Shown one piece after another: positions 1 through 64,000 of a DNA stretch of 64,000 nt. This DNA comes from an uncultured Lachnospiraceae bacterium. Lineage in GTDB: Bacteria > Bacillota > Clostridia > Lachnospirales > Lachnospiraceae. The notes below the pieces were generated by a model. It was not told the DNA's origin. It did no database searches and saw nothing but the letters and a program-made list of their open reading frames with translations. The DNA lies in assembly GCA_947173495.1 (NCBI GenBank), contig CAMWFQ010000012.1, positions 1-64,000 of the forward strand. The letters are read 5' to 3'. The translations under genes were made by a program, and so were the position numbers. The number at the start of each line of letters is the position of its first letter. Position 1 is the first letter of the stretch.

Positions 1-76
1 ACTCTTCTTGAATTTTCAGACCTGCACTGCTGTTTATTTGTCAAGGTGCTCTTGTGTCTCTCTAGACAACTCTGAT
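1..76 (-). other. Probable rRNA operon leader (5' end only)
   Basis: Transcribed leftwards from the two consensus promoters at 77-105 and 152-180. Read on the minus strand it contains GCACCTTGACAAATAAAC, which resembles the boxA-type antitermination sequence (TGCTCTTTGA-like) seen in rRNA leaders and spacers of Firmicutes. No rRNA sequence is inside the window, so the rRNA operon itself is an inference. A different highly expressed operon is possible. Confidence 0.4.
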
Positions 77-105
77 ACTATATCACAGTTTTTTTTCTAT
101 GTCAA
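77..105 (-). promoter_or_regulatory. Strong sigma-A promoter P2, firing out of the window
   Basis: On the minus strand TTGACA (100-105) is followed by a 17-nt spacer and TATAGT (77-82). It lies about 75 bp downstream of a second consensus promoter. Tandem near-perfect promoters with A/T-rich upstream sequence are typical of rRNA operons. Confidence 0.75.
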
Positions 106-151
106 CACTTTTTTCATATAATTTTCCAGTTCTTTTTCAACTGGGAATTAC

Positions 152-180
152 ATTATACAAGATTCCTCAAAATATGTCAA
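152..180 (-). promoter_or_regulatory. Strong sigma-A promoter P1, tandem with P2
   Basis: On the minus strand a perfect TTGACA (175-180), a 17-nt spacer and a perfect TATAAT (152-157). The sequence upstream, 181-240, is almost pure A/T and could act as an UP element. A short dyad, CCAGTT/AACTGG, lies between P1 and P2 at about 126-144. Confidence 0.75.
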
Positions 181-260
181 TGTATTAATATTAATTTATG
201 TTTTTATCATAAGACATGAATAAACTATTAATATAAAACAATAACATACCTGTACCTGTC

Positions 261-295
261 AAAAATTTGGAAGTATCTCATTGGATACTTCCAAA
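261..295 (-). terminator. Intrinsic terminator of tRNA-Ser(GCU)
   Basis: A 12-bp perfect stem (TTTGGAAGTATC paired with GATACTTCCAAA, 266-295) with a 6-nt loop. On the minus strand it is followed by TTTTT (261-265). It lies just downstream of the tRNA and upstream of the leftward promoters, so it insulates them. Confidence 0.8.
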
Positions 296-312
296 TCTAC
301 TGGCAGGTAAAA

Positions 313-400
313 CGGAGAAAGAGGGATTTGAACCCTCGCGCCGCGTGAACGACCTACACCCTTAGCAGGGGCGCCTCTTCAGCCTCTTGAGTATTTCTCC
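313..400 (-). tRNA. tRNA-Ser (anticodon GCU)
   Basis: An 88-nt class II tRNA. The acceptor stem pairs GGAGAAA (394-400 complement) with TTTCTCC (314-320 complement), followed by discriminator G at 313. The anticodon loop reads CTGCTAA, giving GCU for AGC/AGU serine codons. A long variable arm and the T-loop GGTTCAAATCC are present. The CCA end is not encoded. It has its own promoter (456-484) and terminator (261-295), so it is monocistronic. Confidence 0.95.
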
Positions 401-455
401 ATGCTCTGAATTCCACCATTACCAATATTTATCTGCGCCCTACAACGCAAATGTT

Positions 456-484
456 ATTATACATAAGCAAATTTTGTTTGTCAA
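456..484 (-). promoter_or_regulatory. Sigma-A promoter of tRNA-Ser(GCU)
   Basis: Perfect TTGACA (479-484), 17-nt spacer and perfect TATAAT (456-461) on the minus strand, about 48 nt upstream of the mature tRNA 5' end. Confidence 0.85.
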
Positions 485-504
485 TGCCTTTTATGCGGGA
501 TTAT

Positions 505-894
505 TCAAAAAATAAAGGATAATCCCCATATCTTTAAAAAATATACTGAAAATCCTGCTATAAGAACCGCCTCTGCAAATCCGACAACCGCCCCCAGCAG
601 CTTATCTACCCCTTTAATGACAGGAAGCTTTGAGATCAGTTCCAGAGATGTAAGCAGGATATGTGCCAGACGATAAACCAGGCACACTACAAATAGTACC
701 GCTACTATTTGAATCACTTTTGTAATCTCCTGCTCCAGATAACTTCCTATTGCTCCTAAAATAAGGACCACGCAAAATCCTGCGACAGCTATTGCGATCA
801 GTGAGATTATTTCCCGAACCATTCCTTTTCGAAATCCTGCCGTAATTCTCCATATAAAAATCAGGGCAATTATTATCAGTGAAATATAATACAT
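505..894 (-). CDS. CvpA-family membrane protein
   Basis: 129 residues, almost entirely hydrophobic, with four predicted membrane segments (about 2-20, 28-50, 58-83 and 100-124). A basic, glycine-containing loop, FRKGMVREI, after the first segment is typical of the CvpA family (colicin V production protein / YshB-like). The start is supported by AGGAAGGTACAA immediately before the ATG. It sits 31 bp downstream of the beta-propeller-like membrane protein, with which it is probably co-transcribed. CvpA homologues are linked to envelope integrity in other bacteria, but no molecular function is established and none is visible here. A short size with no C-terminal extension is normal for the family. 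Confidence 0.75.
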   Translation of the reverse strand: MYYISLIIIALIFIWRITAGFRKGMVREIISLIAIAVAGFCVVLILGAIGSYLEQEITKVIQIVAVLFVVCLVYRLAHILLTSLELISKLPVIKGVDKLLGAVVGFAEAVLIAGFSVYFLKIWGLSFIF

Positions 895-925
895 TTGTAC
901 CTTCCTGTTATTAAAATTTCCGGCT

Positions 926-2137
926 TTATTTTAATTCAAGTATATCAATAGAATCTGATGTAACTGCAATATATTTATCAGCTGAAGCCGTCGGTATGAG
1001 TAACGAAGTATTTTTCTCAAAGGTTCCCCTGAATTTATCTGTCCCTTTGGTATTCCATACCTGGCACTCTATATCATTATAAATAATGATCTGATCCTTG
1101 CTGAAAATGATATCTGCATACTCAATATCAAAAAGCTGAGAATGAATTTTATTTCCTGTCTTATCATATACATCAACCCGGAAAGCTGCTTCTCCACTCT
1201 GATCATTAAATACCAGTCCCACATAATCTTCACTATAATGAATGCTTTGTACTTCTCCATCCAGCAGATTAGACGCAATGCTTGTCGGCTTTTCTATACC
1301 TGAAAAAAACACGATCCTATCATCCGACACAGCGAATGCCGTCTCATTATCCATAAACTGCACATATGGAACGATAGTGTCCAGATAATCATAACCGCTG
1401 ACGTAATTATCTGTTTCATTTTTTCCCACCTCGCCAAAGTTATAAAAAGCCACCGAAGATTTCATATTGCCGCTATCCACATACAGATAAGAAATTGCCA
1501 TCAGCTTTCCGTTTGGACTCAGCGAAACGCTTACCGGATAGCCGCTTTTATCCATAGTCGCCTTTGCATTTATGATCGGCTTCTCTGTATTTTCATTTCC
1601 GTCGTATACATATATCCTGGTAATATCAGCATCATCCAATATCGTTGCCACCACGCCGTTCTCGGAAACGCAGAGCGCTCTGAGCGGAAGATTCGTATTG
1701 ACGACTCCCTTTTCTCCATACTTGTCCATCACATAAACCGATCGCCCATTGTAATCTCCGATCGCCATCATCTGCCCGCAAATAGAAATCATAGGTGTCT
1801 GCATTTCATATGTACGATTCCACACGGCATTTCCTCTCGAATCCATACAGCTGGCCCCATCTTTACTGTATAAAAGAACATTTCCGTCCAGATTCTTTAC
1901 CGTTGCCCCCTGCACAATCGTTATCGGCGCCGTACCTGTAATCGCACTTTCTGTGAAAACCTTGTTTCTCCATTGTATTATAAAGAAAGAGATGACAGCT
2001 GCTACCAGTAAAATACCCAGAGCAATCCGGTAAAATATCGTCAGCTTATGGCCGCGGATTTTTTCTTTATAATCTATTTTTTTGCCGGCTTTCTGCCGCT
2101 TTTCTTTTTCTTTAAAATAATCCCGCACGTTTGTCAT
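926..2137 (-). CDS. Membrane-anchored beta-propeller-like protein (DUF5711-like)
   Basis: 403 residues. A basic cytoplasmic N-terminus (rich in Lys/Arg, about 1-32) is followed by one membrane segment (about 34-54) and a large external domain. That domain is made of repeated beta-strand patterns with blades such as VTVKNLDGNVLLYSKDG, PNGKLMAISY and NETAFAVSDDRIVFF, which look like WD/PQQ-type propeller blades. I believe this is the DUF5711 family common in Lachnospiraceae, found beside CvpA-like genes. The family name is from memory and not verified. The start follows GGAGATGAGCAC. Function is unknown. A surface scaffold or sensor role would fit a membrane-anchored propeller, but this is inference. 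Confidence 0.65.
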   Translation of the reverse strand: MTNVRDYFKEKEKRQKAGKKIDYKEKIRGHKLTIFYRIALGILLVAAVISFFIIQWRNKVFTESAITGTAPITIVQGATVKNLDGNVLLYSKDGASCMDSRGNAVWNRTYEMQTPMISICGQMMAIGDYNGRSVYVMDKYGEKGVVNTNLPLRALCVSENGVVATILDDADITRIYVYDGNENTEKPIINAKATMDKSGYPVSVSLSPNGKLMAISYLYVDSGNMKSSVAFYNFGEVGKNETDNYVSGYDYLDTIVPYVQFMDNETAFAVSDDRIVFFSGIEKPTSIASNLLDGEVQSIHYSEDYVGLVFNDQSGEAAFRVDVYDKTGNKIHSQLFDIEYADIIFSKDQIIIYNDIECQVWNTKGTDKFRGTFEKNTSLLIPTASADKYIAVTSDSIDILELK

Positions 2138-2174
2138 GTGCTCATCTCCAAATCTTTTGTGTCAAAACCGCTTT

Positions 2175-2798
2175 CTAGTTCTCTCTTTCTGTCAGAACAA
2201 CTGCTCTTTCAGCCGCCTCTACAAATCCATGCATCTTATTATAATCATTGATCGTCGTGACCGCCAGTGCCAATAAAATGATACATCCTCCATAAAAAAA
2301 TTTTTTTATCATATCTCCTATAGGAGAGGACAGTTTGGGCAAAGATAGTAGTTCCGCTTTCTTTATACCGGAGTACTCTTCTTTTTCTCTGCCTGCGTCT
2401 TCTTTCTTTTTCCTTTCATAACAGGAAAGCAAATAATTCTGCATAGCTTCATTTTTTTCGTAAAAGATATAATATCCTTCTTTTTTATCCGGAAGTTTCT
2501 GTCCTTTTCCATAAATATTAACGTAGCCAATCAATTCATACTCTTCAAAAAACTCTTTTCTGATCTGTTCTTCTGTCCGCCCCTGTTCCAGCTCTTCAAT
2601 GACGCATGCAGCACCATAAATCAGATAAACATACTGTTCCTGCTTATGACAGGCATGTCCAAAGAGTACCGCCCTGAGCGGAAATACTGTCATTTCTTTG
2701 CGCAGCTGGCTCAGATAAGTATAAACATAGTCCTCTATGTATACACGCGCTCTGCCCTCCGCCTTTCCCATTTGTCTGACCAGTTCCGGAAGCTGCAT
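2175..2798 (-). CDS. Conserved hypothetical protein with C-terminal membrane segment
   Basis: 207 residues, no family recognised. The open frame extends upstream, but those codons derive from repeat DNA. I chose the ATG at 2798, preceded by GGGGGAATCGTCAT, giving a protein starting MQLPELVRQMG. The first 130 residues are mixed helix/strand with MTVFPLRAVLFGH and a glutamate-rich region (EELEQGRTEEQ). A charged Lys/Glu-rich linker follows (about 130-150), then one membrane segment (FFYGGCIILLALAVT, about 167-186) and a short tail. It may be a tail-anchored cytoplasmic domain. It is 37 bp upstream of the propeller protein on the same strand and may belong to the same operon. Confidence 0.6.
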   Translation of the reverse strand: MQLPELVRQMGKAEGRARVYIEDYVYTYLSQLRKEMTVFPLRAVLFGHACHKQEQYVYLIYGAACVIEELEQGRTEEQIRKEFFEEYELIGYVNIYGKGQKLPDKKEGYYIFYEKNEAMQNYLLSCYERKKKEDAGREKEEYSGIKKAELLSLPKLSSPIGDMIKKFFYGGCIILLALAVTTINDYNKMHGFVEAAERAVVLTEREN

Positions 2799-2844
2799 AT
2801 GACGATTCCCCCATTTCTCAAATCTGCTCCTGCAGGCTGTTTTT

Positions 2845-3025
2845 ATTCCCGCGAGCAACGAGCCAAGCGGACATGCTTGCATGTCCATTCATGACAACAG
2901 AAGGCCTGCTTTCTGTTGTATGGCGACTGCCGCGAGGGTCAAAGACCTTATACATCGAAGATGTATTACGCTCTACTGCGTTGCAAGCTTGATGTCCCGT
3001 CAGCTTGCTGCGGGGTCTTTGACTT
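2845..3025. repeat. Composite palindromic intergenic repeat (family C)
   Basis: Fills the 360-bp gap between galM and the hypothetical gene at 2175. It contains the hairpins GGACATGC/GCATGTCC (2869-2886) and ACAACAGAA/TTCTGTTGT (about 2894-2919). A longer-range inverted repeat joins GTCAAAGACC (about 2938-2947) to GGGTCTTTGAC (about 3012-3022), with ACATC/GATGT and GCAAGC/GCTTGC nested inside. No open frame is plausible. Only one copy is in the window. The rest of the gap (3026-3158) holds a weak AAGCCG/CGGCTT hairpin near galM and nothing else I can identify. Confidence 0.6.
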
Positions 3026-3158
3026 TAAGTGTAACATAACGCAGATGGAAATAGGCTTGTAATTTATCGTAACAAAATGTGAATCCACATCCTTAATTAT
3101 CTTAGAGAGACACAAGCCGACACGCTTTGCGGGCCGGCTTTGGAATATCGAAATATCT

Positions 3159-4193
3159 TTAACAAAACTTATATACCGTTGTGCTCTTATAGCTTCTCTG
3201 CGGTCCAAACTCCGCGGAAGGGAACTCCGGCTTATTTGCCGTATCCGGAAAATACTGAGTTTCAAGGCAAAATCCGCTTCGAGGCCCATATAGGGCGCCT
3301 TCTTTTCCTTCTTGCGCCGTAATAAAATTGCCTGCATAAAACTGTACTCCCGGCAAATCCGTACAGGCTTTCATACAGCGCCCTGAGACAGGCTCCTGAA
3401 CAACTGCGAATTCTCTCAATTCACCGTCTGCATGGTCAATGACCCAGTTATGATCGTACCCTCCAGCCATTTTAAGCTGCTCATGCTCTGCTTCAATTTC
3501 AGCTCCGATTCTTTTCCCCTGCAAAAAATCAAACGGCGTTCCCAAAACATCTGCAATTTCTCCCGTTGGAATGGAGCCAGGGACTGTCGGTGTATAAGCA
3601 GACGCCCTGATCTCAAGAATGTGATCGTATATCTTTCCTTTGTTATGTCCTGCCAGATTAAAATAGGTATGATTCGTCATATTGACAATCGTGTTTTTAT
3701 CACTACTGACCTCATACTGAATCATCAGCTCATTTTCCTCTGTAATGGTATAAGCCACCCGGATCTTTTTATTCCCCGGGAACCCCATACTGCCATCAGA
3801 ATCTTCTAATGAAAAGATCACCGCGCCTTCTTCCTCTGTTGCATGAAAAACTCTTTTATGGTATCCAAGCTCTTTATGGCTGTGAAGGTTGTTCTCTCCA
3901 TCATTAACATCCAGTTGATATTTCTTTCCCCCCAGCACAAACGCTGCCTTTCCGATACGATTTGCATTCGGTCCGATCACCGCTCCAAAAAAACAGTCAT
4001 TCTCAAAATAAGGTTCCAGCTTATCATAGCCCAAAACCACGTCATCTATCTTTCCGTTTTTATCCGGAACCATTAGATTTACCAGGATTGCACCGTAGTT
4101 TATCACCCCGGCTTTCATTCCCTTAGAATTTTTTAACCAGTAACGGTAAATCTCCTCACCTTTTTTTGTTATTCCGAAAAATTCTTTTTCCAT
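3159..4193 (-). CDS. galM: Aldose 1-epimerase (mutarotase)
   Basis: 344 residues, normal for the family. It interconverts alpha and beta anomers of hexoses such as galactose and glucose. Visible signatures are the N-terminal VLGYDKLEPYFENDCFFGAVIGPNANRI-type segment (the substrate-contacting NR pair), LHSHKELGYHKRV, NHTYFNLAGH (catalytic His), GYDHNWVID and the terminal FCLETQYFPDTANKPEFPS-like region with the catalytic Glu. Codons upstream of the chosen ATG overlap the end of recR in another frame, so ATG at 4193 (with GAGGATTTCATAG before it) is the true start. The gap to recR is 13 bp. It is the last gene of a run dnaX-ebfC-recR-galM. An epimerase after DNA-repair genes is an unusual partner, so co-transcription may be incidental. 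Confidence 0.92.
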   Translation of the reverse strand: MEKEFFGITKKGEEIYRYWLKNSKGMKAGVINYGAILVNLMVPDKNGKIDDVVLGYDKLEPYFENDCFFGAVIGPNANRIGKAAFVLGGKKYQLDVNDGENNLHSHKELGYHKRVFHATEEEGAVIFSLEDSDGSMGFPGNKKIRVAYTITEENELMIQYEVSSDKNTIVNMTNHTYFNLAGHNKGKIYDHILEIRASAYTPTVPGSIPTGEIADVLGTPFDFLQGKRIGAEIEAEHEQLKMAGGYDHNWVIDHADGELREFAVVQEPVSGRCMKACTDLPGVQFYAGNFITAQEGKEGALYGPRSGFCLETQYFPDTANKPEFPSAEFGPQRSYKSTTVYKFC

Positions 4194-4206
4194 ATCTATG
4201 AAATCC

Positions 4207-4803
4207 TCACATTTCTGTTCTGCCTTCCAATGCACGCAAAAGCGTAATCTCATCAATATACTCCAGATCACCACCCACGGGCACACCGCTGGCAATTCGA
4301 GTCACCCTGATTCCTGTAGGCTTGATCAGCTTACTGATATACATTGCTGTGGTTTCCCCTTCCAGGCTTGAATTGGTCGCTATGATCACTTCTGAAACAT
4401 TATGCTCCAGGCGCGTCACCAGTTCTTTTAAACGAATGTCCCCCGGTCCAATTCCCAGCATAGGTGAAATCGCACCGTGAAGCACATGATAAACACCATC
4501 ATATCTGCCGGTTTTTTCATAAGCCGCCAGGTCTCTTGTGTTTTCCACTACCATGATCGTACTATGGTCACGTTTCTGATCCGCACAGACCGGACACACC
4601 TCATTATCTGTCAAAGTAAAACACTCCTTACAATAACAGACATTTTCCCTGGCATCAACAATTGTTTTTACAAGTCTGTTGACTCTGTCCAGAGGCATAT
4701 TAATCAAGTGAAAAGCCAGCCTTTGTGCTGACTTGGAACCAATCCCCGGCAATCCGGACAATTCATCTATTAATTTATTAATATGTCCGCTGTACAAATC
4801 CAT
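4207..4803 (-). CDS. recR: Recombination mediator protein RecR
   Basis: 198 residues, the standard length. RecR helps RecF/RecO load RecA at gaps. Visible are an N-terminal helix-hairpin-helix ([16 protein letters not shown], 15-30), a four-cysteine zinc site (CKEC at 58-61 and CPVC at 70-73) and a TOPRIM domain from about 80, with VVEN and a [12 protein letters not shown] segment near the C-terminus. It overlaps the ebfC stop codon by one base (TAATG), so the two are translationally coupled. The order dnaX-ebfC-recR is conserved across Firmicutes. Confidence 0.97.
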
Positions 4804-5153
4804 TAGAACGGAAGGCCTCCTCCCAGGCCAAGCCCTCCTGTCATCTTATTCATAATTTCAGCATTTGCCTCCTCTGCCATCCGAAGAGCCTCATTCGTCG
4901 CTGCCATCACCAGATCCTCCAGCATTTCAATATCATCCGGATCTACTACTTCTTCAGATAATTTTACTTTAGTCACTTCTTTTTTACCGGTTACAGTTAC
5001 TTCCACTGCGCCGCCGCCTGCTTTTGCAGTGAATTCCCTGCTTTCCAGTTCCTTTTGGTTTTCCTCCACCTGACGCTGCATTCGCTGAGCCTGCTTCATC
5101 AGATTATTCATACTGCCCGGCATACCGCCTGGGAATCCTCCTCGTTTTGCCAT
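4803..5153 (-). CDS. ebfC: Nucleoid-associated protein, YbaB/EbfC family
   Basis: 116 residues. A small dimeric DNA-binding protein. The Gly/Met-rich ends ([17 protein letters not shown] and [11 protein letters not shown]) flank a helix-strand-helix core with [17 protein letters not shown] and the strand [19 protein letters not shown], both hallmarks of the family. It starts directly after the dnaX stop codon with no gap, using a ribosome binding site, GGAGG, located inside the end of dnaX. It lies in the conserved dnaX-ebfC-recR operon. Confidence 0.95.
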
Positions 5154-6752
5154 TTAAAAATAGTCCTCCGTTTCTTCCTCTAGCTCTTCTACTTCCATAT
5201 TAATTGCCTCGCTTACCGCCCTTGTCAGATCCGGATACAGCTCCCTGGAATCCCTGTTACCTTCGGCACTTTGAAACATTATCCGCATCTCTTTACCCGT
5301 AAAATCAGCAACAATCCTCTCCAGCTCTTCTCTGTGCTGCACTTCCTTAAAGTAATCCGACGGCAGGCCCTCCTGTACGATTACAAGAAGGTTTCCTTCT
5401 CCCGAAAGACTTGGATAGGCGGACTTCAGATACGCCTTCATAGGCATTGAAGCCTCTCCCACAATTGCAGGCCATCTTTCCACTGCCTGTCTTACATCAT
5501 CAGGCACTGCTTTGGGCATTTGTGCCTGAACTTCCGGAATCTCTGTCTGTCTTTCCGCTGTTATTCCCTGTGCTGCCTTCTGCCCCTGAATCAGCACGCC
5601 GCTTTCAAGCCTCTCCTCCAGCTGCCTGATCCTGTCTGCCAATGAATTTACATCCGTTTCCATACCGGGACGGCATAACTTAATCAGTCCTATTTCTACC
5701 AGTATTCTCTTCTGAGCTGCATAGCGTATCTGTCCTGACAGCTCCGAAAGTACCCGGATGTAGCGCATAATAATATCGTTCTCCGCAAGCTGTGCTTCCT
5801 CCTTAAGACGAATCAGATTTTCCGTTGAGACATCAATGACATCCTCAATTCCATCAGCCGTTTTCACTAAGAGCAGGTTTCTCAGATACCACGTGAAATC
5901 TGATATAAACTGAACAAGTTCCCTGCCCTGCATGATAATCTCTTCAAGAATACTGATTGCCCCCGTTACATCTCCCTCTAATACAATACGCAAAAGTCTG
6001 CTGAATACCTCTGTATCCACTGCCCCCAGTACATCCAGCACCTTATCATATGTCAACTTCTGGCCAAAATGAAAAGCAATGCACTGATCCAGCAGACTTA
6101 GCGCGTCGCGCATAGATCCATCCGCTGTCCTGGCAATATAGCGGATTGCCTTATCTTCTATCACAAGCTGTTCTTTCGCCATAAGTTCCTTCAGACGATC
6201 AGATATCGTTTCAACTGTAATCCTCTTGAAATCATAGCGCTGGCATCTGGACAGAATTGTGATCGGTATTTTATGAACCTCTGTCGTCGCCAGAATGAAT
6301 ATAACATAAGAAGGGGGCTCCTCCAATGTCTTTAGCAGCGCATTGAAGGCCCCTATTGAAAGCATATGAACTTCATCAATAATATAAACCTTATATTTAC
6401 CCTCCGCAGGCGAATATGTTACTTCATCTACAATTTCACGGACACTGTCCACACCGTTATTAGATGCCGCGTCAATTTCAATCACATTCATACTGGCCCC
6501 TGCTGCAATCGACCTGCAGATCTCACACTCCCCGCATGGGCTTCCTTCTTTGGGATTCTCACAATTAACGGCTTTTGCAAATATCTTGGCAATCGTGGTC
6601 TTCCCAGTTCCTCTTGTCCCGCAAAAAAGGTATGCGTGGGAGGTACGTTCTGCTTTAATTTGATTTTTCAGCGTGGTAACAATATGATCCTGTCCCTTTA
6701 CGTCTTCAAAAGTGGTGGGACGAAATTTTCTGTAAAGGGCTGTATATGACAT
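5154..6752 (-). CDS. dnaX: DNA polymerase III subunit gamma/tau
   Basis: 532 residues. The clamp-loader ATPase. In order: AAA+ Walker A CGTRGTGKT (44-52), zinc-binding cysteines at about 64, 73, 76 and 79, Walker B IIDEVHM (about 124-130), the SRC box LSRCQRYDF (167-175), collar domain III to about 365, then a tau-like tail. The tail has a Gln/Pro linker (IPEVQAQMPKAVPDD) and a folded C-terminal domain ending in an acidic stretch (EELEEETEDYF). No obvious A-rich slippery frameshift site making gamma was seen. It starts 50 bp after the phosphofructokinase gene, in the same direction. Confidence 0.97.
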   Translation of the reverse strand: MSYTALYRKFRPTTFEDVKGQDHIVTTLKNQIKAERTSHAYLFCGTRGTGKTTIAKIFAKAVNCENPKEGSPCGECEICRSIAAGASMNVIEIDAASNNGVDSVREIVDEVTYSPAEGKYKVYIIDEVHMLSIGAFNALLKTLEEPPSYVIFILATTEVHKIPITILSRCQRYDFKRITVETISDRLKELMAKEQLVIEDKAIRYIARTADGSMRDALSLLDQCIAFHFGQKLTYDKVLDVLGAVDTEVFSRLLRIVLEGDVTGAISILEEIIMQGRELVQFISDFTWYLRNLLLVKTADGIEDVIDVSTENLIRLKEEAQLAENDIIMRYIRVLSELSGQIRYAAQKRILVEIGLIKLCRPGMETDVNSLADRIRQLEERLESGVLIQGQKAAQGITAERQTEIPEVQAQMPKAVPDDVRQAVERWPAIVGEASMPMKAYLKSAYPSLSGEGNLLVIVQEGLPSDYFKEVQHREELERIVADFTGKEMRIMFQSAEGNRDSRELYPDLTRAVSEAINMEVEELEEETEDYF

Positions 6753-6801
6753 ATATCTTCTTTCCTTCCATGTGCCACCCCAAATCTATGGCAGCACCTT
6801 T

Positions 6802-7875
6802 TTAATCTCCAAAACTGATTCCCAGTAATTTTGCTTCTTTTACAATAGATGCATCTGGAGAAACCATCTTCAGCTTTCCGGCAACCTCATCCAAAGGCAC
6901 TTTTACTACCTCGCGATTCTTGTAGCCGACCATGAAACCATATTCGCCTTTGAGAATAAGCGCACCTGCCTCTGCTCCAAGGCGACTTGCAAATACACGA
7001 TCGTACGGACAGGGACTTCCGCCTCTCTGTGTATGTCCGGGAACCGTAACTCTTACCTCATGCCCGGTCTTCTCCAAAATGCGCGCGGCCAGTTCATAGG
7101 AAACAGACGGATATTTGTAATTTTTCATTTTTTCTTTGTATTCTTTCTTGGAGAGCTTTGCGTCCTCCTTGGATATAGCGCCTTCCGCCACTGCCAGAAT
7201 CGTAAACCTGCTTCCATTCCTGTTTCTTTCCTCGATTTTCGCTACTACTTTTTTAATGTCATATGGAATTTCAGGTATCAGAATAATATCTGCGCCGCCT
7301 GCCATGCCTGCATTCAAAGTGAGCCACCCGACCTTATGTCCCATTACCTCCACTATAAATACTCTGCCATGAGACGCTGCTGTTGTATGAATACAGTCAA
7401 TCGCATCTGTCGCGATATTCACTGCACTCTGGAATCCGAAAGTCATATCCGTCCCCCAAAGATCATTGTCGATTGTCTTGGGCAGAGTAATTATATTCAG
7501 CCCTTCTTCTCTCAGCAGATTCGCCGTCTTGTGCGTTCCGTTCCCCCCCAAAATCACCAGGCAGTCCAGACGCAGCTTGTAATAATTCTGCATCATGGCA
7601 TCCACTTTGTCCAGGCCATTTTCATCAGGATCCTTAATGGTCTTAAAAGGAGTACGGGAACTGCCCAGAATCGTGCCGCCTTTTGTAAGTATGCCGGAAA
7701 AGTCATGTCCTCCAAGCATTCTGAAATTACCGTAGATCAGTCCTTTATAGCCATCGATAAAGCCATAGATCTCAACCTTTTCATCACTGTTTACCAGGCA
7801 TTTTACCACGCCTCTCATGGCTGCATTCAATGCCTGACAATCGCCGCCGCTTGTTAATAATCCAATTCTTTTCAA
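6802..7875 (-). CDS. pfkA: 6-phosphofructokinase (phosphoryl donor uncertain)
   Basis: 357 residues, slightly longer than the 320-residue E. coli enzyme. It phosphorylates fructose 6-phosphate in glycolysis. Visible are LTSGGDCQALNAAMRG at the N-terminus, GGTILGSSRTPF, TIDND and MGHKVGWLT, and the C-terminal HTQRGGSPCPYDR. Two donor-specificity positions are mixed. The motif corresponding to E. coli GGDGS reads GGNGT, so Asp103 is replaced by Asn while Gly104 is kept (ATP-type). PGTIDND reads PKTIDND, that is Lys at position 124 (seen in PPi-dependent and group III enzymes). ATP use is likely but not certain. The start is TTG at 7875 with GGAGGTAGGGTAAA before it, and it has its own promoter at 7937-7965. 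Confidence 0.9.
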   Translation of the reverse strand: MKRIGLLTSGGDCQALNAAMRGVVKCLVNSDEKVEIYGFIDGYKGLIYGNFRMLGGHDFSGILTKGGTILGSSRTPFKTIKDPDENGLDKVDAMMQNYYKLRLDCLVILGGNGTHKTANLLREEGLNIITLPKTIDNDLWGTDMTFGFQSAVNIATDAIDCIHTTAASHGRVFIVEVMGHKVGWLTLNAGMAGGADIILIPEIPYDIKKVVAKIEERNRNGSRFTILAVAEGAISKEDAKLSKKEYKEKMKNYKYPSVSYELAARILEKTGHEVRVTVPGHTQRGGSPCPYDRVFASRLGAEAGALILKGEYGFMVGYKNREVVKVPLDEVAGKLKMVSPDASIVKEAKLLGISFGD

Positions 7876-7936
7876 TTTACCCTACCTCCTTGTCCAAATG
7901 TAATCCTACTTATTTTTTGCAGATCATGTATTAATT

Positions 7937-7965
7937 ATTATACATAATTTGGAACCTCTCTACAA
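7937..7965 (-). promoter_or_regulatory. Sigma-A promoter of the phosphofructokinase gene
   Basis: TTGTAG (7960-7965), 17-nt spacer and perfect TATAAT (7937-7942) on the minus strand, about 60 nt upstream of the TTG start. The downstream dnaX cluster may be read from it too. Confidence 0.7.
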
Positions 7966-8024
7966 CCTTTTTACCCTTCTAATTTTTGAATCTGTGTTTC
8001 CTTCCTGTTATATGATAAAATAGA

Positions 8025-8053
8025 TTGACTTGTAAATTTGAAAACAGTATAAT
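8025..8053 (+). promoter_or_regulatory. Sigma-A promoter of tRNA-Ser(CGA)
   Basis: TTGACT (8025-8030), 17-nt spacer and TATAAT (8048-8053) on the plus strand. It ends 16 bp before the tRNA. Confidence 0.8.
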
Positions 8054-8069
8054 TGATAATAAGTTTTCA

Positions 8070-8155
8070 GGAGTCGTATCGAAGCGGTCATAACGGGGCG
8101 CACTCGAAATGCGTTTGCCCTCCGGGGCACGAGGGTTCGAATCCCTCCGACTCCG
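8070..8155 (+). tRNA. tRNA-Ser (anticodon CGA)
   Basis: 86-nt class II tRNA. The acceptor GGAGTCG (8070-8076) pairs with CGACTCC (8148-8154), followed by discriminator G at 8155. The anticodon loop CTCGAAA gives CGA for UCG codons. A long variable arm and the T-loop GGTTCGAATCC are present. CCA is not encoded. It is a single-gene transcription unit on the opposite strand from the phosphofructokinase gene. Confidence 0.95.
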
Positions 8156-8158
8156 CTG

Positions 8159-8190
8159 AAACATATCGCAGCTTTTGCTGAGATATGTTT
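8159..8190 (+). terminator. Terminator-like hairpin after tRNA-Ser(CGA)
   Basis: AAACATATC pairs with GATATGTTT, with GCAGC/GCTG extending the stem around a TTTT loop. The downstream T-tract is weak (ATTACAATAA), so termination efficiency is uncertain. Confidence 0.5.
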
Positions 8191-8255
8191 ATTACAATAA
8201 GCTGGCCCGCTAAGCGTGTCAGCGTTTATTTTTCATAAAGAAACGGAGATCGCCT

Positions 8256-9077
8256 ATGCTATATCATTATACCGACTTCGCTGCCTTTGATGGAATTATA
8301 CGATGCGCCGAGCTGCGGCTCAACAATATCCTGAATATGAATGATACCTCTGAAATGAGACTTTTTATGCACGGTATCTGCACCGCAGTCATTGAAAAAT
8401 TAGGGGTGGATGGTGAATCAGAAAAGCTTCATCAAATAGACTCTTTCTTTCAAAAAGAAATGGCCGAAGAATTTCATTATTCAGCTTATGCAGCATGCTT
8501 TTCAAAATACAGAGACGATGCCTCACAATGGGAGCGATATGGACACTCCGGACAGGGAGTATGTATCGGTTTTCACCATAATCTGATGCAAAAAATGCTG
8601 GGCGGCGCAGTGTCTCTTCAGGATGTATATTATCAGGAGGATATGCGAGGTCATCATCTTGTAGATGAATTTTACAACCTGATTAAATCTGCGGATCACT
8701 TTTCAGAAAATATGCCCGGACTGCAAAGTCTTATGAACGAAGCGTGGATCCAGTCCGCAGCCTTTAAACATCCTTCCTTTGCAAGCGAAAAAGAATCCCG
8801 GCTGGTTGTGTCGCCTTTTATTTTAAGTGAATTTGCAGTTGAACCAAAATATCATGTCTCTACAGGCAGAATCAAAAAATACTATCCTCTTGACTTAAAC
8901 AGAATGTGCGGAAAGCTGAACATGCATCTTTCGAATCTGGTAGGCGAAATTATCATTGGCCCTACCTCTTCCCAATCTCTTCCTATTTTGCAGGATTACC
9001 TCATAGATTGCGGGCTTCACGTCCTTAAAAATAAGATCAGCATGTCAAATTGCCCTCTGCGTAAACCCACTTCCTGA
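8256..9077 (+). CDS. DUF2971 domain protein
   Basis: 273 residues, cytoplasmic. The N-terminal LYHYTDF motif, followed by a spaced RLNNILNMND and, in the middle, ACFSKYRDDASQWERYGHSGQGVCIGF, matches the DUF2971 pattern (YHYT at the start, then a W-xx-YG-xx-GxG-CIGF block). Members occur sporadically, often in defence or mobile regions, and a toxin or effector role has been suggested for some. Here the neighbours are a tRNA gene and a lipoprotein, so context gives no function. Location directly after a tRNA gene is compatible with an acquired gene, but I see no integrase or attachment repeats. The start is supported by ACGGAGAT. Confidence 0.75.
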   Translation: MLYHYTDFAAFDGIIRCAELRLNNILNMNDTSEMRLFMHGICTAVIEKLGVDGESEKLHQIDSFFQKEMAEEFHYSAYAACFSKYRDDASQWERYGHSGQGVCIGFHHNLMQKMLGGAVSLQDVYYQEDMRGHHLVDEFYNLIKSADHFSENMPGLQSLMNEAWIQSAAFKHPSFASEKESRLVVSPFILSEFAVEPKYHVSTGRIKKYYPLDLNRMCGKLNMHLSNLVGEIIIGPTSSQSLPILQDYLIDCGLHVLKNKISMSNCPLRKPTS

Positions 9078-9078
9078 A

Positions 9079-9117
9079 AAATCCCCGGATGTCAGATTTT
9101 CTGGTATCCGGGGATTT
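9079..9117. terminator. Bidirectional intrinsic terminator
   Basis: AAATCCCCGGAT (9079-9090) pairs perfectly with ATCCGGGGATTT (9106-9117). It lies between the convergent DUF2971 gene and the lipoprotein gene and can serve both strands. Confidence 0.8.
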
Positions 9118-9134
9118 CATATTTACGGATTTAT

Positions 9135-10016
9135 TCAGTTTGCCGCTGTCACAGAAGTAATGTGAGGATTCACACCCTCATACCAGTAAAGAAAACCTTC
9201 CATATCAATCTTATCTCCGATATTCAGCGCTTTAACTGCAGCATAAACATCTGTCGTGTTGTCGCAAAGATAAGATTCAACGGTAAATGTATAGGTTTCT
9301 CCATTCAGAGAAACATTAAAATACAGGTCGTCCCCATCCTGACCGGAACCATCCCAGTTATACAGGAAAGCCACATCGTTTCCACTTTCATCCTGGCCGG
9401 CAGCTTCCACGGTCATCCCCTTAAAGCATACAAATTTGTTCTGATGGTCGATCAGCTCTTCAGCACCAAGGATCGAAGTTACATCCATAGCTTCCGCAAT
9501 ATAATTTCCTTCTTCAATCTCAAAAGTTGCATCAATGATTTCAATCTCGCCAGACCACTCCGCCTTATATCCTGTCACCTTGATCTTAGTACCGGGGGTA
9601 AGCTTCTCATAGTCTTCCTCAGAACACGCCATATTGTACAGAAAATAAGCGCCATCCTTATCCTGAGAATAAACGGTAGCCTTGTCTTCCCACCAGGACT
9701 GCTTTGCCTGTACATAAGTCTCAACCACTACCTCAGACTCCAGATCGGCCGCCATGTATTCTTCATAGGTCATGACACCTTCGGACTTTACCTCCTCTGC
9801 GTTGTCGGCATCAGTCGTCTCCTCAGCAGCTTCCACATCATCAGTTTCAGGTTCTTCAACGCTGCTCTCTGTTTCTTCGGCAACAGCGGCATCTCCGCCG
9901 TCAGCCTCTGTTTCCTGTACTTCACCGGAATCGTCAGCGCTTCCGCCGTCAGTCCCACATCCTGCACAGGCAAATACCAGTACAACTGCTAAAAGTAATG
10001 AAATAAATTTTTTCAT
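9135..10016 (-). CDS. Secreted lipoprotein with tandem OB-like domains
   Basis: 293 residues. A lipobox (VFACAGC, Cys about 20) follows a basic signal peptide. Then comes a long acidic, low-complexity linker (about 22-75, rich in Glu, Asp, Thr and Ala) that would hold the domain away from the membrane. Two similar beta-rich segments follow: about 95-180 (VETYVQAKQSWWEDKATVY, then GTKIKVTGYKAEW) and about 195-293 (VCFKGMTVEAAGQDESG, then LNIGDKIDMEGFLYWYEG). Each ends with a G-x-K-I-x-(V/M)-x-G-(Y/F) pattern typical of OB-fold nucleic-acid or ligand-binding strands, so an internal duplication is likely. Function is unknown. It has its own promoter at 10076-10103 and is not necessarily part of the ABC importer downstream of which it lies. 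Confidence 0.7.
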   Translation of the reverse strand: MKKFISLLLAVVLVFACAGCGTDGGSADDSGEVQETEADGGDAAVAEETESSVEEPETDDVEAAEETTDADNAEEVKSEGVMTYEEYMAADLESEVVVETYVQAKQSWWEDKATVYSQDKDGAYFLYNMACSEEDYEKLTPGTKIKVTGYKAEWSGEIEIIDATFEIEEGNYIAEAMDVTSILGAEELIDHQNKFVCFKGMTVEAAGQDESGNDVAFLYNWDGSGQDGDDLYFNVSLNGETYTFTVESYLCDNTTDVYAAVKALNIGDKIDMEGFLYWYEGVNPHITSVTAAN

Positions 10017-10075
10017 TTTTTCCTCCTCTTTCCAGACATCCAGTCTGTAAAACCTTATCTGTAAACGTCACACTA

Positions 10076-10103
10076 ATTATACATGAGTTTTTCAGGAAAT
10101 CAA
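10076..10103 (-). promoter_or_regulatory. Sigma-A promoter of the lipoprotein gene
   Basis: TTGATT (10098-10103), 16-nt spacer and perfect TATAAT (10076-10081) on the minus strand. It lies in the short gap after the binding-protein gene. Confidence 0.75.
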
Positions 10104-10108
10104 TAGTA

Positions 10109-11719
10109 TTATTGCCTATTTCTTTCCTTCTGTTTCCTTCTGAGAGTATAAAAAACAACATATAAAATAATCAGAACCCATGCCAGGACCAGAACCGTAA
10201 GCAACGCCACTGCCATAGGAGGAAGCGCCCCCAGGTCTGCCTTTCCTCCCGTTTTGGCCTCTTCTTCTTTCCCTGGCTGATCCAGATGATACAGCGAAAT
10301 CGTATCGCTGTAAAGCTTCTCCATATACGCATCGTCAACAGTCTGATCTCTCCGGACGGATTTTACTGTACTTTCAATCAGATGGCCTGACGCATCACGC
10401 AGAGATGTTGAACCGTTAAAGACCGGTGTAACAAATGTATCGTTAACATGGTCCAGCAAAAGCTGCGCCGCCCGTATTTTGACATCATAATAAATACCGT
10501 TATCTTCCCCGCATTTTGAAAGATAATTTTGATACTCATCAGATTCCTGTGCTTTGGATGTTACCGGAACATAGCCTTCTGTTTCTGAATAGGCAATCTG
10601 AACCTCGTTGGTCAGCAAATACTGCGCAAACAGCCAGGAGGCAAGAACCTCTCCGGGATTCTTCTTGTTGAAAATACAAACTGAGGGTCCCTGGGAAATC
10701 ATCTGCGGCCGTTCCGTATCGAACTGTGGAATCAGTCTGACTGCCGTTTCAAACTTCACCACTTTATCCTCACTGATGTCTAAAAGAGGTGCTTCTGTCC
10801 CCATCCACGTAGCCCCCGCTGTGGAATCCACTGCAAAAATGCATTGCCCTGCATTCAGGAAATTAGCCGGATAGCTTGAAATTTTAAATGTGGAAAAGGC
10901 GCCGCTTTCCGCATGCTCTGCTATTGTCCTGAGTATTTCTTCCGTAGTATCATTAAAAAGAAGAATTTCTCCACTGTCTGTTGAATATCCTGCATCCTGC
11001 TGTCTGAGCATCTGAATCATCATATTATCCGTAGACTTATAAATAAAAGGGATCATTACCTTCTGGTCATTGATCAGAAAGTTTCCCTCTTCATTTCTGG
11101 CCATAGCTGCTTCTGAAACTTCCCAGACAAAATCCCATGTAAGTATATCCGGAAGGGTATACCCTAACGCCTCCACATAGGTTTTGTTAATATAGCAGGC
11201 TTCCGTAGAACGCATATAGGGAACCGCATAATAATGGCCGCCAAAAGCGCACTCGTTCAGAAATTGTGGAACAATTTCTTCTTCTGCAGGGGAATCAAAT
11301 CTGACCTCGCTGCCTCCGAAGCCGTATCTCTCATCTGAAAACAGTTCATCCAGCGGAACCACCGTATTCGTTCCTGTCAGGTAGGTTGCGATATGATCCG
11401 GATAGGTTATGCAAACATTGGGTGTTGTATTGGTTGCAATATTGGTTATGACATCATTATAAATTTTCCCATAGTCTGTATAAAGACGCAGATTCACCTG
11501 AATATTCGGATACAGACTTTCAAAATCCCTGATAGCCTGCTCATAGATGGCTGTCTGCGTTTTGTTCGTATCATTTTTCGCCCAGAAAGTAATCTCATAT
11601 TCTTTTGTATCATCAAATTCCTCAGGAACCGCAAACGCCGTCAGTCCCTTGGAGCCGTGGCAGCCTGTTAGTGCAGAAAGGCATACGGCTATTAGCAGCA
11701 GAAACAAATTTCTTTTCAT
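10109..11719 (-). CDS. ABC sugar-binding lipoprotein with C-terminal membrane anchor
   Basis: 536 residues, longer than the usual 420-450. The signal peptide ends in LTGCHGS (lipidated Cys about 20). The mature part is a family 1 extracellular solute-binding protein: EITFWAKNDTN, a Y-P-N-I-Q-V-N segment, and TWDFVWEVSEA in the hinge region, with GPSVCIFNKKNPGEVLASW late in the protein. An unusual hydrophobic segment (about 497-522, PPMAVALLTVLVLAWVLI) followed by a basic tail (RRKQKERNRQ) gives a second membrane anchor at the C-terminus. It overlaps the permease stop codon by four bases and belongs to the importer operon. The substrate is presumably a sugar or oligosaccharide, but the sequence does not say which. 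Confidence 0.88.
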   Translation of the reverse strand: MKRNLFLLLIAVCLSALTGCHGSKGLTAFAVPEEFDDTKEYEITFWAKNDTNKTQTAIYEQAIRDFESLYPNIQVNLRLYTDYGKIYNDVITNIATNTTPNVCITYPDHIATYLTGTNTVVPLDELFSDERYGFGGSEVRFDSPAEEEIVPQFLNECAFGGHYYAVPYMRSTEACYINKTYVEALGYTLPDILTWDFVWEVSEAAMARNEEGNFLINDQKVMIPFIYKSTDNMMIQMLRQQDAGYSTDSGEILLFNDTTEEILRTIAEHAESGAFSTFKISSYPANFLNAGQCIFAVDSTAGATWMGTEAPLLDISEDKVVKFETAVRLIPQFDTERPQMISQGPSVCIFNKKNPGEVLASWLFAQYLLTNEVQIAYSETEGYVPVTSKAQESDEYQNYLSKCGEDNGIYYDVKIRAAQLLLDHVNDTFVTPVFNGSTSLRDASGHLIESTVKSVRRDQTVDDAYMEKLYSDTISLYHLDQPGKEEEAKTGGKADLGALPPMAVALLTVLVLAWVLIILYVVFYTLRRKQKERNRQ

Positions 11720-12591
11720 CCCTTCGTTCCTCCTCTTGACACTCCCTCCATGATCTGTCGGCGGAATATCAGGAATAAAAGAATCAAAGGAATTGAAATC
11801 ACTACCACAGCCGCCATCATCGCAGGGATATTTTCTCTTCCAAATCCATTTTCCCGTATTTCCTGAATCCCATTTGAAACAAGATAATAGTTTTCATCAT
11901 CCGTAATCAGCCGGGGCCAGACATAGGAGTTCCAACATTCAATCATCTTCAGTATGGTGATGGTTATAAGGGTTGGTTTAGATATGGGCACCATCACCTT
12001 CAGCAGATATTTCAGATCGGATGTTCCATCTACCTTTGCCGCATAGTACAGACTGTCCGGTATCTGCTCGAAATTCTCCTTCAGCAGATAAATATAAAAA
12101 ACAGAAGTTACTGATGGAAGAATCAAGCCGGAAAAAGTATTCCGCATATTCAGATTGGTGATCGTTACAAAATTGGTTATAACTACCAGCTCATTTGGGA
12201 CCATCATCAGAGAAAGAAAAAAAAGAAAGACACCATTCTTTCCTTTAAATTCAAGCCTTGCAAACGCAAACGCGGCAAGCGTTATCACAATCAGCATAAG
12301 CACCGTCGTAATCACCGTAAAAACCGCTGTATTCGCAAAATATCTTCCCAGAGATACTGCTGTAAATGCCTCAGAGTAATTCTGCAGGGTAGGCGCCAGG
12401 GTAAAGAGTCTGGGAATATATTCTGAATTATAGGCGCTGTAGCTTTTTACAGAGGTAAGAATCATCCAGTAAAAAGGAAACAATACCAGCAACGCCCAAA
12501 ATACCAGGAATATATACGTAATTGTTTTTACAGTTCTTTTTCGTATTTTATCTGTTTTTTCTATTTTAATGTAGTCTATCGTCTTTTCCAT
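11716..12591 (-). CDS. Carbohydrate ABC transporter permease, MalG type
   Basis: 291 residues with six membrane segments. The cytoplasmic EAA loop reads YYAAKVDGTSDLKYLLKVMVPISKP, the site that docks the ATPase. Residues 66-260 form the MetI/MalG-like permease domain. The start is ATG at 12591, preceded by GGAGGGGGCAGAT, rather than an upstream methionine. It is the third gene of the operon, between the MalF-type permease and the binding protein. Confidence 0.92.
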   Translation of the reverse strand: MEKTIDYIKIEKTDKIRKRTVKTITYIFLVFWALLVLFPFYWMILTSVKSYSAYNSEYIPRLFTLAPTLQNYSEAFTAVSLGRYFANTAVFTVITTVLMLIVITLAAFAFARLEFKGKNGVFLFFLSLMMVPNELVVITNFVTITNLNMRNTFSGLILPSVTSVFYIYLLKENFEQIPDSLYYAAKVDGTSDLKYLLKVMVPISKPTLITITILKMIECWNSYVWPRLITDDENYYLVSNGIQEIRENGFGRENIPAMMAAVVVISIPLILLFLIFRRQIMEGVSRGGTKG

Positions 12592-12661
12592 ATCTGCCCC
12601 CTCCATGTCAGACACGTTTACACAGATATATGGTGCCCTGCATACTTGTACAGTACCATTC

Positions 12662-13573
12662 TCAATAATGAACCTTTCTGCTGCTGATCAGCAGATTAAT
12701 ACAGGTGATCGTCAGTACTATGACAAACAGCAGTATTGCCGCCGCCGATGCATAAGAAGGATACCCGCCGCTGTCTCCATACAGCATATCATAAATATAT
12801 CCTACAATCGTATTCATTTCCGATGCATTAAGATTAGTGCCAAACAAAGCCACCGCATCGCTGTAAGCTTTAAAGGCTCCAATAAATCCTGTGATGATCA
12901 AATAGAATATCATAGGTGAAATCATGGGCAGCGTTATCCTCGTAAAAATTCTCAGGCCGGATGTGCCATCTACCCTGGCCGCATTATAATATTCCTGATT
13001 TACAGAGGAAAGTGCGCTGGTTAAAATCAATATCTTAAAGGGCATAACCACCCAAATGGTATAAAAGCACAGCACAAACATCTTTGCCCAATAAGGGCCA
13101 TCCATAAAATCAACAGAATTTCCGCCAAACCACGTAATCATAAGGTTAACAAATCCATCCGTATAGGCTGTCTTTTTAAACAGTATCATAAATACCAGTC
13201 CTACAGCCAGTGTATTCGTCACATAAGGCAGAAAATAAATCGTCTGAAACAGATTCTTAAGAGGCTTTATGGAACTCAGCCCCACTGAGATCAACAGTGC
13301 GATTCCTGTCGACAACGGCACAGTAATAATTACAAGGATAAATGTATTTTTGACTGCCTGTAAAAAATATGGATCATGCAGCACATAGGAATAGTTATAG
13401 GTTCCTACACCGAAATAGGTCTGAGACGCAGAGTTATATCCCTCTTCGAAAGAATACACAAAAACATCGATCAGCGGATATACCATAAAAGCTCCCAGAA
13501 AAAGAATTGCCGGCAAAAGATACAGCCAGCTCTTCAGATTACTTTTCAGACTACTTCTACCGGATTTTCTCAT
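12662..13573 (-). CDS. Carbohydrate ABC transporter permease, MalF/UgpA type
   Basis: 303 residues with six membrane segments. The EAA loop reads YYNAARVDGTSGLRIFTRITLPMISP. The start ATG at 13573 is one base after the ATPase stop codon, with GAGGCAGAA in the ATPase 3' end serving as the ribosome binding site, so translation is coupled. It pairs with the MalG-type permease downstream after a 70-bp gap. Confidence 0.92.
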   Translation of the reverse strand: MRKSGRSSLKSNLKSWLYLLPAILFLGAFMVYPLIDVFVYSFEEGYNSASQTYFGVGTYNYSYVLHDPYFLQAVKNTFILVIITVPLSTGIALLISVGLSSIKPLKNLFQTIYFLPYVTNTLAVGLVFMILFKKTAYTDGFVNLMITWFGGNSVDFMDGPYWAKMFVLCFYTIWVVMPFKILILTSALSSVNQEYYNAARVDGTSGLRIFTRITLPMISPMIFYLIITGFIGAFKAYSDAVALFGTNLNASEMNTIVGYIYDMLYGDSGGYPSYASAAAILLFVIVLTITCINLLISSRKVHY

Positions 13574-13574
13574 A

Positions 13575-14678
13575 TCATTCTGCCTCAAAGCAAATCCTTT
13601 CTTCTGTTTCTCTGTCAAATAAAAATACTTTATGTGATACAAGCGAAAATCTGATCATATCATTTTCCGTGTCCACCTCATGATCTGTCCCTATGACGGC
13701 CCGGACCGTTGGATTTACTGATGAAGCGTTTTTACAGACAACACTGATATCCCGCCCCATCACCTCCACTCCGCTCAGTTCACAACTGAAAGGTCCTTTT
13801 TCCTGCAGAACAAATCCCTCCGGTCGAATTCCCACATATACTTTTCTGTCAGCTGCACCTTTCAAATTCAAAACCGCTTCTTCACCCAGATACAGCCTGC
13901 CCTCTTTTACCCTGCCTTCAAAAACATTCATAGGCGGATTACCGAGAAATTTAGCTACAAACAGATTCTCAGGATTATCATAGACCTGCTGAGGCCTGCC
14001 AATCTGCTGAACGATTCCATCTTTCATCACAACAATCCGATCTGAAATGCTCATCGCTTCTTCCTGATCATGTGTAACAAATATGGTAGTAATTCCTGTC
14101 TCTCTCTGAATTCTTCGAATTTCCTCCCTTGTCTGAAGCCTTAATCGAGCATCCAGATTGGAAAGAGGTTCATCCAGCAAAAGAACCCTCGGCATTTTGA
14201 CCAGTGCTCTGGCAATGGCTACTCTCTGCTGCTGTCCGCCGGAAAGCTCTCCGGGCTTTCTGTCCATCAGGTCTTCTATCTGAACAAGACCAGCCGCCTC
14301 ATACACCTTCTTCTGCATCTCTTCCCTGGAGGGCCTGGCCTCTCCTTTCAGGTTCTGCAGCGGAAACAGGATATTCTGCTTCACCGTCAAGTGCGGGTAA
14401 AGGGCATAGTTCTGGAATACTAATCCAATCCCTCTGTTTTCCGGCGGTAAATCGGTAACATCATCTTCTCCGAAAAGTATCCTCCCGGCAGACGGTTTTA
14501 AAAGACCGCTGATCAGGTTAAGCGTTGTACTTTTGCCGCATCCGGAAGGTCCCAGCAGGCCAATCAGCTCCCCATCTGGAATTTTGAAAGTAACATCATT
14601 GACAGCGATAACATCCTCACGCTTTTTTCTGCCGCGGCCCGGAAATTTTTTCGTCAGATTCTGTAGTGTGACCTCCAT
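13575..14678 (-). CDS. Sugar ABC transporter ATP-binding protein (UgpC/MsmX type)
   Basis: 367 residues. First gene of the importer operon. Walker [10 protein letters not shown] (about 38-46), Q-loop NYALYPHLTV, signature LSGGQQQRVAIARAL, Walker [15 protein letters not shown] and the switch His in TIFVTHDQEEAM. The C-terminal 120 residues form the OB-type regulatory domain (KVYVGIRPEGFVL). Start ATG at 14678 with GGAAGGGGGAGC upstream. Unlike many Firmicutes importers this operon has its own ATPase, although a second MsmX-like ATPase is encoded at 19553. Confidence 0.93.
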   Translation of the reverse strand: MEVTLQNLTKKFPGRGRKKREDVIAVNDVTFKIPDGELIGLLGPSGCGKSTTLNLISGLLKPSAGRILFGEDDVTDLPPENRGIGLVFQNYALYPHLTVKQNILFPLQNLKGEARPSREEMQKKVYEAAGLVQIEDLMDRKPGELSGGQQQRVAIARALVKMPRVLLLDEPLSNLDARLRLQTREEIRRIQRETGITTIFVTHDQEEAMSISDRIVVMKDGIVQQIGRPQQVYDNPENLFVAKFLGNPPMNVFEGRVKEGRLYLGEEAVLNLKGAADRKVYVGIRPEGFVLQEKGPFSCELSGVEVMGRDISVVCKNASSVNPTVRAVIGTDHEVDTENDMIRFSLVSHKVFLFDRETEERICFEAE

Positions 14679-14710
14679 ATTTGCTCCCCCTTCCTTATTC
14701 ACTTTCCTGC

Positions 14711-14739
14711 ATTATACCGGAAAACAGAGAATGTGTCCA
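14711..14739 (-). promoter_or_regulatory. Sigma-A promoter of the ABC importer operon
   Basis: TGGACA (14734-14739), 17-nt spacer and perfect TATAAT (14711-14716) on the minus strand, 33 nt upstream of the ATPase start. It lies back to back with the MATE promoter. No clear CRE or operator was seen. Confidence 0.75.
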
Positions 14740-14758
14740 GATTCATTCTTTTCATGTA

Positions 14759-14787
14759 TTGACGGCATTCAGTCTTTCTATTAAAAT
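14759..14787 (+). promoter_or_regulatory. Sigma-A promoter of the MATE exporter
   Basis: TTGACG (14759-14764), 17-nt spacer and TAAAAT (14782-14787) on the plus strand, 33 nt before the start codon. Confidence 0.7.
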
Positions 14788-14820
14788 AATCTGACATAAC
14801 GTTAAGGAGAGACAGAGAAC

Positions 14821-16221
14821 ATGTGGAAACAGTTTAAGAACAAATTTATAGGAAGCAGAGATTTTTATCGATATGTGATCTTTCTTGCGCTTCCCATGAT
14901 CATTCAGAATGCCATTACCAGTTTTGTAAGCTTTCTGGATAACATTATGGTAGGCCAGATCGGCACAGAACAGATGTCAGGAGTCGCAATTGTGAATCAG
15001 CTGATGTTTGTCTTTAATATTTGTATCTTCGGAGGTGTCTCAGGTGCCGGTATCTTTGGCACCCAGTTTTATGGCAAGGGAGATTATGAAGGACAGAAGC
15101 ACGCCTTTCGTTTTAAACTATATGCCTGTGTATTGATTACAGGTCTTGCTCTCGTACTTTTCGGCTGCCTGGATACGCAGCTTATTTCTCTGTATCTCAG
15201 CGACAGCGGCAGTATTGGCGATATTTCTCTTGCCCTTCAATACGGGAAAGAGTATCTTGCCATTATGACCATAGGACTGATTCCCTTTGCTATTGGTCAG
15301 GCCTATATCAACACCATACGGGAAACCGGGCAGACCTTTATCCCCATGCTTGCAGGAATTGCCGCCGTAATCACCAATCTGATCCTGGACTATATCCTCA
15401 TTTTCGGTGTTTTCGGCTTTCCTGCTCTGGGTGTAAAAGGCGCCGCCATTGCAACGGTAATCGCACGGTTTGTGGAATGCTTTATTGTGATCATCTGGAC
15501 CCATACTCATGCAACGCAAAATCCTTATATCAACGGCGCTTACCACAGCCTCAGAATTCCGCTTTCTCTTCTGAAAGAGATCCTGATCAAAGGATCTCCT
15601 CTTATGATCAACGAAATGCTCTGGGCTTCCGGGATGGCTGTTATCGCACAATGCTACGCTGCCCGCGGGCTGGAAGTGGTAGCTGCGCAAAATATTTCAT
15701 CCACTATCAGTAACCTGTTCAACATCGTCTATCTCCAGTTGGGAGGCTGTATTTCTATTGTAGTTGGACAGCTCCTTGGAGCCGGAAAATTGGATGAAGC
15801 AAAAGATGCAGACAATAAAATGATCTTTTTCAGTGTATTTTGCTGCTGCGCCATCTCTCTGCTTATGGTTGCAATTGGAGGTTTTTTCCCCTCTATTTAC
15901 AATACAGAAGAAAGTATAAAAGAACTGGCAAGATCCTTTATTGTTATTTCTGCCTTGGTAATGCCTCTGTGCGCTTTTTCACATTGTTCTTACTTTACTC
16001 TGCGTTCCGGGGGCAAAACGATTATCACTTTTTTATTTGACAGTGTTTATACCTGGGTGCTGATTATTCCTTTTGCATATAGCCTGGCGAATTATACGGT
16101 GCTTCCCGTCACTTTGGTGTTTTTTCTGGTTCAGTTCACTGAAGTTATCAAAGTTATTCTGGGATTTTTTATGATAAAAAGTAACACCTGGATGCAAAAT
16201 ATTGTGGGGGACAATGCCTGA
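14821..16221 (+). CDS. MATE family efflux transporter
   Basis: 466 residues, about 12 membrane segments in two related halves. Such proteins exchange Na+ or H+ for organic cations or drugs. The N-terminal FLALPMIIQNAITSFVSFLDNIMVGQIGTEQMSG and the repeat-2 counterpart SPLMINEMLWASGMAVIAQCYAARG are characteristic. Substrate unknown. Divergent from the ABC operon and convergent with tadA. The coding sequences end only five bases apart. Confidence 0.93.
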   Translation: MWKQFKNKFIGSRDFYRYVIFLALPMIIQNAITSFVSFLDNIMVGQIGTEQMSGVAIVNQLMFVFNICIFGGVSGAGIFGTQFYGKGDYEGQKHAFRFKLYACVLITGLALVLFGCLDTQLISLYLSDSGSIGDISLALQYGKEYLAIMTIGLIPFAIGQAYINTIRETGQTFIPMLAGIAAVITNLILDYILIFGVFGFPALGVKGAAIATVIARFVECFIVIIWTHTHATQNPYINGAYHSLRIPLSLLKEILIKGSPLMINEMLWASGMAVIAQCYAARGLEVVAAQNISSTISNLFNIVYLQLGGCISIVVGQLLGAGKLDEAKDADNKMIFFSVFCCCAISLLMVAIGGFFPSIYNTEESIKELARSFIVISALVMPLCAFSHCSYFTLRSGGKTIITFLFDSVYTWVLIIPFAYSLANYTVLPVTLVFFLVQFTEVIKVILGFFMIKSNTWMQNIVGDNA

Positions 16222-16242
16222 AATCATCAGGCTCCGTCCCCC
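16206..16242. terminator. Hairpin over the convergent MATE/tadA ends
   Basis: GGGGGAC (16206-16212) pairs with GTCCCCC (16236-16242), and GCCTGA pairs with TCAGGC inside. The stem covers both stop codons. There is no T-tract on either side, so intrinsic termination is doubtful. It may act as a shared 3'-end stabiliser. Confidence 0.45.
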
Positions 16243-16739
16243 ATGAGGTTATCTTTCATTCTTCTTTGCTTCTTTTCTATCCGATTTCGTACCCTTAACT
16301 CTTTAAAAAATTCTGTCAGAATACCGGAGCATTCCTTCTCCAGCACGCCTCTTGTTACTTTTACCTGATGGTTGAATTCCGGCATTTCCAAAAGGTTCAA
16401 TATGGACCCTCCGCAGCCTGCTTTCGGATTCATGCTCCCCATCACTACCTCGTCAATTCTCGCCTGTACAATAGCACCGGCACACATCTGGCATGGTTCC
16501 AGGGTCACATAAAGCGTGCACCCTTCCAGCCTCCAGTCTCCAATTTTTTTGCTTGCCTTATTGATTGCAGTAATCTCCGCATGCGCCAAAGTATTTTTGT
16601 CTGTATTTCTTCGATTATATCCCCGGGCTATAATCTTATCCTCATATACAATTACACATCCTATCGGGACCTCACCAAGCGCAAGCGCCTTTTGTGCCTG
16701 CTTTATAGCCTGTCTCATGTACTTTTCCTGCTCAGTCAC
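16227..16739 (-). CDS. tadA: tRNA-specific adenosine deaminase
   Basis: 170 residues. It converts A34 to inosine in tRNA-Arg(ACG). The zinc and catalytic motifs are HAE (53-55) and PCQMC (82-86, Cys 83 and 86). The C-terminal helix ends in a basic, Lys/Arg-rich stretch. The start is probably GTG at 16739 after AAGAGAA. The ATG seven codons in is a possible alternative. The neighbouring SRP RNA recalls the tadA-scr arrangement of Bacillus, but here the RNA is divergent and dnaX lies elsewhere. Confidence 0.93.
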   Translation of the reverse strand: MTEQEKYMRQAIKQAQKALALGEVPIGCVIVYEDKIIARGYNRRNTDKNTLAHAEITAINKASKKIGDWRLEGCTLYVTLEPCQMCAGAIVQARIDEVVMGSMNPKAGCGGSILNLLEMPEFNHQVKVTRGVLEKECSGILTEFFKELRVRNRIEKKQRRMKDNLMGDGA

Positions 16740-16770
16740 TTCTCTTAATGTCCTTTCCCTGTAACCATTC

Positions 16771-16914
16771 GTTACTATTCACGGCCTGTGGCCGCTCATA
16801 GCAACAATTCGGGGCGATATTCCAGGTTTTGCTACGCAAAATCGCCCCTCACTCCTGCATCATGTTCTCACGGAATGCGCAGCCTGTGCGCATTCCTGAG
16901 CCGTGAAAAGTAAC
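16771..16914. repeat. MITE-like palindromic element (family B)
   Basis: A 144-bp element bounded by a 15-bp inverted repeat, GTTACTATTCACGGC at the left (16771-16785) and GCCGTGAAAAGTAAC at the right (16900-16914), with one mismatch. Inside are two hairpins: GGGGCGAT/ATCGCCCC (about 16813-16848) and GGAATGCGCA/TGCGCATTCC (about 16873-16896). No coding capacity. It fills the gap between tadA and the SRP RNA promoter. It is single copy here, but the ends are typical of non-autonomous mobile elements. Confidence 0.7.
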
Positions 16915-16954
16915 AACTATTCAGTCTTCCCTTGAAAAATACGAAATCCTACAG

Positions 16955-16983
16955 TTGACAAATATGGCAAAAAAACATATACT
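16955..16983 (+). promoter_or_regulatory. Sigma-A promoter of the SRP RNA
   Basis: Perfect TTGACA (16955-16960), 17-nt spacer and TATACT (16978-16983). The expected start is at about 16990. Confidence 0.85.
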
Positions 16984-16989
16984 ACAAAC

Positions 16990-17214
16990 GAATACCTGAT
17001 CATTATCCATGAAGCTTTATTTTCAGGGAAGCTGTCATGGCTGCCCTGTACAAGTGGCATTTGACGATTGGGTCTTACGCAATGAGAACTCGCGAACCGT
17101 GTCAGGTTGGGAACAAAGCAGCACTAAGCGAAATTTTTCATGTGCCGTAAGAGTGCCTGGTCCGAGTTAACTGTATGGGTAACGCATGGCAGTTTCCCTG
17201 AGGGTAAAGCTTTT
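16990..17214 (+). ncRNA. ffs: Signal recognition particle RNA
   Basis: The domain IV core is clear: GTCAGGTTGGGAACAAAGCAGCAC (a GGAA-type tetraloop with the AGCAGC asymmetric loop bound by Ffh) at 17101-17124. Flanking arms pair along a long rod: TCTTACG with CGTAAGA, ATGAGAA with TTTTCAT, and at the base AAGCTTTATTTTCAGGGAA (17012-17030) with TTCCCTGAGGGTAAAGCTT (about 17194-17212). The 3' base of the rod runs into TTTT and probably terminates transcription. About 225 nt if started from the promoter at 16955. Only about 20 nt precede the 5' rod arm, which leaves little room for the Alu domain found in Bacillus. The 3' end touches the stop codon of the convergent gene at 17213. Confidence 0.9.
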
Positions 17215-18121
17215 ACAGTTCTACACGCCTCATATAATATCCGAATTTTCCGATTTCTACAGCTCCTTCACATTCAAAACCCTCAAATCCAAACATAACT
17301 GCCACCATTTTTTCCCGTTCAAAATAGGTTCCCGGTACCCCCAAATAAAAGCATTCTTCTTCTATTGCCCCGATTTCCTTATCCGGCCCCAGAAGCAGAT
17401 GTCTGTAATTATAAAATCCATGAAGTAAAAAGCTATTATTAACCAGCCTCTGATAAGGTGCGCGTAAAACCACAAAGTCTCTTGGCTCAATAGATAAGAA
17501 TATTCTTTCATCTCCAAAGGGATGAACCTTCCTGTAAATCTCCTGCAGCTGCTCCCACTTATCCTCCGAAGCAGGATTACCCAGCATCTTTTCCTTCCTG
17601 CCTGTCAAAAGATCCTGCGCCCCCCCATTTGCACTGACAATTTCCTTCCTTCTCTCTTTATCCTCTTCCGCATTTTTGTCTGCCGCATATAAATCCTGTT
17701 TTATTTCAGGCTGACAGAGAATATCCGTATGATTATGAATTTCCGCTTTTCTGAATGTAGTCGGTTCCTGCCAATAACCGGCAATCCACTTTTTTTCCCC
17801 TATCGGAATTAATATACCGCATAATTCATTTTCCTCAAACGTCTCCTCTCCTGTCATAATCATATTTTGTCTGACAGGAAGATTTCTTCTTGTATTCACT
17901 TCTCCCTTTCTTATCGTTATATTTCCCCAGGCACATTCTCTGTTTTTAAGGACAAGCACCAACGGACACTCTCCATCTGAAAGTCCGGAAACATGTCTGA
18001 TATGTATGTCCAAAATACAGGCATCTCTTTCCCGTGAAATTCTAACGAATCCGGCAGAAGATTTTTTGACTCCATCCCAGAAAAAAGTCAGATAAATTAT
18101 CTTTTTCTCATATAAAAACAA
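17213..18121 (-). CDS. Conserved hypothetical protein (DUF6128-like)
   Basis: 302 residues, no signal peptide or membrane segment. The N-terminal 110 residues are beta-rich (FVRISRERDACILDIHIRHV, then CPLVLVLKNR), a variable charged linker spans about 135-185, and the C-terminal 110 residues are well ordered with aromatic motifs (RLVNNSFLLHGFYNYRHLLLG, then YLGVPGTYFEREKMVAVMFGF). This C-terminal block resembles the DUF6128 family of Lachnospiraceae, recalled from memory. Function unknown. The likely start is TTG at 18121, seven bases after GGGAGGG. The preceding TTG and leucine codons are poorly placed. The start lies inside an inverted repeat (18117-18172), so initiation may be controlled by RNA structure. 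Confidence 0.65.
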   Translation of the reverse strand: MFLYEKKIIYLTFFWDGVKKSSAGFVRISRERDACILDIHIRHVSGLSDGECPLVLVLKNRECAWGNITIRKGEVNTRRNLPVRQNMIMTGEETFEENELCGILIPIGEKKWIAGYWQEPTTFRKAEIHNHTDILCQPEIKQDLYAADKNAEEDKERRKEIVSANGGAQDLLTGRKEKMLGNPASEDKWEQLQEIYRKVHPFGDERIFLSIEPRDFVVLRAPYQRLVNNSFLLHGFYNYRHLLLGPDKEIGAIEEECFYLGVPGTYFEREKMVAVMFGFEGFECEGAVEIGKFGYYMRRVEL

Positions 18122-18172
18122 CCTTATCCCTCCCAACAATTATGTATTATTGTATTCAGAAATAAGGTTGTT
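18117..18172 (-). promoter_or_regulatory. Inverted repeat enclosing the start region of the gene at 17213
   Basis: AACAACCTTAT (18117-18127) and ATAAGGTTGTT (18162-18172) are perfect 11-bp inverted copies with a 34-nt loop. On the minus strand the loop carries the GGGAGGG ribosome binding site, the second arm includes the TTG start, and TTTTTAT follows. It could be the terminator of the upstream regulator gene, a translational control hairpin, or both. Confidence 0.6.
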
Positions 18173-18197
18173 CATTCCAATTATCAGCAGTTCACTG

Positions 18198-19286
18198 TCA
18201 TTTGTCCAGTGAGCCCAAATGCTTCATGTAATTATAGACCATCATGGCAATCTTAAAGGTCAGTGCATCATCGAAAGTCCTTACATCCAGTCCTGTACTT
18301 TTCTGAAGCTTTTCAACCCGATATACAAGGGTATTTCTATGGATAAAAAGCTGTCTGGAGGTTTCCGAAACATTTAAATTATTTTCGAAAAACTTGTTCA
18401 CAGTAGAAACGATTTCCTCATCAAAATCACCCGGATCATTGTTTCCAAATATTTCATCAATGAAAATTTTGCACAAATTAGCCGGAAGCTGATAGATCAG
18501 GCGGCCTATTCCCAGACTTCCATAGGAATTCACTTTCTTTTCCACATAAAAGATCTTACCCACGTCCAGCGCCATCATCGCTTCCTTATAGGATTTCGAT
18601 ACATCCTTCAGCTCCTGCACAATCGTCCCATAAGCCACCCTCACATTCATCATGGCTTCCGTACTCATCATATCCACTATTGTCTGTGCCGTCTGTTCAA
18701 TTTCACGATCTCCATCTGCAGCACTCAAAGCCTTGATCAATATAACATTGCTCTCATCCACAGCCGTAATAAAATCCCCTGACTGGGAGGAAAACATCCC
18801 CCGCAAAAATTCTATAGCTGTATTGTCTTTCTCCGCTCTTGTTTCAATGATAAATACAATCCTTGGAATCATCACTTCAATGTGTAATTTCTTGGCGCGA
18901 TTGTATACATCCACTAAAAGCAGATTGTCCATCAGCAGATTTTGAAAGAAGTTATTACGGTCAAAACGCTCCTTATAAGCCGTTATGAGTTGCTGCATCT
19001 GGCTCACCGCTATCTTACCAATCAGATATGCTTCATCATTGCTTGCCCTTGCAACCAGCACATATACCAGCTCACTCTCGTCCATAACCTTTAGCAGATG
19101 ATCCTTGCCTATCACCTGGCTGTCTGCTGGAGAATCAACAAAGCTTACAATAAGCTCCTTCGAGATATCATTGTCCTCAAATGTGGAAACCACCAGACTT
19201 CCATCCGTCCCAAAAACCGCCAGATTGACCTTCGTAATATTCCGGAGCTCCTCAATACAGTTTTCTATTACCTGTGTAGATATCAT
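18198..19286 (-). CDS. PucR/CdaR-type transcriptional regulator
   Basis: 362 residues. The C-terminal helix-turn-helix of the PucR family is clear at about 295-355 (FFENNLNVSETSRQLFIHRNTLVYRVEKL, then DALTFKIA). The N-terminal 120 residues (VIENCIEELRNITKVNLAVFGTDGSLVVST) look like the sugar-diacid or PAS-like recognition domain of the CdaR regulators (not the YbbR-type CdaR at 53696). A GGDEF-like middle region is degenerate. The start is ATG at 19286 after AAAGGATGTGAAGAG. Frame codons further upstream come from repeat DNA. It sits downstream of an MsmX-like ATPase and may control sugar uptake or use, but its targets cannot be told. Confidence 0.85.
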   Translation of the reverse strand: MISTQVIENCIEELRNITKVNLAVFGTDGSLVVSTFEDNDISKELIVSFVDSPADSQVIGKDHLLKVMDESELVYVLVARASNDEAYLIGKIAVSQMQQLITAYKERFDRNNFFQNLLMDNLLLVDVYNRAKKLHIEVMIPRIVFIIETRAEKDNTAIEFLRGMFSSQSGDFITAVDESNVILIKALSAADGDREIEQTAQTIVDMMSTEAMMNVRVAYGTIVQELKDVSKSYKEAMMALDVGKIFYVEKKVNSYGSLGIGRLIYQLPANLCKIFIDEIFGNNDPGDFDEEIVSTVNKFFENNLNVSETSRQLFIHRNTLVYRVEKLQKSTGLDVRTFDDALTFKIAMMVYNYMKHLGSLDK

Positions 19287-19315
19287 CTCTTCACATCCTT
19301 TCTGCCTACAGCTAC

Positions 19316-19345
19316 AGTATACCAGACTTTTCGGACTCTTTGCAA
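19316..19345 (-). promoter_or_regulatory. Probable sigma-A promoter of the PucR-type regulator
   Basis: TTGCAA (19340-19345), 18-nt spacer and TATACT (19316-19321) on the minus strand. The -35 box directly abuts the left end of the repeat array at 19346. Confidence 0.55.
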
Positions 19346-19511
19346 CCAAGCAGGAAAGATTTTCTCCCTGCCGCGTGCGGGGCGCATACTGCGTCAGCAA
19401 CACCTTCATCTGTGCGCCCCTGTTCAATCGAGTAGGGAAGGCTTTTTCTCCCTACTCGCCGTGCGGGGCGCATACTGCGTCAGCAGTAAATCTCCCTGTG
19501 CGCCCCTGCAC
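19346..19511 (+). repeat. Terminator-linked nested-hairpin repeat, array A1 (about 1.9 units)
   Basis: Two tandem units. The complete one (19422-19511) starts AATCGAGTAGGGAAGG, whose CGAGTAGGGA pairs with TCCCTACTCG (stem I). Then comes stem II, GTGC-GGGGCGCA paired with TGCGCCCC-T-GCAC with one bulged T, enclosing a small inner hairpin ACTGC-GTC-AGCAGT. The left unit lacks its AATCGAG start. The array ends against the A-run that is the T-tract of the terminator at 19513. Confidence 0.85.
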
Positions 19512-19512
19512 A

Positions 19513-19542
19513 TAAAAAAAGGGGTGTTGTAAACACCCCTCT
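19513..19542 (-). terminator. Intrinsic terminator of the MsmX-like ATPase gene
   Basis: AGGGGTGTT pairs with AACACCCCT around a GTAA-type loop (19520-19541). It is followed on the minus strand by TTTTTTTATG. Confidence 0.85.
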
Positions 19543-19552
19543 TGATTTGCTA

Positions 19553-20662
19553 CTAGTTTGTAATAACCTGCTCTGTTTCTTTATCAAATACATGAATCTT
19601 ATCAACATCAAATGCAAACTTAATTGTATCGCCAGGTCTTGATGATGTACGGGAATCAACTCTTGCAGTGATCGGGAACTCTTCCAGATCAAAATATAAG
19701 TATACTTCTGCACCAAGCAACTCGTAAACTCTGACTGTTGACTCAAATACACACTTGGCGTTCTTGATGTACTCTTCTGAATCATACACATCCTCAGGAC
19801 GGATACCGAATGTAACCTTCTTGCCTGCATAGCCGCCACTGATAAGCTTTTTGGATTTAGCAGCCGGGAGCGGAATATTCTTGCCTGCAATCTTAAGGCT
19901 TGCCACGTCGCCGTTTACTTCCACTGTTGCGTCCAGGAAGTTCATCTGAGGTGATCCCATAAATCCTGCTACAAACAGGTTCGTGGGTTTCTGATACAGA
20001 TTCTGAGGGCTGTCAACCTGCTGAACAACACCGTCTTTCATAACTACGATTCTGTCACCCAGAGTCATAGCCTCTGTCTGGTCATGTGTTACATAGATGA
20101 TTGTGGTGCCTAATCTCTGATGCAGCTTGGAGATCTCAACACGCATCTGTACACGCAGCTTAGCATCCAAGTTGGAAAGAGGTTCGTCCATAAGGAATAC
20201 CTTAGGGCTACGAACGATAGCACGACCCATGGCAACACGCTGTCTCTGACCACCTGACAAAGCCTTGGGTTTACGATCAAGGAGAGCTGTCAGGTCAAGA
20301 ATCTTAGCAGCTTCTTTCACCATCTTGTCAATTTCATCTTTAGGAACTTTTCTCAATTTAAGACCAAAAGCCATATTGTCATATACTGACATATGAGGAT
20401 ACAGAGCATAATTCTGGAATACCATTGCAATGTCTCTGTCCTTAGGCTCAACGTCATTTACTACTCTGTCGCCGATCTTCAGTTCACCGGAAGAAATATC
20501 TTCCAAACCTGCGATCATACGCAATGTAGTAGACTTACCACATCCTGAAGGACCTACGAAGATGATAAATTCCTTATCTGCAATTTCAAGGTTGAAGTCC
20601 TTTACTGCCTCAAAGCCATTAGGATATCTTTTGTAGATATTCTTTAATGATAAACTTGCCAT
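19553..20662 (-). CDS. msmX: ABC transporter ATP-binding protein, MsmX/UgpC type
   Basis: 369 residues. Walker [10 protein letters not shown] (about 37-45), signature [15 protein letters not shown], Walker [15 protein letters not shown], switch His [12 protein letters not shown] and a C-terminal OB-type domain ([12 protein letters not shown]). It stands alone with no permease or binding protein beside it, its own promoter (20711-20739) and its own terminator. This is the layout of the multitask ATPase MsmX, which energises several sugar importers. Codon use looks like that of a well-expressed gene. It may be shared with importers elsewhere in the genome. Confidence 0.9.
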
Positions 20663-20710
20663 TTCTTAATTGCCTCCTTAAAATTTTGATTCACAATCGA
20701 GTCTGAATGT

Positions 20711-20739
20711 AGTATACAGGAATTTCCGCGTTCTGACTA
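20711..20739 (-). promoter_or_regulatory. Probable promoter of msmX
   Basis: TAGTCA (20734-20739), 17-nt spacer and TATACT (20711-20716) on the minus strand. The -35 match is moderate (4 of 6). Confidence 0.5.
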
Positions 20740-20861
20740 TGCCATTATTCCACAAATATTTCATTTTGTGTTGTTAAATATGCTTACGAAAAATGTCGAT
20801 TTAATGTTTATACAGCAACTTGACCAACGAACTCCAGATTTCCATGGACACTTTGTACAAT

Positions 20862-21635
20862 TTAAATTGTCTTTTCTGTCTCCTCAGTCGGTTCTTCTCC
20901 CGTTTCTTTGATCTCCTGGCTCTCAGCAGTATTCACCTTATCTCCATCATCCATGATATTCTCTGCCGTCTCTTCCCCCTCCAGAGGCTCAAGTGTCCAC
21001 TCTTCATCGCTTACCACCTCTTCCTCCGGCTCAAACCGTTTGAAGGTCTTGTTGTAAAGGAGGGCGCACAGAAATCCGGGACCGGATATTCCAAGCGCAA
21101 AGACAACCGGCATTGCCCGTACAAAAAACGCCGCAACCAGTACCGGAATAATCCAGCACACAATCATAAGAATCGTTTTGGGAAATGCAAGGATTGACAT
21201 AAAAAGAGAATTCCGGAATGTGTTCTTAATCGAGTTATCAAACCGTGCCAGTACAGGAAAAACATGCATGGAGGCAAACAACACAATCAATACTACAGAC
21301 AAAAAGGCAATTCTCACCCATCCTGGAAACTCCAGTGTGGAATATTTGAAAATAAAAAAGTCACCTATCAGAATCACAAACACCAGCAGATAGATCAGCC
21401 AGATCAGTGTTGCCTGTCTGAAATTTTGTCTGAATGATTTAAAAAATGATTTAACAATATAGGTCTCCTCATTTCTGACCATTTTCAGCGCCACATAGTT
21501 CATGGCAGTCAGTGATGCTCCGATTGTAAAGACCGGAATACAGCAGATCAGTGTCAGGATGTTCAAAATCAGCAGATCTGCTAATTTCCCAAGAAATACA
21601 AACAGTGGACTTTCCAAATCAAATAATCTTCCCAT
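20862..21635 (-). CDS. YesL/DUF624-family membrane protein
   Basis: 257 residues. The N-terminal FLGKLADLLILNILTLICCIPVFTIGAS, followed by Y-V-A-L-K-M and K-S-F-F-K-S-F-R-Q-N-F-R-Q, is the signature of DUF624 (YesL-like) proteins. Five to six membrane segments span residues 15-200, then an acidic tail of about 60 residues rich in Glu. Family members are often found near sugar ABC importers or rhamnogalacturonan genes. Here the nearest such gene is the MsmX-like ATPase downstream. Molecular role unknown. The ribosome binding site is GGAGAG. Confidence 0.85.
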   Translation of the reverse strand: MGRLFDLESPLFVFLGKLADLLILNILTLICCIPVFTIGASLTAMNYVALKMVRNEETYIVKSFFKSFRQNFRQATLIWLIYLLVFVILIGDFFIFKYSTLEFPGWVRIAFLSVVLIVLFASMHVFPVLARFDNSIKNTFRNSLFMSILAFPKTILMIVCWIIPVLVAAFFVRAMPVVFALGISGPGFLCALLYNKTFKRFEPEEEVVSDEEWTLEPLEGEETAENIMDDGDKVNTAESQEIKETGEEPTEETEKTI

Positions 21636-21656
21636 AGCGCTCTCTTCTCTCCTGTA

Positions 21657-22910
21657 TCAGCGTGCCTTAAGCTTTTCCGAAACCTGATTATATTGTTGAT
21701 TTAATTTCCGATATGTAATCAAAATTTCTTCAACGCTGGCGTTTACATGTTGTATAATTTCGTCGTAACAATCAAAAAATATTTTGACAAGGGTCTTATT
21801 GTATTTCCCAGCTTCTGCCTCTTTACCGATTATATCCAGCATTTCCTGCGCCTTAAATGCTGACCGGTAGGATCTTTTATCCAGAAGGGCCGTCACTGCA
21901 TCGGCAAGCTGCACAATCTCCTGCTTGCGGTTCATTTGCGCCTCCCGAAGCCTTCTGGGATATCCGCTGCCATCCCCCCGCTCGTGGTGCGCCGCCACAA
22001 TATCTACCACTTCCTTGGCCATTCGTTTGTTCAGAATCCGCTCCGCCAGATGTACATGCATTTTTACTTTTTTATATTCCTCCGGCGTTAAGGCTCTCGG
22101 CGCATTAATGATATTTTTAGGTACGGCTACCATCCCGATATCATGAAGGATCGTTCCATAATACAACTCTTCCTTCTCCAGATTCGTAAGTCCTACCCTT
22201 TGTCCAAGCGTTTCTGCAATGCACATGCTGGTAACCGTATTTACCACTGCCGATTCATTGGTAAAGCCCTGGCAATACATCAGAAGTTCCAGATATTTTT
22301 TCTTATCTTCATTTGTATAGATCATATAGCCGATGATATCATCCAGCTCCTTTTTGTAATCCCCATTCCGGACTTTCTGAAGGATATCATATTTATCTAT
22401 CGCTTCATTAAAAAGCTGAAAGGCTTCTCTGCCGATCACGGTTCCTACCTGCTTCTGGAACATATCCATACTAAATTTATCTCCCAGAGCAACAGAAAAG
22501 ATATCTACCTTTTCAGCCAGACTCAAACAGGCTGTAATATCTTTATATTCAAAATCAAGCGCCTTCAGCTGCGAATAATCGGTATGATGATAGAGTATCA
22601 CCATCGCCAGCTCTTTCAGCGGTGAAAGATGTTTCAGCACAAGATAGCCATAAGTTGCATGGGGCATGGGAGTTTTTAACTCATAGCGTATCATATCTTT
22701 TAAATTTTCTGTTTTGTAGGCTCCTATATCATGAAGAGATGCCAGAAATACCAGATCGGCCAGTTCAAACTTTTCATAGCCGCCCTTACATTCCAGCATC
22801 TTGTACATATAATATGCCACTCTCGATCCATGATCCATCGGCCTGCGATCGATCAGCTTCAGCGTATCCCGCATCAGCAGGAAAATGTCCTTACTATGAA
22901 TATATTCCAT
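21657..22910 (-). CDS. HD-GYP domain protein, probable c-di-GMP phosphodiesterase
   Basis: 417 residues, soluble. It contains two HD-type regions. The first has HDIGAYKTENL at about 65-75 (the HD pair conserved). The second is a full HD-GYP: HDIGMVAVP near 247, HVHLAERIL, then HHERGDGSGYPR near 305-316 and QLADAVTALLD. HD-GYP domains hydrolyse c-di-GMP and depend on a metal centre. The tandem architecture, with no sensor or receiver domain, is unusual. The start is ATG at 22910 (AAAGG eight bases upstream). It lies five bases after the GNAT gene, so the two form an operon with the promoter at 23441. Confidence 0.88.
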   Translation of the reverse strand: MEYIHSKDIFLLMRDTLKLIDRRPMDHGSRVAYYMYKMLECKGGYEKFELADLVFLASLHDIGAYKTENLKDMIRYELKTPMPHATYGYLVLKHLSPLKELAMVILYHHTDYSQLKALDFEYKDITACLSLAEKVDIFSVALGDKFSMDMFQKQVGTVIGREAFQLFNEAIDKYDILQKVRNGDYKKELDDIIGYMIYTNEDKKKYLELLMYCQGFTNESAVVNTVTSMCIAETLGQRVGLTNLEKEELYYGTILHDIGMVAVPKNIINAPRALTPEEYKKVKMHVHLAERILNKRMAKEVVDIVAAHHERGDGSGYPRRLREAQMNRKQEIVQLADAVTALLDKRSYRSAFKAQEMLDIIGKEAEAGKYNKTLVKIFFDCYDEIIQHVNASVEEILITYRKLNQQYNQVSEKLKAR

Positions 22911-22915
22911 ACACA

Positions 22916-23401
22916 CTACCTTTCTGCTAAGATATATTCCATCGGAGTATAAATGATACCTTCCTGTTTCCTTGCCAGTCCTAGATCCTTAAACCCAATT
23001 CTGTGGTAGAAAATCACTGCGTAAGGCGACGCGTTAACTGTCAGCCGTTTTTTCCCGAATTTCCTCTGCACATAACCAGCCATTTCTTCTATTAACGCTC
23101 TTCCGATTCCACATCTGTGCCAGTTTTTATCCACAAACAAAAGGGAGATATGTGTCTCATTCCTCAGCGTGATCATTCCTACCATTCTTTCAGATTCATA
23201 GGCTGTCATCATCAGGTATGTTCCTTCTGTAAACATTCTCTTCAGGCCCGTATCTGTGATAAAATCCTCAAAGCTTCTGATTCCCTCCAGCGTATAATCA
23301 GCCGCTTCAAATTCCAGAAACGTTTTCCATGCCAGTCCCATGGCTTCTTCCCATTCATCCTCATGAGCAAAACGTATCTCATAAGCCATTTCACCGCTCA
23401 T
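22916..23401 (-). CDS. GNAT family acetyltransferase
   Basis: 161 residues. A single GNAT fold with the acetyl-CoA-binding loop at RCGIGRALIEEM (about 115-126) and the C-terminal YAVIFYHRIGFKDLG motif that closes the fold. The acceptor substrate is unknown. The start could be ATG at 23401 or at 23389 (MAYEIRF). Neither has a strong ribosome binding site. It is co-transcribed with the HD-GYP gene. Confidence 0.85.
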   Translation of the reverse strand: MSGEMAYEIRFAHEDEWEEAMGLAWKTFLEFEAADYTLEGIRSFEDFITDTGLKRMFTEGTYLMMTAYESERMVGMITLRNETHISLLFVDKNWHRCGIGRALIEEMAGYVQRKFGKKRLTVNASPYAVIFYHRIGFKDLGLARKQEGIIYTPMEYILAER

Positions 23402-23440
23402 TGTTCAATCATTTCATCCCTTCATTGCTGTTAATCTAAT

Positions 23441-23469
23441 ATTATAGCAGATTGTACCTCACTTTACAA
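23441..23469 (-). promoter_or_regulatory. Sigma-A promoter of the GNAT/HD-GYP operon
   Basis: TTGTAA (23464-23469), 17-nt spacer and perfect TATAAT (23441-23446) on the minus strand. GATTGTA and TACAATC form a small dyad over the spacer and -35 region. Confidence 0.65.
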
Positions 23470-23528
23470 TCAAAGGACTTCTTAAATTGTGTAAATTATT
23501 CATAAAAAACTATTTTAAGAACCGGAAC

Positions 23529-24521
23529 CTATGTTGCCGATTCTGTTCCAACCTGATTCACCAGAGGCAGTCCATTTTCAAGCGCATAGGCATTTTCAAG
23601 AGTCGTACGTGCAATCGCCCGCATTGCTTCCCGGGTAAAGAACCCCATATGAGAAGTGACAAGCACATTAGGAAACGTCATTAACCGTGCCAGGTTATCG
23701 TCAGTTATGATGTCGCTGGATCGATCCTCATAAAAAACGCCTTCTTCCTCTTCATAAACATCGAGCCCCACTCCGCCAAACCGTCCCGCCAGCAGCCCGT
23801 CAATCAAAGCTTCTGTTTCAATCAGACCGCCGCGGGAAGTATTTACCAGATAGACGCCTTTCTTCATCATATTTATCGTTTCCCTGTTAATGATATGTCT
23901 GGTATCCGAGTTAAGAGGACAGTGCAGGGAAATAATGTCAGAACTTTTAAAAAGCTTCTCCAGAGATACATATTCTGCCTCAAGTCCCCCTGCCGGGAAA
24001 GGATCATAGCAAATGACATGCATCTGGAAACCGTTCAATATTCTGATCATAGCCTGACCGATTTTTCCTGTACCGATCACACCAGCCGTTTTCTCATACA
24101 GATCTATTCCCATAAGTCCGTTCAGGCTCATATTAAAGTCCCTGGTTCTGTTATAGGCTTTATGAGTCAGTCTGTTGACCGTAAGAAGCATCGCCATTGT
24201 AAACTCCGCAACAGCTTCGGGCGAATAGCTGGGAACTCTCAGTATTACGATTTTATCCTCCGCCGCTTTTACATCTACGTTGTTAAATCCTGCGCTTCGC
24301 AATAAAATAGCTTTGACATTCATCTCATACAGCTCGTCTATCATCGCCGCATCTACATAATCATTGACAAAGATACAGATCGCATCATGTCCCTTTGCCA
24401 TGAAAATGGTTTCCTGATTGCAGGCCGCCTCAATGAAATGAATGTCAAAACCGTATTCTTTTGCCATAGGCTCAAACCAGATCCTGTCGTAAGGTTTTGT
24501 TCCATAAAATGCAATTTTCAT
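23529..24521 (-). CDS. ldhA: D-lactate dehydrogenase (2-hydroxyacid dehydrogenase family)
   Basis: 330 residues, the usual length. It reduces pyruvate to D-lactate with NADH. Rossmann motif GTGKIG at 150-155, then HCPLNSDTRHIIN, the catalytic NTSRGG with Arg, GLDVYEEE and the C-terminal SHMGFFTREA, where the HxGFFT signature separates D-lactate dehydrogenases from other members of the family. Start ATG at 24521 after GGGAGGATGTCAT. Codons further upstream are not coding. A fermentative end-step enzyme, consistent with the anaerobic lifestyle inferred for the host. Confidence 0.88.
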   Translation of the reverse strand: MKIAFYGTKPYDRIWFEPMAKEYGFDIHFIEAACNQETIFMAKGHDAICIFVNDYVDAAMIDELYEMNVKAILLRSAGFNNVDVKAAEDKIVILRVPSYSPEAVAEFTMAMLLTVNRLTHKAYNRTRDFNMSLNGLMGIDLYEKTAGVIGTGKIGQAMIRILNGFQMHVICYDPFPAGGLEAEYVSLEKLFKSSDIISLHCPLNSDTRHIINRETINMMKKGVYLVNTSRGGLIETEALIDGLLAGRFGGVGLDVYEEEEGVFYEDRSSDIITDDNLARLMTFPNVLVTSHMGFFTREAMRAIARTTLENAYALENGLPLVNQVGTESAT

Positions 24522-24605
24522 ATGACATCCTCCCTGATTGATAAGTTTGCATGTCATATATTATTTGCTGAAAAGCAAGTATTTTATTCTCTTGTCCTCA
24601 CACCT

Positions 24606-25115
24606 TTAAAACAAATTATTAAAAAAGCTCTTTACAGAATCTTTCAGACCGCTGAAAAAACTGCTTATCACATTGGATGCAGCATTTTTTACCGCTCCGG
24701 TCACCACCTCATCCACATGATCAACAAAGTCAGCTCCATACTCCTGGTACATACTTTCTGTTTTTTCTACAATATACTCCGCCGAAAAACCCAGAGCCTC
24801 CAGCTTTTCCATTGTATCTACCAGATTTTCCGCATCCTCTCTGCTGACTTCAACACCGAACTTTTCTTCTCCTTCCCGAATAGCATCTTTCAGTCCTTCC
24901 TCCGAGTTCAGATTTCCTTCCTCTACCTGTTCTTTCAAAAAGGAAAACACTTCTTTTGCCGTCTCATCATCCATACTGTCAAATGCTGCCGACAGCTGCC
25001 GTTTTACCTGATCCACAAGGTCAGATGCGTCCTGTGAGGATGACGCATAAGTCATTGTCGGCAGGAATAAAAACAGGGCGGAAACAAACAAAATTACCCA
25101 AACTTTCTTTTTCAT
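24606..25115 (-). CDS. Exported alpha-helical protein (DUF1002-like)
   Basis: 169 residues. A signal peptide (VWVILFVSALFLFLPTMTYASS, cleavage about residue 25) is followed by an all-helical acidic domain. The segment FGVEVSREDAENLVDTMEKLEALGFS resembles the core of DUF1002 (YpuA-like) proteins, but the family assignment is tentative. The C-terminal 30 residues are amphipathic and aromatic (SFFSGLKDSVKSFFNNLF), which might contact the membrane. The ATG at 25115, placed after GAGGAGATC, is preferred over the ATG 15 bases upstream. It lies between ldhA and a hydrolase gene in the same direction. Confidence 0.6.
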   Translation of the reverse strand: MKKKVWVILFVSALFLFLPTMTYASSSQDASDLVDQVKRQLSAAFDSMDDETAKEVFSFLKEQVEEGNLNSEEGLKDAIREGEEKFGVEVSREDAENLVDTMEKLEALGFSAEYIVEKTESMYQEYGADFVDHVDEVVTGAVKNAASNVISSFFSGLKDSVKSFFNNLF

Positions 25116-25152
25116 AACAGATCTCCTCATATATCAAACACCAGTGTCAAAG

Positions 25153-26097
25153 CTAAAGCTGATATTCTTTCACTCTTTCCATAATCCATGGATAGATATC
25201 TTCGTATACCTGTTGTCGGTTTTTTTCGTTTAAAAGTTCGTGTCTGTCTCCCGGATAAAGCTTTAAGGAAATATGTTCCATACCGGCCTTCTTAAAGTCT
25301 CCAAAGGCTTTCTTTACACCGTCTCCGTAATTTCCCACCGGATCCATATCTCCGGCTATAAAATATACCGGAAGTTTTTCAGGCATCATCTTTAAATTTT
25401 CTTCCTGGTTCAAACGGTCAAGCAGCGTGAATAATGTTCTGAACCCATTAACCGTAAATATAAAACCACACAGCTTATCTTCCACATACCTCTCCACAAC
25501 TTTCTCATCCGTACATAACCAGTCAAAGGGTGTCTTTGCCTCAGGTATTTTTTTGTTATAGGAGCCAAATGCCATTTTATCAATGAAAACCGCCCTGTGC
25601 TTCTGTCCCAGAAAAAGTCCCTGCAGCGCTGTCATCAGTCTGCACAGCTTTACCAGCGCAGGAGGCTGCGAACCTGTTCCGCACAGAATGGCTCCCTGAA
25701 TACCCGTCCCATAGCGAAAAAGATAGTTACGCAGAATAAACGACCCCATACTATGTCCTAATATTACATAAGGCACTCCCGGATATTCTTCCTGGGTAAT
25801 CTTTTTCAATCGATGTACATCTCTGACCACCACCGTTGCCGGATCCTGTTCACAAAAATACCCGTAAATTCCATTTGAGCCAACGCTTTTTCCATGTCCT
25901 AAATGGTCATCGCCCGTCACCAGTATCCCCTTCTCTCCCAGATACTGTGCCAGCTCTTCATACCGTTCTATATATTCCGCCATTCCATGGACAATCTGAA
26001 GAATACAAACCACCTTTCCTTCAGGGATCCATCTGACAGCATGAAGCTTTGATTTACCATCTCTGGACTCGAATGTAAATTCTTCTTTTTTTACCAT
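25153..26097 (-). CDS. Alpha/beta hydrolase, monoacylglycerol lipase-like
   Basis: 314 residues. Hydrolase_4 (serine aminopeptidase S33-like) fold. VHGMAEYIERYEELA near 34-48, the nucleophile elbow GHSMGS near 112, the acid in YFIAGDMDPVG, and the base in LYPGDRHELLNE near 292. The pattern of HGMAE and GDRHE is that of lysophospholipases and monoacylglycerol lipases. Cytoplasmic, with no signal peptide. The ribosome binding site is GGGAGG. Confidence 0.85.
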   Translation of the reverse strand: MVKKEEFTFESRDGKSKLHAVRWIPEGKVVCILQIVHGMAEYIERYEELAQYLGEKGILVTGDDHLGHGKSVGSNGIYGYFCEQDPATVVVRDVHRLKKITQEEYPGVPYVILGHSMGSFILRNYLFRYGTGIQGAILCGTGSQPPALVKLCRLMTALQGLFLGQKHRAVFIDKMAFGSYNKKIPEAKTPFDWLCTDEKVVERYVEDKLCGFIFTVNGFRTLFTLLDRLNQEENLKMMPEKLPVYFIAGDMDPVGNYGDGVKKAFGDFKKAGMEHISLKLYPGDRHELLNEKNRQQVYEDIYPWIMERVKEYQL

Positions 26098-26150
26098 TAA
26101 TACCTCCCAATCTTATCTGGCGTGTGTCAATGGAGCCCAACCAGTACACA

Positions 26151-28130
26151 CTAGCAGATCTCTGCTCCCGAAGGCATATTCTTCTCAGGGATGAGCAGTG
26201 CCAGATTCCCTTCCTTATCCTCTGCGCACAGCAACATACCTTCCGAAACCACTCCTGCCAGCGTAGCGGGTTTCAGATTTACCAGCACCATAACCTTCTT
26301 TCCCACCATCTCTTCTGCACTGTAGTGCTGTTTAATGCCAGAGACAATCTGCTTTATCTGGCTGCCAATGCGCACCTTGGAGCATAACAGCTTTTTGGAT
26401 TTGGGCACCTCTTCACAGGCAACGATCTCGCCTACCTGAAACTGCATTTTATCAAACATTTCATAAGTAATCTCGTTCTTTGCCGCTATATCGATCACTT
26501 CCTCTTTTTTATCGACTTTATCAGCGGAATCCTGGTGCTGCTCCCCCGCTGCCCTTTCTTCGAACATGGCATTTACCTTCTCGATCACCTCTTTCGCATC
26601 CAGCCTTGCAAACAGAATTTCGGGTTTTTCTGTCACTTTATTCCCGTCAGGATACAGCCCAAAGGTCTCCAGCTGATCAAACTCTCTGATCTGCGTATTC
26701 AACTGCTGTGCAATTTTCTGCGCTGTAGAAGGCATAAACGGTTCCAGCAAAGAGGCGCCTGTCAAAATACCCTCCACCAGATTGTAGAGCACTGTGGAAA
26801 GACGATCCTTTTTGTCCTCCTGTTTGGCAAGTACCCATGGCTCCGTCTCATCTATATACTTATTGCATCGCTTAAACAGCGTGAAAATTTCTGTAAGAGC
26901 ATCTGCTACCCGAAGCTCTTCCATTTTAGCGGCGACCTTTCTGTATGCTCCCGTCGCCACAGCCTTTAATTCCTCATCCACCGCTTCCCTGCAGCCGGGA
27001 TCTCTTATCACACCTCCAAAATACTTATTGCTCATGGAGATCGTTCTGTTTACGAGATTTCCCAGAGTATTTGCAAGATCTGAATTAACCCGCTCCACCA
27101 CAAGCTCCCACGAAATTGTTCCATCGTTGTCAAAGGGCATTTCATGCAGGACAAAATAACGCACCGCATCCACTCCGAAAAACTTTACCAGATCGTCTGC
27201 GTAGATCACGTTTCCCTTTGATTTGCTCATTTTGCCATCTCCCTGTAATAGCCAGGGATGCCCGAATATCTGTTTCGGCAGAGGCTCTCCCAGGGCCATC
27301 AGGAAAATTGGCCAGTAGATCGTATGAAAACGAATAATATCTTTTCCAATCAGATGCAGATCCGCAGGCCACAGCTTTTTATACTGTTCACTGCTCTCTC
27401 CCCCGCACTCATAACCAATGCCTGTAATGTAATTGGTCAGTGCGTCCAGCCAGACATAGACCACATGCCTGTCGTCAAAATCCACCGGAATTCCCCATTT
27501 AAAAGAGGTTCTTGATACGCACAGATCCTGAAGTCCCGGCAGAAGGAAATTATTCATCATTTCGTTTCTCCTGGAAACCGGCTGGATGAATTCCGGATGA
27601 GTATTAATATGCTCGATCAGCCTGTCCGCATACTTACTCATTTTAAAAAAATAGGCTTCCTCCCTGGCGGGTTTCACCTCTCTGCCGCAGTCCGGGCATC
27701 TGCCGTCTACCAGCTGTGACTCCGTCCAGAAGGATTCACAGGGAGTACAGTATAGACCCTCATAGGAGCCTTTATAAATATCTCCCTGATCATAAAATCG
27801 CCTGAAGATCTTCTGTACCTGCTTTTCGTGGTAATCATCCGTGGTTCTGATGAAGTGATCGTAGGAGGTGTCCATCAGATTCCACAGCTCCTTGATGGTT
27901 TTAACCACATTATCCACATATTCTTTTGGCGTAACGCCTGCCTCCTGCGCCTTCAGCTCAATTTTCTGACCATGCTCGTCAGTGCCGGTCTGAAAATAAA
28001 CATCATACCCCTCTTTTCTCTTAAATCTGGCAATGCTGTCTGCCAGCACAATCTCATAACTGTTTCCGATATGAGGCTTTCCCGAAGTATAGGCAATTGC
28101 CGTTGTAATATAATATTTCCCTTTATTCAC
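26151..28130 (-). CDS. metG: Methionine--tRNA ligase
   Basis: 659 residues. Class I synthetase: HIGN (HIGH motif) near 20, a zinc knuckle with CTPC and CPDC (about 126-147), KMSKSKGN near 300 and an anticodon-binding helical domain. A linker rich in Lys/Asp leads to a C-terminal EMAPII-like tRNA-binding domain (FQVGEIVACEEVPKSKKL), which gives the dimeric long form. GTG start at 28130 with CAGGAGGAAAAAG. Only 29 bp separate it from the transketolase gene, so no T-box leader can be present and it probably depends on upstream transcription. Confidence 0.97.
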   Translation of the reverse strand: MNKGKYYITTAIAYTSGKPHIGNSYEIVLADSIARFKRKEGYDVYFQTGTDEHGQKIELKAQEAGVTPKEYVDNVVKTIKELWNLMDTSYDHFIRTTDDYHEKQVQKIFRRFYDQGDIYKGSYEGLYCTPCESFWTESQLVDGRCPDCGREVKPAREEAYFFKMSKYADRLIEHINTHPEFIQPVSRRNEMMNNFLLPGLQDLCVSRTSFKWGIPVDFDDRHVVYVWLDALTNYITGIGYECGGESSEQYKKLWPADLHLIGKDIIRFHTIYWPIFLMALGEPLPKQIFGHPWLLQGDGKMSKSKGNVIYADDLVKFFGVDAVRYFVLHEMPFDNDGTISWELVVERVNSDLANTLGNLVNRTISMSNKYFGGVIRDPGCREAVDEELKAVATGAYRKVAAKMEELRVADALTEIFTLFKRCNKYIDETEPWVLAKQEDKKDRLSTVLYNLVEGILTGASLLEPFMPSTAQKIAQQLNTQIREFDQLETFGLYPDGNKVTEKPEILFARLDAKEVIEKVNAMFEERAAGEQHQDSADKVDKKEEVIDIAAKNEITYEMFDKMQFQVGEIVACEEVPKSKKLLCSKVRIGSQIKQIVSGIKQHYSAEEMVGKKVMVLVNLKPATLAGVVSEGMLLCAEDKEGNLALLIPEKNMPSGAEIC

Positions 28131-28159
28131 CTTTTTCCTCCTGAAAACATATAAGCACT

Positions 28160-29107
28160 TTAAAACTTTTTCAAAAACTCTTTTACTTTTTTATATACGC
28201 CTTCTCCATCCAGGCCGTATTTGATAACAAGCGCACCCGCAGACCCGGATTCCCCAAACACATCATTGATTCCGATTCTGCATACGGGTACCGGACAGCT
28301 TTCCGCCAGAGCCTCGCATACTGCGCCGCCCAGTCCTCCAATAACAGAATGTTCTTCTGCCGTCACTACTTTTCCTGTTTTTCCAGCGCTTGTTGTAATC
28401 AGGTCACTGTCCAGCGGCTTAATGGTATGGATGTTGATCACTTCTGCGCTGATTCCCTCTTTCTCCAGCCTCTCGGCAGCCTCCAGGGCAGACGCAACCA
28501 GAATACCCGTTGCCACGATTGTCACATCGCTGCCTTCCCTCAACATAACTCCCTTCCCCATTTCAAAGGAATAATCCTCTCTGTCATTGATCACCGGAAC
28601 CGCCGCACGGCCAAAGCGCATATAGACAGGTCCTTCATAATCCAGCGCCGCTTTCACACATGCCCTGGCTTCCACCGCATCAGATGGATTCAGAATTGTC
28701 ATCCCGGGAATCGTCCGCATCAGTGCAATATCCTCGTTACATTGATGAGATGCGCCATCCTCTCCCACTGTTATTCCTGCGTGGGTGGCTCCAATCTTAA
28801 CATTCAGATGCGGATAACCGATAGAATTTCTTACCTGCTCAAAAGCTCTTCCAGACGCAAACATAGCAAAGGTACTTGCCACAGGAATTTTCCCTGTCAG
28901 AGACAATCCTGCGGCAATTCCCATCATGTTTGCCTCTGCAATTCCACAGTCAATGTGTCTGTCTGGAAATTTCTTTTTAAATACACTTGTCTTAGTGGCC
29001 GCTGCCAGATCTGCATCCAGCACTACCATATCAGGATAATCCTCCCCAAACTCCGCCAGAGCCTTGCCATATGCTTCTCTGGTTGCAATCTTCTTTATTT
29101 CTGACAT
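28160..29107 (-). CDS. Transketolase, C-terminal subunit
   Basis: 315 residues. It carries the pyrimidine-binding (VVLDADLAAATKTS, SLTGKIPVASTFAMF, GITVGEDGASHQ) and C-terminal domains of transketolase (ATGILVASALEAAERL, VVTAEEH). It pairs with the separate N-terminal subunit encoded just upstream. Their reading frames overlap by 13 bases. Split transketolases are common in Clostridia and need both chains for activity. Confidence 0.93.
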   Translation of the reverse strand: MSEIKKIATREAYGKALAEFGEDYPDMVVLDADLAAATKTSVFKKKFPDRHIDCGIAEANMMGIAAGLSLTGKIPVASTFAMFASGRAFEQVRNSIGYPHLNVKIGATHAGITVGEDGASHQCNEDIALMRTIPGMTILNPSDAVEARACVKAALDYEGPVYMRFGRAAVPVINDREDYSFEMGKGVMLREGSDVTIVATGILVASALEAAERLEKEGISAEVINIHTIKPLDSDLITTSAGKTGKVVTAEEHSVIGGLGGAVCEALAESCPVPVCRIGINDVFGESGSAGALVIKYGLDGEGVYKKVKEFLKKF

Positions 29108-29934
29108 AATGCTTCACCAATCCTTTCCAAGTCCGCCATAGCAACCTTATACTCTTCGTCATTCGGGGCTTTACCATGCCAGTCCACCTGCCCCTCCATA
29201 AAGGAGACTCCCTTGCCCTTTAGCGTATGGGCAATAATCGCCGTGGGCATCCCCTTTGTCTCACGCGCTTCTTTAAAGGCCGCGCGGATCTGTTCCATAT
29301 CATTTCCATCCGCCAGATTAATCACATGAAAATTAAAGGCTTCAAACTTTTTGTCAATGGGATAGGGTGAACATACATCTTCGATCCTCCCATCGATCTG
29401 CATTCCATTATTATCGACAATCACCACAAGGTTATCCAGTTTTCGGTATCCGGCAAACATAGCGGCTTCCCATACCTGGCCCTCTTCAATCTCACCATCC
29501 CCCAGCAACGTATAAACCCGGAAATCTTTTCCTGACAGTTTCGCCCCCAGTGCCATACCATTTGCTGCAGAAATTCCCTGTCCAAGAGAACCGGATGACA
29601 TATCCACACCAGGTACGTGCTGCAGACATGGATGCCCCTGAAGGTAAGATCCCAAATGACGCAGCGTCGGCAAATCCTCCACCGGAAAATATCCTCTGTT
29701 TGCCAGAGCTGAATATAGTCCCGGCGCCGTATGTCCTTTGGACAGCACAAAACGGTCTCTCTCTTCCATCTTCGGATTCGCGGGATCAATATTCATCTCC
29801 TCAAAATAAAGATATGTAAAAATATCTGCTGCAGATAAGGACCCGCCAGGATGTCCGGCCTTTGCTCCGTGTACGGCAGTCACAATTCCCTTTCTGACTT
29901 CATTTGCACGCTTTTTCAATTCTAAAGTATCCAT
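29095..29934 (-). CDS. Transketolase, N-terminal subunit
   Basis: 279 residues. The thiamine diphosphate domain: AGHPGGSLSAADI, SKGHTAPGLYSAL, and GDGEIEEGQVWEAAMFA followed by NNGMQIDG (the GDG-NN cofactor motif). Start ATG at 29934 after GAGAGGAAAC; upstream methionines lie in the leader. Transcribed from the promoter at 30039-30067. The polycistronic run is tkt-N, tkt-C, metG, hydrolase. It joins the non-oxidative pentose phosphate pathway to glycolysis. Confidence 0.93.
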   Translation of the reverse strand: MDTLELKKRANEVRKGIVTAVHGAKAGHPGGSLSAADIFTYLYFEEMNIDPANPKMEERDRFVLSKGHTAPGLYSALANRGYFPVEDLPTLRHLGSYLQGHPCLQHVPGVDMSSGSLGQGISAANGMALGAKLSGKDFRVYTLLGDGEIEEGQVWEAAMFAGYRKLDNLVVIVDNNGMQIDGRIEDVCSPYPIDKKFEAFNFHVINLADGNDMEQIRAAFKEARETKGMPTAIIAHTLKGKGVSFMEGQVDWHGKAPNDEEYKVAMADLERIGEALCQK

Positions 29935-30038
29935 GTTTCCTCTCATTTCCGCTATATCCCATATAGCTAATCGTACTAGCTGCACTTCATTGGAAACATT
30001 GTATTTCCCCTGATAATACAGCTCTTATGCTCTTCCTA

Positions 30039-30067
30039 ATGGTATGTTATTCCACATTCTTTGTCAA
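30039..30067 (-). promoter_or_regulatory. Promoter of the transketolase operon
   Basis: Perfect TTGACA (30062-30067), 17-nt spacer and TACCAT (30039-30044) on the minus strand. A 22-bp perfect A/T dyad, CTGTATAAAAAATTTTATACAG, lies just upstream at 30076-30097 and could be an operator or the upstream gene's terminator. Confidence 0.6.
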
Positions 30068-30089
30068 TAATATACCTGTATAAAAAATT

Positions 30090-30962
30090 TTATACAGAGA
30101 AAGATTCTTTCTCTAAATGCTTTATATACAGCCTGTAGCTGTCCCCTCTTTCCATCACATCTTTTTGAAATATAAATCCCATCTTATCAAGAAGCCTTCG
30201 CGAAGCCTGGTTTTTCTCTTTTACCAGCGCCTGTATCCGGTCAAACCCCAGTTTCTCTCCGGCATACCGCAAGATCGCGCTACAAACTTCGAAGCCGTAG
30301 CCCTGACGCTGATATTGTGTACCAATCACAAAACCAATCTCCGGCATTTCATACCCCTCCCTTATACTGAGCCCCGCTCTCCCTATCACCTGGCCGTTTT
30401 TTTTCAAGATAACCGTCCAAAGTCCATATCCATAAAACCCGTAGACCTGGTCTATATAGGCTTTCATATAAGCTCTCTCTTTCTCCCTCTCCTGATACAG
30501 ATCCTCCATATAAAAAGTAATAGAGGGTTCTTGGTAAATCTGATAAAATTCATCCACATCATCCAGCGTGCTCTCACGGACTCTTAAACGGTCTGTCTCC
30601 AGAATATTCCAGGGCAGCCCTGCCAGCCTTCTGTAGGCTTCTTCATAGGACTGGTAGTCCAGTCCGGATACATCTTCCACCCCATACCGGACCGGCGGAA
30701 ATGCCAGTTGCCGGTTTTTTTCATGGTATAATATCACGACAAACCAGCCTCTGTTCAGAAGGGAACGTGTCATCTCAGGTTCATCTGCTATAACCAGTGT
30801 TTCCTGTGGTTCTATTCCCTTTTTACCTGAAAATTCGCCAGCGCCCTTTCTCAAAACGACCTCCACCTGGTGCGGTTCTGTTTCGGACCGGATTTCTTCC
30901 ATGCGCTCTTTCATCTTTTCATAATAATAATCGGATAAAATAAACAGAATATATTTTAACAT
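30090..30962 (-). CDS. GNAT acetyltransferase with N-terminal extra domain
   Basis: 290 residues. The C-terminal half (about 130-285) is a RimJ/RimL-like GNAT domain: LETDRLRVRESTLDDVDEFYQIY, GRAGLSIREGYEMPEIGFVIG, then QRQGYGFEVCSAILRYA as the acetyl-CoA loop and NQASRRLLDKMGF. The first 120 residues carry an alpha/beta domain of unknown type with VIADEPEMTRSLLNRGWFVVILYHEKN, which looks like the tail of a HAD-like or Rossmann-like fold. Start ATG at 30962 after GGAAGGACATT. Substrate unknown. It shares its upstream region with the divergent cyclophilin gene. Confidence 0.8.
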   Translation of the reverse strand: MLKYILFILSDYYYEKMKERMEEIRSETEPHQVEVVLRKGAGEFSGKKGIEPQETLVIADEPEMTRSLLNRGWFVVILYHEKNRQLAFPPVRYGVEDVSGLDYQSYEEAYRRLAGLPWNILETDRLRVRESTLDDVDEFYQIYQEPSITFYMEDLYQEREKERAYMKAYIDQVYGFYGYGLWTVILKKNGQVIGRAGLSIREGYEMPEIGFVIGTQYQRQGYGFEVCSAILRYAGEKLGFDRIQALVKEKNQASRRLLDKMGFIFQKDVMERGDSYRLYIKHLEKESFSV

Positions 30963-30990
30963 TGTAATGTCCTTCCGTTTCATATAGAAT

Positions 30991-31037
30991 AACTATAGTA
31001 AACATCGTAAATCTATCATTACGACGTTTACTTATAG
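30991..31037. promoter_or_regulatory. Operator-like dyad between GNAT and cyclophilin genes
   Basis: GTAAACATCGTAA (30998-31010) and TTACGACGTTTAC (31019-31031) form a 13-bp inverted repeat with one mismatch and an 8-bp centre, extended by flanking TATA. The right arm overlaps the probable -35 region (TTTACT at 31027-31032) of the cyclophilin promoter (-10 TATCAT at about 31051). The regulator is unknown. Confidence 0.6.
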
Positions 31038-31089
31038 CATTATCTTATCATATCATACAATTTAACAGAAAAGAAAGGATGATATCACT

Positions 31090-31611
31090 ATGGCTCAAAA
31101 CCCAGTTGTTACATTTACAATGGAAAACGGAGATGTGATCAAAGCCGAGCTTTACCCTGAAATTGCTCCTGTTTCTGTCAACAATTTTATCAGCCTGATC
31201 CATAAGAATTTTTATAATGGCTTGATTTTCCATCGTGTGATTCGCGGTTTCATGATTCAGGGCGGGGATCCTGAAGGCAGCGGCTGCGGAGGCCCCGGCT
31301 ACAGCATCAAAGGCGAATTTGCTTCCAACGGTGTTGAAAACAATTTAAAACACACAGAAGGCGTTCTCTCCATGGCCAGAAGCATGGCTCCCGATTCTGC
31401 AGGTTCTCAGTTCTTTATTATGCATAAAACAAGCCCTCATCTGGATGGCCAGTACGCTGCCTTCGGAAAAGTGACGGAAGGAATGGAGATTGTCAATCAA
31501 ATTGCTGAAACGGCCACCGATCCCTATGACCGTCCTCTGAAAGATCAGAAAATGAAAAGTGTTACAGTAGAGACCTTCGGTGTAGAGTACCCCGAGCCAG
31601 AAAAAATTTGA
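31090..31611 (+). CDS. Peptidyl-prolyl cis-trans isomerase, cyclophilin type
   Basis: 173 residues, cytoplasmic. Active-site Arg/Phe in FHRVIRGFMIQGGDP (about 48-62), then FASNGVENNLKHTEGVLSMAR and QFFIMHKTSPHLDGQYAAFGKV containing the conserved Gln, Phe, Leu and His of the cyclophilin pocket. Ribosome binding site GAAAGGATGAT. It is monocistronic, with the dyad at 30991 upstream and a hairpin about 170 bp downstream. Confidence 0.95.
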   Translation: MAQNPVVTFTMENGDVIKAELYPEIAPVSVNNFISLIHKNFYNGLIFHRVIRGFMIQGGDPEGSGCGGPGYSIKGEFASNGVENNLKHTEGVLSMARSMAPDSAGSQFFIMHKTSPHLDGQYAAFGKVTEGMEIVNQIAETATDPYDRPLKDQKMKSVTVETFGVEYPEPEKI

Positions 31612-31781
31612 CACAGATGTTGATGCGTTCATATTTTGTTCATATTTAATTTAAAAAAACTTAATTCAGATTACATTCTTTAGACATTTCTCTAATCTAT
31701 ACTAACATCATAAGATACAACAAAGAACACGACAACGCCAACATCAAAGTAACTGATTTATTAATAACTTTTTCATAATAA

Positions 31782-31822
31782 ATGCCAGGTAAGCTTAAGT
31801 TTACCTGGCATCCTCCCTTTTT
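31782..31822 (+). terminator. Terminator-like hairpin downstream of the cyclophilin gene
   Basis: ATGCCAGGTAA (31782-31792) pairs with TTTACCTGGCAT (31800-31811), followed by CCTCCCTTTTT. The T-run starts six bases after the stem. The 170 bp between the cyclophilin stop and this hairpin (31612-31781) are A/T-rich with no convincing gene or RNA. Confidence 0.55.
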
Positions 31823-31849
31823 AACGCTTTTTTAGCCGTAGATTATCTG

Positions 31850-32058
31850 TCAGCTTTTGCTGACTTTTTTCCTCCAAGTGCCCGTGTACAATCGAGCAGG
31901 GTACTTCTCCCCTACTCGCGCGCGGCCCGCATGCTGCATTAGCAACAAATTTCCTTATGTGGGCCTGCGTAATCGAGTAGGGAAGGTTTATCTTCCACTA
32001 CTCGCGCGCGGCCCGCATGCTGCGTTAGCAGCAAATTTCCTTATGCGGGCCTGCGCAT
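31850..32058 (+). repeat. Terminator-linked nested-hairpin repeat, array A2 (about 2.4 units)
   Basis: A truncated right half (31850-31889, ending TGCCCGTGTAC) followed by two full units (31890-31969 and 31970-32058). The full units have stem I CGAGTAGGGAAGG or CGAGCAGGG with a CTACTCG partner, and stem II GCGC-GGCCCGCA paired with TGCGGGCC-T-GCGC, enclosing GCTGC-GTTA-GCAGC. The truncated part is of the GGGTGCCC type found in array A3, not of the type of its own neighbours. It abuts the T-tract of the aldolase terminator. Confidence 0.85.
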
Positions 32059-32059
32059 A

Positions 32060-32090
32060 AAAACAGTCTGCCTTACGGCAGACCATTTTT
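32060..32090 (-). terminator. Intrinsic terminator of the aldolase gene
   Basis: GTCTGCC (32066-32072) pairs with GGCAGAC (32077-32083). On the minus strand it is followed by TGTTTTTATG. Confidence 0.85.
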
Positions 32091-32109
32091 ATATCACTTT
32101 CATTTAGCT

Positions 32110-33045
32110 TCAAGCTTTTCCCTCTGATCCAAGTACAGTTGTAATCTTATGAGCAACCACCTCTTTTACATAAGCGCGTGCATCTGTCAGATACTGTCTG
32201 GGATCAAAATGCTCAGGATGTGCTGCCATGTGTTCTCTTATTCCAGCTGTAAGGCCAAGGCGCAGGTCAGAGTCTATATTGATCTTACATACGGCAGATT
32301 TTGCCGCCTGGCGAAGCATATCTTCCGGAATCCCGATTGCATCATCAAGCTTACCGCCATTTGCGTTAATAATATCAACATATTTGGGAAGCACTGAAGA
32401 GGCGCCGTGAAGTACGATAGGGAAGCCGGGAAGTCTCTTTGTCACTTCATCCAGAATGTCAAAACGAAGCTGCGGTTTCTGACCGGGTTTGAACTTATAC
32501 GCACCATGGCTTGTACCGATTGCAATTGCCAGTGAATCTACTCCTGTTCTTTTCACGAAATCTTCTACCTGCTCCGGCTGTGTATAGGACTCAGCCCCGT
32601 GTTCCACTACAACTTCATCTTCTATTCCTGCAAGAGTTCCAAGCTCTGCCTCAACCACTACGCCTCTTTCATGGGCATATTCGGCAACCTTCTTGGAAAC
32701 AGCAATATTATCTTCATAGGAAAGAGAAGATCCATCGATCATTACTGATGTAAATCCGCCATCGATACACTGCTTGCAGATTTCAAAATCTGCACCATGA
32801 TCCAGATGAAGTGCAATAGGAATATTGGTTTCTTCCAGAGCAGCCTTAACAAGGTGTACCAGATATGCATGCTTTGCATACTTTCTGGCACCTGAAGAGC
32901 ACTGAAGGATAATGGGAGATTTCAGTTCATCAGCAGCTTCGGTAATTGCCTGAACGATCTCCATGTTGTTAACATTGAAGGCTCCAATAGCATATCCACC
33001 ATCATATGCCTTCTTGAACATTTCTGTTGTTGTTACTAATGGCAT
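32110..33045 (-). CDS. fba: Fructose-bisphosphate aldolase, class II
   Basis: 311 residues. It cleaves fructose 1,6-bisphosphate to triose phosphates with zinc. Zinc ligands and motifs: LHLDHGADFE near 80-89, GFTSVMIDGSSLSYEDN, VEAELGTLAGIEDE, and IAIGTSHGAYKF with the following VLHGASSV. The class IIB (GatY/KbaY-like) form is suggested by length. It has its own promoter (33088-33115) and terminator. Codon use suggests strong expression. Confidence 0.96.
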   Translation of the reverse strand: MPLVTTTEMFKKAYDGGYAIGAFNVNNMEIVQAITEAADELKSPIILQCSSGARKYAKHAYLVHLVKAALEETNIPIALHLDHGADFEICKQCIDGGFTSVMIDGSSLSYEDNIAVSKKVAEYAHERGVVVEAELGTLAGIEDEVVVEHGAESYTQPEQVEDFVKRTGVDSLAIAIGTSHGAYKFKPGQKPQLRFDILDEVTKRLPGFPIVLHGASSVLPKYVDIINANGGKLDDAIGIPEDMLRQAAKSAVCKINIDSDLRLGLTAGIREHMAAHPEHFDPRQYLTDARAYVKEVVAHKITTVLGSEGKA

Positions 33046-33087
33046 TTTTAATCATCCTTTCTTTTTAACGTTAATTTTGTTTACCCT

Positions 33088-33115
33088 ATTATAACAGATT
33101 CCCTGCAAATTGCAA
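33088..33115 (-). promoter_or_regulatory. Sigma-A promoter of fba
   Basis: TTGCAA (33110-33115), 16-nt spacer and perfect TATAAT (33088-33093) on the minus strand, about 45 nt before the ATG. Confidence 0.75.
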
Positions 33116-33138
33116 AGAATTGCTTTACCTGTTTTTAT

Positions 33139-34035
33139 TTATTTCGGAACTTTGATCTTCAGTGCCTGTTTCTGATTGCATATATCCACCTCTGTATGCC
33201 GCCCGCCGAATTCACCATCCAGCGTCCAGGCAACCTCCTCTTCGGAAGTAAGTTTCAGTGCAGAGGTCTTGAAACAATACATGCAGTCCGTATTAATATT
33301 TCTGTTGATCAGGGACACCATAATGGAATTCAGTTCCACAGGATTTGCAGGCCTTTTAATCAATGTTACTTCAAACTCTCCATCGTCCAGCTGAACATAC
33401 TTGCCGGTGATGCGTTTGAATCCGCCCACCGAGACAGAATTTGTGATCATACCAAACAGAAATTCATCTTCCACTGTCAGCTGATCGCTCTCTACTTTCA
33501 TTCTGTATGATTTAACTGCGGACAGCCTGCGCATTCCCTCCAGAATATATGCCATATGCCCCAGAACATTTTTGATATTCTGCGGGGTCTCATAGGAAAC
33601 CTCCGTAAAAATTCCAAATGCGGCAATATAAACAAAAAAATCATCGTTAAATGCACCGATATCGCATGCAAAGGTCTCTCCATCCACAATTGCCTGCGCT
33701 GCCCCTATCATATTTTTAGGGATACAAAGGCTGTTCGCAAAATCATTCGTGCTTCCAGCCGGTACATAGCCAATCGGAATCTTTTTCTCACACTGCATCA
33801 TACCGGTTACCACTTCATCAAGCGTACCGTCTCCACCACTGCAGACAATCAGATCATAATAACCCGTTTTTCTTTCCTTTACAGCCTTTACCCCATCTCC
33901 CACAGATTGCGTAGGATAAGCGGTAACTTCATAATCTGCTTTTGTAAATATGTCTATGATATCCAGAAGATTACTCCTGATTTTCTCTTTTCCCGCTCTG
34001 GGATTATAGATGAAAAGCATTCTTTTCTTTTCCAT
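33139..34035 (-). CDS. Diacylglycerol kinase-family lipid kinase (YegS/DgkB-like)
   Basis: 298 residues. LFIYNPRAGKEKIRSNL at the N-terminus, SGGDGTLDEVVTGM as the nucleotide loop near 64-77, then IPIGYVPAGSTNDFANSL and the C-terminal beta-domain (QLDDGEFEVTLIKRP). The family phosphorylates diacylglycerol or other lipids. In Firmicutes DgkB recycles diacylglycerol from lipoteichoic acid synthesis. The start is ATG at 34035, six bases after GGAAG. Upstream codons lie in repeat DNA. It is separated from crh by an array of repeats, so it is probably an independent unit. Confidence 0.9.
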   Translation of the reverse strand: MEKKRMLFIYNPRAGKEKIRSNLLDIIDIFTKADYEVTAYPTQSVGDGVKAVKERKTGYYDLIVCSGGDGTLDEVVTGMMQCEKKIPIGYVPAGSTNDFANSLCIPKNMIGAAQAIVDGETFACDIGAFNDDFFVYIAAFGIFTEVSYETPQNIKNVLGHMAYILEGMRRLSAVKSYRMKVESDQLTVEDEFLFGMITNSVSVGGFKRITGKYVQLDDGEFEVTLIKRPANPVELNSIMVSLINRNINTDCMYCFKTSALKLTSEEEVAWTLDGEFGGRHTEVDICNQKQALKIKVPK

Positions 34036-34072
34036 CAGCATCTTCCTTTCTATCACCTGTACAACTAATATT

Positions 34073-34266
34073 TCTATATGCGGGCCTGTGCAATCGAGCA
34101 GGGGAAACGCTTTCTTCCCTGCTCGCGCGCCGGGCACCCGTCAGCTCCTGCTGACATTTCTCCTCTGGGTGCCCGTGTGCAATCGAGTAGGGAAGGTTTT
34201 CTCCCTGCTCGCGCGCCGGGCACCCGTCAGCTCCTGCTGACATTTCTCCTCTGGGTGCCCGTGTGC
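34073..34266 (+). repeat. Terminator-linked nested-hairpin repeat, array A3 (about 2.1 units)
   Basis: A short right-end remnant of the GCGGGCC type (34073-34090) followed by two near-identical units (34091-34179, 34180-34266). Stem I is CGAGCAGGGGAA or CGAGTAGGGAAG paired with a CCCTGCTCG partner. Stem II is C-GGGCACCC paired with GGGTGCCC-G, with an outer GCGC/GTGC pair and bulged T, enclosing TCAGC-TCCT-GCTGA. The remnant belongs to the stem type of A2 and A4. It abuts the T-tract of the crh terminator. Confidence 0.85.
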
Positions 34267-34267
34267 A

Positions 34268-34304
34268 TTAAAAAGGAGCAAAGCTTTTGTACCGGCTTTG
34301 CTCT
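34268..34304 (-). terminator. Intrinsic terminator of the hprK-crh cluster
   Basis: GAGCAAAGC (34276-34284) pairs with GCTTTGCTC (34295-34303). On the minus strand CCTTTTTAATG follows. It ends the hprK to crh run. Confidence 0.85.
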
Positions 34305-34316
34305 CTTTTATTATTT

Positions 34317-34577
34317 TTATTGTCTGTTTCCGCTCAAATATTCTTCAATGGACTGCATCGCTTCTTCTTCGTCCTTCCCATCCGCGGACACTGTTACAAA
34401 TTCACCTGTACCCAGCGCCAGACTCATCATTCCCATAATACTCTTTGCATTTACTTTTTTACCCTCTGATTTAATATAAACAGAGCTTTCGTGCTGACTT
34501 GCCACCTGTACCAGTATCGCTACAGGTCTGGCCTCAAGTCCACCGTTTAACTGAATTTTAATAGATTTTTCTATCAT
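34317..34577 (-). CDS. crh: HPr-like regulatory protein (Crh-like, no His-15)
   Basis: 86 residues, HPr fold. In HPr the active-site His-15 (GLHARPA) accepts phosphate from PEP. Here the loop reads GGLEARPV with Glu at exactly position 15, so it cannot work in sugar transport. Ser-46 in AKSIMGMMS is kept, as in Crh of Bacillus (where residue 15 is Gln). The gene lies directly after whiA, the same place as crh in Bacillus, and the cluster contains hprK, the kinase for Ser-46. A role as a CcpA co-repressor is the obvious reading. Start ATG at 34577 after AGGAGGAGTTATT. Confidence 0.85.
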   Translation of the reverse strand: MIEKSIKIQLNGGLEARPVAILVQVASQHESSVYIKSEGKKVNAKSIMGMMSLALGTGEFVTVSADGKDEEEAMQSIEEYLSGNRQ

Positions 34578-34590
34578 AATAACTCCTCCT

Positions 34591-35463
34591 TTATCCCTTA
34601 ACCTCCTCAGCCATCTCACTCAGCTTCCGTAATCTATGATTGACACCAGACTTGCCCACTGGCGGATCGAGGTATTCTCCCAACTCCTGAAGGGAGCCTT
34701 CAGGATGTTCCAGCCGGATCTCCGCCATCTGCCTTAAAGGCTCTGGAAGATTAGACAGACCGTAACGCTTCTGCAAAAGCAGAATATCCTCTATCTGTCG
34801 GTTGGCAGCTTTCACCGTCTTCGTAATATTGGCAGCCTCACAGTTCACCTGCCTGTTAACCGAATTTCGCACTTCCTTCTCAACGCGTAGATTTTCCAGA
34901 AGCATCAGAGATATATGTGCTCCCATGACATTTAAGATATCTACAATCCCTGCGCCTTCCTTCAGATATACCACATGATATTTTTTTCGTTTGACGATCC
35001 TGGCATCAATCTCAAAACCGGAGATGACCTGCTGTATCTGCAAAGCCTGCTTTTCATATTCGCATACAAATTCCAGATGATATCCCTTCCTTGGATCACT
35101 CATAGAGCCAATGCATAGAAAAGCACCCCGCAAAAAAGCACGCCTGCAACAACTGTTTTTGATAAGCAGCGGATGAATTTCTTCAGATATCTGATTCATC
35201 ACGCCCCTGTCATCTAAAACCTTAATCGCCTGCAATACTGTATCAACATTATCCTTTATAATAAATGTTTTCTTCAGCAATGTAAAGTATTTTCTGACAG
35301 CTGGAGAATTTTCGGACAATATTACTATTTGCGTCAGATTATCTTCTCCTGTTTCAATTTTACATCCAAAATGAACAATTGCCGAAAGTTCTGCCAGTCT
35401 GCAGTGCCTGGCGCCTGGAACCACCTTTTCCAGCTCTTCCTTCACATCTGATGAAAATGACAT
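34591..35463 (-). CDS. whiA: DNA-binding protein WhiA
   Basis: 290 residues, slightly shorter than the usual 310. N-terminal LAGLIDADG-like degenerate homing-endonuclease domain (RRAFLRGAFLCIGSMSDPRKGYHLEF), then the C-terminal helix-turn-helix with NCEAANITKTVKAANRQIEDI and SGVNHRLRKL. It is involved in cell division, chromosome segregation or sporulation control in Gram-positives. Stop to start of crh is about 13 bp. In Bacillus yvcK stands between rapZ and whiA. Here only 69 bp separate them and yvcK is absent. Confidence 0.95.
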   Translation of the reverse strand: MSFSSDVKEELEKVVPGARHCRLAELSAIVHFGCKIETGEDNLTQIVILSENSPAVRKYFTLLKKTFIIKDNVDTVLQAIKVLDDRGVMNQISEEIHPLLIKNSCCRRAFLRGAFLCIGSMSDPRKGYHLEFVCEYEKQALQIQQVISGFEIDARIVKRKKYHVVYLKEGAGIVDILNVMGAHISLMLLENLRVEKEVRNSVNRQVNCEAANITKTVKAANRQIEDILLLQKRYGLSNLPEPLRQMAEIRLEHPEGSLQELGEYLDPPVGKSGVNHRLRKLSEMAEEVKG

Positions 35464-35532
35464 AATTCCTTTATCCTTACCTACTGTACATTACAGATTT
35501 CATCTGCAACACTACATTCATACCGTTCTCTG

Positions 35533-36396
35533 CTATATACTCTGGCCCACATCACGATGCGCGATCTTAATTCCATACTCTCCCTTATCCTTCAAATTTT
35601 CATACAGTTTGTTAGCCAGTGTAACACTTCTATGTTTGCCCCCGGTACATCCTATACCGATTACCAGCTGATATTTTCCTTCTTTCACATAATTGGGAAT
35701 CAAAAACGATACCATATCTGCCAGTTTCTCAATAAAAGTATGCGCCTCGGAAAAACTCATGACATAATCCTGAACTTCCCTGTCATTTCCTGTTTTATGC
35801 TTCAGCTCATCTACATAAAAGGGGTTAGGGAGAAATCTTACATCAAAAACCAGATCTGCATCTGCCGGAATTCCATATTTAAATCCAAATGATAAAATCG
35901 TCACAATCAGGCTGTTGTATTTTTCGTTCTGTACAAAAATTCTGTCCAGTTCTTCCTTCAGTTCCCTGGTAAGAAGATTAGATGTATCAATCACGTAATC
36001 AGCTTTCATACGAGTGCTGCCCAGTACTTCTCTCTCTCTCCTGATTCCGTCTTCTATCCGACCGCCTGGTGAAAGGGGATGCATTCTCCTGGTTTCCTTA
36101 TAGCGCTTAAGAAGTGTTCTGTCGTTTGCTTCCATGAAAAGAATCTCAAACGTGTACCCGTTTCCTTTCAGCTTCTCCAATATCCTCTGTACATCCGCAA
36201 ACGCCTGGTCTGCACGCACATCCAGCCCTAATGCAACCCTGGTAACTTCTCCTTCAGGAGTTGCAATCAGTTCAACGAACTTCTCTATCAGAAGAACCGG
36301 AAGATTGTCCACACAATAAAACCCTGCATCCTCCAGCATTCTGAGCGCTGTACTTTTTCCGCCGCCGCTCATACCTGTTACAATCACAAAGCGCAT
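35533..36396 (-). CDS. rapZ: RNase adapter/nucleotide-binding protein RapZ
   Basis: 287 residues. Walker A GMSGGGKST (about 8-16), Walker B-like IDTSN, and a C-terminal domain with IGIGCTGGKHRSVTLANKLYE, the cysteine- and histidine-containing binding pocket (known in E. coli to bind GlcN6P). Start ATG at 36396 preceded by AGGAGGAAAAGC. An upstream TTG is not supported. It overlaps neighbouring murB by no more than a few bases. In Firmicutes the protein (YvcJ) affects competence and c-di-GMP or UTP/GTP use. No GlmS/GlmZ system is visible here. Confidence 0.94.
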   Translation of the reverse strand: MRFVIVTGMSGGGKSTALRMLEDAGFYCVDNLPVLLIEKFVELIATPEGEVTRVALGLDVRADQAFADVQRILEKLKGNGYTFEILFMEANDRTLLKRYKETRRMHPLSPGGRIEDGIRREREVLGSTRMKADYVIDTSNLLTRELKEELDRIFVQNEKYNSLIVTILSFGFKYGIPADADLVFDVRFLPNPFYVDELKHKTGNDREVQDYVMSFSEAHTFIEKLADMVSFLIPNYVKEGKYQLVIGIGCTGGKHRSVTLANKLYENLKDKGEYGIKIAHRDVGQSI

Positions 36397-36407
36397 GCTT
36401 TTCCTCC

Positions 36408-37328
36408 TCAAAAATCCCCCAGCAAAATCACTTCTGGTTCCAATGAGACTCCTGTGTCTTCTTTTACCTTTTTCTGCACCTTCTGTATCACTTCCATAAC
36501 ATCAGCTGCAGAGGCTCTGCCTGTATTAACAACAAATCCGCAATGCTTTTCAGAAACCCTTGCATCTCCTACAGAATATCCTTTAAGCCCTGCATCCATG
36601 ATAAGCTTCCCTGCAAAATATCCCTGCGGCCTTTTAAAGGTACTTCCCGCACTTGCGAATTCCAGGGGCTGTTTTGCTTTTCTTTGCTGTGCCAGTTCCT
36701 CCATTTTGGCCTGAATCTTCTCAGGATCTCCCGGCCTAAGCCTCAGCAATACCTCCAGCACAATAAGAGGCCTGCTTTTTATAATGCTGGTGCGGTAACC
36801 GAATTCCATGGAATCTCCTTCAAGCGTAATCACCTGCCCCTTCTCATCCATAACTGTTACCTGCGCCACCACCTGTTTCATCTCTCCGCCATAAGCTCCT
36901 GCATTCATTACAATGCCTCCGCCTATTGTGCCTGGAATCCCTGACGCGAATTCCAGCCCTGCAAGTCCCTTCTGCTGAGCGTATTTTGCCACCTGACATA
37001 AGAGGGCGCCTGCCTGTGCCCTGATATTGCTATTTTCCAGCGCCATACCGTTCATTCCGCTGCCTATCTGTAAAATAACACCTTCATATCCCAAATCTCC
37101 TACCAGAAGATTGCTCCCGTTCCCCAGCACAAAGTACGGAACGCCTCTTTCCTTCAGGCCAGGAACAAGCTTTGAAAGCTGCCCGGCATTACTGATCTTC
37201 ACAAAGCACCGGGCTTTGCCTCCAATCCGAAAGGTCGTATGCTTATCCATAGGTTCATTTAACAAAATATTATCTTTGGGCACGTGTACACCAATGAATT
37301 CATAAGTAAATGAACTGATTTTTCCCAT
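36408..37328 (-). CDS. murB: UDP-N-acetylenolpyruvoylglucosamine reductase
   Basis: 306 residues. Flavoenzyme that makes UDP-MurNAc. FAD-binding motifs GNGSNLLVGD near 74-83, GLAGLEFASGIPGTIGGGIVMNAGAYGGEM near 120-149, the catalytic region with RTSIIK, GSTFKRPQGYFAGKLI with the proton-donating Ser, and the C-terminal CGFVVNTGRASAADV. The start is ATG at 37328 with AAAGGAAAAA; a TTG seven codons upstream is not needed. Type IIb form by length. Same-strand neighbour of rapZ in the envelope/catabolite cluster. Confidence 0.97.
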   Translation of the reverse strand: MGKISSFTYEFIGVHVPKDNILLNEPMDKHTTFRIGGKARCFVKISNAGQLSKLVPGLKERGVPYFVLGNGSNLLVGDLGYEGVILQIGSGMNGMALENSNIRAQAGALLCQVAKYAQQKGLAGLEFASGIPGTIGGGIVMNAGAYGGEMKQVVAQVTVMDEKGQVITLEGDSMEFGYRTSIIKSRPLIVLEVLLRLRPGDPEKIQAKMEELAQQRKAKQPLEFASAGSTFKRPQGYFAGKLIMDAGLKGYSVGDARVSEKHCGFVVNTGRASAADVMEVIQKVQKKVKEDTGVSLEPEVILLGDF

Positions 37329-37351
37329 TTTTTTCCTTTCATCTGACAATT

Positions 37352-38296
37352 TTACAGGACGCTGTCCAACACCAGTCTGGCCGCTCCATAAATACCCGCA
37401 TCATTTCCCAGTGTGGCAAGCGCAAATTTTACCCCGCGGTTTGCAAGAAATACATTCTTTTCATAATGGGGCCTTATATAGTCGATCAGGACTTCTCCCG
37501 CTTTCGAAACACCGCCTCCAAGCACAATTGTATCAGGATTGACGACGGTAGCAACGGCTGCAAGAGCATCTCCCAGATATTTTCCGAATTCCTCCGCAAT
37601 CTCTATCGCAAGGGGATCCCCCTGTTTTACCGCATCAAATACCGTTTTGGCTGAGATTTCTTTCTGGCGAAGAACACTATCTTTGCTGCTTTCTGCAAGT
37701 TTTCTCCTGGCCAGTCTCGTAACTCCCGTAGCAGAGGCAAACTGTTCAAGGCATCCTCTGTTTCCACAGTTACAGACTTCCCTCTCCTCATCCTCCACAT
37801 GCATATGGCCAATCTCACCGCCGGCTCCGCTTATGCCCGCAAGAACCTTTCCATTTATGATTATGCCGCCGCCAACTCCGGTTCCCAGTGTCACTACGAT
37901 CAGGTCATTACTTCCCTGTCCGCCACCCTTCCACATCTCTCCAAGAGCCGCTACGTTTGCATCATTTCCCGCCATCACAGGTATATGCAGAATATTTTCC
38001 AGGGTCTCTTTTATACTGAACGTTCCCCAGCCCAGATTTACTGCCTTATGCACAACTCCGACAGCATCAACGGGACCGGGCGCTCCTGCTCCTACCCCGG
38101 CAACCCTGTCCGGAGAGATTTGTTTTTCTTTCATTTTATTTTGAATGCTTTCTGCAATATCCGGCAGTATCCGGCTTCCCTCCTCTTCTGTTCTGGTGGG
38201 AATTTCCCATTTATCAAGAAGATTTCCCTTCACATCAAAAAAGCCGAGCTTTACTGTTGTTCCGCCAATGTCCACCCCAAATACATACTTATCCAT
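37352..38296 (-). CDS. ROK-family glucokinase
   Basis: 314 residues. N-terminal DIGGTTVKLG phosphate loop, GAGAPGPVD, the catalytic GNDANVAALGE, the GTGVGGGIIINGK region and the ROK zinc motif CNCGNRGCLEQ (about 175-185). ATP-dependent glucose phosphorylation is the best reading of this domain pattern. A different N-acetylhexosamine acceptor cannot be excluded. It has no helix-turn-helix, so it is not a NagC/XylR-type repressor. Ribosome binding site GAGAGGGACAG. It sits between murB and hprK. Confidence 0.92.
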   Translation of the reverse strand: MDKYVFGVDIGGTTVKLGFFDVKGNLLDKWEIPTRTEEEGSRILPDIAESIQNKMKEKQISPDRVAGVGAGAPGPVDAVGVVHKAVNLGWGTFSIKETLENILHIPVMAGNDANVAALGEMWKGGGQGSNDLIVVTLGTGVGGGIIINGKVLAGISGAGGEIGHMHVEDEEREVCNCGNRGCLEQFASATGVTRLARRKLAESSKDSVLRQKEISAKTVFDAVKQGDPLAIEIAEEFGKYLGDALAAVATVVNPDTIVLGGGVSKAGEVLIDYIRPHYEKNVFLANRGVKFALATLGNDAGIYGAARLVLDSVL

Positions 38297-38359
38297 ATAC
38301 TGTCCCTCTCTTTATCTTTATTATTGTTCTCCTGATTTATGCTTCCTCTCAAAAATAAT

Positions 38360-39301
38360 TTAAAGATCATCTTCATCCCGGCCTCTTGCCAGCGACTCCT
38401 GCACCCTCCGATATAGCTCCTGAGCTGCATTATATCCCATCTTTTTCTGCCGGTGATTGATCGCTGCGGATTCACAGATCAACGCCAGATTCCGCCCTGG
38501 CCGGATTGGAATATTATGACAGACCACTTTATTTCCCAGATATTCTATATAATTCTCTTCCAGGCCCAGTCTGTCGTATTCTTTCTCTTTATCCCAATCC
38601 TCCAAATGAATGACCAGATCAATGTTTTGAGTATCCATAACACTGGACACGCCAAACAATGCCTTCACATCAACAATGCCGATCCCCCTGAGTTCAATGA
38701 AATGCTTGGTAATATCCGGCGCTGAACCCACCAGAGAATCATCACTCACCTTTCTGATCTCAACTGCGTCATCCGTGACCAGACGGTGCCCTCTCTTGAT
38801 CAGCTCCAAAGCCGCCTCAGATTTGCCAATCCCGCTCTCACCTGTAATCAGAACTCCTTCACCATAAACGTCCACCAATACACCATGAACTGAAATGCAT
38901 GGCGCCAGCTTAACGTTCAGCCATCTGATGATTTCCGCCATAAAAGAGGAAGTTGCCTTTTTTGTCATCAAAAGAGGAACATTATTCTCCAATGCCATTC
39001 TGAGGAATAATTCATCCGGCTTCAGTTCCCGGCAAAAAACGATCACCGGTATATCGCAGGAGAGGAGCCGCATATAAATCTCCTTTTTTCTCTCCTCCGG
39101 CAGGCCCTCCATATAAGTATATTCCACAAATCCGATGATCTGCAGTCTGGTTGCCTCAAAATGTTCAAAGTATCCTGCCAGCTGAAGCGATGGTCTGTTG
39201 ATATCCGGCTGTTTGATCTTTATCCTGGAAATATCCAGTTCCGGGGTCAGATTTTCCAGTTTCATTTTTTCAATAATCTGTTCCAAACTAACACTCGCCA
39301 T
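38360..39301 (-). CDS. hprK: HPr kinase/phosphorylase
   Basis: 313 residues. It phosphorylates and dephosphorylates Ser-46 of HPr and Crh in response to fructose 1,6-bisphosphate. N-terminal DRTGG-like sensor domain, Walker A GESGIGKS at 154-161, the catalytic ITDDAVEI-type loop (LVTDDAVEIRKV), and the HprK signature LRGIGIVDVKALFG (about 204-217). This gene and the Crh-like gene at 34317 are in one cluster, which supports their functional link. Confidence 0.96.
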   Translation of the reverse strand: MASVSLEQIIEKMKLENLTPELDISRIKIKQPDINRPSLQLAGYFEHFEATRLQIIGFVEYTYMEGLPEERKKEIYMRLLSCDIPVIVFCRELKPDELFLRMALENNVPLLMTKKATSSFMAEIIRWLNVKLAPCISVHGVLVDVYGEGVLITGESGIGKSEAALELIKRGHRLVTDDAVEIRKVSDDSLVGSAPDITKHFIELRGIGIVDVKALFGVSSVMDTQNIDLVIHLEDWDKEKEYDRLGLEENYIEYLGNKVVCHNIPIRPGRNLALICESAAINHRQKKMGYNAAQELYRRVQESLARGRDEDDL

Positions 39302-39365
39302 ACCCTGCTCCTTTTCTGCTTCCTTTCTCTTGATTTTAACATATAAAAATCACAATCTCAATAGT

Positions 39366-41240
39366 TCAGACCCCTTCCTTTTTTTCATGAAAGAACTCAT
39401 AAATTCCCTTTGCAATATGCAACGGAATTTCATCAACAGCGGCAAGCGTTTCTATATCTGCGCTTCTCACCTCTTCGATTGATTTAAAACAACGCATCAA
39501 GGCTTTTCTTCTGGAGGGACCCACGCCTGGTATATCCTCCAGCACAGATTTTACCTGCGCCTTGGAACGCAGCGATCTGTGATACTCAATGGCAAACCTG
39601 TGGGCTTCGTCCTGTATTCTGGTAATCAGCTTAAAGCCTTCACTCCCCCTGTCTATCACTATTTCCTTATTATTATAATAAAGCCCTCTGGTATTATGAT
39701 TATCGTCCTTTACCATACCGCACACCGGGATATTCAAGTGAAGTTCTTCCAGAACTTTAAGCGCAATATTTACCTGCCCTTTTCCTCCATCCATAAGCAA
39801 TAAATCGGGAAATTTTGTAAAACTTCCAAATTCTTTCTCCAGTTCCTTATCCTCCAGAACCTTCTGCTCTTCCATCCCATGCAGGAATCTCCTGGTCAGA
39901 ACCTCCTTCATACATGCATAATCATCAGGCCCTGAAACAGTTCTGATACGAAACTTTCGGTAATCGCTGCGCTTGGGCTTCCCCTTCTCATAGACCACCA
40001 TAGACCCGACATTGGCAAAACCGCTGATGTTGGAAATATCATATGCTTCCATGCGATTTACATTTTCAATTCCGAGAAGCGCAGCTATCTCTCTGACCGC
40101 GCCTATGGTACGTCCCTCCTCTCTTCGAATTCGTTCTTTATCCTGGCTTAATATCAACATTGCATTTTTTGCCGCCAGCTCTACCAGTTTTTCTTTATAT
40201 CCGATTTTGGGTATCTTAATATAAACCCTGCTTCCTTTACGTCTGGTAAGCCACTGCTCTATCACCTCTATATCCTCAATAGACTCCTGAAGCATCAGCT
40301 CCCTGGGAATAAAAGGCGTTCCCGCGTAAAACTGTTTCACAAAATCCAGCAGTATCTGCTCCCTGGGCGTTCCTGATACATGCGCCATATAAAAATGTTC
40401 TCTTCCAATCAGCTTCCCGTCCCGGACAAAAAACACCTGTACTACGGCGTCTCTTTCGTCCGCTGCCAGTGCAATCACATCCTTATCCTCTCCATCGCTG
40501 TCTGTAATCTTCTGTTTTAAAGCAATCTTCCTTACGCTTTCCAGAAGATCTCTATATCGGATCGCTTCCTCAAACTCCAGGTTCTCCGACGCCCTGTTCA
40601 TATTCTGTTCTAATTCCTTTAGTGTATCCTGATAGCTGCCATTCAGAAAATTCAGAGCTTTCTTTACACGCTCATCATACTTCTCCCGGGAAACATTTCC
40701 CTGGCAGGGCGCCATACACTGTCTGATATGATAATTCAGACAGGCCCGGTCATTTCCGCAATCTCTGGGAAGATTTCGGTTACAGGTTCTCAACTGATAG
40801 AGCTTGTTAATCAAGTCAATCGTATCTTTCACTGCACCGGCACTGCTGTAAGGTCCGAAGTATCTTGAATGGTCCTTTTTCATCTGCCTGGAAAACAATA
40901 CTCTGGGATAATCCTCTCCCACAGTGACTTTAATATAAGGATATGTTTTATCATCCTTAAGCAGCGTATTATATTTCGGGCAGTGTTCCTTGATCAGATT
41001 ATTTTCCAGAACCAGCGCTTCCAGCTCAGAGTCGGTCACAATATATTCAAATCGGCTGATCAGTGTCACCATTTTGTCAATTTGAGGTCCCCTGCCTGTA
41101 ATTTTACGAAAATAAGACCTGACACGATTATGCAGATCAACGGCTTTTCCCACATACATTATGCTGTCCTTCTCATCATGCATAATATACACGCCCGGGC
41201 AATGGGGAAGTTTCTTCAATTCCTCCTGGACATCAAACAT
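39366..41240 (-). CDS. uvrC: Excinuclease ABC subunit C
   Basis: 624 residues. It makes both incisions in nucleotide excision repair. In order: GIY-YIG nuclease ([20 protein letters not shown], about 14-31), an UVR domain ([14 protein letters not shown]), the RNase H-like C-terminal nuclease with [31 protein letters not shown] and KRYFGP-like blocks, and HhH motifs at the end ([13 protein letters not shown]). Ribosome binding site GGAAAATT precedes the ATG. Its end is 64 bp from hprK. Confidence 0.97.
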
Positions 41241-41277
41241 AATTTTCCTCCTCTCACGGCCTTTTATACAGAAATAA

Positions 41278-41318
41278 GGGCATCATTATGACAAACTTCC
41301 GTCCTCGTAATGATGCCC
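41278..41318 (-). terminator. Terminator-like hairpin between ftsH and uvrC
   Basis: GGGCATCATTA (41278-41288) pairs perfectly with TAATGATGCCC (41308-41318). On the minus strand TTATTTCTG follows, a weak T-tract. Confidence 0.55.
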
Positions 41319-41340
41319 ATATCTTTTATCTTAAACCTGA

Positions 41341-43584
41341 TTAAAAATCGGAAGATACATTGGAAAAACGGCCTGTCACCCCGCCTGAATTCTGCTGCCC
41401 TGCATCCGTCGCATTTTCTTTGCCTGCAGACGATTCTGCTTTCTCTTCCTTCTGCGTCTCTTCTGAAATATCGGCCGAAGGATTGTTCTGTACCTCATCA
41501 GGTTTCCTCACGAATGATTCTTCCTGTACTGCCGTCTCCGGTTCTTTTACAGAAAGCTTATCCTGCATCTCCCCGGCTTCCGGTATTTTTTCGTTCTTGC
41601 TTCCCTCCTTGTTTTCCTCCTCAGAAGGCTCCGGAATTCCTTTTTCCCGTCGGTAAATCTTCATAAATTCCTTACCGCTTATGGTTTCTTTTTCTATTAA
41701 GTGGGCAGCCAGTTTATCCATCAGCTCTTTATTACCGGAAAGGAGTTCTTTTGCTTCCTCATAGCACTCCTTTAACAGCTCCATAACCTCTGTATCTACA
41801 TCGGAAGCGGTTCTGTCACTACAGGTAAGGCGCGCTCCTCCTCCCAGGTATTCGCTTTCCACTGTGGCCAGTCCCATCAGGCCAAAACGTTTGCTCATTC
41901 CAAAGCGGGTGACCATATTGGTTGCGATATTGGTTGCCTGTTCAATATCATTTGCTGCGCCCGTCGTCACATTTCCAAATATAATCTCCTCCGCCGCACG
42001 TCCTCCCAGCAGACTTACCAGCCTGTCATGGAGTTCCGCTTTCGTCTGAAGATACTTTTCCTCCTCAGGCACATGCATTACATAGCCAAGTGCTCCCATA
42101 GTCCGTGGCACAATCGTTATCTTTTGTACCGGCTCCGAATTTTTCTGGAGGGCACTGATCAGCGCATGACCAACTTCATGATAGGAAACAATCTTACGCT
42201 CTTCCTTGCTCATAATACGGTCTTTTTTCTCTTTACCCACCAGAACCTGTTCCACCGCATCAAATAAATCTTTCTGTGTCACGTATTCTCTGCCATGCTG
42301 TACTGCATTAATGGCCGCCTCATTAATCATATTGGCCAGGTCCGCACCTACGGCTCCGCTGGTAGCCAGCGCAATGGCATCCAGATCCACACTCTCATCC
42401 AGATGAACATCCTTGGCATGTACCTTTAGAATCTCCACCCTTCCTTTCAAGTCCGGCTTATCAACGATAATTCTTCTGTCAAACCGTCCGGGCCGCAGAA
42501 GCGCCTTATCCAGAATCTCCGGCCGGTTGGTAGCCCCCAAAACCAGAATACCCTTGGATGTATCAAAACCATCCATCTCTGACAAAAGCTGATTGAGTGT
42601 CTGTTCCCTTTCTTCATTGCCTCCGCCATACTTATTGTCACGGCTGCGCCCAATGGCGTCTATTTCGTCAATAAAGATGATACAGGGTGCATTCTTGGTA
42701 GCATCCTTAAACAAGTCTCTCACTCTGGAAGCGCCCACGCCCACATATAATTCAATAAAATCCGAACCTGATAAGGAGAAAAACGGCACCTTTGCTTCTC
42801 CTGCAACCGCTTTTGCAAGCAAAGTTTTACCTGTTCCGGGAGGTCCTACCAGAAGTGCGCCTTTGGGAAGCTTTGCTCCTATCTTTACATATTTTCCCGG
42901 ATTATGAAGAAAATCCACTACCTCCTGGAGAGATTCTTTGGCTTCATCCTCCCCTGCCACATCTTTAAATGTTACTCCGGTCTCTCTCTGCACATATACC
43001 TTTGCATTGCTCTTCCCTACTCCCATGGGCCCGCCGCCCTTGGACATTTTTCGGAAAAGAAGGCTCAAAAGCCCCCACATAAGGATAAATGGAAATACGT
43101 AAGAAAGCAAAAAGCTGATCAGCGTACTGGTTCCGTCCGCCACCTGCCCTTTTACCTCCACATTATAATCAAGAAGGCGCCTGGTCAGCGTATCATCCTC
43201 TTCGATTTTCCCTGTATAGTAGCTTACAGCCGGGTTAATCCCATACATATACAGAATGGGAGACTGCGCGGCTTTCTCAGCCTTGGGCTGTATATAAATC
43301 CTGTCCGCACCGATGATTACGGATTCCACCTTCTCCTCTTCCATCATCTGGATAAACTCATTGTAGGAAATTTCCTGCTCCGAATCTCCTGTGATCAGTT
43401 TTACGAAAGAACTAACTAAAAGAAGCGACAAAAGTGCCGCAATAACAAACATAATAATATTCTGTCTTCGGGGGTCTCTTCCGGAATCTCCCGGGCCTTT
43501 AGAGCCATTATTCCCATTATTATTGGGAGGCCCCCCGTTTCCTCTTGACCCTCCGTCATATTGATTTAAATTATTTTCACTCAT
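41341..43584 (-). CDS. ftsH: ATP-dependent zinc metalloprotease FtsH
   Basis: 747 residues, at the long end of the family. A Gly/Asn-rich N-terminal tail (NLNQYDGGSRGNGGPPNNNGN), two membrane segments (about 43-63 and 148-170) flanking an external domain, AAA+ ATPase with Walker A GPPGTGKT, Walker B CIIFIDEIDAIG, SRH block RPEILDKALLRPGRFD, and the zinc site HEVGH with a later Glu/Asp. The last 120 residues are a low-complexity Glu/Pro/Ser tail with no assigned function. Membrane-bound quality-control protease. Transcribed from the promoter at 43625. Confidence 0.97.
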   Translation of the reverse strand: MSENNLNQYDGGSRGNGGPPNNNGNNGSKGPGDSGRDPRRQNIIMFVIAALLSLLLVSSFVKLITGDSEQEISYNEFIQMMEEEKVESVIIGADRIYIQPKAEKAAQSPILYMYGINPAVSYYTGKIEEDDTLTRRLLDYNVEVKGQVADGTSTLISFLLSYVFPFILMWGLLSLLFRKMSKGGGPMGVGKSNAKVYVQRETGVTFKDVAGEDEAKESLQEVVDFLHNPGKYVKIGAKLPKGALLVGPPGTGKTLLAKAVAGEAKVPFFSLSGSDFIELYVGVGASRVRDLFKDATKNAPCIIFIDEIDAIGRSRDNKYGGGNEEREQTLNQLLSEMDGFDTSKGILVLGATNRPEILDKALLRPGRFDRRIIVDKPDLKGRVEILKVHAKDVHLDESVDLDAIALATSGAVGADLANMINEAAINAVQHGREYVTQKDLFDAVEQVLVGKEKKDRIMSKEERKIVSYHEVGHALISALQKNSEPVQKITIVPRTMGALGYVMHVPEEEKYLQTKAELHDRLVSLLGGRAAEEIIFGNVTTGAANDIEQATNIATNMVTRFGMSKRFGLMGLATVESEYLGGGARLTCSDRTASDVDTEVMELLKECYEEAKELLSGNKELMDKLAAHLIEKETISGKEFMKIYRREKGIPEPSEEENKEGSKNEKIPEAGEMQDKLSVKEPETAVQEESFVRKPDEVQNNPSADISEETQKEEKAESSAGKENATDAGQQNSGGVTGRFSNVSSDF

Positions 43585-43624
43585 GGTATTGCTCCATCTA
43601 TTCTCTTATTTTTACTTCCTCTTC

Positions 43625-43653
43625 ATTATAGTGACTGACTAACCATAAATCAA
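43625..43653 (-). promoter_or_regulatory. Sigma-A promoter of ftsH
   Basis: TTGATT (43648-43653), 17-nt spacer and perfect TATAAT (43625-43630) on the minus strand. Confidence 0.75.
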
Positions 43654-43726
43654 TAATAAGATTATGAATTTAACGGTGTTTGTATAAAACTTTTCTAAAT
43701 TTCTTTTTTATTTCTGTTTTAGCAGT

Positions 43727-43755
43727 AGATTTTTTTACTGTTTTTATTGTATAAT
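43727..43755 (+). promoter_or_regulatory. Promoter of pyrG
   Basis: Perfect TATAAT at 43750-43755. The -35 region (TAGATT, 43727-43732) is weak. The expected leader is only about 27 nt before the ATG, with no room for the CTP-sensitive attenuator known from Bacillus pyrG. Confidence 0.55.
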
Positions 43756-43788
43756 ATATACTGATTTGTTCATTTTGGAGGGTATGCT

Positions 43789-45396
43789 ATGGCTGTCAAA
43801 TATGTGTTTGTAACAGGCGGTGTGGTTTCCGGCTTAGGCAAAGGGATCACAGCTGCTTCTTTAGGAAGATTACTGAAAGCCCGGGGATATAAAGTAACGA
43901 TGCAGAAATTTGATCCCTATATTAATATTGATCCGGGAACCATGAATCCGATTCAGCACGGTGAAGTCTTTGTCACAGAGGATGGAACTGAAACTGACCT
44001 GGATCTGGGACATTATGAACGTTTTATCGACGAAAATCTGGACAAGAATTCCAATGTTACCACTGGTAAAATTTACTGGTCTGTCCTCCAGAAGGAACGT
44101 CGCGGCGACTATGGCGGCGGCACAGTTCAGGTTATTCCTCATATTACCAATGAAATCAAAAGCCGTTTCTATCGTAATTTCAGTGATGAGGAGACCCGGA
44201 TCGCCATTATTGAAGTTGGCGGAACGGTAGGAGATATTGAAAGTCAGCCATTCCTTGAGTCTATTCGTCAGTTCCAGCATGAGATTGGGCATGAAAATGC
44301 AATTTTAATCCATGTTACCCTGATTCCCTACTTAAAGGCCTCACAGGAAATGAAGACCAAGCCCACTCAGGCCAGTGTTAAGGAACTGCAGGGAATGGGA
44401 ATCTGGCCTGATATCATCGTCTGCCGAAGTGAATATCCTCTGAATCAGAGTATTAAAGATAAAATTGCCCTGTTCTGTAATGTACCGAACAATCATGTTC
44501 TGCAGAATCTTGATGTTGAATATTTATATGAAGCGCCGCTTGCGATGGAAAATGAGCATCTGGCTCAGGTCGCCTGCGAATGTCTGAATCTGAAATGTCC
44601 TGAGCCCGATCTTACAGACTGGAAATCCATGGTGGAGTCCCTGCGCACTCCCGCCGGAGAAGTCATCATTGCAATCGTGGGCAAATATGTTCAGCTTCAT
44701 GATGCTTATATCAGTGTTGTGGAAGCCTTAAAGCATGGCGGAATTTCCAATCATGTCACTGTAACCATCAAATGGATCGATTCCGAACACGTTACAAAGG
44801 AGAATGTCGATACTCTCCTGGGAGATGTAGACGGTATTTTGGTTCCCGGCGGATTTGGTCCCCGTGGCATAGAAGGCAAAATCTGTGCCATTACATATGC
44901 CCGTGTCCATCAGATTCCTTTTTTGGGGCTCTGTTTGGGTATGCAGCTTGCTATTGTCGAGTTTGCCCGCAATGTGGTGGGATTTAATGATGCTCACAGC
45001 ATTGAACTCGATCCTTCTACTACTCACCCGGTGATCGCTCTGATGCCGGATCAGAATGGTGTTGAAGATATCGGAGGAACGCTGCGCCTGGGTTCTTATC
45101 CCTGCGTGCTCGACAAGACCTCTATGGCTTATCAATTATATGGAGAGGAGATTATCCACGAACGACACAGGCACCGTTATGAAGTAAATAACGACTATCG
45201 CGCTCCACTCACAGAGCACGGAATGAAGCTGTCCGGCCACTCGCCGGATGGGCGTATCGTAGAGATGTGTGAGCTCACTGGCCATCCTTTCTTTATTGCA
45301 ACTCAGGGACATCCGGAACTGAAATCAAGACCTAACAGGCCTCATCCTCTCTTCCGCGGGCTTGTGGCTGCCTCCATGAAAAAAACGAAATGTTAA
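43789..45396 (+). CDS. pyrG: CTP synthase
   Basis: 535 residues, the standard length. It aminates UTP to CTP with glutamine and ATP. The synthetase half has the P-loop VVSGLGKGI (about 12-20), [23 protein letters not shown] and [17 protein letters not shown]. The C-terminal glutaminase has [11 protein letters not shown], the nucleophile Cys in [10 protein letters not shown] and the catalytic His/Glu in [10 protein letters not shown]. Ribosome binding site GGAGGG. It ends against the repeat remnant and terminator at 45429-45521. Confidence 0.97.
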
Positions 45397-45428
45397 GCAA
45401 ACGCTGACTCTCTCCGCGAGACGGCTTA

Positions 45429-45480
45429 TCAATCGAGCAGGGAACATTTTTGATCTGCCCGCGCGGACCGCATTCACACA
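45429..45480 (+). repeat. Terminator-linked nested-hairpin repeat, remnant A5 (about 0.6 unit)
   Basis: Starts ATCAATCGAGCAGGGAACA, with a degraded stem I partner CTGCCCG, and stops after the left arm of stem II (GCGCGGACCGCATTC). Its right boundary is against the T-tract side of the flagellin terminator, like the other copies. It is the only copy with a broken stem II. Confidence 0.65.
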
Positions 45481-45482
45481 AG

Positions 45483-45521
45483 AAAAGAGCTGTACCCTGC
45501 TGAGCAGGATACAGCTCTTTT
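45483..45521. terminator. Bidirectional terminator between pyrG and the flagellin gene
   Basis: AAAAGAGCTGTA (45483-45494) pairs with TACAGCTCTTTT (45510-45521), with CCTGC/GCAGG extending the stem past one mismatch. T-runs occur on both sides. Confidence 0.85.
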
Positions 45522-45539
45522 CAGTTAATTCATTTGACT

Positions 45540-46301
45540 TCAGCGGAATAGTCTTGTTACCAAAGATTCCTGCTCCATTTGTCTTCTCAGCATCAAATTT
45601 CTATATTCACTGAGGAGCTCATTTTTCTTTTTCTCGGAAATTGCTTTGGGCATATCCAGATCTTCCAGACGGCTTCTGGAGCTCAGCTGCTCTAAGGAGG
45701 CGGATGTATTATAGTTATAAGCATACTCCAAACGATTGGTAGAAGCGCCCATACCACTTCTCTGGCCGGCCACTTTCTTCATCGCATCATCGATGGACTT
45801 TAAGCTGAAATTTCCACTGGTTACATCGAAATCTTTGATCCCGAGCGCTTCCAATGTGGAATTAGCCATTTGTATTTTCATACCGCTTCCATCCGGATTA
45901 ACTGCAAGGTTCAGATCCGCCATGCTTCCATCCAGCAGTTTCTGCTCATTCAGAGAAGTACTCTTAGCCAGTGACTGAATGCCCTCTTTCAGCTGGTCTA
46001 TTTCTGCCTGATAGGTTTGTCTGTCAGAATCCGAATTCAGGCCATTCATCGAACGTACGCCCAGCTCACGCATTCTCTGCAAATAATCCATGATGCCATC
46101 CAGCGCACCATCCGCAACATTCAGAGCCCCAATGCCATCCTTAATATTTTCAGCACTGGCACTGAGCCCGTTTTCCTGTCTCTGCAGCTTTTGTCCAATG
46201 GCCAGGCCTGCCGCGTCATCCGCTGCATTGTTGATTCTCCTGCCACTGGCAATATGGGAATAAGAATCATAAATTCCACTGTTTACAGTCATGGTACTCA
46301 T
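45540..46301 (-). CDS. Short flagellin
   Basis: 253 residues. N-terminal flagellin domain is clear: SGRRINNAADDAAGLAIGQKLQ, DGIGALNVADGALDGIMDYLQRMRELGVRS and SLNEQKLLDGS. A C-terminal flagellin-like helix (about 195-250) is diverged and ends VTRLFR. Compared with canonical flagellin the usual first 20-25 residues (D0 helix, starting MRINxNxxAxN) are replaced by MSTMTVNSGIYDSYSH, and the variable D2/D3 region is almost absent. It is probably a minor or specialised filament protein rather than the main flagellin. A sigma-A-type promoter at 46341, not a sigma-D one, drives it. It sits beside GDP-fucose genes. Confidence 0.85.
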   Translation of the reverse strand: MSTMTVNSGIYDSYSHIASGRRINNAADDAAGLAIGQKLQRQENGLSASAENIKDGIGALNVADGALDGIMDYLQRMRELGVRSMNGLNSDSDRQTYQAEIDQLKEGIQSLAKSTSLNEQKLLDGSMADLNLAVNPDGSGMKIQMANSTLEALGIKDFDVTSGNFSLKSIDDAMKKVAGQRSGMGASTNRLEYAYNYNTSASLEQLSSRSRLEDLDMPKAISEKKKNELLSEYRNLMLRRQMEQESLVTRLFR

Positions 46302-46340
46302 AGCTGCACCTCCTTTCCTTTATTCTATTCCTACGTCTTT

Positions 46341-46369
46341 ATTATATAACCTTTTTCCCGGTACCGCAA
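46341..46369 (-). promoter_or_regulatory. Sigma-A-type promoter of the short flagellin gene
   Basis: TTGCGG (46364-46369), 17-nt spacer and perfect TATAAT (46341-46346) on the minus strand. No TAAA-N15-GCCGATAA (sigma-D) pattern was found upstream of the gene. Confidence 0.65.
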
Positions 46370-46378
46370 ATAGATTTC

Positions 46379-47320
46379 CTACATTCTGGCATTTTCCACA
46401 TTTTCCGCAAACCACTGATATGCCAGCTTAATCCCTTCCTCCAGTTCTATCTTATGTCTCCATCCAAGATTATGAAGCTTATCCACACTGGTAAGTTTCC
46501 GGGGAGTTCCATCCGGCATATCACGTTTCCAGGTAATCATGCCTTCGAATCCGACTGTCCTTCTGACAATCTCAGCAAGTTCTTTGATCGATATTTCTTT
46601 TCCCGTACCGATGTTTACATGTTGTTCTCCCTCATAATTTTCCAGAAGAAATACACAGGCATCCGCCATATCGTCCACATAAAGAAATTCCCGCAGAGGC
46701 TTTCCGGTTCCCCATAGCTCCACCTCCGGTAAATTTCTTATCTTTGCTTCATGAAACTTGCGTATCATCGCAGGCAATACATGTGATCCCTGCAGATCGT
46801 AATTATCATGGGGTCCATAGAGATTAGAAGGCATGCAGCTGATAAAATTATCTCCATACTGCCGCTTATAGAATTTACACATTTCAAGGCCCGCTATTTT
46901 GGCAATAGCATATGCTTCATTCGTTTCTTCCAGCGGACCGGTCAGAAGGGCCTCCTCCGGAATCGGCTGCGGAGCAAGCCTTGGATAGATACAGGTACTT
47001 CCCAGAAACAACAGCTTATTTACCTGATATCTGTGGCAGGATTCAATCACATTACACTGAATCTGCAGATTTTCATAAGCAAATTCTGCCGGCTCCGTAT
47101 TGTTTGCATGGATACCTCCTACCTTTGCAGCCGCAAGTACAACGATATCCGGTCTCTCCTCCTCGAAAAATTTTCGCACCAGACTCTGGTCTGTCAGATC
47201 CAGTTCCATATGCGTCCTTCCTATAATATTCCCATACCCCTTTGAGTTCAATGCCCTGACAATTGCACTGCCCACCAGCCCTCTGTGACCGGCTACATAG
47301 ATTTTATCTGTTTTCTTCAA
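46379..47320 (-). CDS. fcl: GDP-L-fucose synthase
   Basis: 313 residues. Extended short-chain dehydrogenase: [14 protein letters not shown] as the NADPH loop, [48 protein letters not shown] (Ser/Tyr-Lys-containing catalytic core, spread across residues 108-155), then [30 protein letters not shown]. It completes GDP-L-fucose synthesis from the product of Gmd. TTG start at 47320 with GGGGGAAGAAAT. It lies downstream of the Gmd and GT-C-like genes in one operon. Confidence 0.95.
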
Positions 47321-47351
47321 ATTTCTTCCCCCTTTTTATTCCAGCGCGCTT

Positions 47352-49031
47352 TTATTGATGAATGACATCCTTGAATCCCTCCTCTATGGTCTCTCCTCTG
47401 AAAATGTCCTCTGCCTTCAAAGGCGATGCCGGAAAAACATCATACCCTGTTCTGTCTCCATCCACCGGGTAATAAAAGGTATACCCATGCAGTACATAAG
47501 ATTGCATTTCAAACCTTTCATAATCCTTCTGTTTTATTATATATTCTGCTGTGGCGCCTCTGACTGCTTCTGCGCCGAAACTCGTCAGTTTATAAGCTCC
47601 CACAAGTATAAGCGCAATCATATAAATCCTGAACCTGTCCAGATGGGGGCTTATAATCAGATAAAAATGTCCCCATATTAAAACCGCTGTCAGCCACAGG
47701 AATACACATCCATATCGAATCAGCGGCGCACTGAACAGCCAGAACAAAAAGCAGGCTGTAAACGTTATTTCCACATGTATATAATCCATCAGGGATGTTT
47801 TTCTCCGGATTAACACATAAATAATGAAAAAAAACAAACATACTGTACCGCTTATCGCCATTATAAAGAAGAGCTTATTGGTTCCATCCAGGTTCTGAAA
47901 CCATTCAGGCAGCCATGACCCTGCAGGTTCTCCATATCTTTTCACATCTGTGAAGCCTCTGCCCCATACCTGAATTTCTCTGGCATCGTAATCTGCCATA
48001 TTGGAGGGTATTTTAAAGTCAAAAGAGAATAGATCAATAGAGGTAAACGGGTAGATCAGCCATCCGGACAAAATAATATTTCGGACTAAAAAGGGGATCG
48101 CTGTCAGGATTCCCACACCAAAAAATCTGCCGATTTCCTTAAATCGCTTTTCCTTTATCATGACAGCCGCCGGTTTCAATACCAGTATGAGAATCATTGC
48201 TCCGGAAAGCTTAACTGTAAATATCAATACGCAGAAAACACTCAGCATGGCATAAGGTAAGTAAGATGTTTCCCTGTTTTCTATCAGCTCCAACCACCTG
48301 ATTACCACAAAAAATACAAGCAGAACCATAAAATAATCAGAAGCAGGCGAGATCATCTCATCAAATATATTCAGAAGATAGTAAACACCCAGGATCCTCG
48401 CAAAATCTGATAAAACAGGCTTATGAAGAAGTGATCTGGTAACGCGATTCCCTTCCATTCCCTCTGCACACACTACAGCAAGCAAAAAGGCAAGAAACCC
48501 CGCACAGCAATGATAAGACTGTCCTCCCAGAAAAGACATACTGTACAGCGCAGAAAGGCAAAATGCCGAACTGTTATAGGCTAGTCTGCTATGCAGATTT
48601 CCAAGCCCCGGTACTACTCCATATTCTTCAATCCATCGGATACTCTGTGCATGGTAAAGACTTGTATCGTAATGAATGATTCCTGTAGAGGTACCGTATG
48701 CAAAAAGCAGGAACAAAACCAACAGGATAATCGCTTTCATTGGCCTGATTGTCAGCCTGCATGTATGAAGATTGTCTGCAAATTCCCTTCTGAAAAGAAA
48801 AATACAGATAATACATCCGCCTGTAAGGAACAGGTTTGCAAAAAAACCCACTTTCCAGAAAATACTGAAAAACTGGGAATAAACTGTCATTACTCCTATA
48901 CCAGCATACAGACAGTTCACCTGCCTCCTGCACCGGAACCCCTGATTCCCCGCAATAACTCTGATACATGCAAAGCCAGTCACATAACAGGTAATCAGCA
49001 TATACAGCCAGATTATTATAACCGACAACAT
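47352..49031 (-). CDS. GT-C-like multi-pass membrane protein (LIC_10190-like)
   Basis: 559 residues, about 12 membrane segments. The luminal/external motif HYDTSLYHAQSIRWIEEYGVVPGLGNLHSRLAYNS resembles membrane proteins named LIC_10190 family (recalled, not verified), which look like PMT/GT-C-type glycosyltransferases with an acidic catalytic site (D-T-S-L-Y-H). Its C-terminal 50 residues form a soluble tail with FYYPVDGDRTGYD. It sits in frame order between gmd (4-bp gap) and fcl (31-bp gap), which strongly suggests it uses or follows GDP-L-fucose, perhaps by adding fucose-containing sugar to a surface or flagellar target. Acceptor unknown. Confidence 0.7.
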   Translation of the reverse strand: MLSVIIIWLYMLITCYVTGFACIRVIAGNQGFRCRRQVNCLYAGIGVMTVYSQFFSIFWKVGFFANLFLTGGCIICIFLFRREFADNLHTCRLTIRPMKAIILLVLFLLFAYGTSTGIIHYDTSLYHAQSIRWIEEYGVVPGLGNLHSRLAYNSSAFCLSALYSMSFLGGQSYHCCAGFLAFLLAVVCAEGMEGNRVTRSLLHKPVLSDFARILGVYYLLNIFDEMISPASDYFMVLLVFFVVIRWLELIENRETSYLPYAMLSVFCVLIFTVKLSGAMILILVLKPAAVMIKEKRFKEIGRFFGVGILTAIPFLVRNIILSGWLIYPFTSIDLFSFDFKIPSNMADYDAREIQVWGRGFTDVKRYGEPAGSWLPEWFQNLDGTNKLFFIMAISGTVCLFFFIIYVLIRRKTSLMDYIHVEITFTACFLFWLFSAPLIRYGCVFLWLTAVLIWGHFYLIISPHLDRFRIYMIALILVGAYKLTSFGAEAVRGATAEYIIKQKDYERFEMQSYVLHGYTFYYPVDGDRTGYDVFPASPLKAEDIFRGETIEEGFKDVIHQ

Positions 49032-49035
49032 CTGA

Positions 49036-50106
49036 TCATCCTCTTTTGTTCTTCCTGTATTCTCTGCTGCTTATCCCCGCCACCTCTTTCAGATCAGAGT
49101 CTGTCATCATGGATACCAGCTTCTGAAAATCAACTTTTCGTTTCCATCCAAGGGTCTTTTCCGCTTTGGCGGCATTTCCCCACAGAAACTCAACCTCCGC
49201 CGGACGATAAAATTCCGGATTTACATCCACCAGGAGTCTGCCTGTTTCCGCATCAAATCCTTTTTCATCAATCCCGCTTCCTTCCCACCGGATTCCAATC
49301 CCCAGCTCCCGGAAAGCTGTTTCTACAAACTCCCTGACGGTATGAGTCTCATTGGTTGCAAGCACATAGTCATCCGGCTTATCCTGCTGCAGCATCAACC
49401 ACATGCCCTCCACATAATCTCCCGCAAACCCCCAGTCCCGTCTGGCATTCATATTCCCCAGCGAAAGCTTCTCCTGCTTTCCCGCAATTATATTTGCAAT
49501 AGCCAGGGTAATTTTTCTGGTAACAAAATTCTCGCCGCGTCTTGGCGATTCATGGTTGAATAAAATCCCATTACAGGCAAACATATTATAAGATTCTCTG
49601 TAATTCACTGTAATCCAATAAGAATATAATTTTGCTGCTCCATAAGGACTTTTGGGGTAAAAAGGTGTTGTCTCACTTTGAGGAGCGGTTTCGGGAATCC
49701 CTCCAAACAATTCAGATGTAGATGCCTGATAATATCTACAGTTACCACCATTTACACGAATCGCTTCCAGGAGTTTAAGTGTACTCACTCCCGTAGCCTC
49801 CGCCGTATACTCCGGGACCTCGAAAGACACTCCCACATGAGATTGCGCCGCAAGATTGTACACTTCTGCGGGACGGATTTCCGCAATCAGTCTCATTAAA
49901 TTGCTGGCGTCTGTGGTATCCGCATAATGGAGGAAGAACTTAACCTTATAATAATCCGAATGGATAATCGAATCGATCCTGGAAGTATTACTGATACTGT
50001 GCCGCCGCGTCAGGCCGTGTACCTCGTACCCTTTCGCAAGCAAAAACTCAGCCAGGTAGGAGCCGTCCTGACCGGTAATCCCTGTAATTAATGCTGTTTT
50101 CTGCAT
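49036..50106 (-). CDS. gmd: GDP-mannose 4,6-dehydratase
   Basis: 356 residues. SDR family: NADP loop [51 protein letters not shown] (the Tyr/Lys catalytic pair) and [17 protein letters not shown]. It converts GDP-mannose to GDP-4-keto-6-deoxymannose, the first step to GDP-L-fucose. Start ATG at 50106 after AGGAGATATGAT. Upstream ORF codons run into yuiD. First enzyme of the gmd-membrane protein-fcl operon. Confidence 0.96.
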
Positions 50107-50125
50107 ATCATATCTCCTTTTAATA

Positions 50126-50584
50126 TTATATAGCTGTTCCGATAAGCAGCGCAATTATAATGCCTAATATTGCTCCCATCAGAACCTGGAGGGGCGTATG
50201 ACCGACAAATTCCTTCAGCTTCTCTTCCGCACTGATAGGCTTCCCCATATTCGTGAGCACTTCCAGCATTTCATTTAAGACCCTGCCCTGCTTCCCAGTC
50301 TCGCGACGAACGCCCATAGCATCATACATAACAATAATTGCCAGCATTACCGCTATAGCGAATTCAAAACTGCCTCCCCCATATTTCAATCCCGCAGAAG
50401 TAGCCAGTCCACATACTGTTGCCGAATGTGAGCTGGGCATTCCCCCTCCCCCTACCATTCTTTCTGCAACAAATTCTCTGGTAATAAACATGTGAATCAA
50501 TGTTTTCAATACCTGGGCAACAAACCAGCCTGAAATCGCTGAAATGAATATCTGATTATGAAGCATTTCATCAATAAAGTTCAT
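50126..50584 (-). CDS. Divergent PAP2-family (DUF212, YuiD-like) membrane protein
   Basis: 152 residues with four membrane segments. The phosphatase-like signature is kept: [31 protein letters not shown] (the Ser-His pair) and a C-terminal [14 protein letters not shown]. Divergent PAP2 proteins are probably lipid phosphatases or undecaprenyl pyrophosphate-related enzymes, but this family lacks direct biochemical proof. Only 19 bp upstream of gmd in the same direction, so it may be the first gene of the fucose operon, driven by the promoter at 50614. Confidence 0.88.
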
Positions 50585-50613
50585 TATCTACCCTCTTATA
50601 ATTTGTTTTTTCT

Positions 50614-50642
50614 ATTTTACTCTTTAATTTCTGTTTAGACAA
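50614..50642 (-). promoter_or_regulatory. Promoter of the yuiD-gmd-fcl operon
   Basis: TTGTCT (50637-50642), 17-nt spacer and TAAAAT (50614-50619) on the minus strand, 30 bp before the start of the DUF212 gene. Confidence 0.6.
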
Positions 50643-50747
50643 GACTTCATCTTAGTCGTTGCTGCCTGTTCTGTTATAAATTATATTTTGTATGGCTTTC
50701 GTAACAATTTCTTAATATTTTTGTATCCTTTTTTACATATTTTGTTA

Positions 50748-50776
50748 GTGACGCATGCTTTCTTATATGTTATAAT
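50748..50776 (+). promoter_or_regulatory. Promoter of the DUF3048 gene
   Basis: GTGACG (50748-50753), 17-nt spacer and perfect TATAAT (50771-50776), divergent from the fucose operon promoter. Confidence 0.55.
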
Positions 50777-50833
50777 AAAAGCCGTGTGGTTTTATAAATC
50801 ATTACTTTGATAAATCGAAAGTGAGGAAACAAG

Positions 50834-51988
50834 ATGAAAAAATTGCAGATTATTTTTCTTGTAGCCTTATCTTCTCTCTTATTATTTGGCTGTGGGAAAG
50901 ATGCGGAAGAAACTGTCCAGCCAATCGTTGAACCCATTGTTGAGGCTCAGCCCAAAGCAGAGGATAATACAGAGAATGAGGATGAAGCCGAAGAGCCAGA
51001 TGATTCCGACGTACCTCCTGCGGAAGGCATGGTACGAAGCAGAATTACGAATGAATGGGTAGATGAGGAAATTGATAAGACCCGCCCTGTTGCGATTATG
51101 ATTCCCAACAGTAACACCGCCAGCCATTATGGCCTTTCCAATGCTTCTGTTCTTTATGAGTGTAATGTAGAAGGCAGTATGACAAGATTAATGGCCATAT
51201 TTGATGACTGGAGTAACATTGAAAAACTCGGGAACATCAGAAGCAGCCGGGATTATTATATTTACTGGGCATTTGAATGGGATGCTATTTATATCCATTA
51301 TGGCGGTCCTTTTTACATAGATGATCTTGTAGGAAGATCTGATACACAAAATGTGAATTGTATTAATTTTAAAAACGCAACCTTCAGGGACAGCGCTAAA
51401 AACTCCACTGATAATGCGTTTACAAGCACTGAAAGAATCAAGGAAGCTGCCAAATATTATGACTATCCTCTCGAGTACAGAGACGATTATGCAGATGAAC
51501 AGCATTATATTTTTGCTTCCGAACAGGATCCTAATACTTTGGAACAGTATTCTGATGCAATTACAGCTGCCAAAGTAGACATGTCTCCTGCTTATCCTGT
51601 TACGAACTGTTATTTTGAATATAATGAAAGTACAGGACTGTATGAGAGGTTCCAGCATCTTTCAGGTGACAGCGACGGTCCTCACATTGATCTGGCAAAC
51701 AACCAGCAGCTCGCATTTAAAAATCTGCTGATTCAGAATACTTATTTTGAGGTAAGAGATCAAAAAGGGTATCTTTCTTTCCAATGTCATGACACCACCC
51801 GGGATGGCTGGTTTTTCACCAACGGAAAAGGAATTCATGTCACCTGGGAAAAAACGTCCGATTACGGCGCTACCCGGTACTTCGATGATGATGGAAACGA
51901 GATTAAGCTAAATACCGGAAAAACCATGGTTTGTATTCTTGAAGATGGAGATACCTTTACAGTTGACGGATCAACCATCGGAAACTGA
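50834..51988 (+). CDS. DUF3048 lipoprotein (YerB-like)
   Basis: 384 residues. Signal peptide with lipobox LLLFGC (Cys about 20), an acidic linker (about 25-60, DNTENEDEAEEPDDSD), then the DUF3048 domain: TRPVAIMIPNSNTASHYGLSNASVLYEC, RLMAIFDD, LGNIRSSRDYYIYWA and AIYIHYGGP. The C-terminal subdomain (DUF3048_C) has HDTTRDGWFFTNGKGIHVTWEK. YerB of Bacillus is the best known relative and its function is not understood; a link to the cell envelope is likely. Ribosome binding site GTGAGGAAACAAG. Confidence 0.92.
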   Translation: MKKLQIIFLVALSSLLLFGCGKDAEETVQPIVEPIVEAQPKAEDNTENEDEAEEPDDSDVPPAEGMVRSRITNEWVDEEIDKTRPVAIMIPNSNTASHYGLSNASVLYECNVEGSMTRLMAIFDDWSNIEKLGNIRSSRDYYIYWAFEWDAIYIHYGGPFYIDDLVGRSDTQNVNCINFKNATFRDSAKNSTDNAFTSTERIKEAAKYYDYPLEYRDDYADEQHYIFASEQDPNTLEQYSDAITAAKVDMSPAYPVTNCYFEYNESTGLYERFQHLSGDSDGPHIDLANNQQLAFKNLLIQNTYFEVRDQKGYLSFQCHDTTRDGWFFTNGKGIHVTWEKTSDYGATRYFDDDGNEIKLNTGKTMVCILEDGDTFTVDGSTIGN

Positions 51989-52013
51989 GTTTATCTTAAT
52001 TAATGTTTATTTT

Positions 52014-52045
52014 AAAAGCCCTGTGAGATCCTCACAGGGCTTAAA
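52014..52045. terminator. Hairpin between DUF3048 and HPr genes
   Basis: TAAAAGCCCTGTGAG pairs with CTCACAGGGCTTAAAA. It separates convergent genes. T-runs are short, so terminator activity is likely but not strong. Confidence 0.6.
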
Positions 52046-52055
52046 ATATTTGCTG

Positions 52056-52319
52056 TTATTCGCCTAAACCATTTTCAATTGCCTTTATCAGGGTCTGAAG
52101 AGCAACTTCCTCGTCCTCTCCTTCACAGATAAATTCAACCTCATCCCCACACTTCACGCAAGCTCCCAATACGCTCAACACACTTTTAGCATTTGCAGTA
52201 TTATCCTTAAATGTAAAAGTTATCAATGATTTAAACTGCATTGCCTCCTTACACAAGATGCCGGCCGGCCTCAAGTGAAGACCTGTTGGGTTCTTAATAA
52301 CCACTTTTTGGCTTACCAT
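52056..52319 (-). CDS. ptsH: HPr phosphocarrier protein
   Basis: 87 residues. The catalytic loop reads NPTGLHLRPAG with His-15 present (Leu replaces the usual Ala after it), and the regulatory serine lies in AKSVLSVLG at position 47. This copy can act as a phosphocarrier, unlike the Crh-like protein at 34317. It follows glmM by 34 bp on the same strand and may be transcribed with it. No ptsI is in the window. Confidence 0.88.
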   Translation of the reverse strand: MVSQKVVIKNPTGLHLRPAGILCKEAMQFKSLITFTFKDNTANAKSVLSVLGACVKCGDEVEFICEGEDEEVALQTLIKAIENGLGE

Positions 52320-52353
52320 ACCTTCTTCCCTCCAATTCCTTTTTATTTGTCAG

Positions 52354-53703
52354 CTACAGCATAATATTTTGAATCAACTCAGCAAGCTCTCTTGCATCAT
52401 TTTCTATCATACGCTGGTCTTTGCCTTCTATCATAACACGGACCAGCGGCTCCGTTCCTGAAGGTCTGATCAGCACTCTTCCCTCTCCCGCAAATTTGTC
52501 GGTAAGCTTTCGTATTGCATCCTCAATTTCAGGATATTCCATATACCTTTCCTTTTTATGATTGGGAACCTTTGCATTTACAAGCGCCTGCGGAAGTACC
52601 TCCATGACAGATGCAAGCTCAGATAAAGGTTTTCCTGTTTCTACAATTACCTTTAACAAATGGAGTGCACTTAATAATCCATCGCCTGTGGTATTTTCCT
52701 TCAGGAAAATAATATGGCCTGACTGTTCGCCGCCAAGACTGGCTCCGATCTCTTTCATCCTCTCAAGGACGTATCTGTCTCCGACCTTTGTCTGTTCCAT
52801 ATGAATGCCATTTTTTTCTCCCATCAGGAAAAATCCCAAATTACTCATGACAGTTGCTACAATCGTATTATCAGTCAGCTCACCGTTTTCCTTCATATGA
52901 TTTCCCACGATTGCCATTATCTGATCGCCATCCACCACATTCCCCAATTCATCAACTGCAAGCACTCTGTCGGCGTCCCCATCAAACGCAATTCCTATAT
53001 TTGCTCTCTCATATACTACCCTGGCCCGCAATTCCTCCATATGGGTAGAACCACAATTTGCATTGATGTTTGTGCCGTCCGGTATATTATGGATTGCTAC
53101 AATATTACCACCAAGCTCCCGCAGGGCCTCAACCGAAGTATAATAAGATGCGCCCTCCGCGCAATCCACTACAATCTTAAGCCCGGTCAGATCTACATTA
53201 ACAGATCGAATAGAATGATTAATGTATTCCTCTCTTGCATCTGTACGATATTTAATCTTTCCAACATTGGCTCCTATGGGAAACTTAATTCCGTTCATAT
53301 CACTTTTAATAATGGCTTCAATTTCATCCTCCAGTTCATCCGGAAGCTTATAACCATTTCCATCAAAGAATTTGATTCCGTTAAACTCTACCGGGTTATG
53401 GGAGGCCGATATCACAACTCCTGCATCTACCTTATATTTTCTGGTAAGGTAAGCAACTGCCGGCGTCGGAAGCACCCCTACATAAACTGCATTTGCTCCG
53501 ACAGAACAAATACCTGCCATTAATGCATTTGCCAGCATATCTCCGGAAATTCTGGTATCACATCCTACCATTATGGTAGGCCTGTGCATATTTTCTTTGG
53601 TAAGTACATATGCTCCTGCCTGCCCAAGCTGCATGGCGAGCAACGGAGTAAGCTCATCATTTGCCACCCCTCTGACACCATCTGTACCAAACAATCTACT
53701 CAT
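52354..53703 (-). CDS. glmM: Phosphoglucosamine mutase
   Basis: 449 residues. It makes glucosamine 1-phosphate for UDP-GlcNAc. Active-site serine in VVISASHNPVEFNG (Ser-101), metal loop FDGDADRVLA, sugar-binding GGEQSGHI and phosphate-binding RPSGTEPLVRVM near the C-terminus. It overlaps cdaR by eight bases. The cdaA-cdaR-glmM order is conserved in Firmicutes, where GlmM binds and inhibits CdaA. Confidence 0.97.
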   Translation of the reverse strand: MSRLFGTDGVRGVANDELTPLLAMQLGQAGAYVLTKENMHRPTIMVGCDTRISGDMLANALMAGICSVGANAVYVGVLPTPAVAYLTRKYKVDAGVVISASHNPVEFNGIKFFDGNGYKLPDELEDEIEAIIKSDMNGIKFPIGANVGKIKYRTDAREEYINHSIRSVNVDLTGLKIVVDCAEGASYYTSVEALRELGGNIVAIHNIPDGTNINANCGSTHMEELRARVVYERANIGIAFDGDADRVLAVDELGNVVDGDQIMAIVGNHMKENGELTDNTIVATVMSNLGFFLMGEKNGIHMEQTKVGDRYVLERMKEIGASLGGEQSGHIIFLKENTTGDGLLSALHLLKVIVETGKPLSELASVMEVLPQALVNAKVPNHKKERYMEYPEIEDAIRKLTDKFAGEGRVLIRPSGTEPLVRVMIEGKDQRMIENDARELAELIQNIML

Positions 53704-54985
53704 TTTCCTCTCCCTCCAGTTCTGATATATGCAAAGTTACTGTGACAGGACGCTGTAAAGATATTTCCTCCGGAAGTCCAAAATCAACCTCCACCGTATA
53801 AAATCCCGGCTCCGGATATTCCATCTCTTTCTGCTGCATCCACTTTTCAATATCCACGGTGCCGCTTATATTTCCTGCCTGCAGCTCCGATACATCTCTT
53901 GACAGTCCTGCTACCTCTATTGTGAATCTCTCATCAAGACCGGAAATACTTGCATCATATCCTTCCGGTAGATTCGTGATTCTGACTCTTTCTTCACGAA
54001 TCTCCAGACGCCTGGATATTTCAGGTTCAATATATACCGTAACTGTCCTCAACGCCTGAGATGCATCCGCCAGCGAAATGTTCTCCGGTAAATACTGACG
54101 AATATCCACCTGCGCTACCAGGTTTTCCGCCCTGTCCGTAATATCAAGTACTTCTGCAGGAACTTCTATGGAAGTCACATTCTTGATTGCACTGGCCCTG
54201 CCGGTAATCAGTACGGACTCTCCATTTCCTTCTATTTCTCCTGTATACCGGAAGCCGGAAGCCGGCACTCCGCTTATCGTAAAGTTTACAGGAACCGTGG
54301 CTGTCTGTCCGATAGCGATTCTCACGCCTACCGTCTTAATATTCTGTGTAATATTTCCTGCTTTTACCACTTTGTCTTCAGAATCGTAAAATCTAACTTC
54401 AGCATCCGTAACAATATCGCTGGTCATTCCCGTAACATCAACATCCACCGAAGCCTTTACAATCTGATCAATCACTGACTGAGGGCCTGAAATTCTCACG
54501 AGATTCTGATCTGTGGTAATATCTCCCACCATATATCCTTCTTCAACCTCGCCAGATACCGTTGCCTTCAGAGAAAGTGCTTTACTTCTTTTATTTTCAA
54601 TATTGAGCTTCACGGTATCTATGCTGCCTGTAATGCTTGTAATATCTCTCGCGGAAACATTCGTTGCCAGTCTGATCGAAATCGTATCAAGGCTGCTGAG
54701 TTCACTTACATCTGCAGTTGCGATAATATTATCTGTTTTTAATTCTTCAATAACTGAACGGGGCGCTCTCACCACCACTCTGTTGATTACATCGGTGTTT
54801 TCCAGTATCTCATATACTTGATTGGAATCTGTAATCAGATCCGTATTAAGCAGTTTAACCGGTATATTATAATAGGATTCAGAGACTGTCGGATTATTAA
54901 TACTGTTGACTACCAGCCAAAGCACCATTGCAAAAAAAATCGACGCAAGCTTCAATCCTAAATTATTCGTCAATCTATTTTTCAC
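53696..54985 (-). CDS. cdaR: CdaA regulatory protein CdaR (YbbR domains)
   Basis: 429 residues. N-terminal membrane anchor (LGLKLASIFFAMVLWLVVNSINNP, about 9-33) then four YbbR repeats (starting around VSESYYNIPVKLLN, SLKATVSGEVEEGYMVG, VPVNFTISGVPASGFRY and LEIREERVRITNLPEGY). GTG start at 54985, overlapping the end of cdaA by 11 bases. An extracytoplasmic regulator of the diadenylate cyclase. Confidence 0.95.
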   Translation of the reverse strand: MKNRLTNNLGLKLASIFFAMVLWLVVNSINNPTVSESYYNIPVKLLNTDLITDSNQVYEILENTDVINRVVVRAPRSVIEELKTDNIIATADVSELSSLDTISIRLATNVSARDITSITGSIDTVKLNIENKRSKALSLKATVSGEVEEGYMVGDITTDQNLVRISGPQSVIDQIVKASVDVDVTGMTSDIVTDAEVRFYDSEDKVVKAGNITQNIKTVGVRIAIGQTATVPVNFTISGVPASGFRYTGEIEGNGESVLITGRASAIKNVTSIEVPAEVLDITDRAENLVAQVDIRQYLPENISLADASQALRTVTVYIEPEISRRLEIREERVRITNLPEGYDASISGLDERFTIEVAGLSRDVSELQAGNISGTVDIEKWMQQKEMEYPEPGFYTVEVDFGLPEEISLQRPVTVTLHISELEGEENE

Positions 54986-55844
54986 CTTTAGACCGTCCCT
55001 TCCACAGAATCTTTTTCCGGCTTTCCTCCTCCGGTTTATTCTGTATTGTTCTCAGCTTTTCTTTCAGGGCATCTCCATTCAGGTCACGCATCAGGTCGCC
55101 TTCATATGCTACACTTATTTTTCCCGTTTCCTCTGATACAATAACAGTCAGGGAATCTGTCACTTCGGAAATTCCCACTCCGGCTCTGTGTCTGGTCCCT
55201 AAATCTTTGCTGAGGCGCATGTTATCTGAAAGCGGAAGATAGCAGGTCGCAGATGTAATTCTGTTGCCTCTGACAATCACAGCGCCATCATGAAGAGGGG
55301 TATTATGTTCAAAGATGTTAATCAGGAGCTGACTGGTAATGATCCCATCCACATCAATTCCGGTTCGTTCATATTCTGCAAGGCTCTGATTCTGTTCCAT
55401 TACAATCAGTGCTCCGGTTTTTACTTTTCCCATCTCCACACACGCCTTGGTAATCTCATTAATCGTCTTATCAGAAAATCTTCCCTCCCCCGAGTTTTTC
55501 CCTATTTCAAAAGGTATAAGAGCACTTATAATATTTTTTCTTCCCAGCTCCTCCACAGCCTTCCTGAGCTCCGGCTGCAAAATCACTATGACAGCCGTCA
55601 CTGCCACACCAAACATTTTGCTTACGATCCAAATTATCGTATTCATTTCAAAATATGCTGCAATCAATATAAATACCGTGATTACAAGAATGCCCTTCAA
55701 TAGCGACCATGCTTTGGTGTTCTTAATCCATACCAGAATATGATACAGCAAAAAAGAGATAATAATTATCTCTACAATATCCGTCCATCGAATTCCTGAT
55801 GCACGGGATAAATATGTCTCGACAAGCTCCAACTCATGTAGCAT
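54975..55844 (-). CDS. cdaA: Diadenylate cyclase CdaA
   Basis: 289 residues. Makes c-di-AMP from two ATP. Three membrane segments (about 20-95) followed by a DAC domain with TPLHDGAVIVRGNRI (DGA motif, near 187-201) and GTRHRAGVGISEV (RHR motif). The first gene of cdaA-cdaR-glmM. c-di-AMP controls potassium, osmotic and wall homeostasis. Confidence 0.97.
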   Translation of the reverse strand: MLHELELVETYLSRASGIRWTDIVEIIIISFLLYHILVWIKNTKAWSLLKGILVITVFILIAAYFEMNTIIWIVSKMFGVAVTAVIVILQPELRKAVEELGRKNIISALIPFEIGKNSGEGRFSDKTINEITKACVEMGKVKTGALIVMEQNQSLAEYERTGIDVDGIITSQLLINIFEHNTPLHDGAVIVRGNRITSATCYLPLSDNMRLSKDLGTRHRAGVGISEVTDSLTVIVSEETGKISVAYEGDLMRDLNGDALKEKLRTIQNKPEEESRKKILWKGRSKGEK

Positions 55845-55889
55845 TTATTTTTCCCCGTCACTTACGTTAATTTGGTTTCTGAATCTGTC

Positions 55890-56849
55890 TTATCTTCTTG
55901 GCTGCGCGCCCGAAGATTTTCTCTTGGAGGAATTGATCCGTTTCACAGTTTTTGAGGGTGCTGCTACTGTGATCTTTGGTATCGCCTTCACATAATAGTA
56001 ATATTCGTCATCCTCAAACTGTACCTTTTCAGTACGGCTGTAATCCACATGAAATGTAAAAAATTCAATCACTTTGGCAATCAGAACAGAAATAACCGTC
56101 CCAACGATCATACCAACAATAGATACATTTGTATCGAACATCAAGTCGCTGACCAGCAGTATCATTACATCTGCCAGGGCGCCGGCAATAATCGCAACTG
56201 TCCATGCATGATCAATCGACATCCTCCTGATCAGATATACAATAATAATAGTAGCCGCAAACGCCGCTATTATGAACAGCATATCCCGATTGTTAAGAAA
56301 TCCATCAATAATAAATCTGAATCTGGTAACAATATCTTCAGCGTCTATACTGGAAAGCGTTGTGGCATTATCTGAAATATAACCCGTGAGATAGCTTATG
56401 ATCACACCGCATCCCACAGAAATTGCACTTGCAGGGGTCCCTAAAAGGCCCATAGCCAGCGGAATCACATAGGGTATATTCAAAACAAAACATATAGGGG
56501 TCAGCAAAACCACCAGTGTATCTTTGGGTGAAAATCTGAAATAAAGCAGAAACATTACCAGAAAAAGTACCAGTACAACCGCCGCACATTCCAGGGACAA
56601 TGCATATAAATGGAGTACTGTAAAAGCTGCCGCTACAAAAATAATAAAATTCATGGGCATAAATGAGCACATCAGCGCAATAATCAGTACAATGGATATA
56701 TTATCCAGTCTGTTCATGTATCCAATCTGACCATTGATCATCATCATTGCCATTAGCGCAAGAATCAGCTTCATCAACGGCTTCAAGTATATTTCATATT
56801 TGTGTATAAAGTTTCTGATATACTGTTTTGCAACAAGTAAGGTTGTCAT
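55890..56849 (-). CDS. Polytopic membrane protein of unknown function
   Basis: 319 residues with about 8 membrane segments (residues 25-240) and a soluble basic tail (about 265-319) with FEDDEYYYYVKAIPK and PSKTVKRINSSKRKSSGAQPRR. No recognised family or catalytic motif. The start is ATG at 56849 after AGGGAAAACC; an ATG 15 bases upstream has no ribosome binding site. It follows the membrane protein at 56864 by 14 bp and lies 45 bp upstream of cdaA. Possibly in one operon with cdaA-cdaR-glmM, so an envelope role is plausible but not shown. Confidence 0.65.
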   Translation of the reverse strand: MTTLLVAKQYIRNFIHKYEIYLKPLMKLILALMAMMMINGQIGYMNRLDNISIVLIIALMCSFMPMNFIIFVAAAFTVLHLYALSLECAAVVLVLFLVMFLLYFRFSPKDTLVVLLTPICFVLNIPYVIPLAMGLLGTPASAISVGCGVIISYLTGYISDNATTLSSIDAEDIVTRFRFIIDGFLNNRDMLFIIAAFAATIIIVYLIRRMSIDHAWTVAIIAGALADVMILLVSDLMFDTNVSIVGMIVGTVISVLIAKVIEFFTFHVDYSRTEKVQFEDDEYYYYVKAIPKITVAAPSKTVKRINSSKRKSSGAQPRR

Positions 56850-56863
56850 ATGGTTTTCCCTCA

Positions 56864-57250
56864 TTATTTATCATACATTCCTGCTAATTTTCTGAGATTA
56901 CCATAGTAATTCTTCAGATTTTTCTTTGCCCTGCCATATCGGCTTGCATACAAAACATAGGATATTGCTCCATACGCGCCTACCGTACATAAATATAGTA
57001 TGACTACGTTTTTTCCAAATTCCAGCAAATCCATTTTGTAAATATCCTGCATCAGTTTTTCAAAATTGTAAAAGATATAAACTGCAAACAATGCAAGAAA
57101 AGACAGGGTAGCAGCAATTACTGACTTCAATACCTGGAAACTGATATAATCGCCTCTAAAATAGTTTATGATCGAAATATCCCTTTTCCCTTCCTGTGTC
57201 TCATAAGAAGCCAGCTTAGTCATAAGAATGACTTTTTCTTCATTTATCAT
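56864..57250 (-). CDS. Small membrane protein of unknown function
   Basis: 128 residues. A cytoplasmic helical N-terminus (EEKVILMTKLASYETQEGKRDISIINYF) is followed by two membrane segments (about 42-64 and 84-106) and a basic C-terminus (RYGRAKKNLKNYYGNLRKLAGMY). No family recognised. Ribosome binding site GAAAGGCATACAAT. Encoded just upstream of the larger membrane protein, with 14 bp between. Confidence 0.65.
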   Translation of the reverse strand: MINEEKVILMTKLASYETQEGKRDISIINYFRGDYISFQVLKSVIAATLSFLALFAVYIFYNFEKLMQDIYKMDLLEFGKNVVILYLCTVGAYGAISYVLYASRYGRAKKNLKNYYGNLRKLAGMYDK

Positions 57251-57305
57251 ATTGTATGCCTTTCATTCGTTATGACGTACCTATCTATCAGGCAATCCCT
57301 TGACA

Positions 57306-57713
57306 TTATTTAAGGAAACGCATTTTATCGCCATCACTTTTCTTTTGCTTCTTTTCCGGAGCAGCCGGTTTATTCTGCATCATCGTCTGCTTAAATCCGT
57401 TGGCAAGCTCCGCCTTGCATTTCTCACAAAACCGCCCGGCCTGGATCATGGCGCCACACCCTTCACAGGGTATCCTGATAGGCGAATCGTCCGCAAACTG
57501 CAGCCGTTCCTCTCTGATCCACTGACGGATCTGGGACACTTCCACCTCACACTCCTCGGATACTTCATGAATATCTGCCCCGTGGTTATCCTGTATATAC
57601 TTTTTTACCGCCTGAAACTTAACTTCCTGGTCTTGCTTACATCTCGGACAGACGATAGGTCCTGCTACATAATTAAATATCTTTCCGCACTTTTTGCAAT
57701 TACGCACGTTCAT
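57306..57713 (-). CDS. YvyF-like flagellar operon zinc-finger protein
   Basis: 135 residues. N-terminal CKKCGKIFNYVAGPIVCPRC (CxxC...CxxC), a helix-turn-helix-like middle (VSEECEVEVSQIRQWIREERLQF) and a second zinc knuckle CEGCGAMIQAGRFCEKC. This matches the flagellar operon protein family of B. subtilis YvyF, encoded beside comFC as here. It probably acts as a regulator or adaptor in flagellar gene expression. Lys/Pro-rich disordered tail. Start ATG after AGGAGGTATGATCC. Confidence 0.85.
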   Translation of the reverse strand: MNVRNCKKCGKIFNYVAGPIVCPRCKQDQEVKFQAVKKYIQDNHGADIHEVSEECEVEVSQIRQWIREERLQFADDSPIRIPCEGCGAMIQAGRFCEKCKAELANGFKQTMMQNKPAAPEKKQKKSDGDKMRFLK

Positions 57714-57756
57714 GGATCATACCTCCTGACTTTCTTTCAAATACGAGCCGGAAATT

Positions 57757-58467
57757 TTAAATTCCTCTTCCAATTGTCAATGACATAAAATAAATTTTAC
57801 CGACACCTGCTCCCTTTAAAATCCTTGCCATTGAATCAATGGTACTGCCTGTAGTATATATATCATCTATAATTACAATCGTATTTAATTTTACATCATT
57901 TTGACAGATTTTGAAAGCCTTTTTCAAATTATTTTGCCTTTCTCCATAGCTGAGATCCTTAAGAGGCCTGGTATGTTTTATTCTTCGTATCAATGAAGTA
58001 TTTACAGGGATTCCGGAGCACTTTGACAACTCCCTTGCGATCAGTTCCGCCTGATTATACCCTCGTTTCCTTTTTCTGGATGAATGGATTGGGACCGGCA
58101 CCAGGGCATCCGGTCCTTTCGCCTCTAACCAGTTTTTCCGCTTTTCATATAATTCCGTTCCGTAAAACCGCGCATATTCCATTCTTCCTCCATACTTAAA
58201 TCTGAAAAGCGAATCCGCCATACTTCCATAGTCATATAAGGCGGTACCCTGGATATATTCATGTCTCTTTTTCTCGCAGTCACTGCAGTACTCCTGCTTT
58301 GAATTTTGTAACTGTTTTCCACATTTCATGCAACAAGGGTCTTTTATATATATGATGCTTTCCCGGCACTTTTTACACACAGCTTCACCCGGCCGGTCTG
58401 ATATCTCATCACATATCACACATCGTCTGGGAAACACCAGATCCAATACATTCCATTTAAATATCAT
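57757..58467 (-). CDS. comFC: ComFC-like phosphoribosyltransferase-family protein
   Basis: 236 residues. N-terminal double zinc ribbon (CVICDEISDRPGEAVCKKC, CMKCGKQ, CSDC), a helical linker, then a type I phosphoribosyltransferase domain with RKRKRGYNQAELIARELS and VIIDDIYTTGSTIDSMARIL (PRPP loop). The ATG at 58467 follows GGAGG by only three bases; a TTG six codons upstream is an alternative. It overlaps the recD2 stop by 11 bases. ComFC is needed for DNA uptake in competent bacteria, but homologues occur widely in bacteria not known to be competent. Confidence 0.9.
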   Translation of the reverse strand: MIFKWNVLDLVFPRRCVICDEISDRPGEAVCKKCRESIIYIKDPCCMKCGKQLQNSKQEYCSDCEKKRHEYIQGTALYDYGSMADSLFRFKYGGRMEYARFYGTELYEKRKNWLEAKGPDALVPVPIHSSRKRKRGYNQAELIARELSKCSGIPVNTSLIRRIKHTRPLKDLSYGERQNNLKKAFKICQNDVKLNTIVIIDDIYTTGSTIDSMARILKGAGVGKIYFMSLTIGRGI

Positions 58468-60712
58468 TTGCCTCCATTTCCGCAATTTCTTTTATTCTGT
58501 CACACAGACTTGTATAACGCTTATGCTGGTTTTCATTTCTGATCATTTCCTGTATCGTTTGCCGGCTGCCCAAAATCGTAACACATTTTTGAGCCCGGGT
58601 CACTGCAGTGTACAAAATATTTCTATTCAAAAGCATCCTGGGACCGGACATAATTGGAAGGATAACCGCCGGATACTCACTCCCCTGGGACTTATGTATC
58701 GTTACAGCATAGGCAAGCTCAATTTCATCCAGACCTGAAAAAGCATACTCTACCCGCCTGTGTTCATCATATTCTACCGTAAGAACCTGGGCCGCTTCGT
58801 CAATCTCCATTATAATACCCATATCGCCGTTAAAAATTCCCATCCCCTTATCCACGGCTATTCCATGCTTACTGACAATTTCCCATGGAATCTGGTAATT
58901 ATTTTTAATCTGCATGACCTTATCCCCTGTCCGGAATATCCTTTCCCCTGATTGATATTCCACCTTATCCGGGGCGGGAGGATTCAGATACCGCTGAAGA
59001 ATCCCGTTTAAAGTCTCAACTCCCAGATTCCCTTTTCTCATGGGAGTAAGAACCTGAATATCAAAAGGCTCTGCCTGAACATAGGGAGGGAGTTTCTCTC
59101 TGATTAACTGGATCATATGTTTATAAATAACATTAACATCTTTTCTTTCCAGAAAGAAAAAGTCCCGGCTTTTGTTGTTAAGTTCAATATCCTCCCCCTG
59201 ATTTATTTTATGCGCGTTTACTACAATATCACTTTCTCCCGCTTGTCTGAAAATCCGATTCAGAATCACCACAGGAAACATTCTGCTGTCTATCAGATCT
59301 TTCAAAACCCGGCCCGGCCCCACGCTGGGAAGCTGATCCACATCTCCAACCATGATCAGCCTGGTTCCCACACTGACAGCCTCAAGAAGTGCTTTAAAAA
59401 GGAATATATCAACCATAGACATTTCGTCTACAATAATTACGTCGGCCTCAAGGGGATTACTTTCATTTCGTTCAAACTGTCCTCCTTTCTCTTCATCTGA
59501 CTTTGCAGCCACAACACCGTTTACTTCCAGCAGCCGATGAATGGTACGGGCTTCAAATCCCGTAGCTTCTGTCATCCTTTTGGCCGCCCTTCCTGTAGGC
59601 GCCGCCAGAAGAATATCCATACCTTCCTTCTCGAAATAACTGATCATTGTATTGATCGTAGTCGTTTTTCCCGTACCAGGTCCTCCGGATAAAATCATAA
59701 TTCCTGATTTAAGACTTTGTAATACCGCCTTTCTCTGAAGTTCGTCCAACTCTATTCTCTGTTCCTTTTCAAGTGCCTGCAATGATTCTTTCATTTTTTC
59801 TTCAGAAAAAATTTTTTCTGTCTCAACAGAAACATTCAAATCATGCAGCATCCGTGCGCAGCTGAGTTCTGCATAATAATAAGCAGGTGCATAAACTCTT
59901 CTTTCCTCTTCCTGTATTTTGATCACAAGTTTCTTGTCGATAGCAAGATTCGAAAAATGTTGCTCTATTATTTCTTCCGGGAGCCTCAAAAGATCTGCTG
60001 TCCGTCTTTTGAGGATCGTATCCGGCAGATACATATGTCCTTCCGCTGCCGCCTGCAAAATCATATAAAGGATTCCGCTCCTTATTCGAAAATCAGAGTC
60101 GGTATGAATTCCTATTCTGGATGCAATCTCATCTGCTGTTTTAAATCCGATTCCTTCAATATCCTCAGCCAGTTGATAGGGATTTTCCTTCATAATGCTG
60201 TACAGATCCATTCCGTAAACACGATATATTTTTATTGCCAGTGTATTGGAAATACCGTACTTCTGCAGGAAGACAAATGCCTCCCTCATATCCTTTTTTT
60301 CAACCATCTGCTGTGCGATATCTCTTGCTTTTCTTTCACTGATGCCCTTGACTTCAATCAGTCTTTCCGGCTCTTCCTCAATAATTCTGAAAGTATCCTC
60401 TTTGAATTTTTTTATAATTCTGGCAGCCAGAGATTCGCCGATCCCCTTAATCGCTCCTGATCCCAGATATCGCCTCATACTTTCCACGTCATCGGGCTCC
60501 ACTACCCGGAGATTTTCTGCCTTGAACTGATATCCATAAAGGGGATGCTCCACAAACCTCCCTTTTAATTCCAGCATTTCTCCATTTTCAATGTCGGGAA
60601 AAGTCCCTACGCAGACAATCTCTTCTCCCTCCGATACAAGAGATACGACCCCATATCCATTTTCTTTATTCTGATAGATCATATGATCCACATATCCTGT
60701 AACCGTATCCAA
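58457..60712 (-). CDS. recD2: RecD2-type 5'-3' DNA helicase
   Basis: 751 residues. An N-terminal OB-like region (YVDHMIYQNKENGYGVVSLV), tandem HhH motifs (IKGIGESLAARIIKKF, VKGISERKARDI, IEGIGFKTADEIASRIGI) at about 100-215, then SF1B helicase: Walker A GGPGTGKTTT near 345, Walker B VIIVDEMSMVD, VGDVDQLPSVGPGRVL and the C-terminal YAVTIHKSQGSEYPAVILP. A frame stays open upstream through repeat DNA, so a longer protein would be an artefact. The real start is TTG at 60712, preceded by GGGGGAT. It acts on DNA repair and replication-fork stability in bacteria lacking RecBCD. Operon recD2-comFC-yvyF. Confidence 0.93.
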   Translation of the reverse strand: MDTVTGYVDHMIYQNKENGYGVVSLVSEGEEIVCVGTFPDIENGEMLELKGRFVEHPLYGYQFKAENLRVVEPDDVESMRRYLGSGAIKGIGESLAARIIKKFKEDTFRIIEEEPERLIEVKGISERKARDIAQQMVEKKDMREAFVFLQKYGISNTLAIKIYRVYGMDLYSIMKENPYQLAEDIEGIGFKTADEIASRIGIHTDSDFRIRSGILYMILQAAAEGHMYLPDTILKRRTADLLRLPEEIIEQHFSNLAIDKKLVIKIQEEERRVYAPAYYYAELSCARMLHDLNVSVETEKIFSEEKMKESLQALEKEQRIELDELQRKAVLQSLKSGIMILSGGPGTGKTTTINTMISYFEKEGMDILLAAPTGRAAKRMTEATGFEARTIHRLLEVNGVVAAKSDEEKGGQFERNESNPLEADVIIVDEMSMVDIFLFKALLEAVSVGTRLIMVGDVDQLPSVGPGRVLKDLIDSRMFPVVILNRIFRQAGESDIVVNAHKINQGEDIELNNKSRDFFFLERKDVNVIYKHMIQLIREKLPPYVQAEPFDIQVLTPMRKGNLGVETLNGILQRYLNPPAPDKVEYQSGERIFRTGDKVMQIKNNYQIPWEIVSKHGIAVDKGMGIFNGDMGIIMEIDEAAQVLTVEYDEHRRVEYAFSGLDEIELAYAVTIHKSQGSEYPAVILPIMSGPRMLLNRNILYTAVTRAQKCVTILGSRQTIQEMIRNENQHKRYTSLCDRIKEIAEMEANDI

Positions 60713-60742
60713 AAGATCCCCCTTTTCCAATTTTGCTTTATT

Positions 60743-60832
60743 GAAATCGAGTAGAGGAATGTACTTCTCCACTACTCGCGCGCGGCCCGCATGCTGCTTC
60801 AGCAGCAAACTTCCTTTAGCGGGCCTGCGCAC
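60743..60832 (+). repeat. Terminator-linked nested-hairpin repeat, single copy A4
   Basis: One complete unit. AAATCGAGTAGAGGAA, stem I CGAGTAG paired with CTACTCG. Stem II GCGC-GGCCCGC paired with GCGGGCC-T-GCGC, enclosing GCTGC-TTC-AGCAGC. It runs from just upstream of recD2 to the T-tract of the terminator at 60832. It belongs to the same stem type as A2. Confidence 0.85.
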
Positions 60833-60878
60833 TAAAAAGCTGCCAAATAAGACGGTAATCCGTCTCATTTTAGCAGCC
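60832..60878 (-). terminator. Intrinsic terminator of the mbl-flhO-flhP-flgJ operon
   Basis: GCTGC (60839-60843) pairs with GCAGC (60873-60877), with GACGG/CCGTC and AAAT/ATTT pairs inside. On the minus strand TTTTTAGTGC follows. Confidence 0.8.
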
Positions 60879-60923
60879 CCTTATTTGTCTTATTTTAACA
60901 TCCTCATGGTTGTTTGATCATTT

Positions 60924-61280
60924 TCATGTCAGATTATAATTACGTTTCATCTGCTCATACATAATTTGTGCCAGCCCGAGTCCCTGGACCTCTGTTGATG
61001 TAGCGGCCAGGTTCTGAATAGCCGTATCTTTAAAATAATTTACCAGATTTCCGGTAGGCTTACTGGTATTGTCTTCCTTCATACAATCTACCGTCTTCTG
61101 CATTTCCTTAAATACCTGTTCAAGGAAATAGGCTTCAAATTGCTTACACACGTCCAGGAGCTCATCATCAGATGCCTGAGAATAATCTGTCCCATCAATT
61201 GTTTCTTTTAATTTCGTTGCCGCAGTATTCTGGCTTTGCATGTAATCTGCATATGCAGAAGAAATCCCACCCAGCTCCAT
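60924..61280 (-). CDS. Rod-binding protein (FlgJ N-terminal-like)
   Basis: 118 residues. The rod-binding domain only: QASDDELLDVCKQFEAYFLEQVFKEMQKTV and TGNLVNYFKDTAIQNLAATSTEVQGLGLAQIMYEQMKRNY. There is no muramidase domain of the kind fused in gamma-proteobacterial FlgJ, as is normal for Firmicutes. It probably caps or scaffolds the growing rod. It is the last gene of the mbl-flhO-flhP-flgJ operon, and its ribosome binding site is AGGAAAGG. Confidence 0.88.
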   Translation of the reverse strand: MELGGISSAYADYMQSQNTAATKLKETIDGTDYSQASDDELLDVCKQFEAYFLEQVFKEMQKTVDCMKEDNTSKPTGNLVNYFKDTAIQNLAATSTEVQGLGLAQIMYEQMKRNYNLT

Positions 61281-61321
61281 ATCCGATTTCCTTTCCTTAT
61301 TATAAATTTCTATTTAGACAT

Positions 61322-62143
61322 TTACCGCTTCAGATTGTTAGCCGTCTGCATCATTTCATCCGTCGTCGTAATCGCTTTTGAGTTCATCTCATAGGCACGC
61401 TGCGCCACGATCAGATTTACCATTTCGTCCGCCACCTGAACATTGGATCCCTCCAGATATCCCTGCACCATCTTACTTCTTTGAAGGTTTCTGTTGGTTG
61501 CTTCGTTTAAAGCTTCTCCGCTGGCCGGCGAAACCTGCCAGAGCGTATCGCCTGCTCTCTCCAGTCCTCCCGGATTATTGAACTGATACATGCCGATTGT
61601 CCGCCCTAATGACTGCGGATTATTATTGGCATCAGGATAGCAAAGTGTGCCATCACCTGTAATCGTTATTTTATTTGTGACATAATTTGAATTCAATGTA
61701 ATCGTCCGCCCTGCGGTATCCAAAACCGGAAGCCCATCCTGATTCGTCAAAATCATTCCCTGGCCTCTTCCATTGGTCGCCCAGGTAAAATCGCCGTTAC
61801 GTGTATAATATGTATTTCCGTCTGCGCCCTGAATTGCAAAGTATCCATCCCCTTCTATTGCAAAGGCCGTATCGCTGCGGGATTCCAACATACTTCCCTG
61901 TGTAAAAATAGAATTGATAGAAGAACTTCGAACGCCCAGTCCCACCTGTGAGCTGGTAGGCTTGGGGTCACCGTTTGCTGTGGTAGTCGCCGTCTGCAGG
62001 GTCTGATAAAGAAGAGACTTAAACTCCGCCACCTGAGCCTTATATCCTATTGTATTCACATTTGCCAGGTTATTGGCTATTGTATCCACATTAACCTGCT
62101 GTGCATTCATTCCTGTTGCTGCTGACCATAAACTCCTGACCAT
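61322..62143 (-). CDS. flhP: Flagellar basal-body rod protein FlgG (FlhP-like)
   Basis: 273 residues. Full FlgG: VRSLWSAATGMNAQQVNVDTIANNLANVNTIGYK at the start, SRSDTAFAIEGDGYFAIQGADGNTYYTRNGDFTW, and the C-terminal VQVADEMVNLIVAQRAYEMNSKAITTTDEMMQTANNLKR. It forms part of the distal rod. Ribosome binding site AAGGAGGCAATTT. Directly after flhO in the mbl-flhO-flhP order known from Bacillus. Confidence 0.94.
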   Translation of the reverse strand: MVRSLWSAATGMNAQQVNVDTIANNLANVNTIGYKAQVAEFKSLLYQTLQTATTTANGDPKPTSSQVGLGVRSSSINSIFTQGSMLESRSDTAFAIEGDGYFAIQGADGNTYYTRNGDFTWATNGRGQGMILTNQDGLPVLDTAGRTITLNSNYVTNKITITGDGTLCYPDANNNPQSLGRTIGMYQFNNPGGLERAGDTLWQVSPASGEALNEATNRNLQRSKMVQGYLEGSNVQVADEMVNLIVAQRAYEMNSKAITTTDEMMQTANNLKR

Positions 62144-62154
62144 AAATTGCCTCC

Positions 62155-62931
62155 TTAAATCTTACCAAGCTGATTTGCTGCAATATCCAGCGTACTGTCA
62201 ATCGTAGTAATCATTTTCTGATTACTTTCATACGCACGGGAAATAGTAATCATATTAACCATCTCTGTTACCACAGACATATTGGAAGTTTCCAGATAAC
62301 CTGCATAGACTTTTGCCTTTGCATCTGCTTCCTCTGCTCCTTCTATGGGCTGGAAATAATTTTCACCATAATGCTTTAAATAATTATAATCCGCAAAGTC
62401 TGTCACCTGAATCGTCGCAACAACGTTCCCATCCTGAATAATCTGCCCACTGGTATTAATATCTGCCTTCAAATGAGGATCCAGTTCAATCGGCGAACCA
62501 TTCTCATCCAGGACCGCATCTCCATCCCGCGTAACCAGACGTCCCTCCTCTGTCAGGGCAAAATTACCGTCCCTTGTATACATTGTGGAGGTGTCGCCTG
62601 CCTTATTGGTAAATTCCACCACAAAAAAGCCCGAATCCGACAACGCAAGATCATAGGGATTTCCGGTCGATTTGAGAGGCCCCTGTGAAAAGTCCGTGTA
62701 GCCCTCGCCGATCTTCACCCCCGGATGATTCCTGCCGATCCTTTTGGACAGATGATATGCTTCCGAGGCGTCCTTGATCTTATATGCAAGTACGGCGTCA
62801 AAGGACTGGCTGGTTGCGCCCTCCTTTTTGAAGCCGTTGGTATTTGCATTTGCCAGATTGTTTGTGACCACATCCATTCTGTTCTGTTCATTGATCATAG
62901 CCGTATAAGCTGTATACAATCCCTTTACCAT
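62155..62931 (-). CDS. flhO: Flagellar basal-body rod protein FlgF/FlhO-like
   Basis: 258 residues, FlgG superfamily. MVKGLYTAYTAMINEQNRMDVVTNNLANANTNGFKKE at the N-terminus, DLALSDSGFFVVEFTNKAG, YTRDGNFALTEEGRLVTRDGDAVLD and the C-terminal SNMSVVTEMVNMITISRAYESNQKMITTIDSTLDIAANQLGKI. Start ATG at 62931 after GGAGAATTTTT; upstream residues are not supported. Proximal rod protein. Co-transcribed with flhP (11-bp gap). Confidence 0.93.
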   Translation of the reverse strand: MVKGLYTAYTAMINEQNRMDVVTNNLANANTNGFKKEGATSQSFDAVLAYKIKDASEAYHLSKRIGRNHPGVKIGEGYTDFSQGPLKSTGNPYDLALSDSGFFVVEFTNKAGDTSTMYTRDGNFALTEEGRLVTRDGDAVLDENGSPIELDPHLKADINTSGQIIQDGNVVATIQVTDFADYNYLKHYGENYFQPIEGAEEADAKAKVYAGYLETSNMSVVTEMVNMITISRAYESNQKMITTIDSTLDIAANQLGKI

Positions 62932-62954
62932 AAAAATTCTCCATGCTGCCAACA

Positions 62955-63015
62955 CCTGCAAATTTGGGCGTCAGCACAAATTTGTCTGTGAAAAATTTAT
63001 TTTTCACAGTACACC
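62955..63015. promoter_or_regulatory. A/T palindromes between mbl and flhO
   Basis: CAAATTTG occurs twice (62959-62966 and 62977-62984), and CTGTGAAAAAT (62986-62996) pairs perfectly with ATTTTTCACAG (62999-63009) around TT. No T-tract follows, so this may be an operator or weak stem rather than a terminator. The rest of the 147-bp gap shows nothing. Confidence 0.4.
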
Positions 63016-63078
63016 CTTTTTAATTTAAAATGAATATCTGAAAAAGCCGTCTGCACGACCTGTGCTGCAGGGCTTTTG

Positions 63079-64000
63079 TCAGTCACCTTTAAAGCCGCCA
63101 AGGCTTTCTACGTATTTGCCTGTGCCGATGGCGACTGCCGTCATGGGATCTTCGGCTGTCATGGTGTTAATGCCTGTCTTTTCCGCAATCAGATCCTCCA
63201 GACCTCTGAGAAGGCTTCCGCCTCCTGTAAGCACGATTCCTCTGTCCGCGATATCCGCCGCCAGTTCCGGAGGGGTTTTCTCCAGCACGCTGTGAATCGT
63301 CTCGATAATCTGCGCGGTTGCTTCCTTCAGGGCTTCTTCCGTTTCCTCGGAAGATACCTTCACTGTTTTGGGAAGTCCTGTTACAAGATTACGTCCCCTT
63401 ACATCCATATAATCCACTTCGGGACGTTTAAACGCCGAACCGATTTTTATCTTGATATCCTCTGCGGTTCTTTCTCCGATCAGAAGATTGTGCTTCTTAC
63501 GCATATATCTGACGAGCGCTTCGTCAAAATCGTCTCCTGCAATTTTGATGGAGGCGCTGACCACCGTTCCTCCCAGGGAAATTACTGCAATATCAGAGGT
63601 TCCTCCACCGATATCAACGATCATATTCCCACAGGGCTTGGAAATGTCGATTCCTGCACCGATTGCTGCCGCGATAGGCTCCTCGATAATGGAAACCTCT
63701 CTGGCGCCCGACTGGAAGGTTGCATCCTCAACCGCTTTCTTTTCAACCTCTGTGACACCGCTGGGCACACATACAGCAATCCTCGGCTTGCGGAAGGTTT
63801 TCTTGCCCAGAGCTTTCTGAATGAAATATTTCATCATTTGCTCCGTCACCTTATAGTCGGATATCACTCCCTGACGCAGAGGCCGAACCGCTACGATATT
63901 ACCGGGCGTCCTGCCCAACATAAGCCTGGCATCCTCTCCAATTGCCTTGATCTTCTCTGTATCTCTATCAAAAGCTACAACTGAAGGCTCCTTGAGGACA
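63079..64000 (-). CDS. mbl: Rod shape-determining protein MreB/Mbl (5' end beyond window)
   Basis: Incomplete: the frame is open to the right edge of the window and continues upstream, ending in EPSVVAFDRD-type sequence that belongs to the N-terminal domain. Visible are VAVRPLRQGVISDYKVTEQMM, ICVPSGVTEVEKKAV, the adenosine motif DIGGGTSDIAVISLGG, GDDFDEALVRYM and ILTGGGSLLRGLEDLI. About 307 residues are seen, so only some 25-35 residues are missing. The neighbours flhO and flhP suggest the mbl paralogue rather than mreB (compare B. subtilis mbl-flhO-flhP). Confidence 0.93.
   Translation of the reverse strand, partial: VLKEPSVVAFDRDTEKIKAIGEDARLMLGRTPGNIVAVRPLRQGVISDYKVTEQMMKYFIQKALGKKTFRKPRIAVCVPSGVTEVEKKAVEDATFQSGAREVSIIEEPIAAAIGAGIDISKPCGNMIVDIGGGTSDIAVISLGGTVVSASIKIAGDDFDEALVRYMRKKHNLLIGERTAEDIKIKIGSAFKRPEVDYMDVRGRNLVTGLPKTVKVSSEETEEALKEATAQIIETIHSVLEKTPPELAADIADRGIVLTGGGSLLRGLEDLIAEKTGINTMTAEDPMTAVAIGTGKYVESLGGFKGD

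Follow-up and report, generated by a model that had tools for sequence, protein, structure and literature searches.

A two-hairpin repeat family adjoining intrinsic terminators in an uncultured Lachnospiraceae bacterium

We analyzed a window of 64,000 nucleotides from an uncultured Lachnospiraceae bacterium (assembly GCA_947173495.1, contig CAMWFQ010000012.1, positions 1 to 64,000), in which an initial annotation had described an intergenic repeat at five places (A1 to A5). Units were present at all five, seven of them full length, each place lying beside the terminator of a gene on the opposite strand. The features are as follows, with the gene products taken from Pfam and the terminators read from the sequence, by eye except at A1.

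19344..19425, + strand, older and decayed distal unit of A1 (R1 score 48.7 bits)
19426..19513, + strand, terminator-proximal unit of A1 (R1 score 91.1 bits; fold -47.3 kcal/mol)
19514..19541, - strand, intrinsic terminator of the MalK-type ABC ATPase gene 19553-20662 (-)
About 31845..31889, + strand, remnant of an older unit of A2, stem II only (by eye)
31890..31970, + strand, distal unit of A2 (R1 score 72.5 bits)
31971..32058, + strand, terminator-proximal unit of A2 (R1 score 99.8 bits)
32059..32085, - strand, terminator of the class II fructose-bisphosphate aldolase gene 32110-33045 (-)
34073..34091, + strand, remnant of an older unit of A3 (by eye)
34092..34180, + strand, distal unit of A3 (R1 score 69.4 bits)
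34181..34268, + strand, terminator-proximal unit of A3 (R1 score 73.7 bits)
34270..34305, - strand, terminator of the HPr gene 34317-34577 (-)
45431..45473, + strand, decayed relic A4, reduced to stem I plus the beginning of stem II (R1 score 22.7 bits, E 0.011)
45480..45522, - strand, terminator of the flagellin gene 45540-46301 (-)
60745..60832, + strand, single unit A5 (R1 score 92.5 bits)
60834..60877, - strand, terminator of the rod-binding protein gene 60924-61280 (-)

The T-run of the ABC ATPase terminator directly adjoins A1, and by eye a terminator-like hairpin stands at the same place in relatives. The three arm types, three inner-stem types and bulged T before GCGC/GYGC described earlier were all found, save for the arm pair GGCCCGCA/TGCGGGCC that had been given to A2 and A4. 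A4 has no 3' arm, so that the pair is wrong there, and the second copy of the A2-type pair is A5, reading GGCCCGC/GCGGGCC.

The covariance model and the sequence define an element of 87 to 90 nt with two hairpins side by side. Hairpin 2 carries a bulged T, kept in 140 of 146 units of this genome, 28 of 29 from other genera and 90 of 99 in a third unit set, and a one-sided internal loop of 10 to 11 nt, kept in 139/146, 28/29 and 95/99, respectively. A MITE of a DDE insertion sequence would have terminal inverted repeats and a target duplication. By eye, units start with AATCGAG and end with GCGCAT, which are not mutual inverted repeats. No constant target duplication was seen by eye, though one copy (genome G020) is without the AT dinucleotide and is flanked by T on both sides; the precise ends are therefore provisional, as is any target duplication.

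This is a real repeat family that reaches far beyond the window. The exact motif AATCGAGYAGGG occurs 177 times in the genome versus once for the reversed pattern, and 311 versus 15 times with up to one mismatch. The covariance model found at least 152 copies at E ≤ 0.01, a lower bound because 150 of 2,277 candidates were scored. Only 3 of 99 sampled arrays lay inside called genes, the hairpins being imperfect and many copies intergenic. No Rfam family covered the units at gathering scores across the window, nor at E ≤ 5 within 18900-34500. The literature searched, supplements excluded, held no description of this family, although it may be among the RNA candidates of PMC8040213.

The idea that the arms change while the shape stays, drawn from five loci, held when more were aligned, which was the refuting condition set in the initial annotation. 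Among 146 distinct units of this genome, 25 of 27 pairs showed double changes (481 cells versus 166 ± 12 after shuffling); among 29 units from 20 other genera, 23 of 27 pairs did (177 cells versus 47 ± 5), with shuffles that ignore phylogeny and alignments fitted to the covariance model. GU and AC mismatches were balanced (99:100 in this genome, 18:13 in other genera and 59:67 in the third set), except at one base pair near the bulge, with 86 GU versus 3 AC, which symmetric DNA pairing alone does not explain. Given the lack of overall strand preference apart from this pair, the maintained form is probably DNA hairpins rather than RNA. Thus, of the earlier proposal of selection on structure, the maintenance of structure stands; an RNA is not implied, and part of the arm pairing could be made by palindrome correction at replication.

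Of 99 arrays sampled, 81 had the 3' end of the element directly against the T-run of the intrinsic terminator of a gene on the opposite strand; random intergenic points were so placed in 50 of 894 cases (Fisher p 1e-65). Among the 18 failures, one lay at a contig end and two before a weaker unit (L012:18669 and L103:4643); the rest were plain misses. No terminator lay at the 5' side in any of the 99 arrays, a soft control because older units often occupy that side. In the named genomes, terminators stood at the 3' side in 69 of 82 cases and at the 5' side in 7 of 82. Read on its top strand, a unit usually has an A-run rather than a T-run after it, and in most cases the gene next to it is antisense.

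Tandem units directly abutted at 48 of 51 junctions. Neighbors had different arms in 26 of the 51, and of the 88 units in arrays only 24 were most closely related to another unit of their own array. Considering the best-scoring 150 of 169 units, with a scoring model built from good units, the terminator-proximal unit outscored its neighbor in 38 of 51 pairs (p 6e-4), and Watson-Crick pairing was 0.917 in proximal versus 0.830 in distal units. Arrays grow at the terminator side. Nearest copies in other arrays had a median identity of only 89%, and activity in this genome is therefore not very recent. Orientation follows the replication strand: 84 of 99 arrays were oriented opposite to the leading strand. 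Gene orientation by itself would produce most of this bias, since in 66 of 95 cases the gene upstream of the array likewise runs against the unit. Between convergent genes, 18 arrays sat by the leading-strand gene versus 4 by the other (p 0.004).

Relatives of the element appeared in 20 of 149 other genomes of the family (one genome per genus, 29 candidates scored in each), as the initial annotation had suggested looking for with a covariance model. A class-wide search of 291 genomes recovered this genome only, with 15 candidates scored per genome, so that copies could be missed. In 23 other genomes of the genus, exact-motif counts ranged from 0 to 22. Orthologous sites are without the element in most relatives examined. 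After gene 19553-20662, where this genome has two units, one of 29 relatives had a single unit at the same T-run and 28 had none by eye; a covariance search of 20 longer relative stretches agreed. The HPr site had no unit in eight relative sequences, nor had the aldolase site in one. These empty sites, the terminator and orientation rules and the end-on growth of arrays had been overlooked in the initial annotation. One unit used as a query had no match in plasmid and phage records. In IMG/VR, a 15-base motif occurred in 42 stretches, 4 of which carry a full-length, high-scoring unit; weak partial matches were found in two other stretches and at a second place in one of the four.

Candidates for a mobilizing enzyme were judged by presence or absence across genomes, and none of the families tested (Y1/RAYT, Y2, group II maturase and integron integrase) was supported as the mover. 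The Y1 transposase (PF01797) had no match in this genome; it occurred in 10 of 28 genomes without tracking the units (G087, G169, G181, G052 and G150 have units and no Y1). Twelve Y1 loci inspected had no units, and one RAYT-like locus (G043) was flanked, by eye, by unrelated repeats of its own. The maturase domain GIIM was without match in this genome and nine other unit-bearing genomes; it occurred in 6 of 20 genomes, three with units (G043, G087 and G150). This genome has two RVT_1 genes: one also encodes an AEP-TOTE primase domain and is next to a cas1 gene, and the other lies beside an RT-2 RNA. The IS91-like Y2 HUH family (PF04986) was absent here and present in 3 of 16 genomes: G002, with no exact motif, and G043 and G149, with units. 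No integron integrase exceeded the TIGR02249 cut-off in 14 genomes; weaker matches occurred in all 14 and likewise in 14 control genomes. An ordinary tyrosine recombinase could in principle be the mover. The largest clusters listed of recurrent genes beside units (40 and 14 members) were, by eye and without family annotation, ordinary genes and translated repeats. No complete autonomous copy appeared among 217 stem I occurrences, 110 nt being read past each unassigned one. Listed model matches contained 202 of them; among the remaining 15 are the relic at A4, stems that are degraded or stand alone, and one palindrome read on both strands. Another of the 15 (L336) starts an intact-looking unit absent from the list.

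REP sequences are short intergenic hairpins in many copies, single or in tandem groups, with a stem mismatch or bulge and a conserved GTAG-like tetranucleotide at the hairpin foot, and are moved in trans. The element resembles REP/BIME repeats and their RAYT (Y1 HUH) in its short intergenic hairpins, many copies, tandem groups and imperfect stem, but has two different hairpins per unit, 87 to 90 nt, insertion after terminators and no PF01797 in the genome. As for the tetranucleotide, GTAG or GCAG lies within stem I and not at its foot, and the unit begins with AATC. The integron attC site folds as a single strand, with an extrahelical base and an unpaired spacer, and its arrays grow at one end. 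The element as proposed here would share these traits, but no cassettes were seen and, as above, no integrase. Group IIC introns have a terminator stem-loop just upstream of their insertion site, and those without endonuclease rely on host replication (PMC7923331). The element likewise sits after the terminator T-run in the terminator sense, but is 87 to 90 nt long, without ribozyme or maturase. The BOX, RUP and SPRITE repeats of Streptococcus pneumoniae are small, structured and mobile, one terminator-like, and cluster together (PMC10969869); as far as their description there goes, and not by sequence, they are set apart by another host and no strict post-terminator rule.

We consider that the element is quite likely a non-autonomous, REP-like mobile DNA element targeting terminators. 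A unit would insert directly after the T-run in one direction, giving, on the sense strand of the gene, the usual order of gene, terminator hairpin, TTTTT and ATGCGC...element. Later copies would enter the same T-run, between the terminator and the older copy, so that arrays would grow there while the more distant units decay. An enzyme supplied in trans would most likely read folded single-stranded hairpins (T bulge, GYGC foot and one-sided internal loop) rather than stem letters, with selection presumably acting at the transposition step; shape would therefore stay while arms drift. The bias to the terminator of the leading-strand gene points to the single-stranded DNA of replication forks as the probable place of insertion.

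It seems improbable that the units are transcribed as a small RNA, 3' UTR element or mRNA stabilizer whose fold is selected. Strong covariation, stable folds and position at gene ends would agree with this, and the asymmetric pair near the bulge would suit a top-strand RNA, but the other counted pairs have no strand preference, presence at the tested site is not conserved, the following A-run and antisense gene do not fit, older copies lose pairing and no Rfam family matches. We give as little credit to a mutational origin, in which template switching at replication copies arm onto arm (quasipalindrome correction) in any repeat. Intrastrand switching works between arms lying close together, as they do here, and in a second subtype a third hairpin varies among copies of one genome and is still paired by eye. 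However, the same process would be expected to remove the bulged T and the loop asymmetry as well; both persist in the proportions given above and argue for selection, and terminator-distal units lose pairing.

A host function is similarly doubtful; units would then be kept behind strongly expressed genes of the leading strand to back up the terminator, to insulate, or to provide gyrase or nucleoid sites. The strand bias of arrays and the genes that units follow in the window (aldolase, HPr, flagellin, rod-binding protein and transporter ATPase) speak for it; nearly all relatives lack the unit at the sites examined, the motif counts within the genus are far below those of this genome, and units decay away from the terminator.

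More tentatively, and with the odds somewhat against it, the mobile element may belong to a superfamily of single-stranded DNA hairpins in this gut-bacterial family, moved by an undescribed shape-reading enzyme that is neither HUH nor a group II reverse transcriptase, with the terminator hairpin and T-run as landing site on the lagging-strand template and end-on addition. If so, successive insertions would be preserved in layers at a single terminator. The apparent ordering of arrays in time could make them useful as lineage records. In one small element, present in many gut-bacterial genera and with no known mover, a DNA shape that is conserved comes together with an exact landing site, the T-run of intrinsic terminators, and with replication polarity; the mover, once found, would yield a compact shape-guided DNA insertion system.

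The initial annotation had described a repeat family at five loci of the window (A1 to A5). Repeats were indeed present at all five, but A4 proved to be a relic without its 3' arm, and remnants of older units open A2 and A3. The full-length units are as follows.

19344-19425, full-length unit, A1
19426-19513, full-length unit, A1
31890-31970, full-length unit, A2
31971-32058, full-length unit, A2
34092-34180, full-length unit, A3
34181-34268, full-length unit, A3
60745-60832, full-length unit, A5

The window also contains a bacterial large SRP RNA (17015-17209, + strand, 118.5 bits). The genome from which the window comes (G000) has 177 occurrences of the pattern AATCGAGYAGGG and a single one of its reverse. 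A covariance model derived from 13 units picked by hand recovered at least 152 copies in this genome (150 of 2277 candidates scored), and 169 units at E ≤ 1e-4 in 1,242,163 bases of it (61 stretches, many of them picked for holding units, so that the density is not unbiased). The best 150 of these 169 units, used for the statistics on this genome below, make up 99 arrays, 62 of a single unit and 37 with two to five. Contig C2 breaks inside an array holding several near-identical units (L026:8747-9236), and draft assemblies may therefore undercount recent copies.

Each unit begins with AAT, followed by stem I, for which 9 pairs were counted, a spacer of 1 to 3 bases, and hairpin II. The latter has a foot of 4 pairs (GCGC/GYGC), a bulged T on the 3' side, 8 to 9 further pairs, a 10- to 11-nt loop on the 3' side only, and an inner hairpin with a loop of mostly 4 nt. 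In the three alignments analyzed (own genome, twenty other genera, and named public genomes), the bulged T was found in 140/146, 28/29, and 90/99 distinct units, and the 10- to 11-nt loop in 139/146, 28/29, and 95/99. The arms had been said to covary within a conserved shape, and this was borne out in all three sets. Within the own genome, double changes affected 25 of the 27 pairs, with 481 double-change cells versus 166 ± 12 after shuffling (0/500 shuffles as high). The figures were 23/27 pairs and 177 cells versus 47 ± 5 for the twenty other genera (29 units from 28 loci, out of 70 listed matches; 95.9% of cells paired) and 24/27 pairs and 337 cells versus 97 ± 10 for the named genomes. Sliding the partners by 1 to 3 columns lowered the double-change cells to 20 to 123, 13 to 30, and 25 to 75, respectively. 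The exact size of the covariation is inflated by alignments that had been fitted to the model and by shuffling that took no account of phylogeny. One shape is common to units whose stem letters differ considerably.

A fold kept at the RNA level should tolerate G-U above A-C on the transcribed strand. The GU:AC ratios were 99:100, 18:13, and 59:67 with two special pairs left out. One of these, the third foot pair beside the T bulge, had 86 GU and 3 AC over the three sets. C-A is frequent at the other, the first inner pair (72/146 in the own genome, where this pair alone would tip the mismatch totals to A-C), which we take as often unpaired. The overall mismatch picture is DNA-like, apart from one strand-specific position, the foot pair, which may mark the strand that the enzyme reads. 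Some mismatches must have arisen by decay once a unit had inserted, and such decay is symmetric no matter what the former function was.

The 3' end of the unit is usually GCGCAT, followed mostly by an A-run and then by a gene-specific inverted repeat. On the other strand, these are the intrinsic terminator of a gene, with its T-run running into the unit. A test asking for a T-run no more than 4 nt from the junction, together with a hairpin at least as stable as -6 kcal/mol, was passed by 81 of the 99 arrays on the 3' side versus 50/894 random intergenic points. On the 5' side none of the 99 passed, although this control is less strict, as older units are frequently located there. Among the 18 failing arrays, 1 ends at a contig end and 2 are followed by a weaker unit. 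For the named genomes (80 listed of 109 stretches), 82 of 89 arrays were testable; the 3' side passed in 69 of these and the 5' side in 7. According to a home-made gene finder, the 3'-side gene points toward the unit in 76 of the 93 arrays with a call, a bias that is partly general gene orientation, since the 5'-side gene also points against the unit in 66/95; 3/99 arrays fell inside a called gene.

No more than three of the array genes had orthologues in the relatives' DNA analyzed. After the MalK-type ABC ATPase gene (19553-20662, - strand), where the own genome has two units, inspection by eye found a single unit at the same T-run in 1 of 29 relatives (G020), while the other 28 had a terminator-like hairpin without a unit, some of them with other small repeats. 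A model search of 20 longer stretches placed a unit at that site in G020 only, plus two elsewhere in G189. The unit was absent from 8/8 relative sequences shown for the HPr site and from the one for the aldolase site. Also by eye, the ATPase site of G197 (L211) carries a different, near-perfect palindrome of ~60 bp (GCGCGAGCAACGAGCC...) directly after the same terminator T-run; the own genome has comparable sequence near L010:8044-8081 and L106:10506. At the same site, L232 (G200) and L260 (G198) have tandem short hairpin repeats after the terminator (GGGCGGCTCGCAAAGCG..., AAAGATAATCGCAAAGCGATTTTC), and the region behind terminators may thus be a common landing place for small hairpins in this genus. 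Two TwoAYGGAY RNA matches (RF01731) lie near the orthologous site in G003 (L226:1160-1324 and 788-950; 87.5 and 79.1 bits), and this RNA might be worth examining as a comparable mobile element.

Neighboring units abut without a gap at 48/51 junctions. Of the 88 units that share an array with others, no more than 24 are closest to a member of that array, and in 26/51 neighbors the stem II arms begin with a different set of five bases. Tandem duplication alone thus does not account for most arrays, but it does seem to account for some, such as the near-identical run in L026. The terminator-nearer unit had the higher model score in 38/51 neighbor pairs (p 6e-4) and a Watson-Crick pairing of 0.917 versus 0.830, and AT before the T-run, the rule at terminator junctions, is absent within arrays. 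These data fit repeated insertion at one T-run, with the newest copy beside the terminator. By GC skew, 84/99 arrays are oriented against the leading strand, much of which is expected because most genes are leading. Convergent gene pairs, with both terminators on offer, are a fair test, and there 18 arrays lay at the leading-strand gene and 4 at the other (p 0.004). This suggests that insertion uses single-stranded DNA at the replication fork, with a possible contribution from differences in expression.

Across the family, 21 of the 150 sampled genomes carried units (the own genome among them), as did 1/291 of the class sample (the own genome; shallow search); within the genus, 23 other genomes had exact-motif counts between 0 and 22. 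A public scan detected them in at least 109 stretches; 57 of the 80 listed rows have Lachnospiraceae, the family to which the window is inferred to belong, in the title, the remainder being Butyrivibrio, Hungatella, Roseburia, Dorea, Eubacterium, Clostridium, Ruminococcus, one Bacillus MAG, and unplaced bacteria. Four IMG/VR viral contigs hold a full-length unit (L142:601-689, L162:8079-8167, L150:14051-14139, and L157:5984-6072) within nearly identical flanks, possibly a sign that a phage or prophage lineage harbors the element. A second subtype (G149, G087, G126, G090, G050, and others), recognized by eye, shares hairpin II, differs in hairpin I, and has in addition a small motif, in many cases with a GGA loop. 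Most of its loci also have a third hairpin, with an A-run next to or overlapping that of the apparent terminator. In G149 (L122, L190, L191, and L192) its basal arms are copy-specific yet paired and the A-runs merge. This hairpin is possibly a guide pairing with the target T-run.

Searches for Y1 transposases, group II maturases, Y2 transposases, and integron integrases, in genomes of which several are drafts, identified no mobilizing enzyme. Y1 is absent from the own genome, and its presence elsewhere does not track the units; at the one RAYT-like locus read, in G043, other repeats flank it. Group II maturase is missing from the own genome and nine other unit-bearing genomes (G020, G055, G149, G169, G181, G126, G052, G099, and G050) and present in three (G043, G087, and G150). 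Y2 is absent from the own genome and most unit-bearing genomes tested, being present in G043 and G149, and no integron integrase exceeded the cut-off in 14 genomes. Ordinary tyrosine recombinases, present in 14/14, are conceivable movers. The enzyme may also have been lost, given a median identity of 89% to the nearest copy at another array. The own genome encodes reverse transcriptase and AEP-TOTE primase domains in one long open frame of 775 residues or more (C5:212140-212760, L240), adjoined by a separate cas1 gene, and, on the window's own contig, a reverse transcriptase (C12:105316-105975, L241) whose immediate upstream region matches RT-2 RNA (79.4 bits). Short length, folding, and dispersal are traits that the element shares with REP sequences, and its landing site resembles that of group IIC introns, but by the tests run it belongs to neither. 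It is a new and structurally conserved element, probably a non-autonomous mobile hairpin that lands behind intrinsic terminators.
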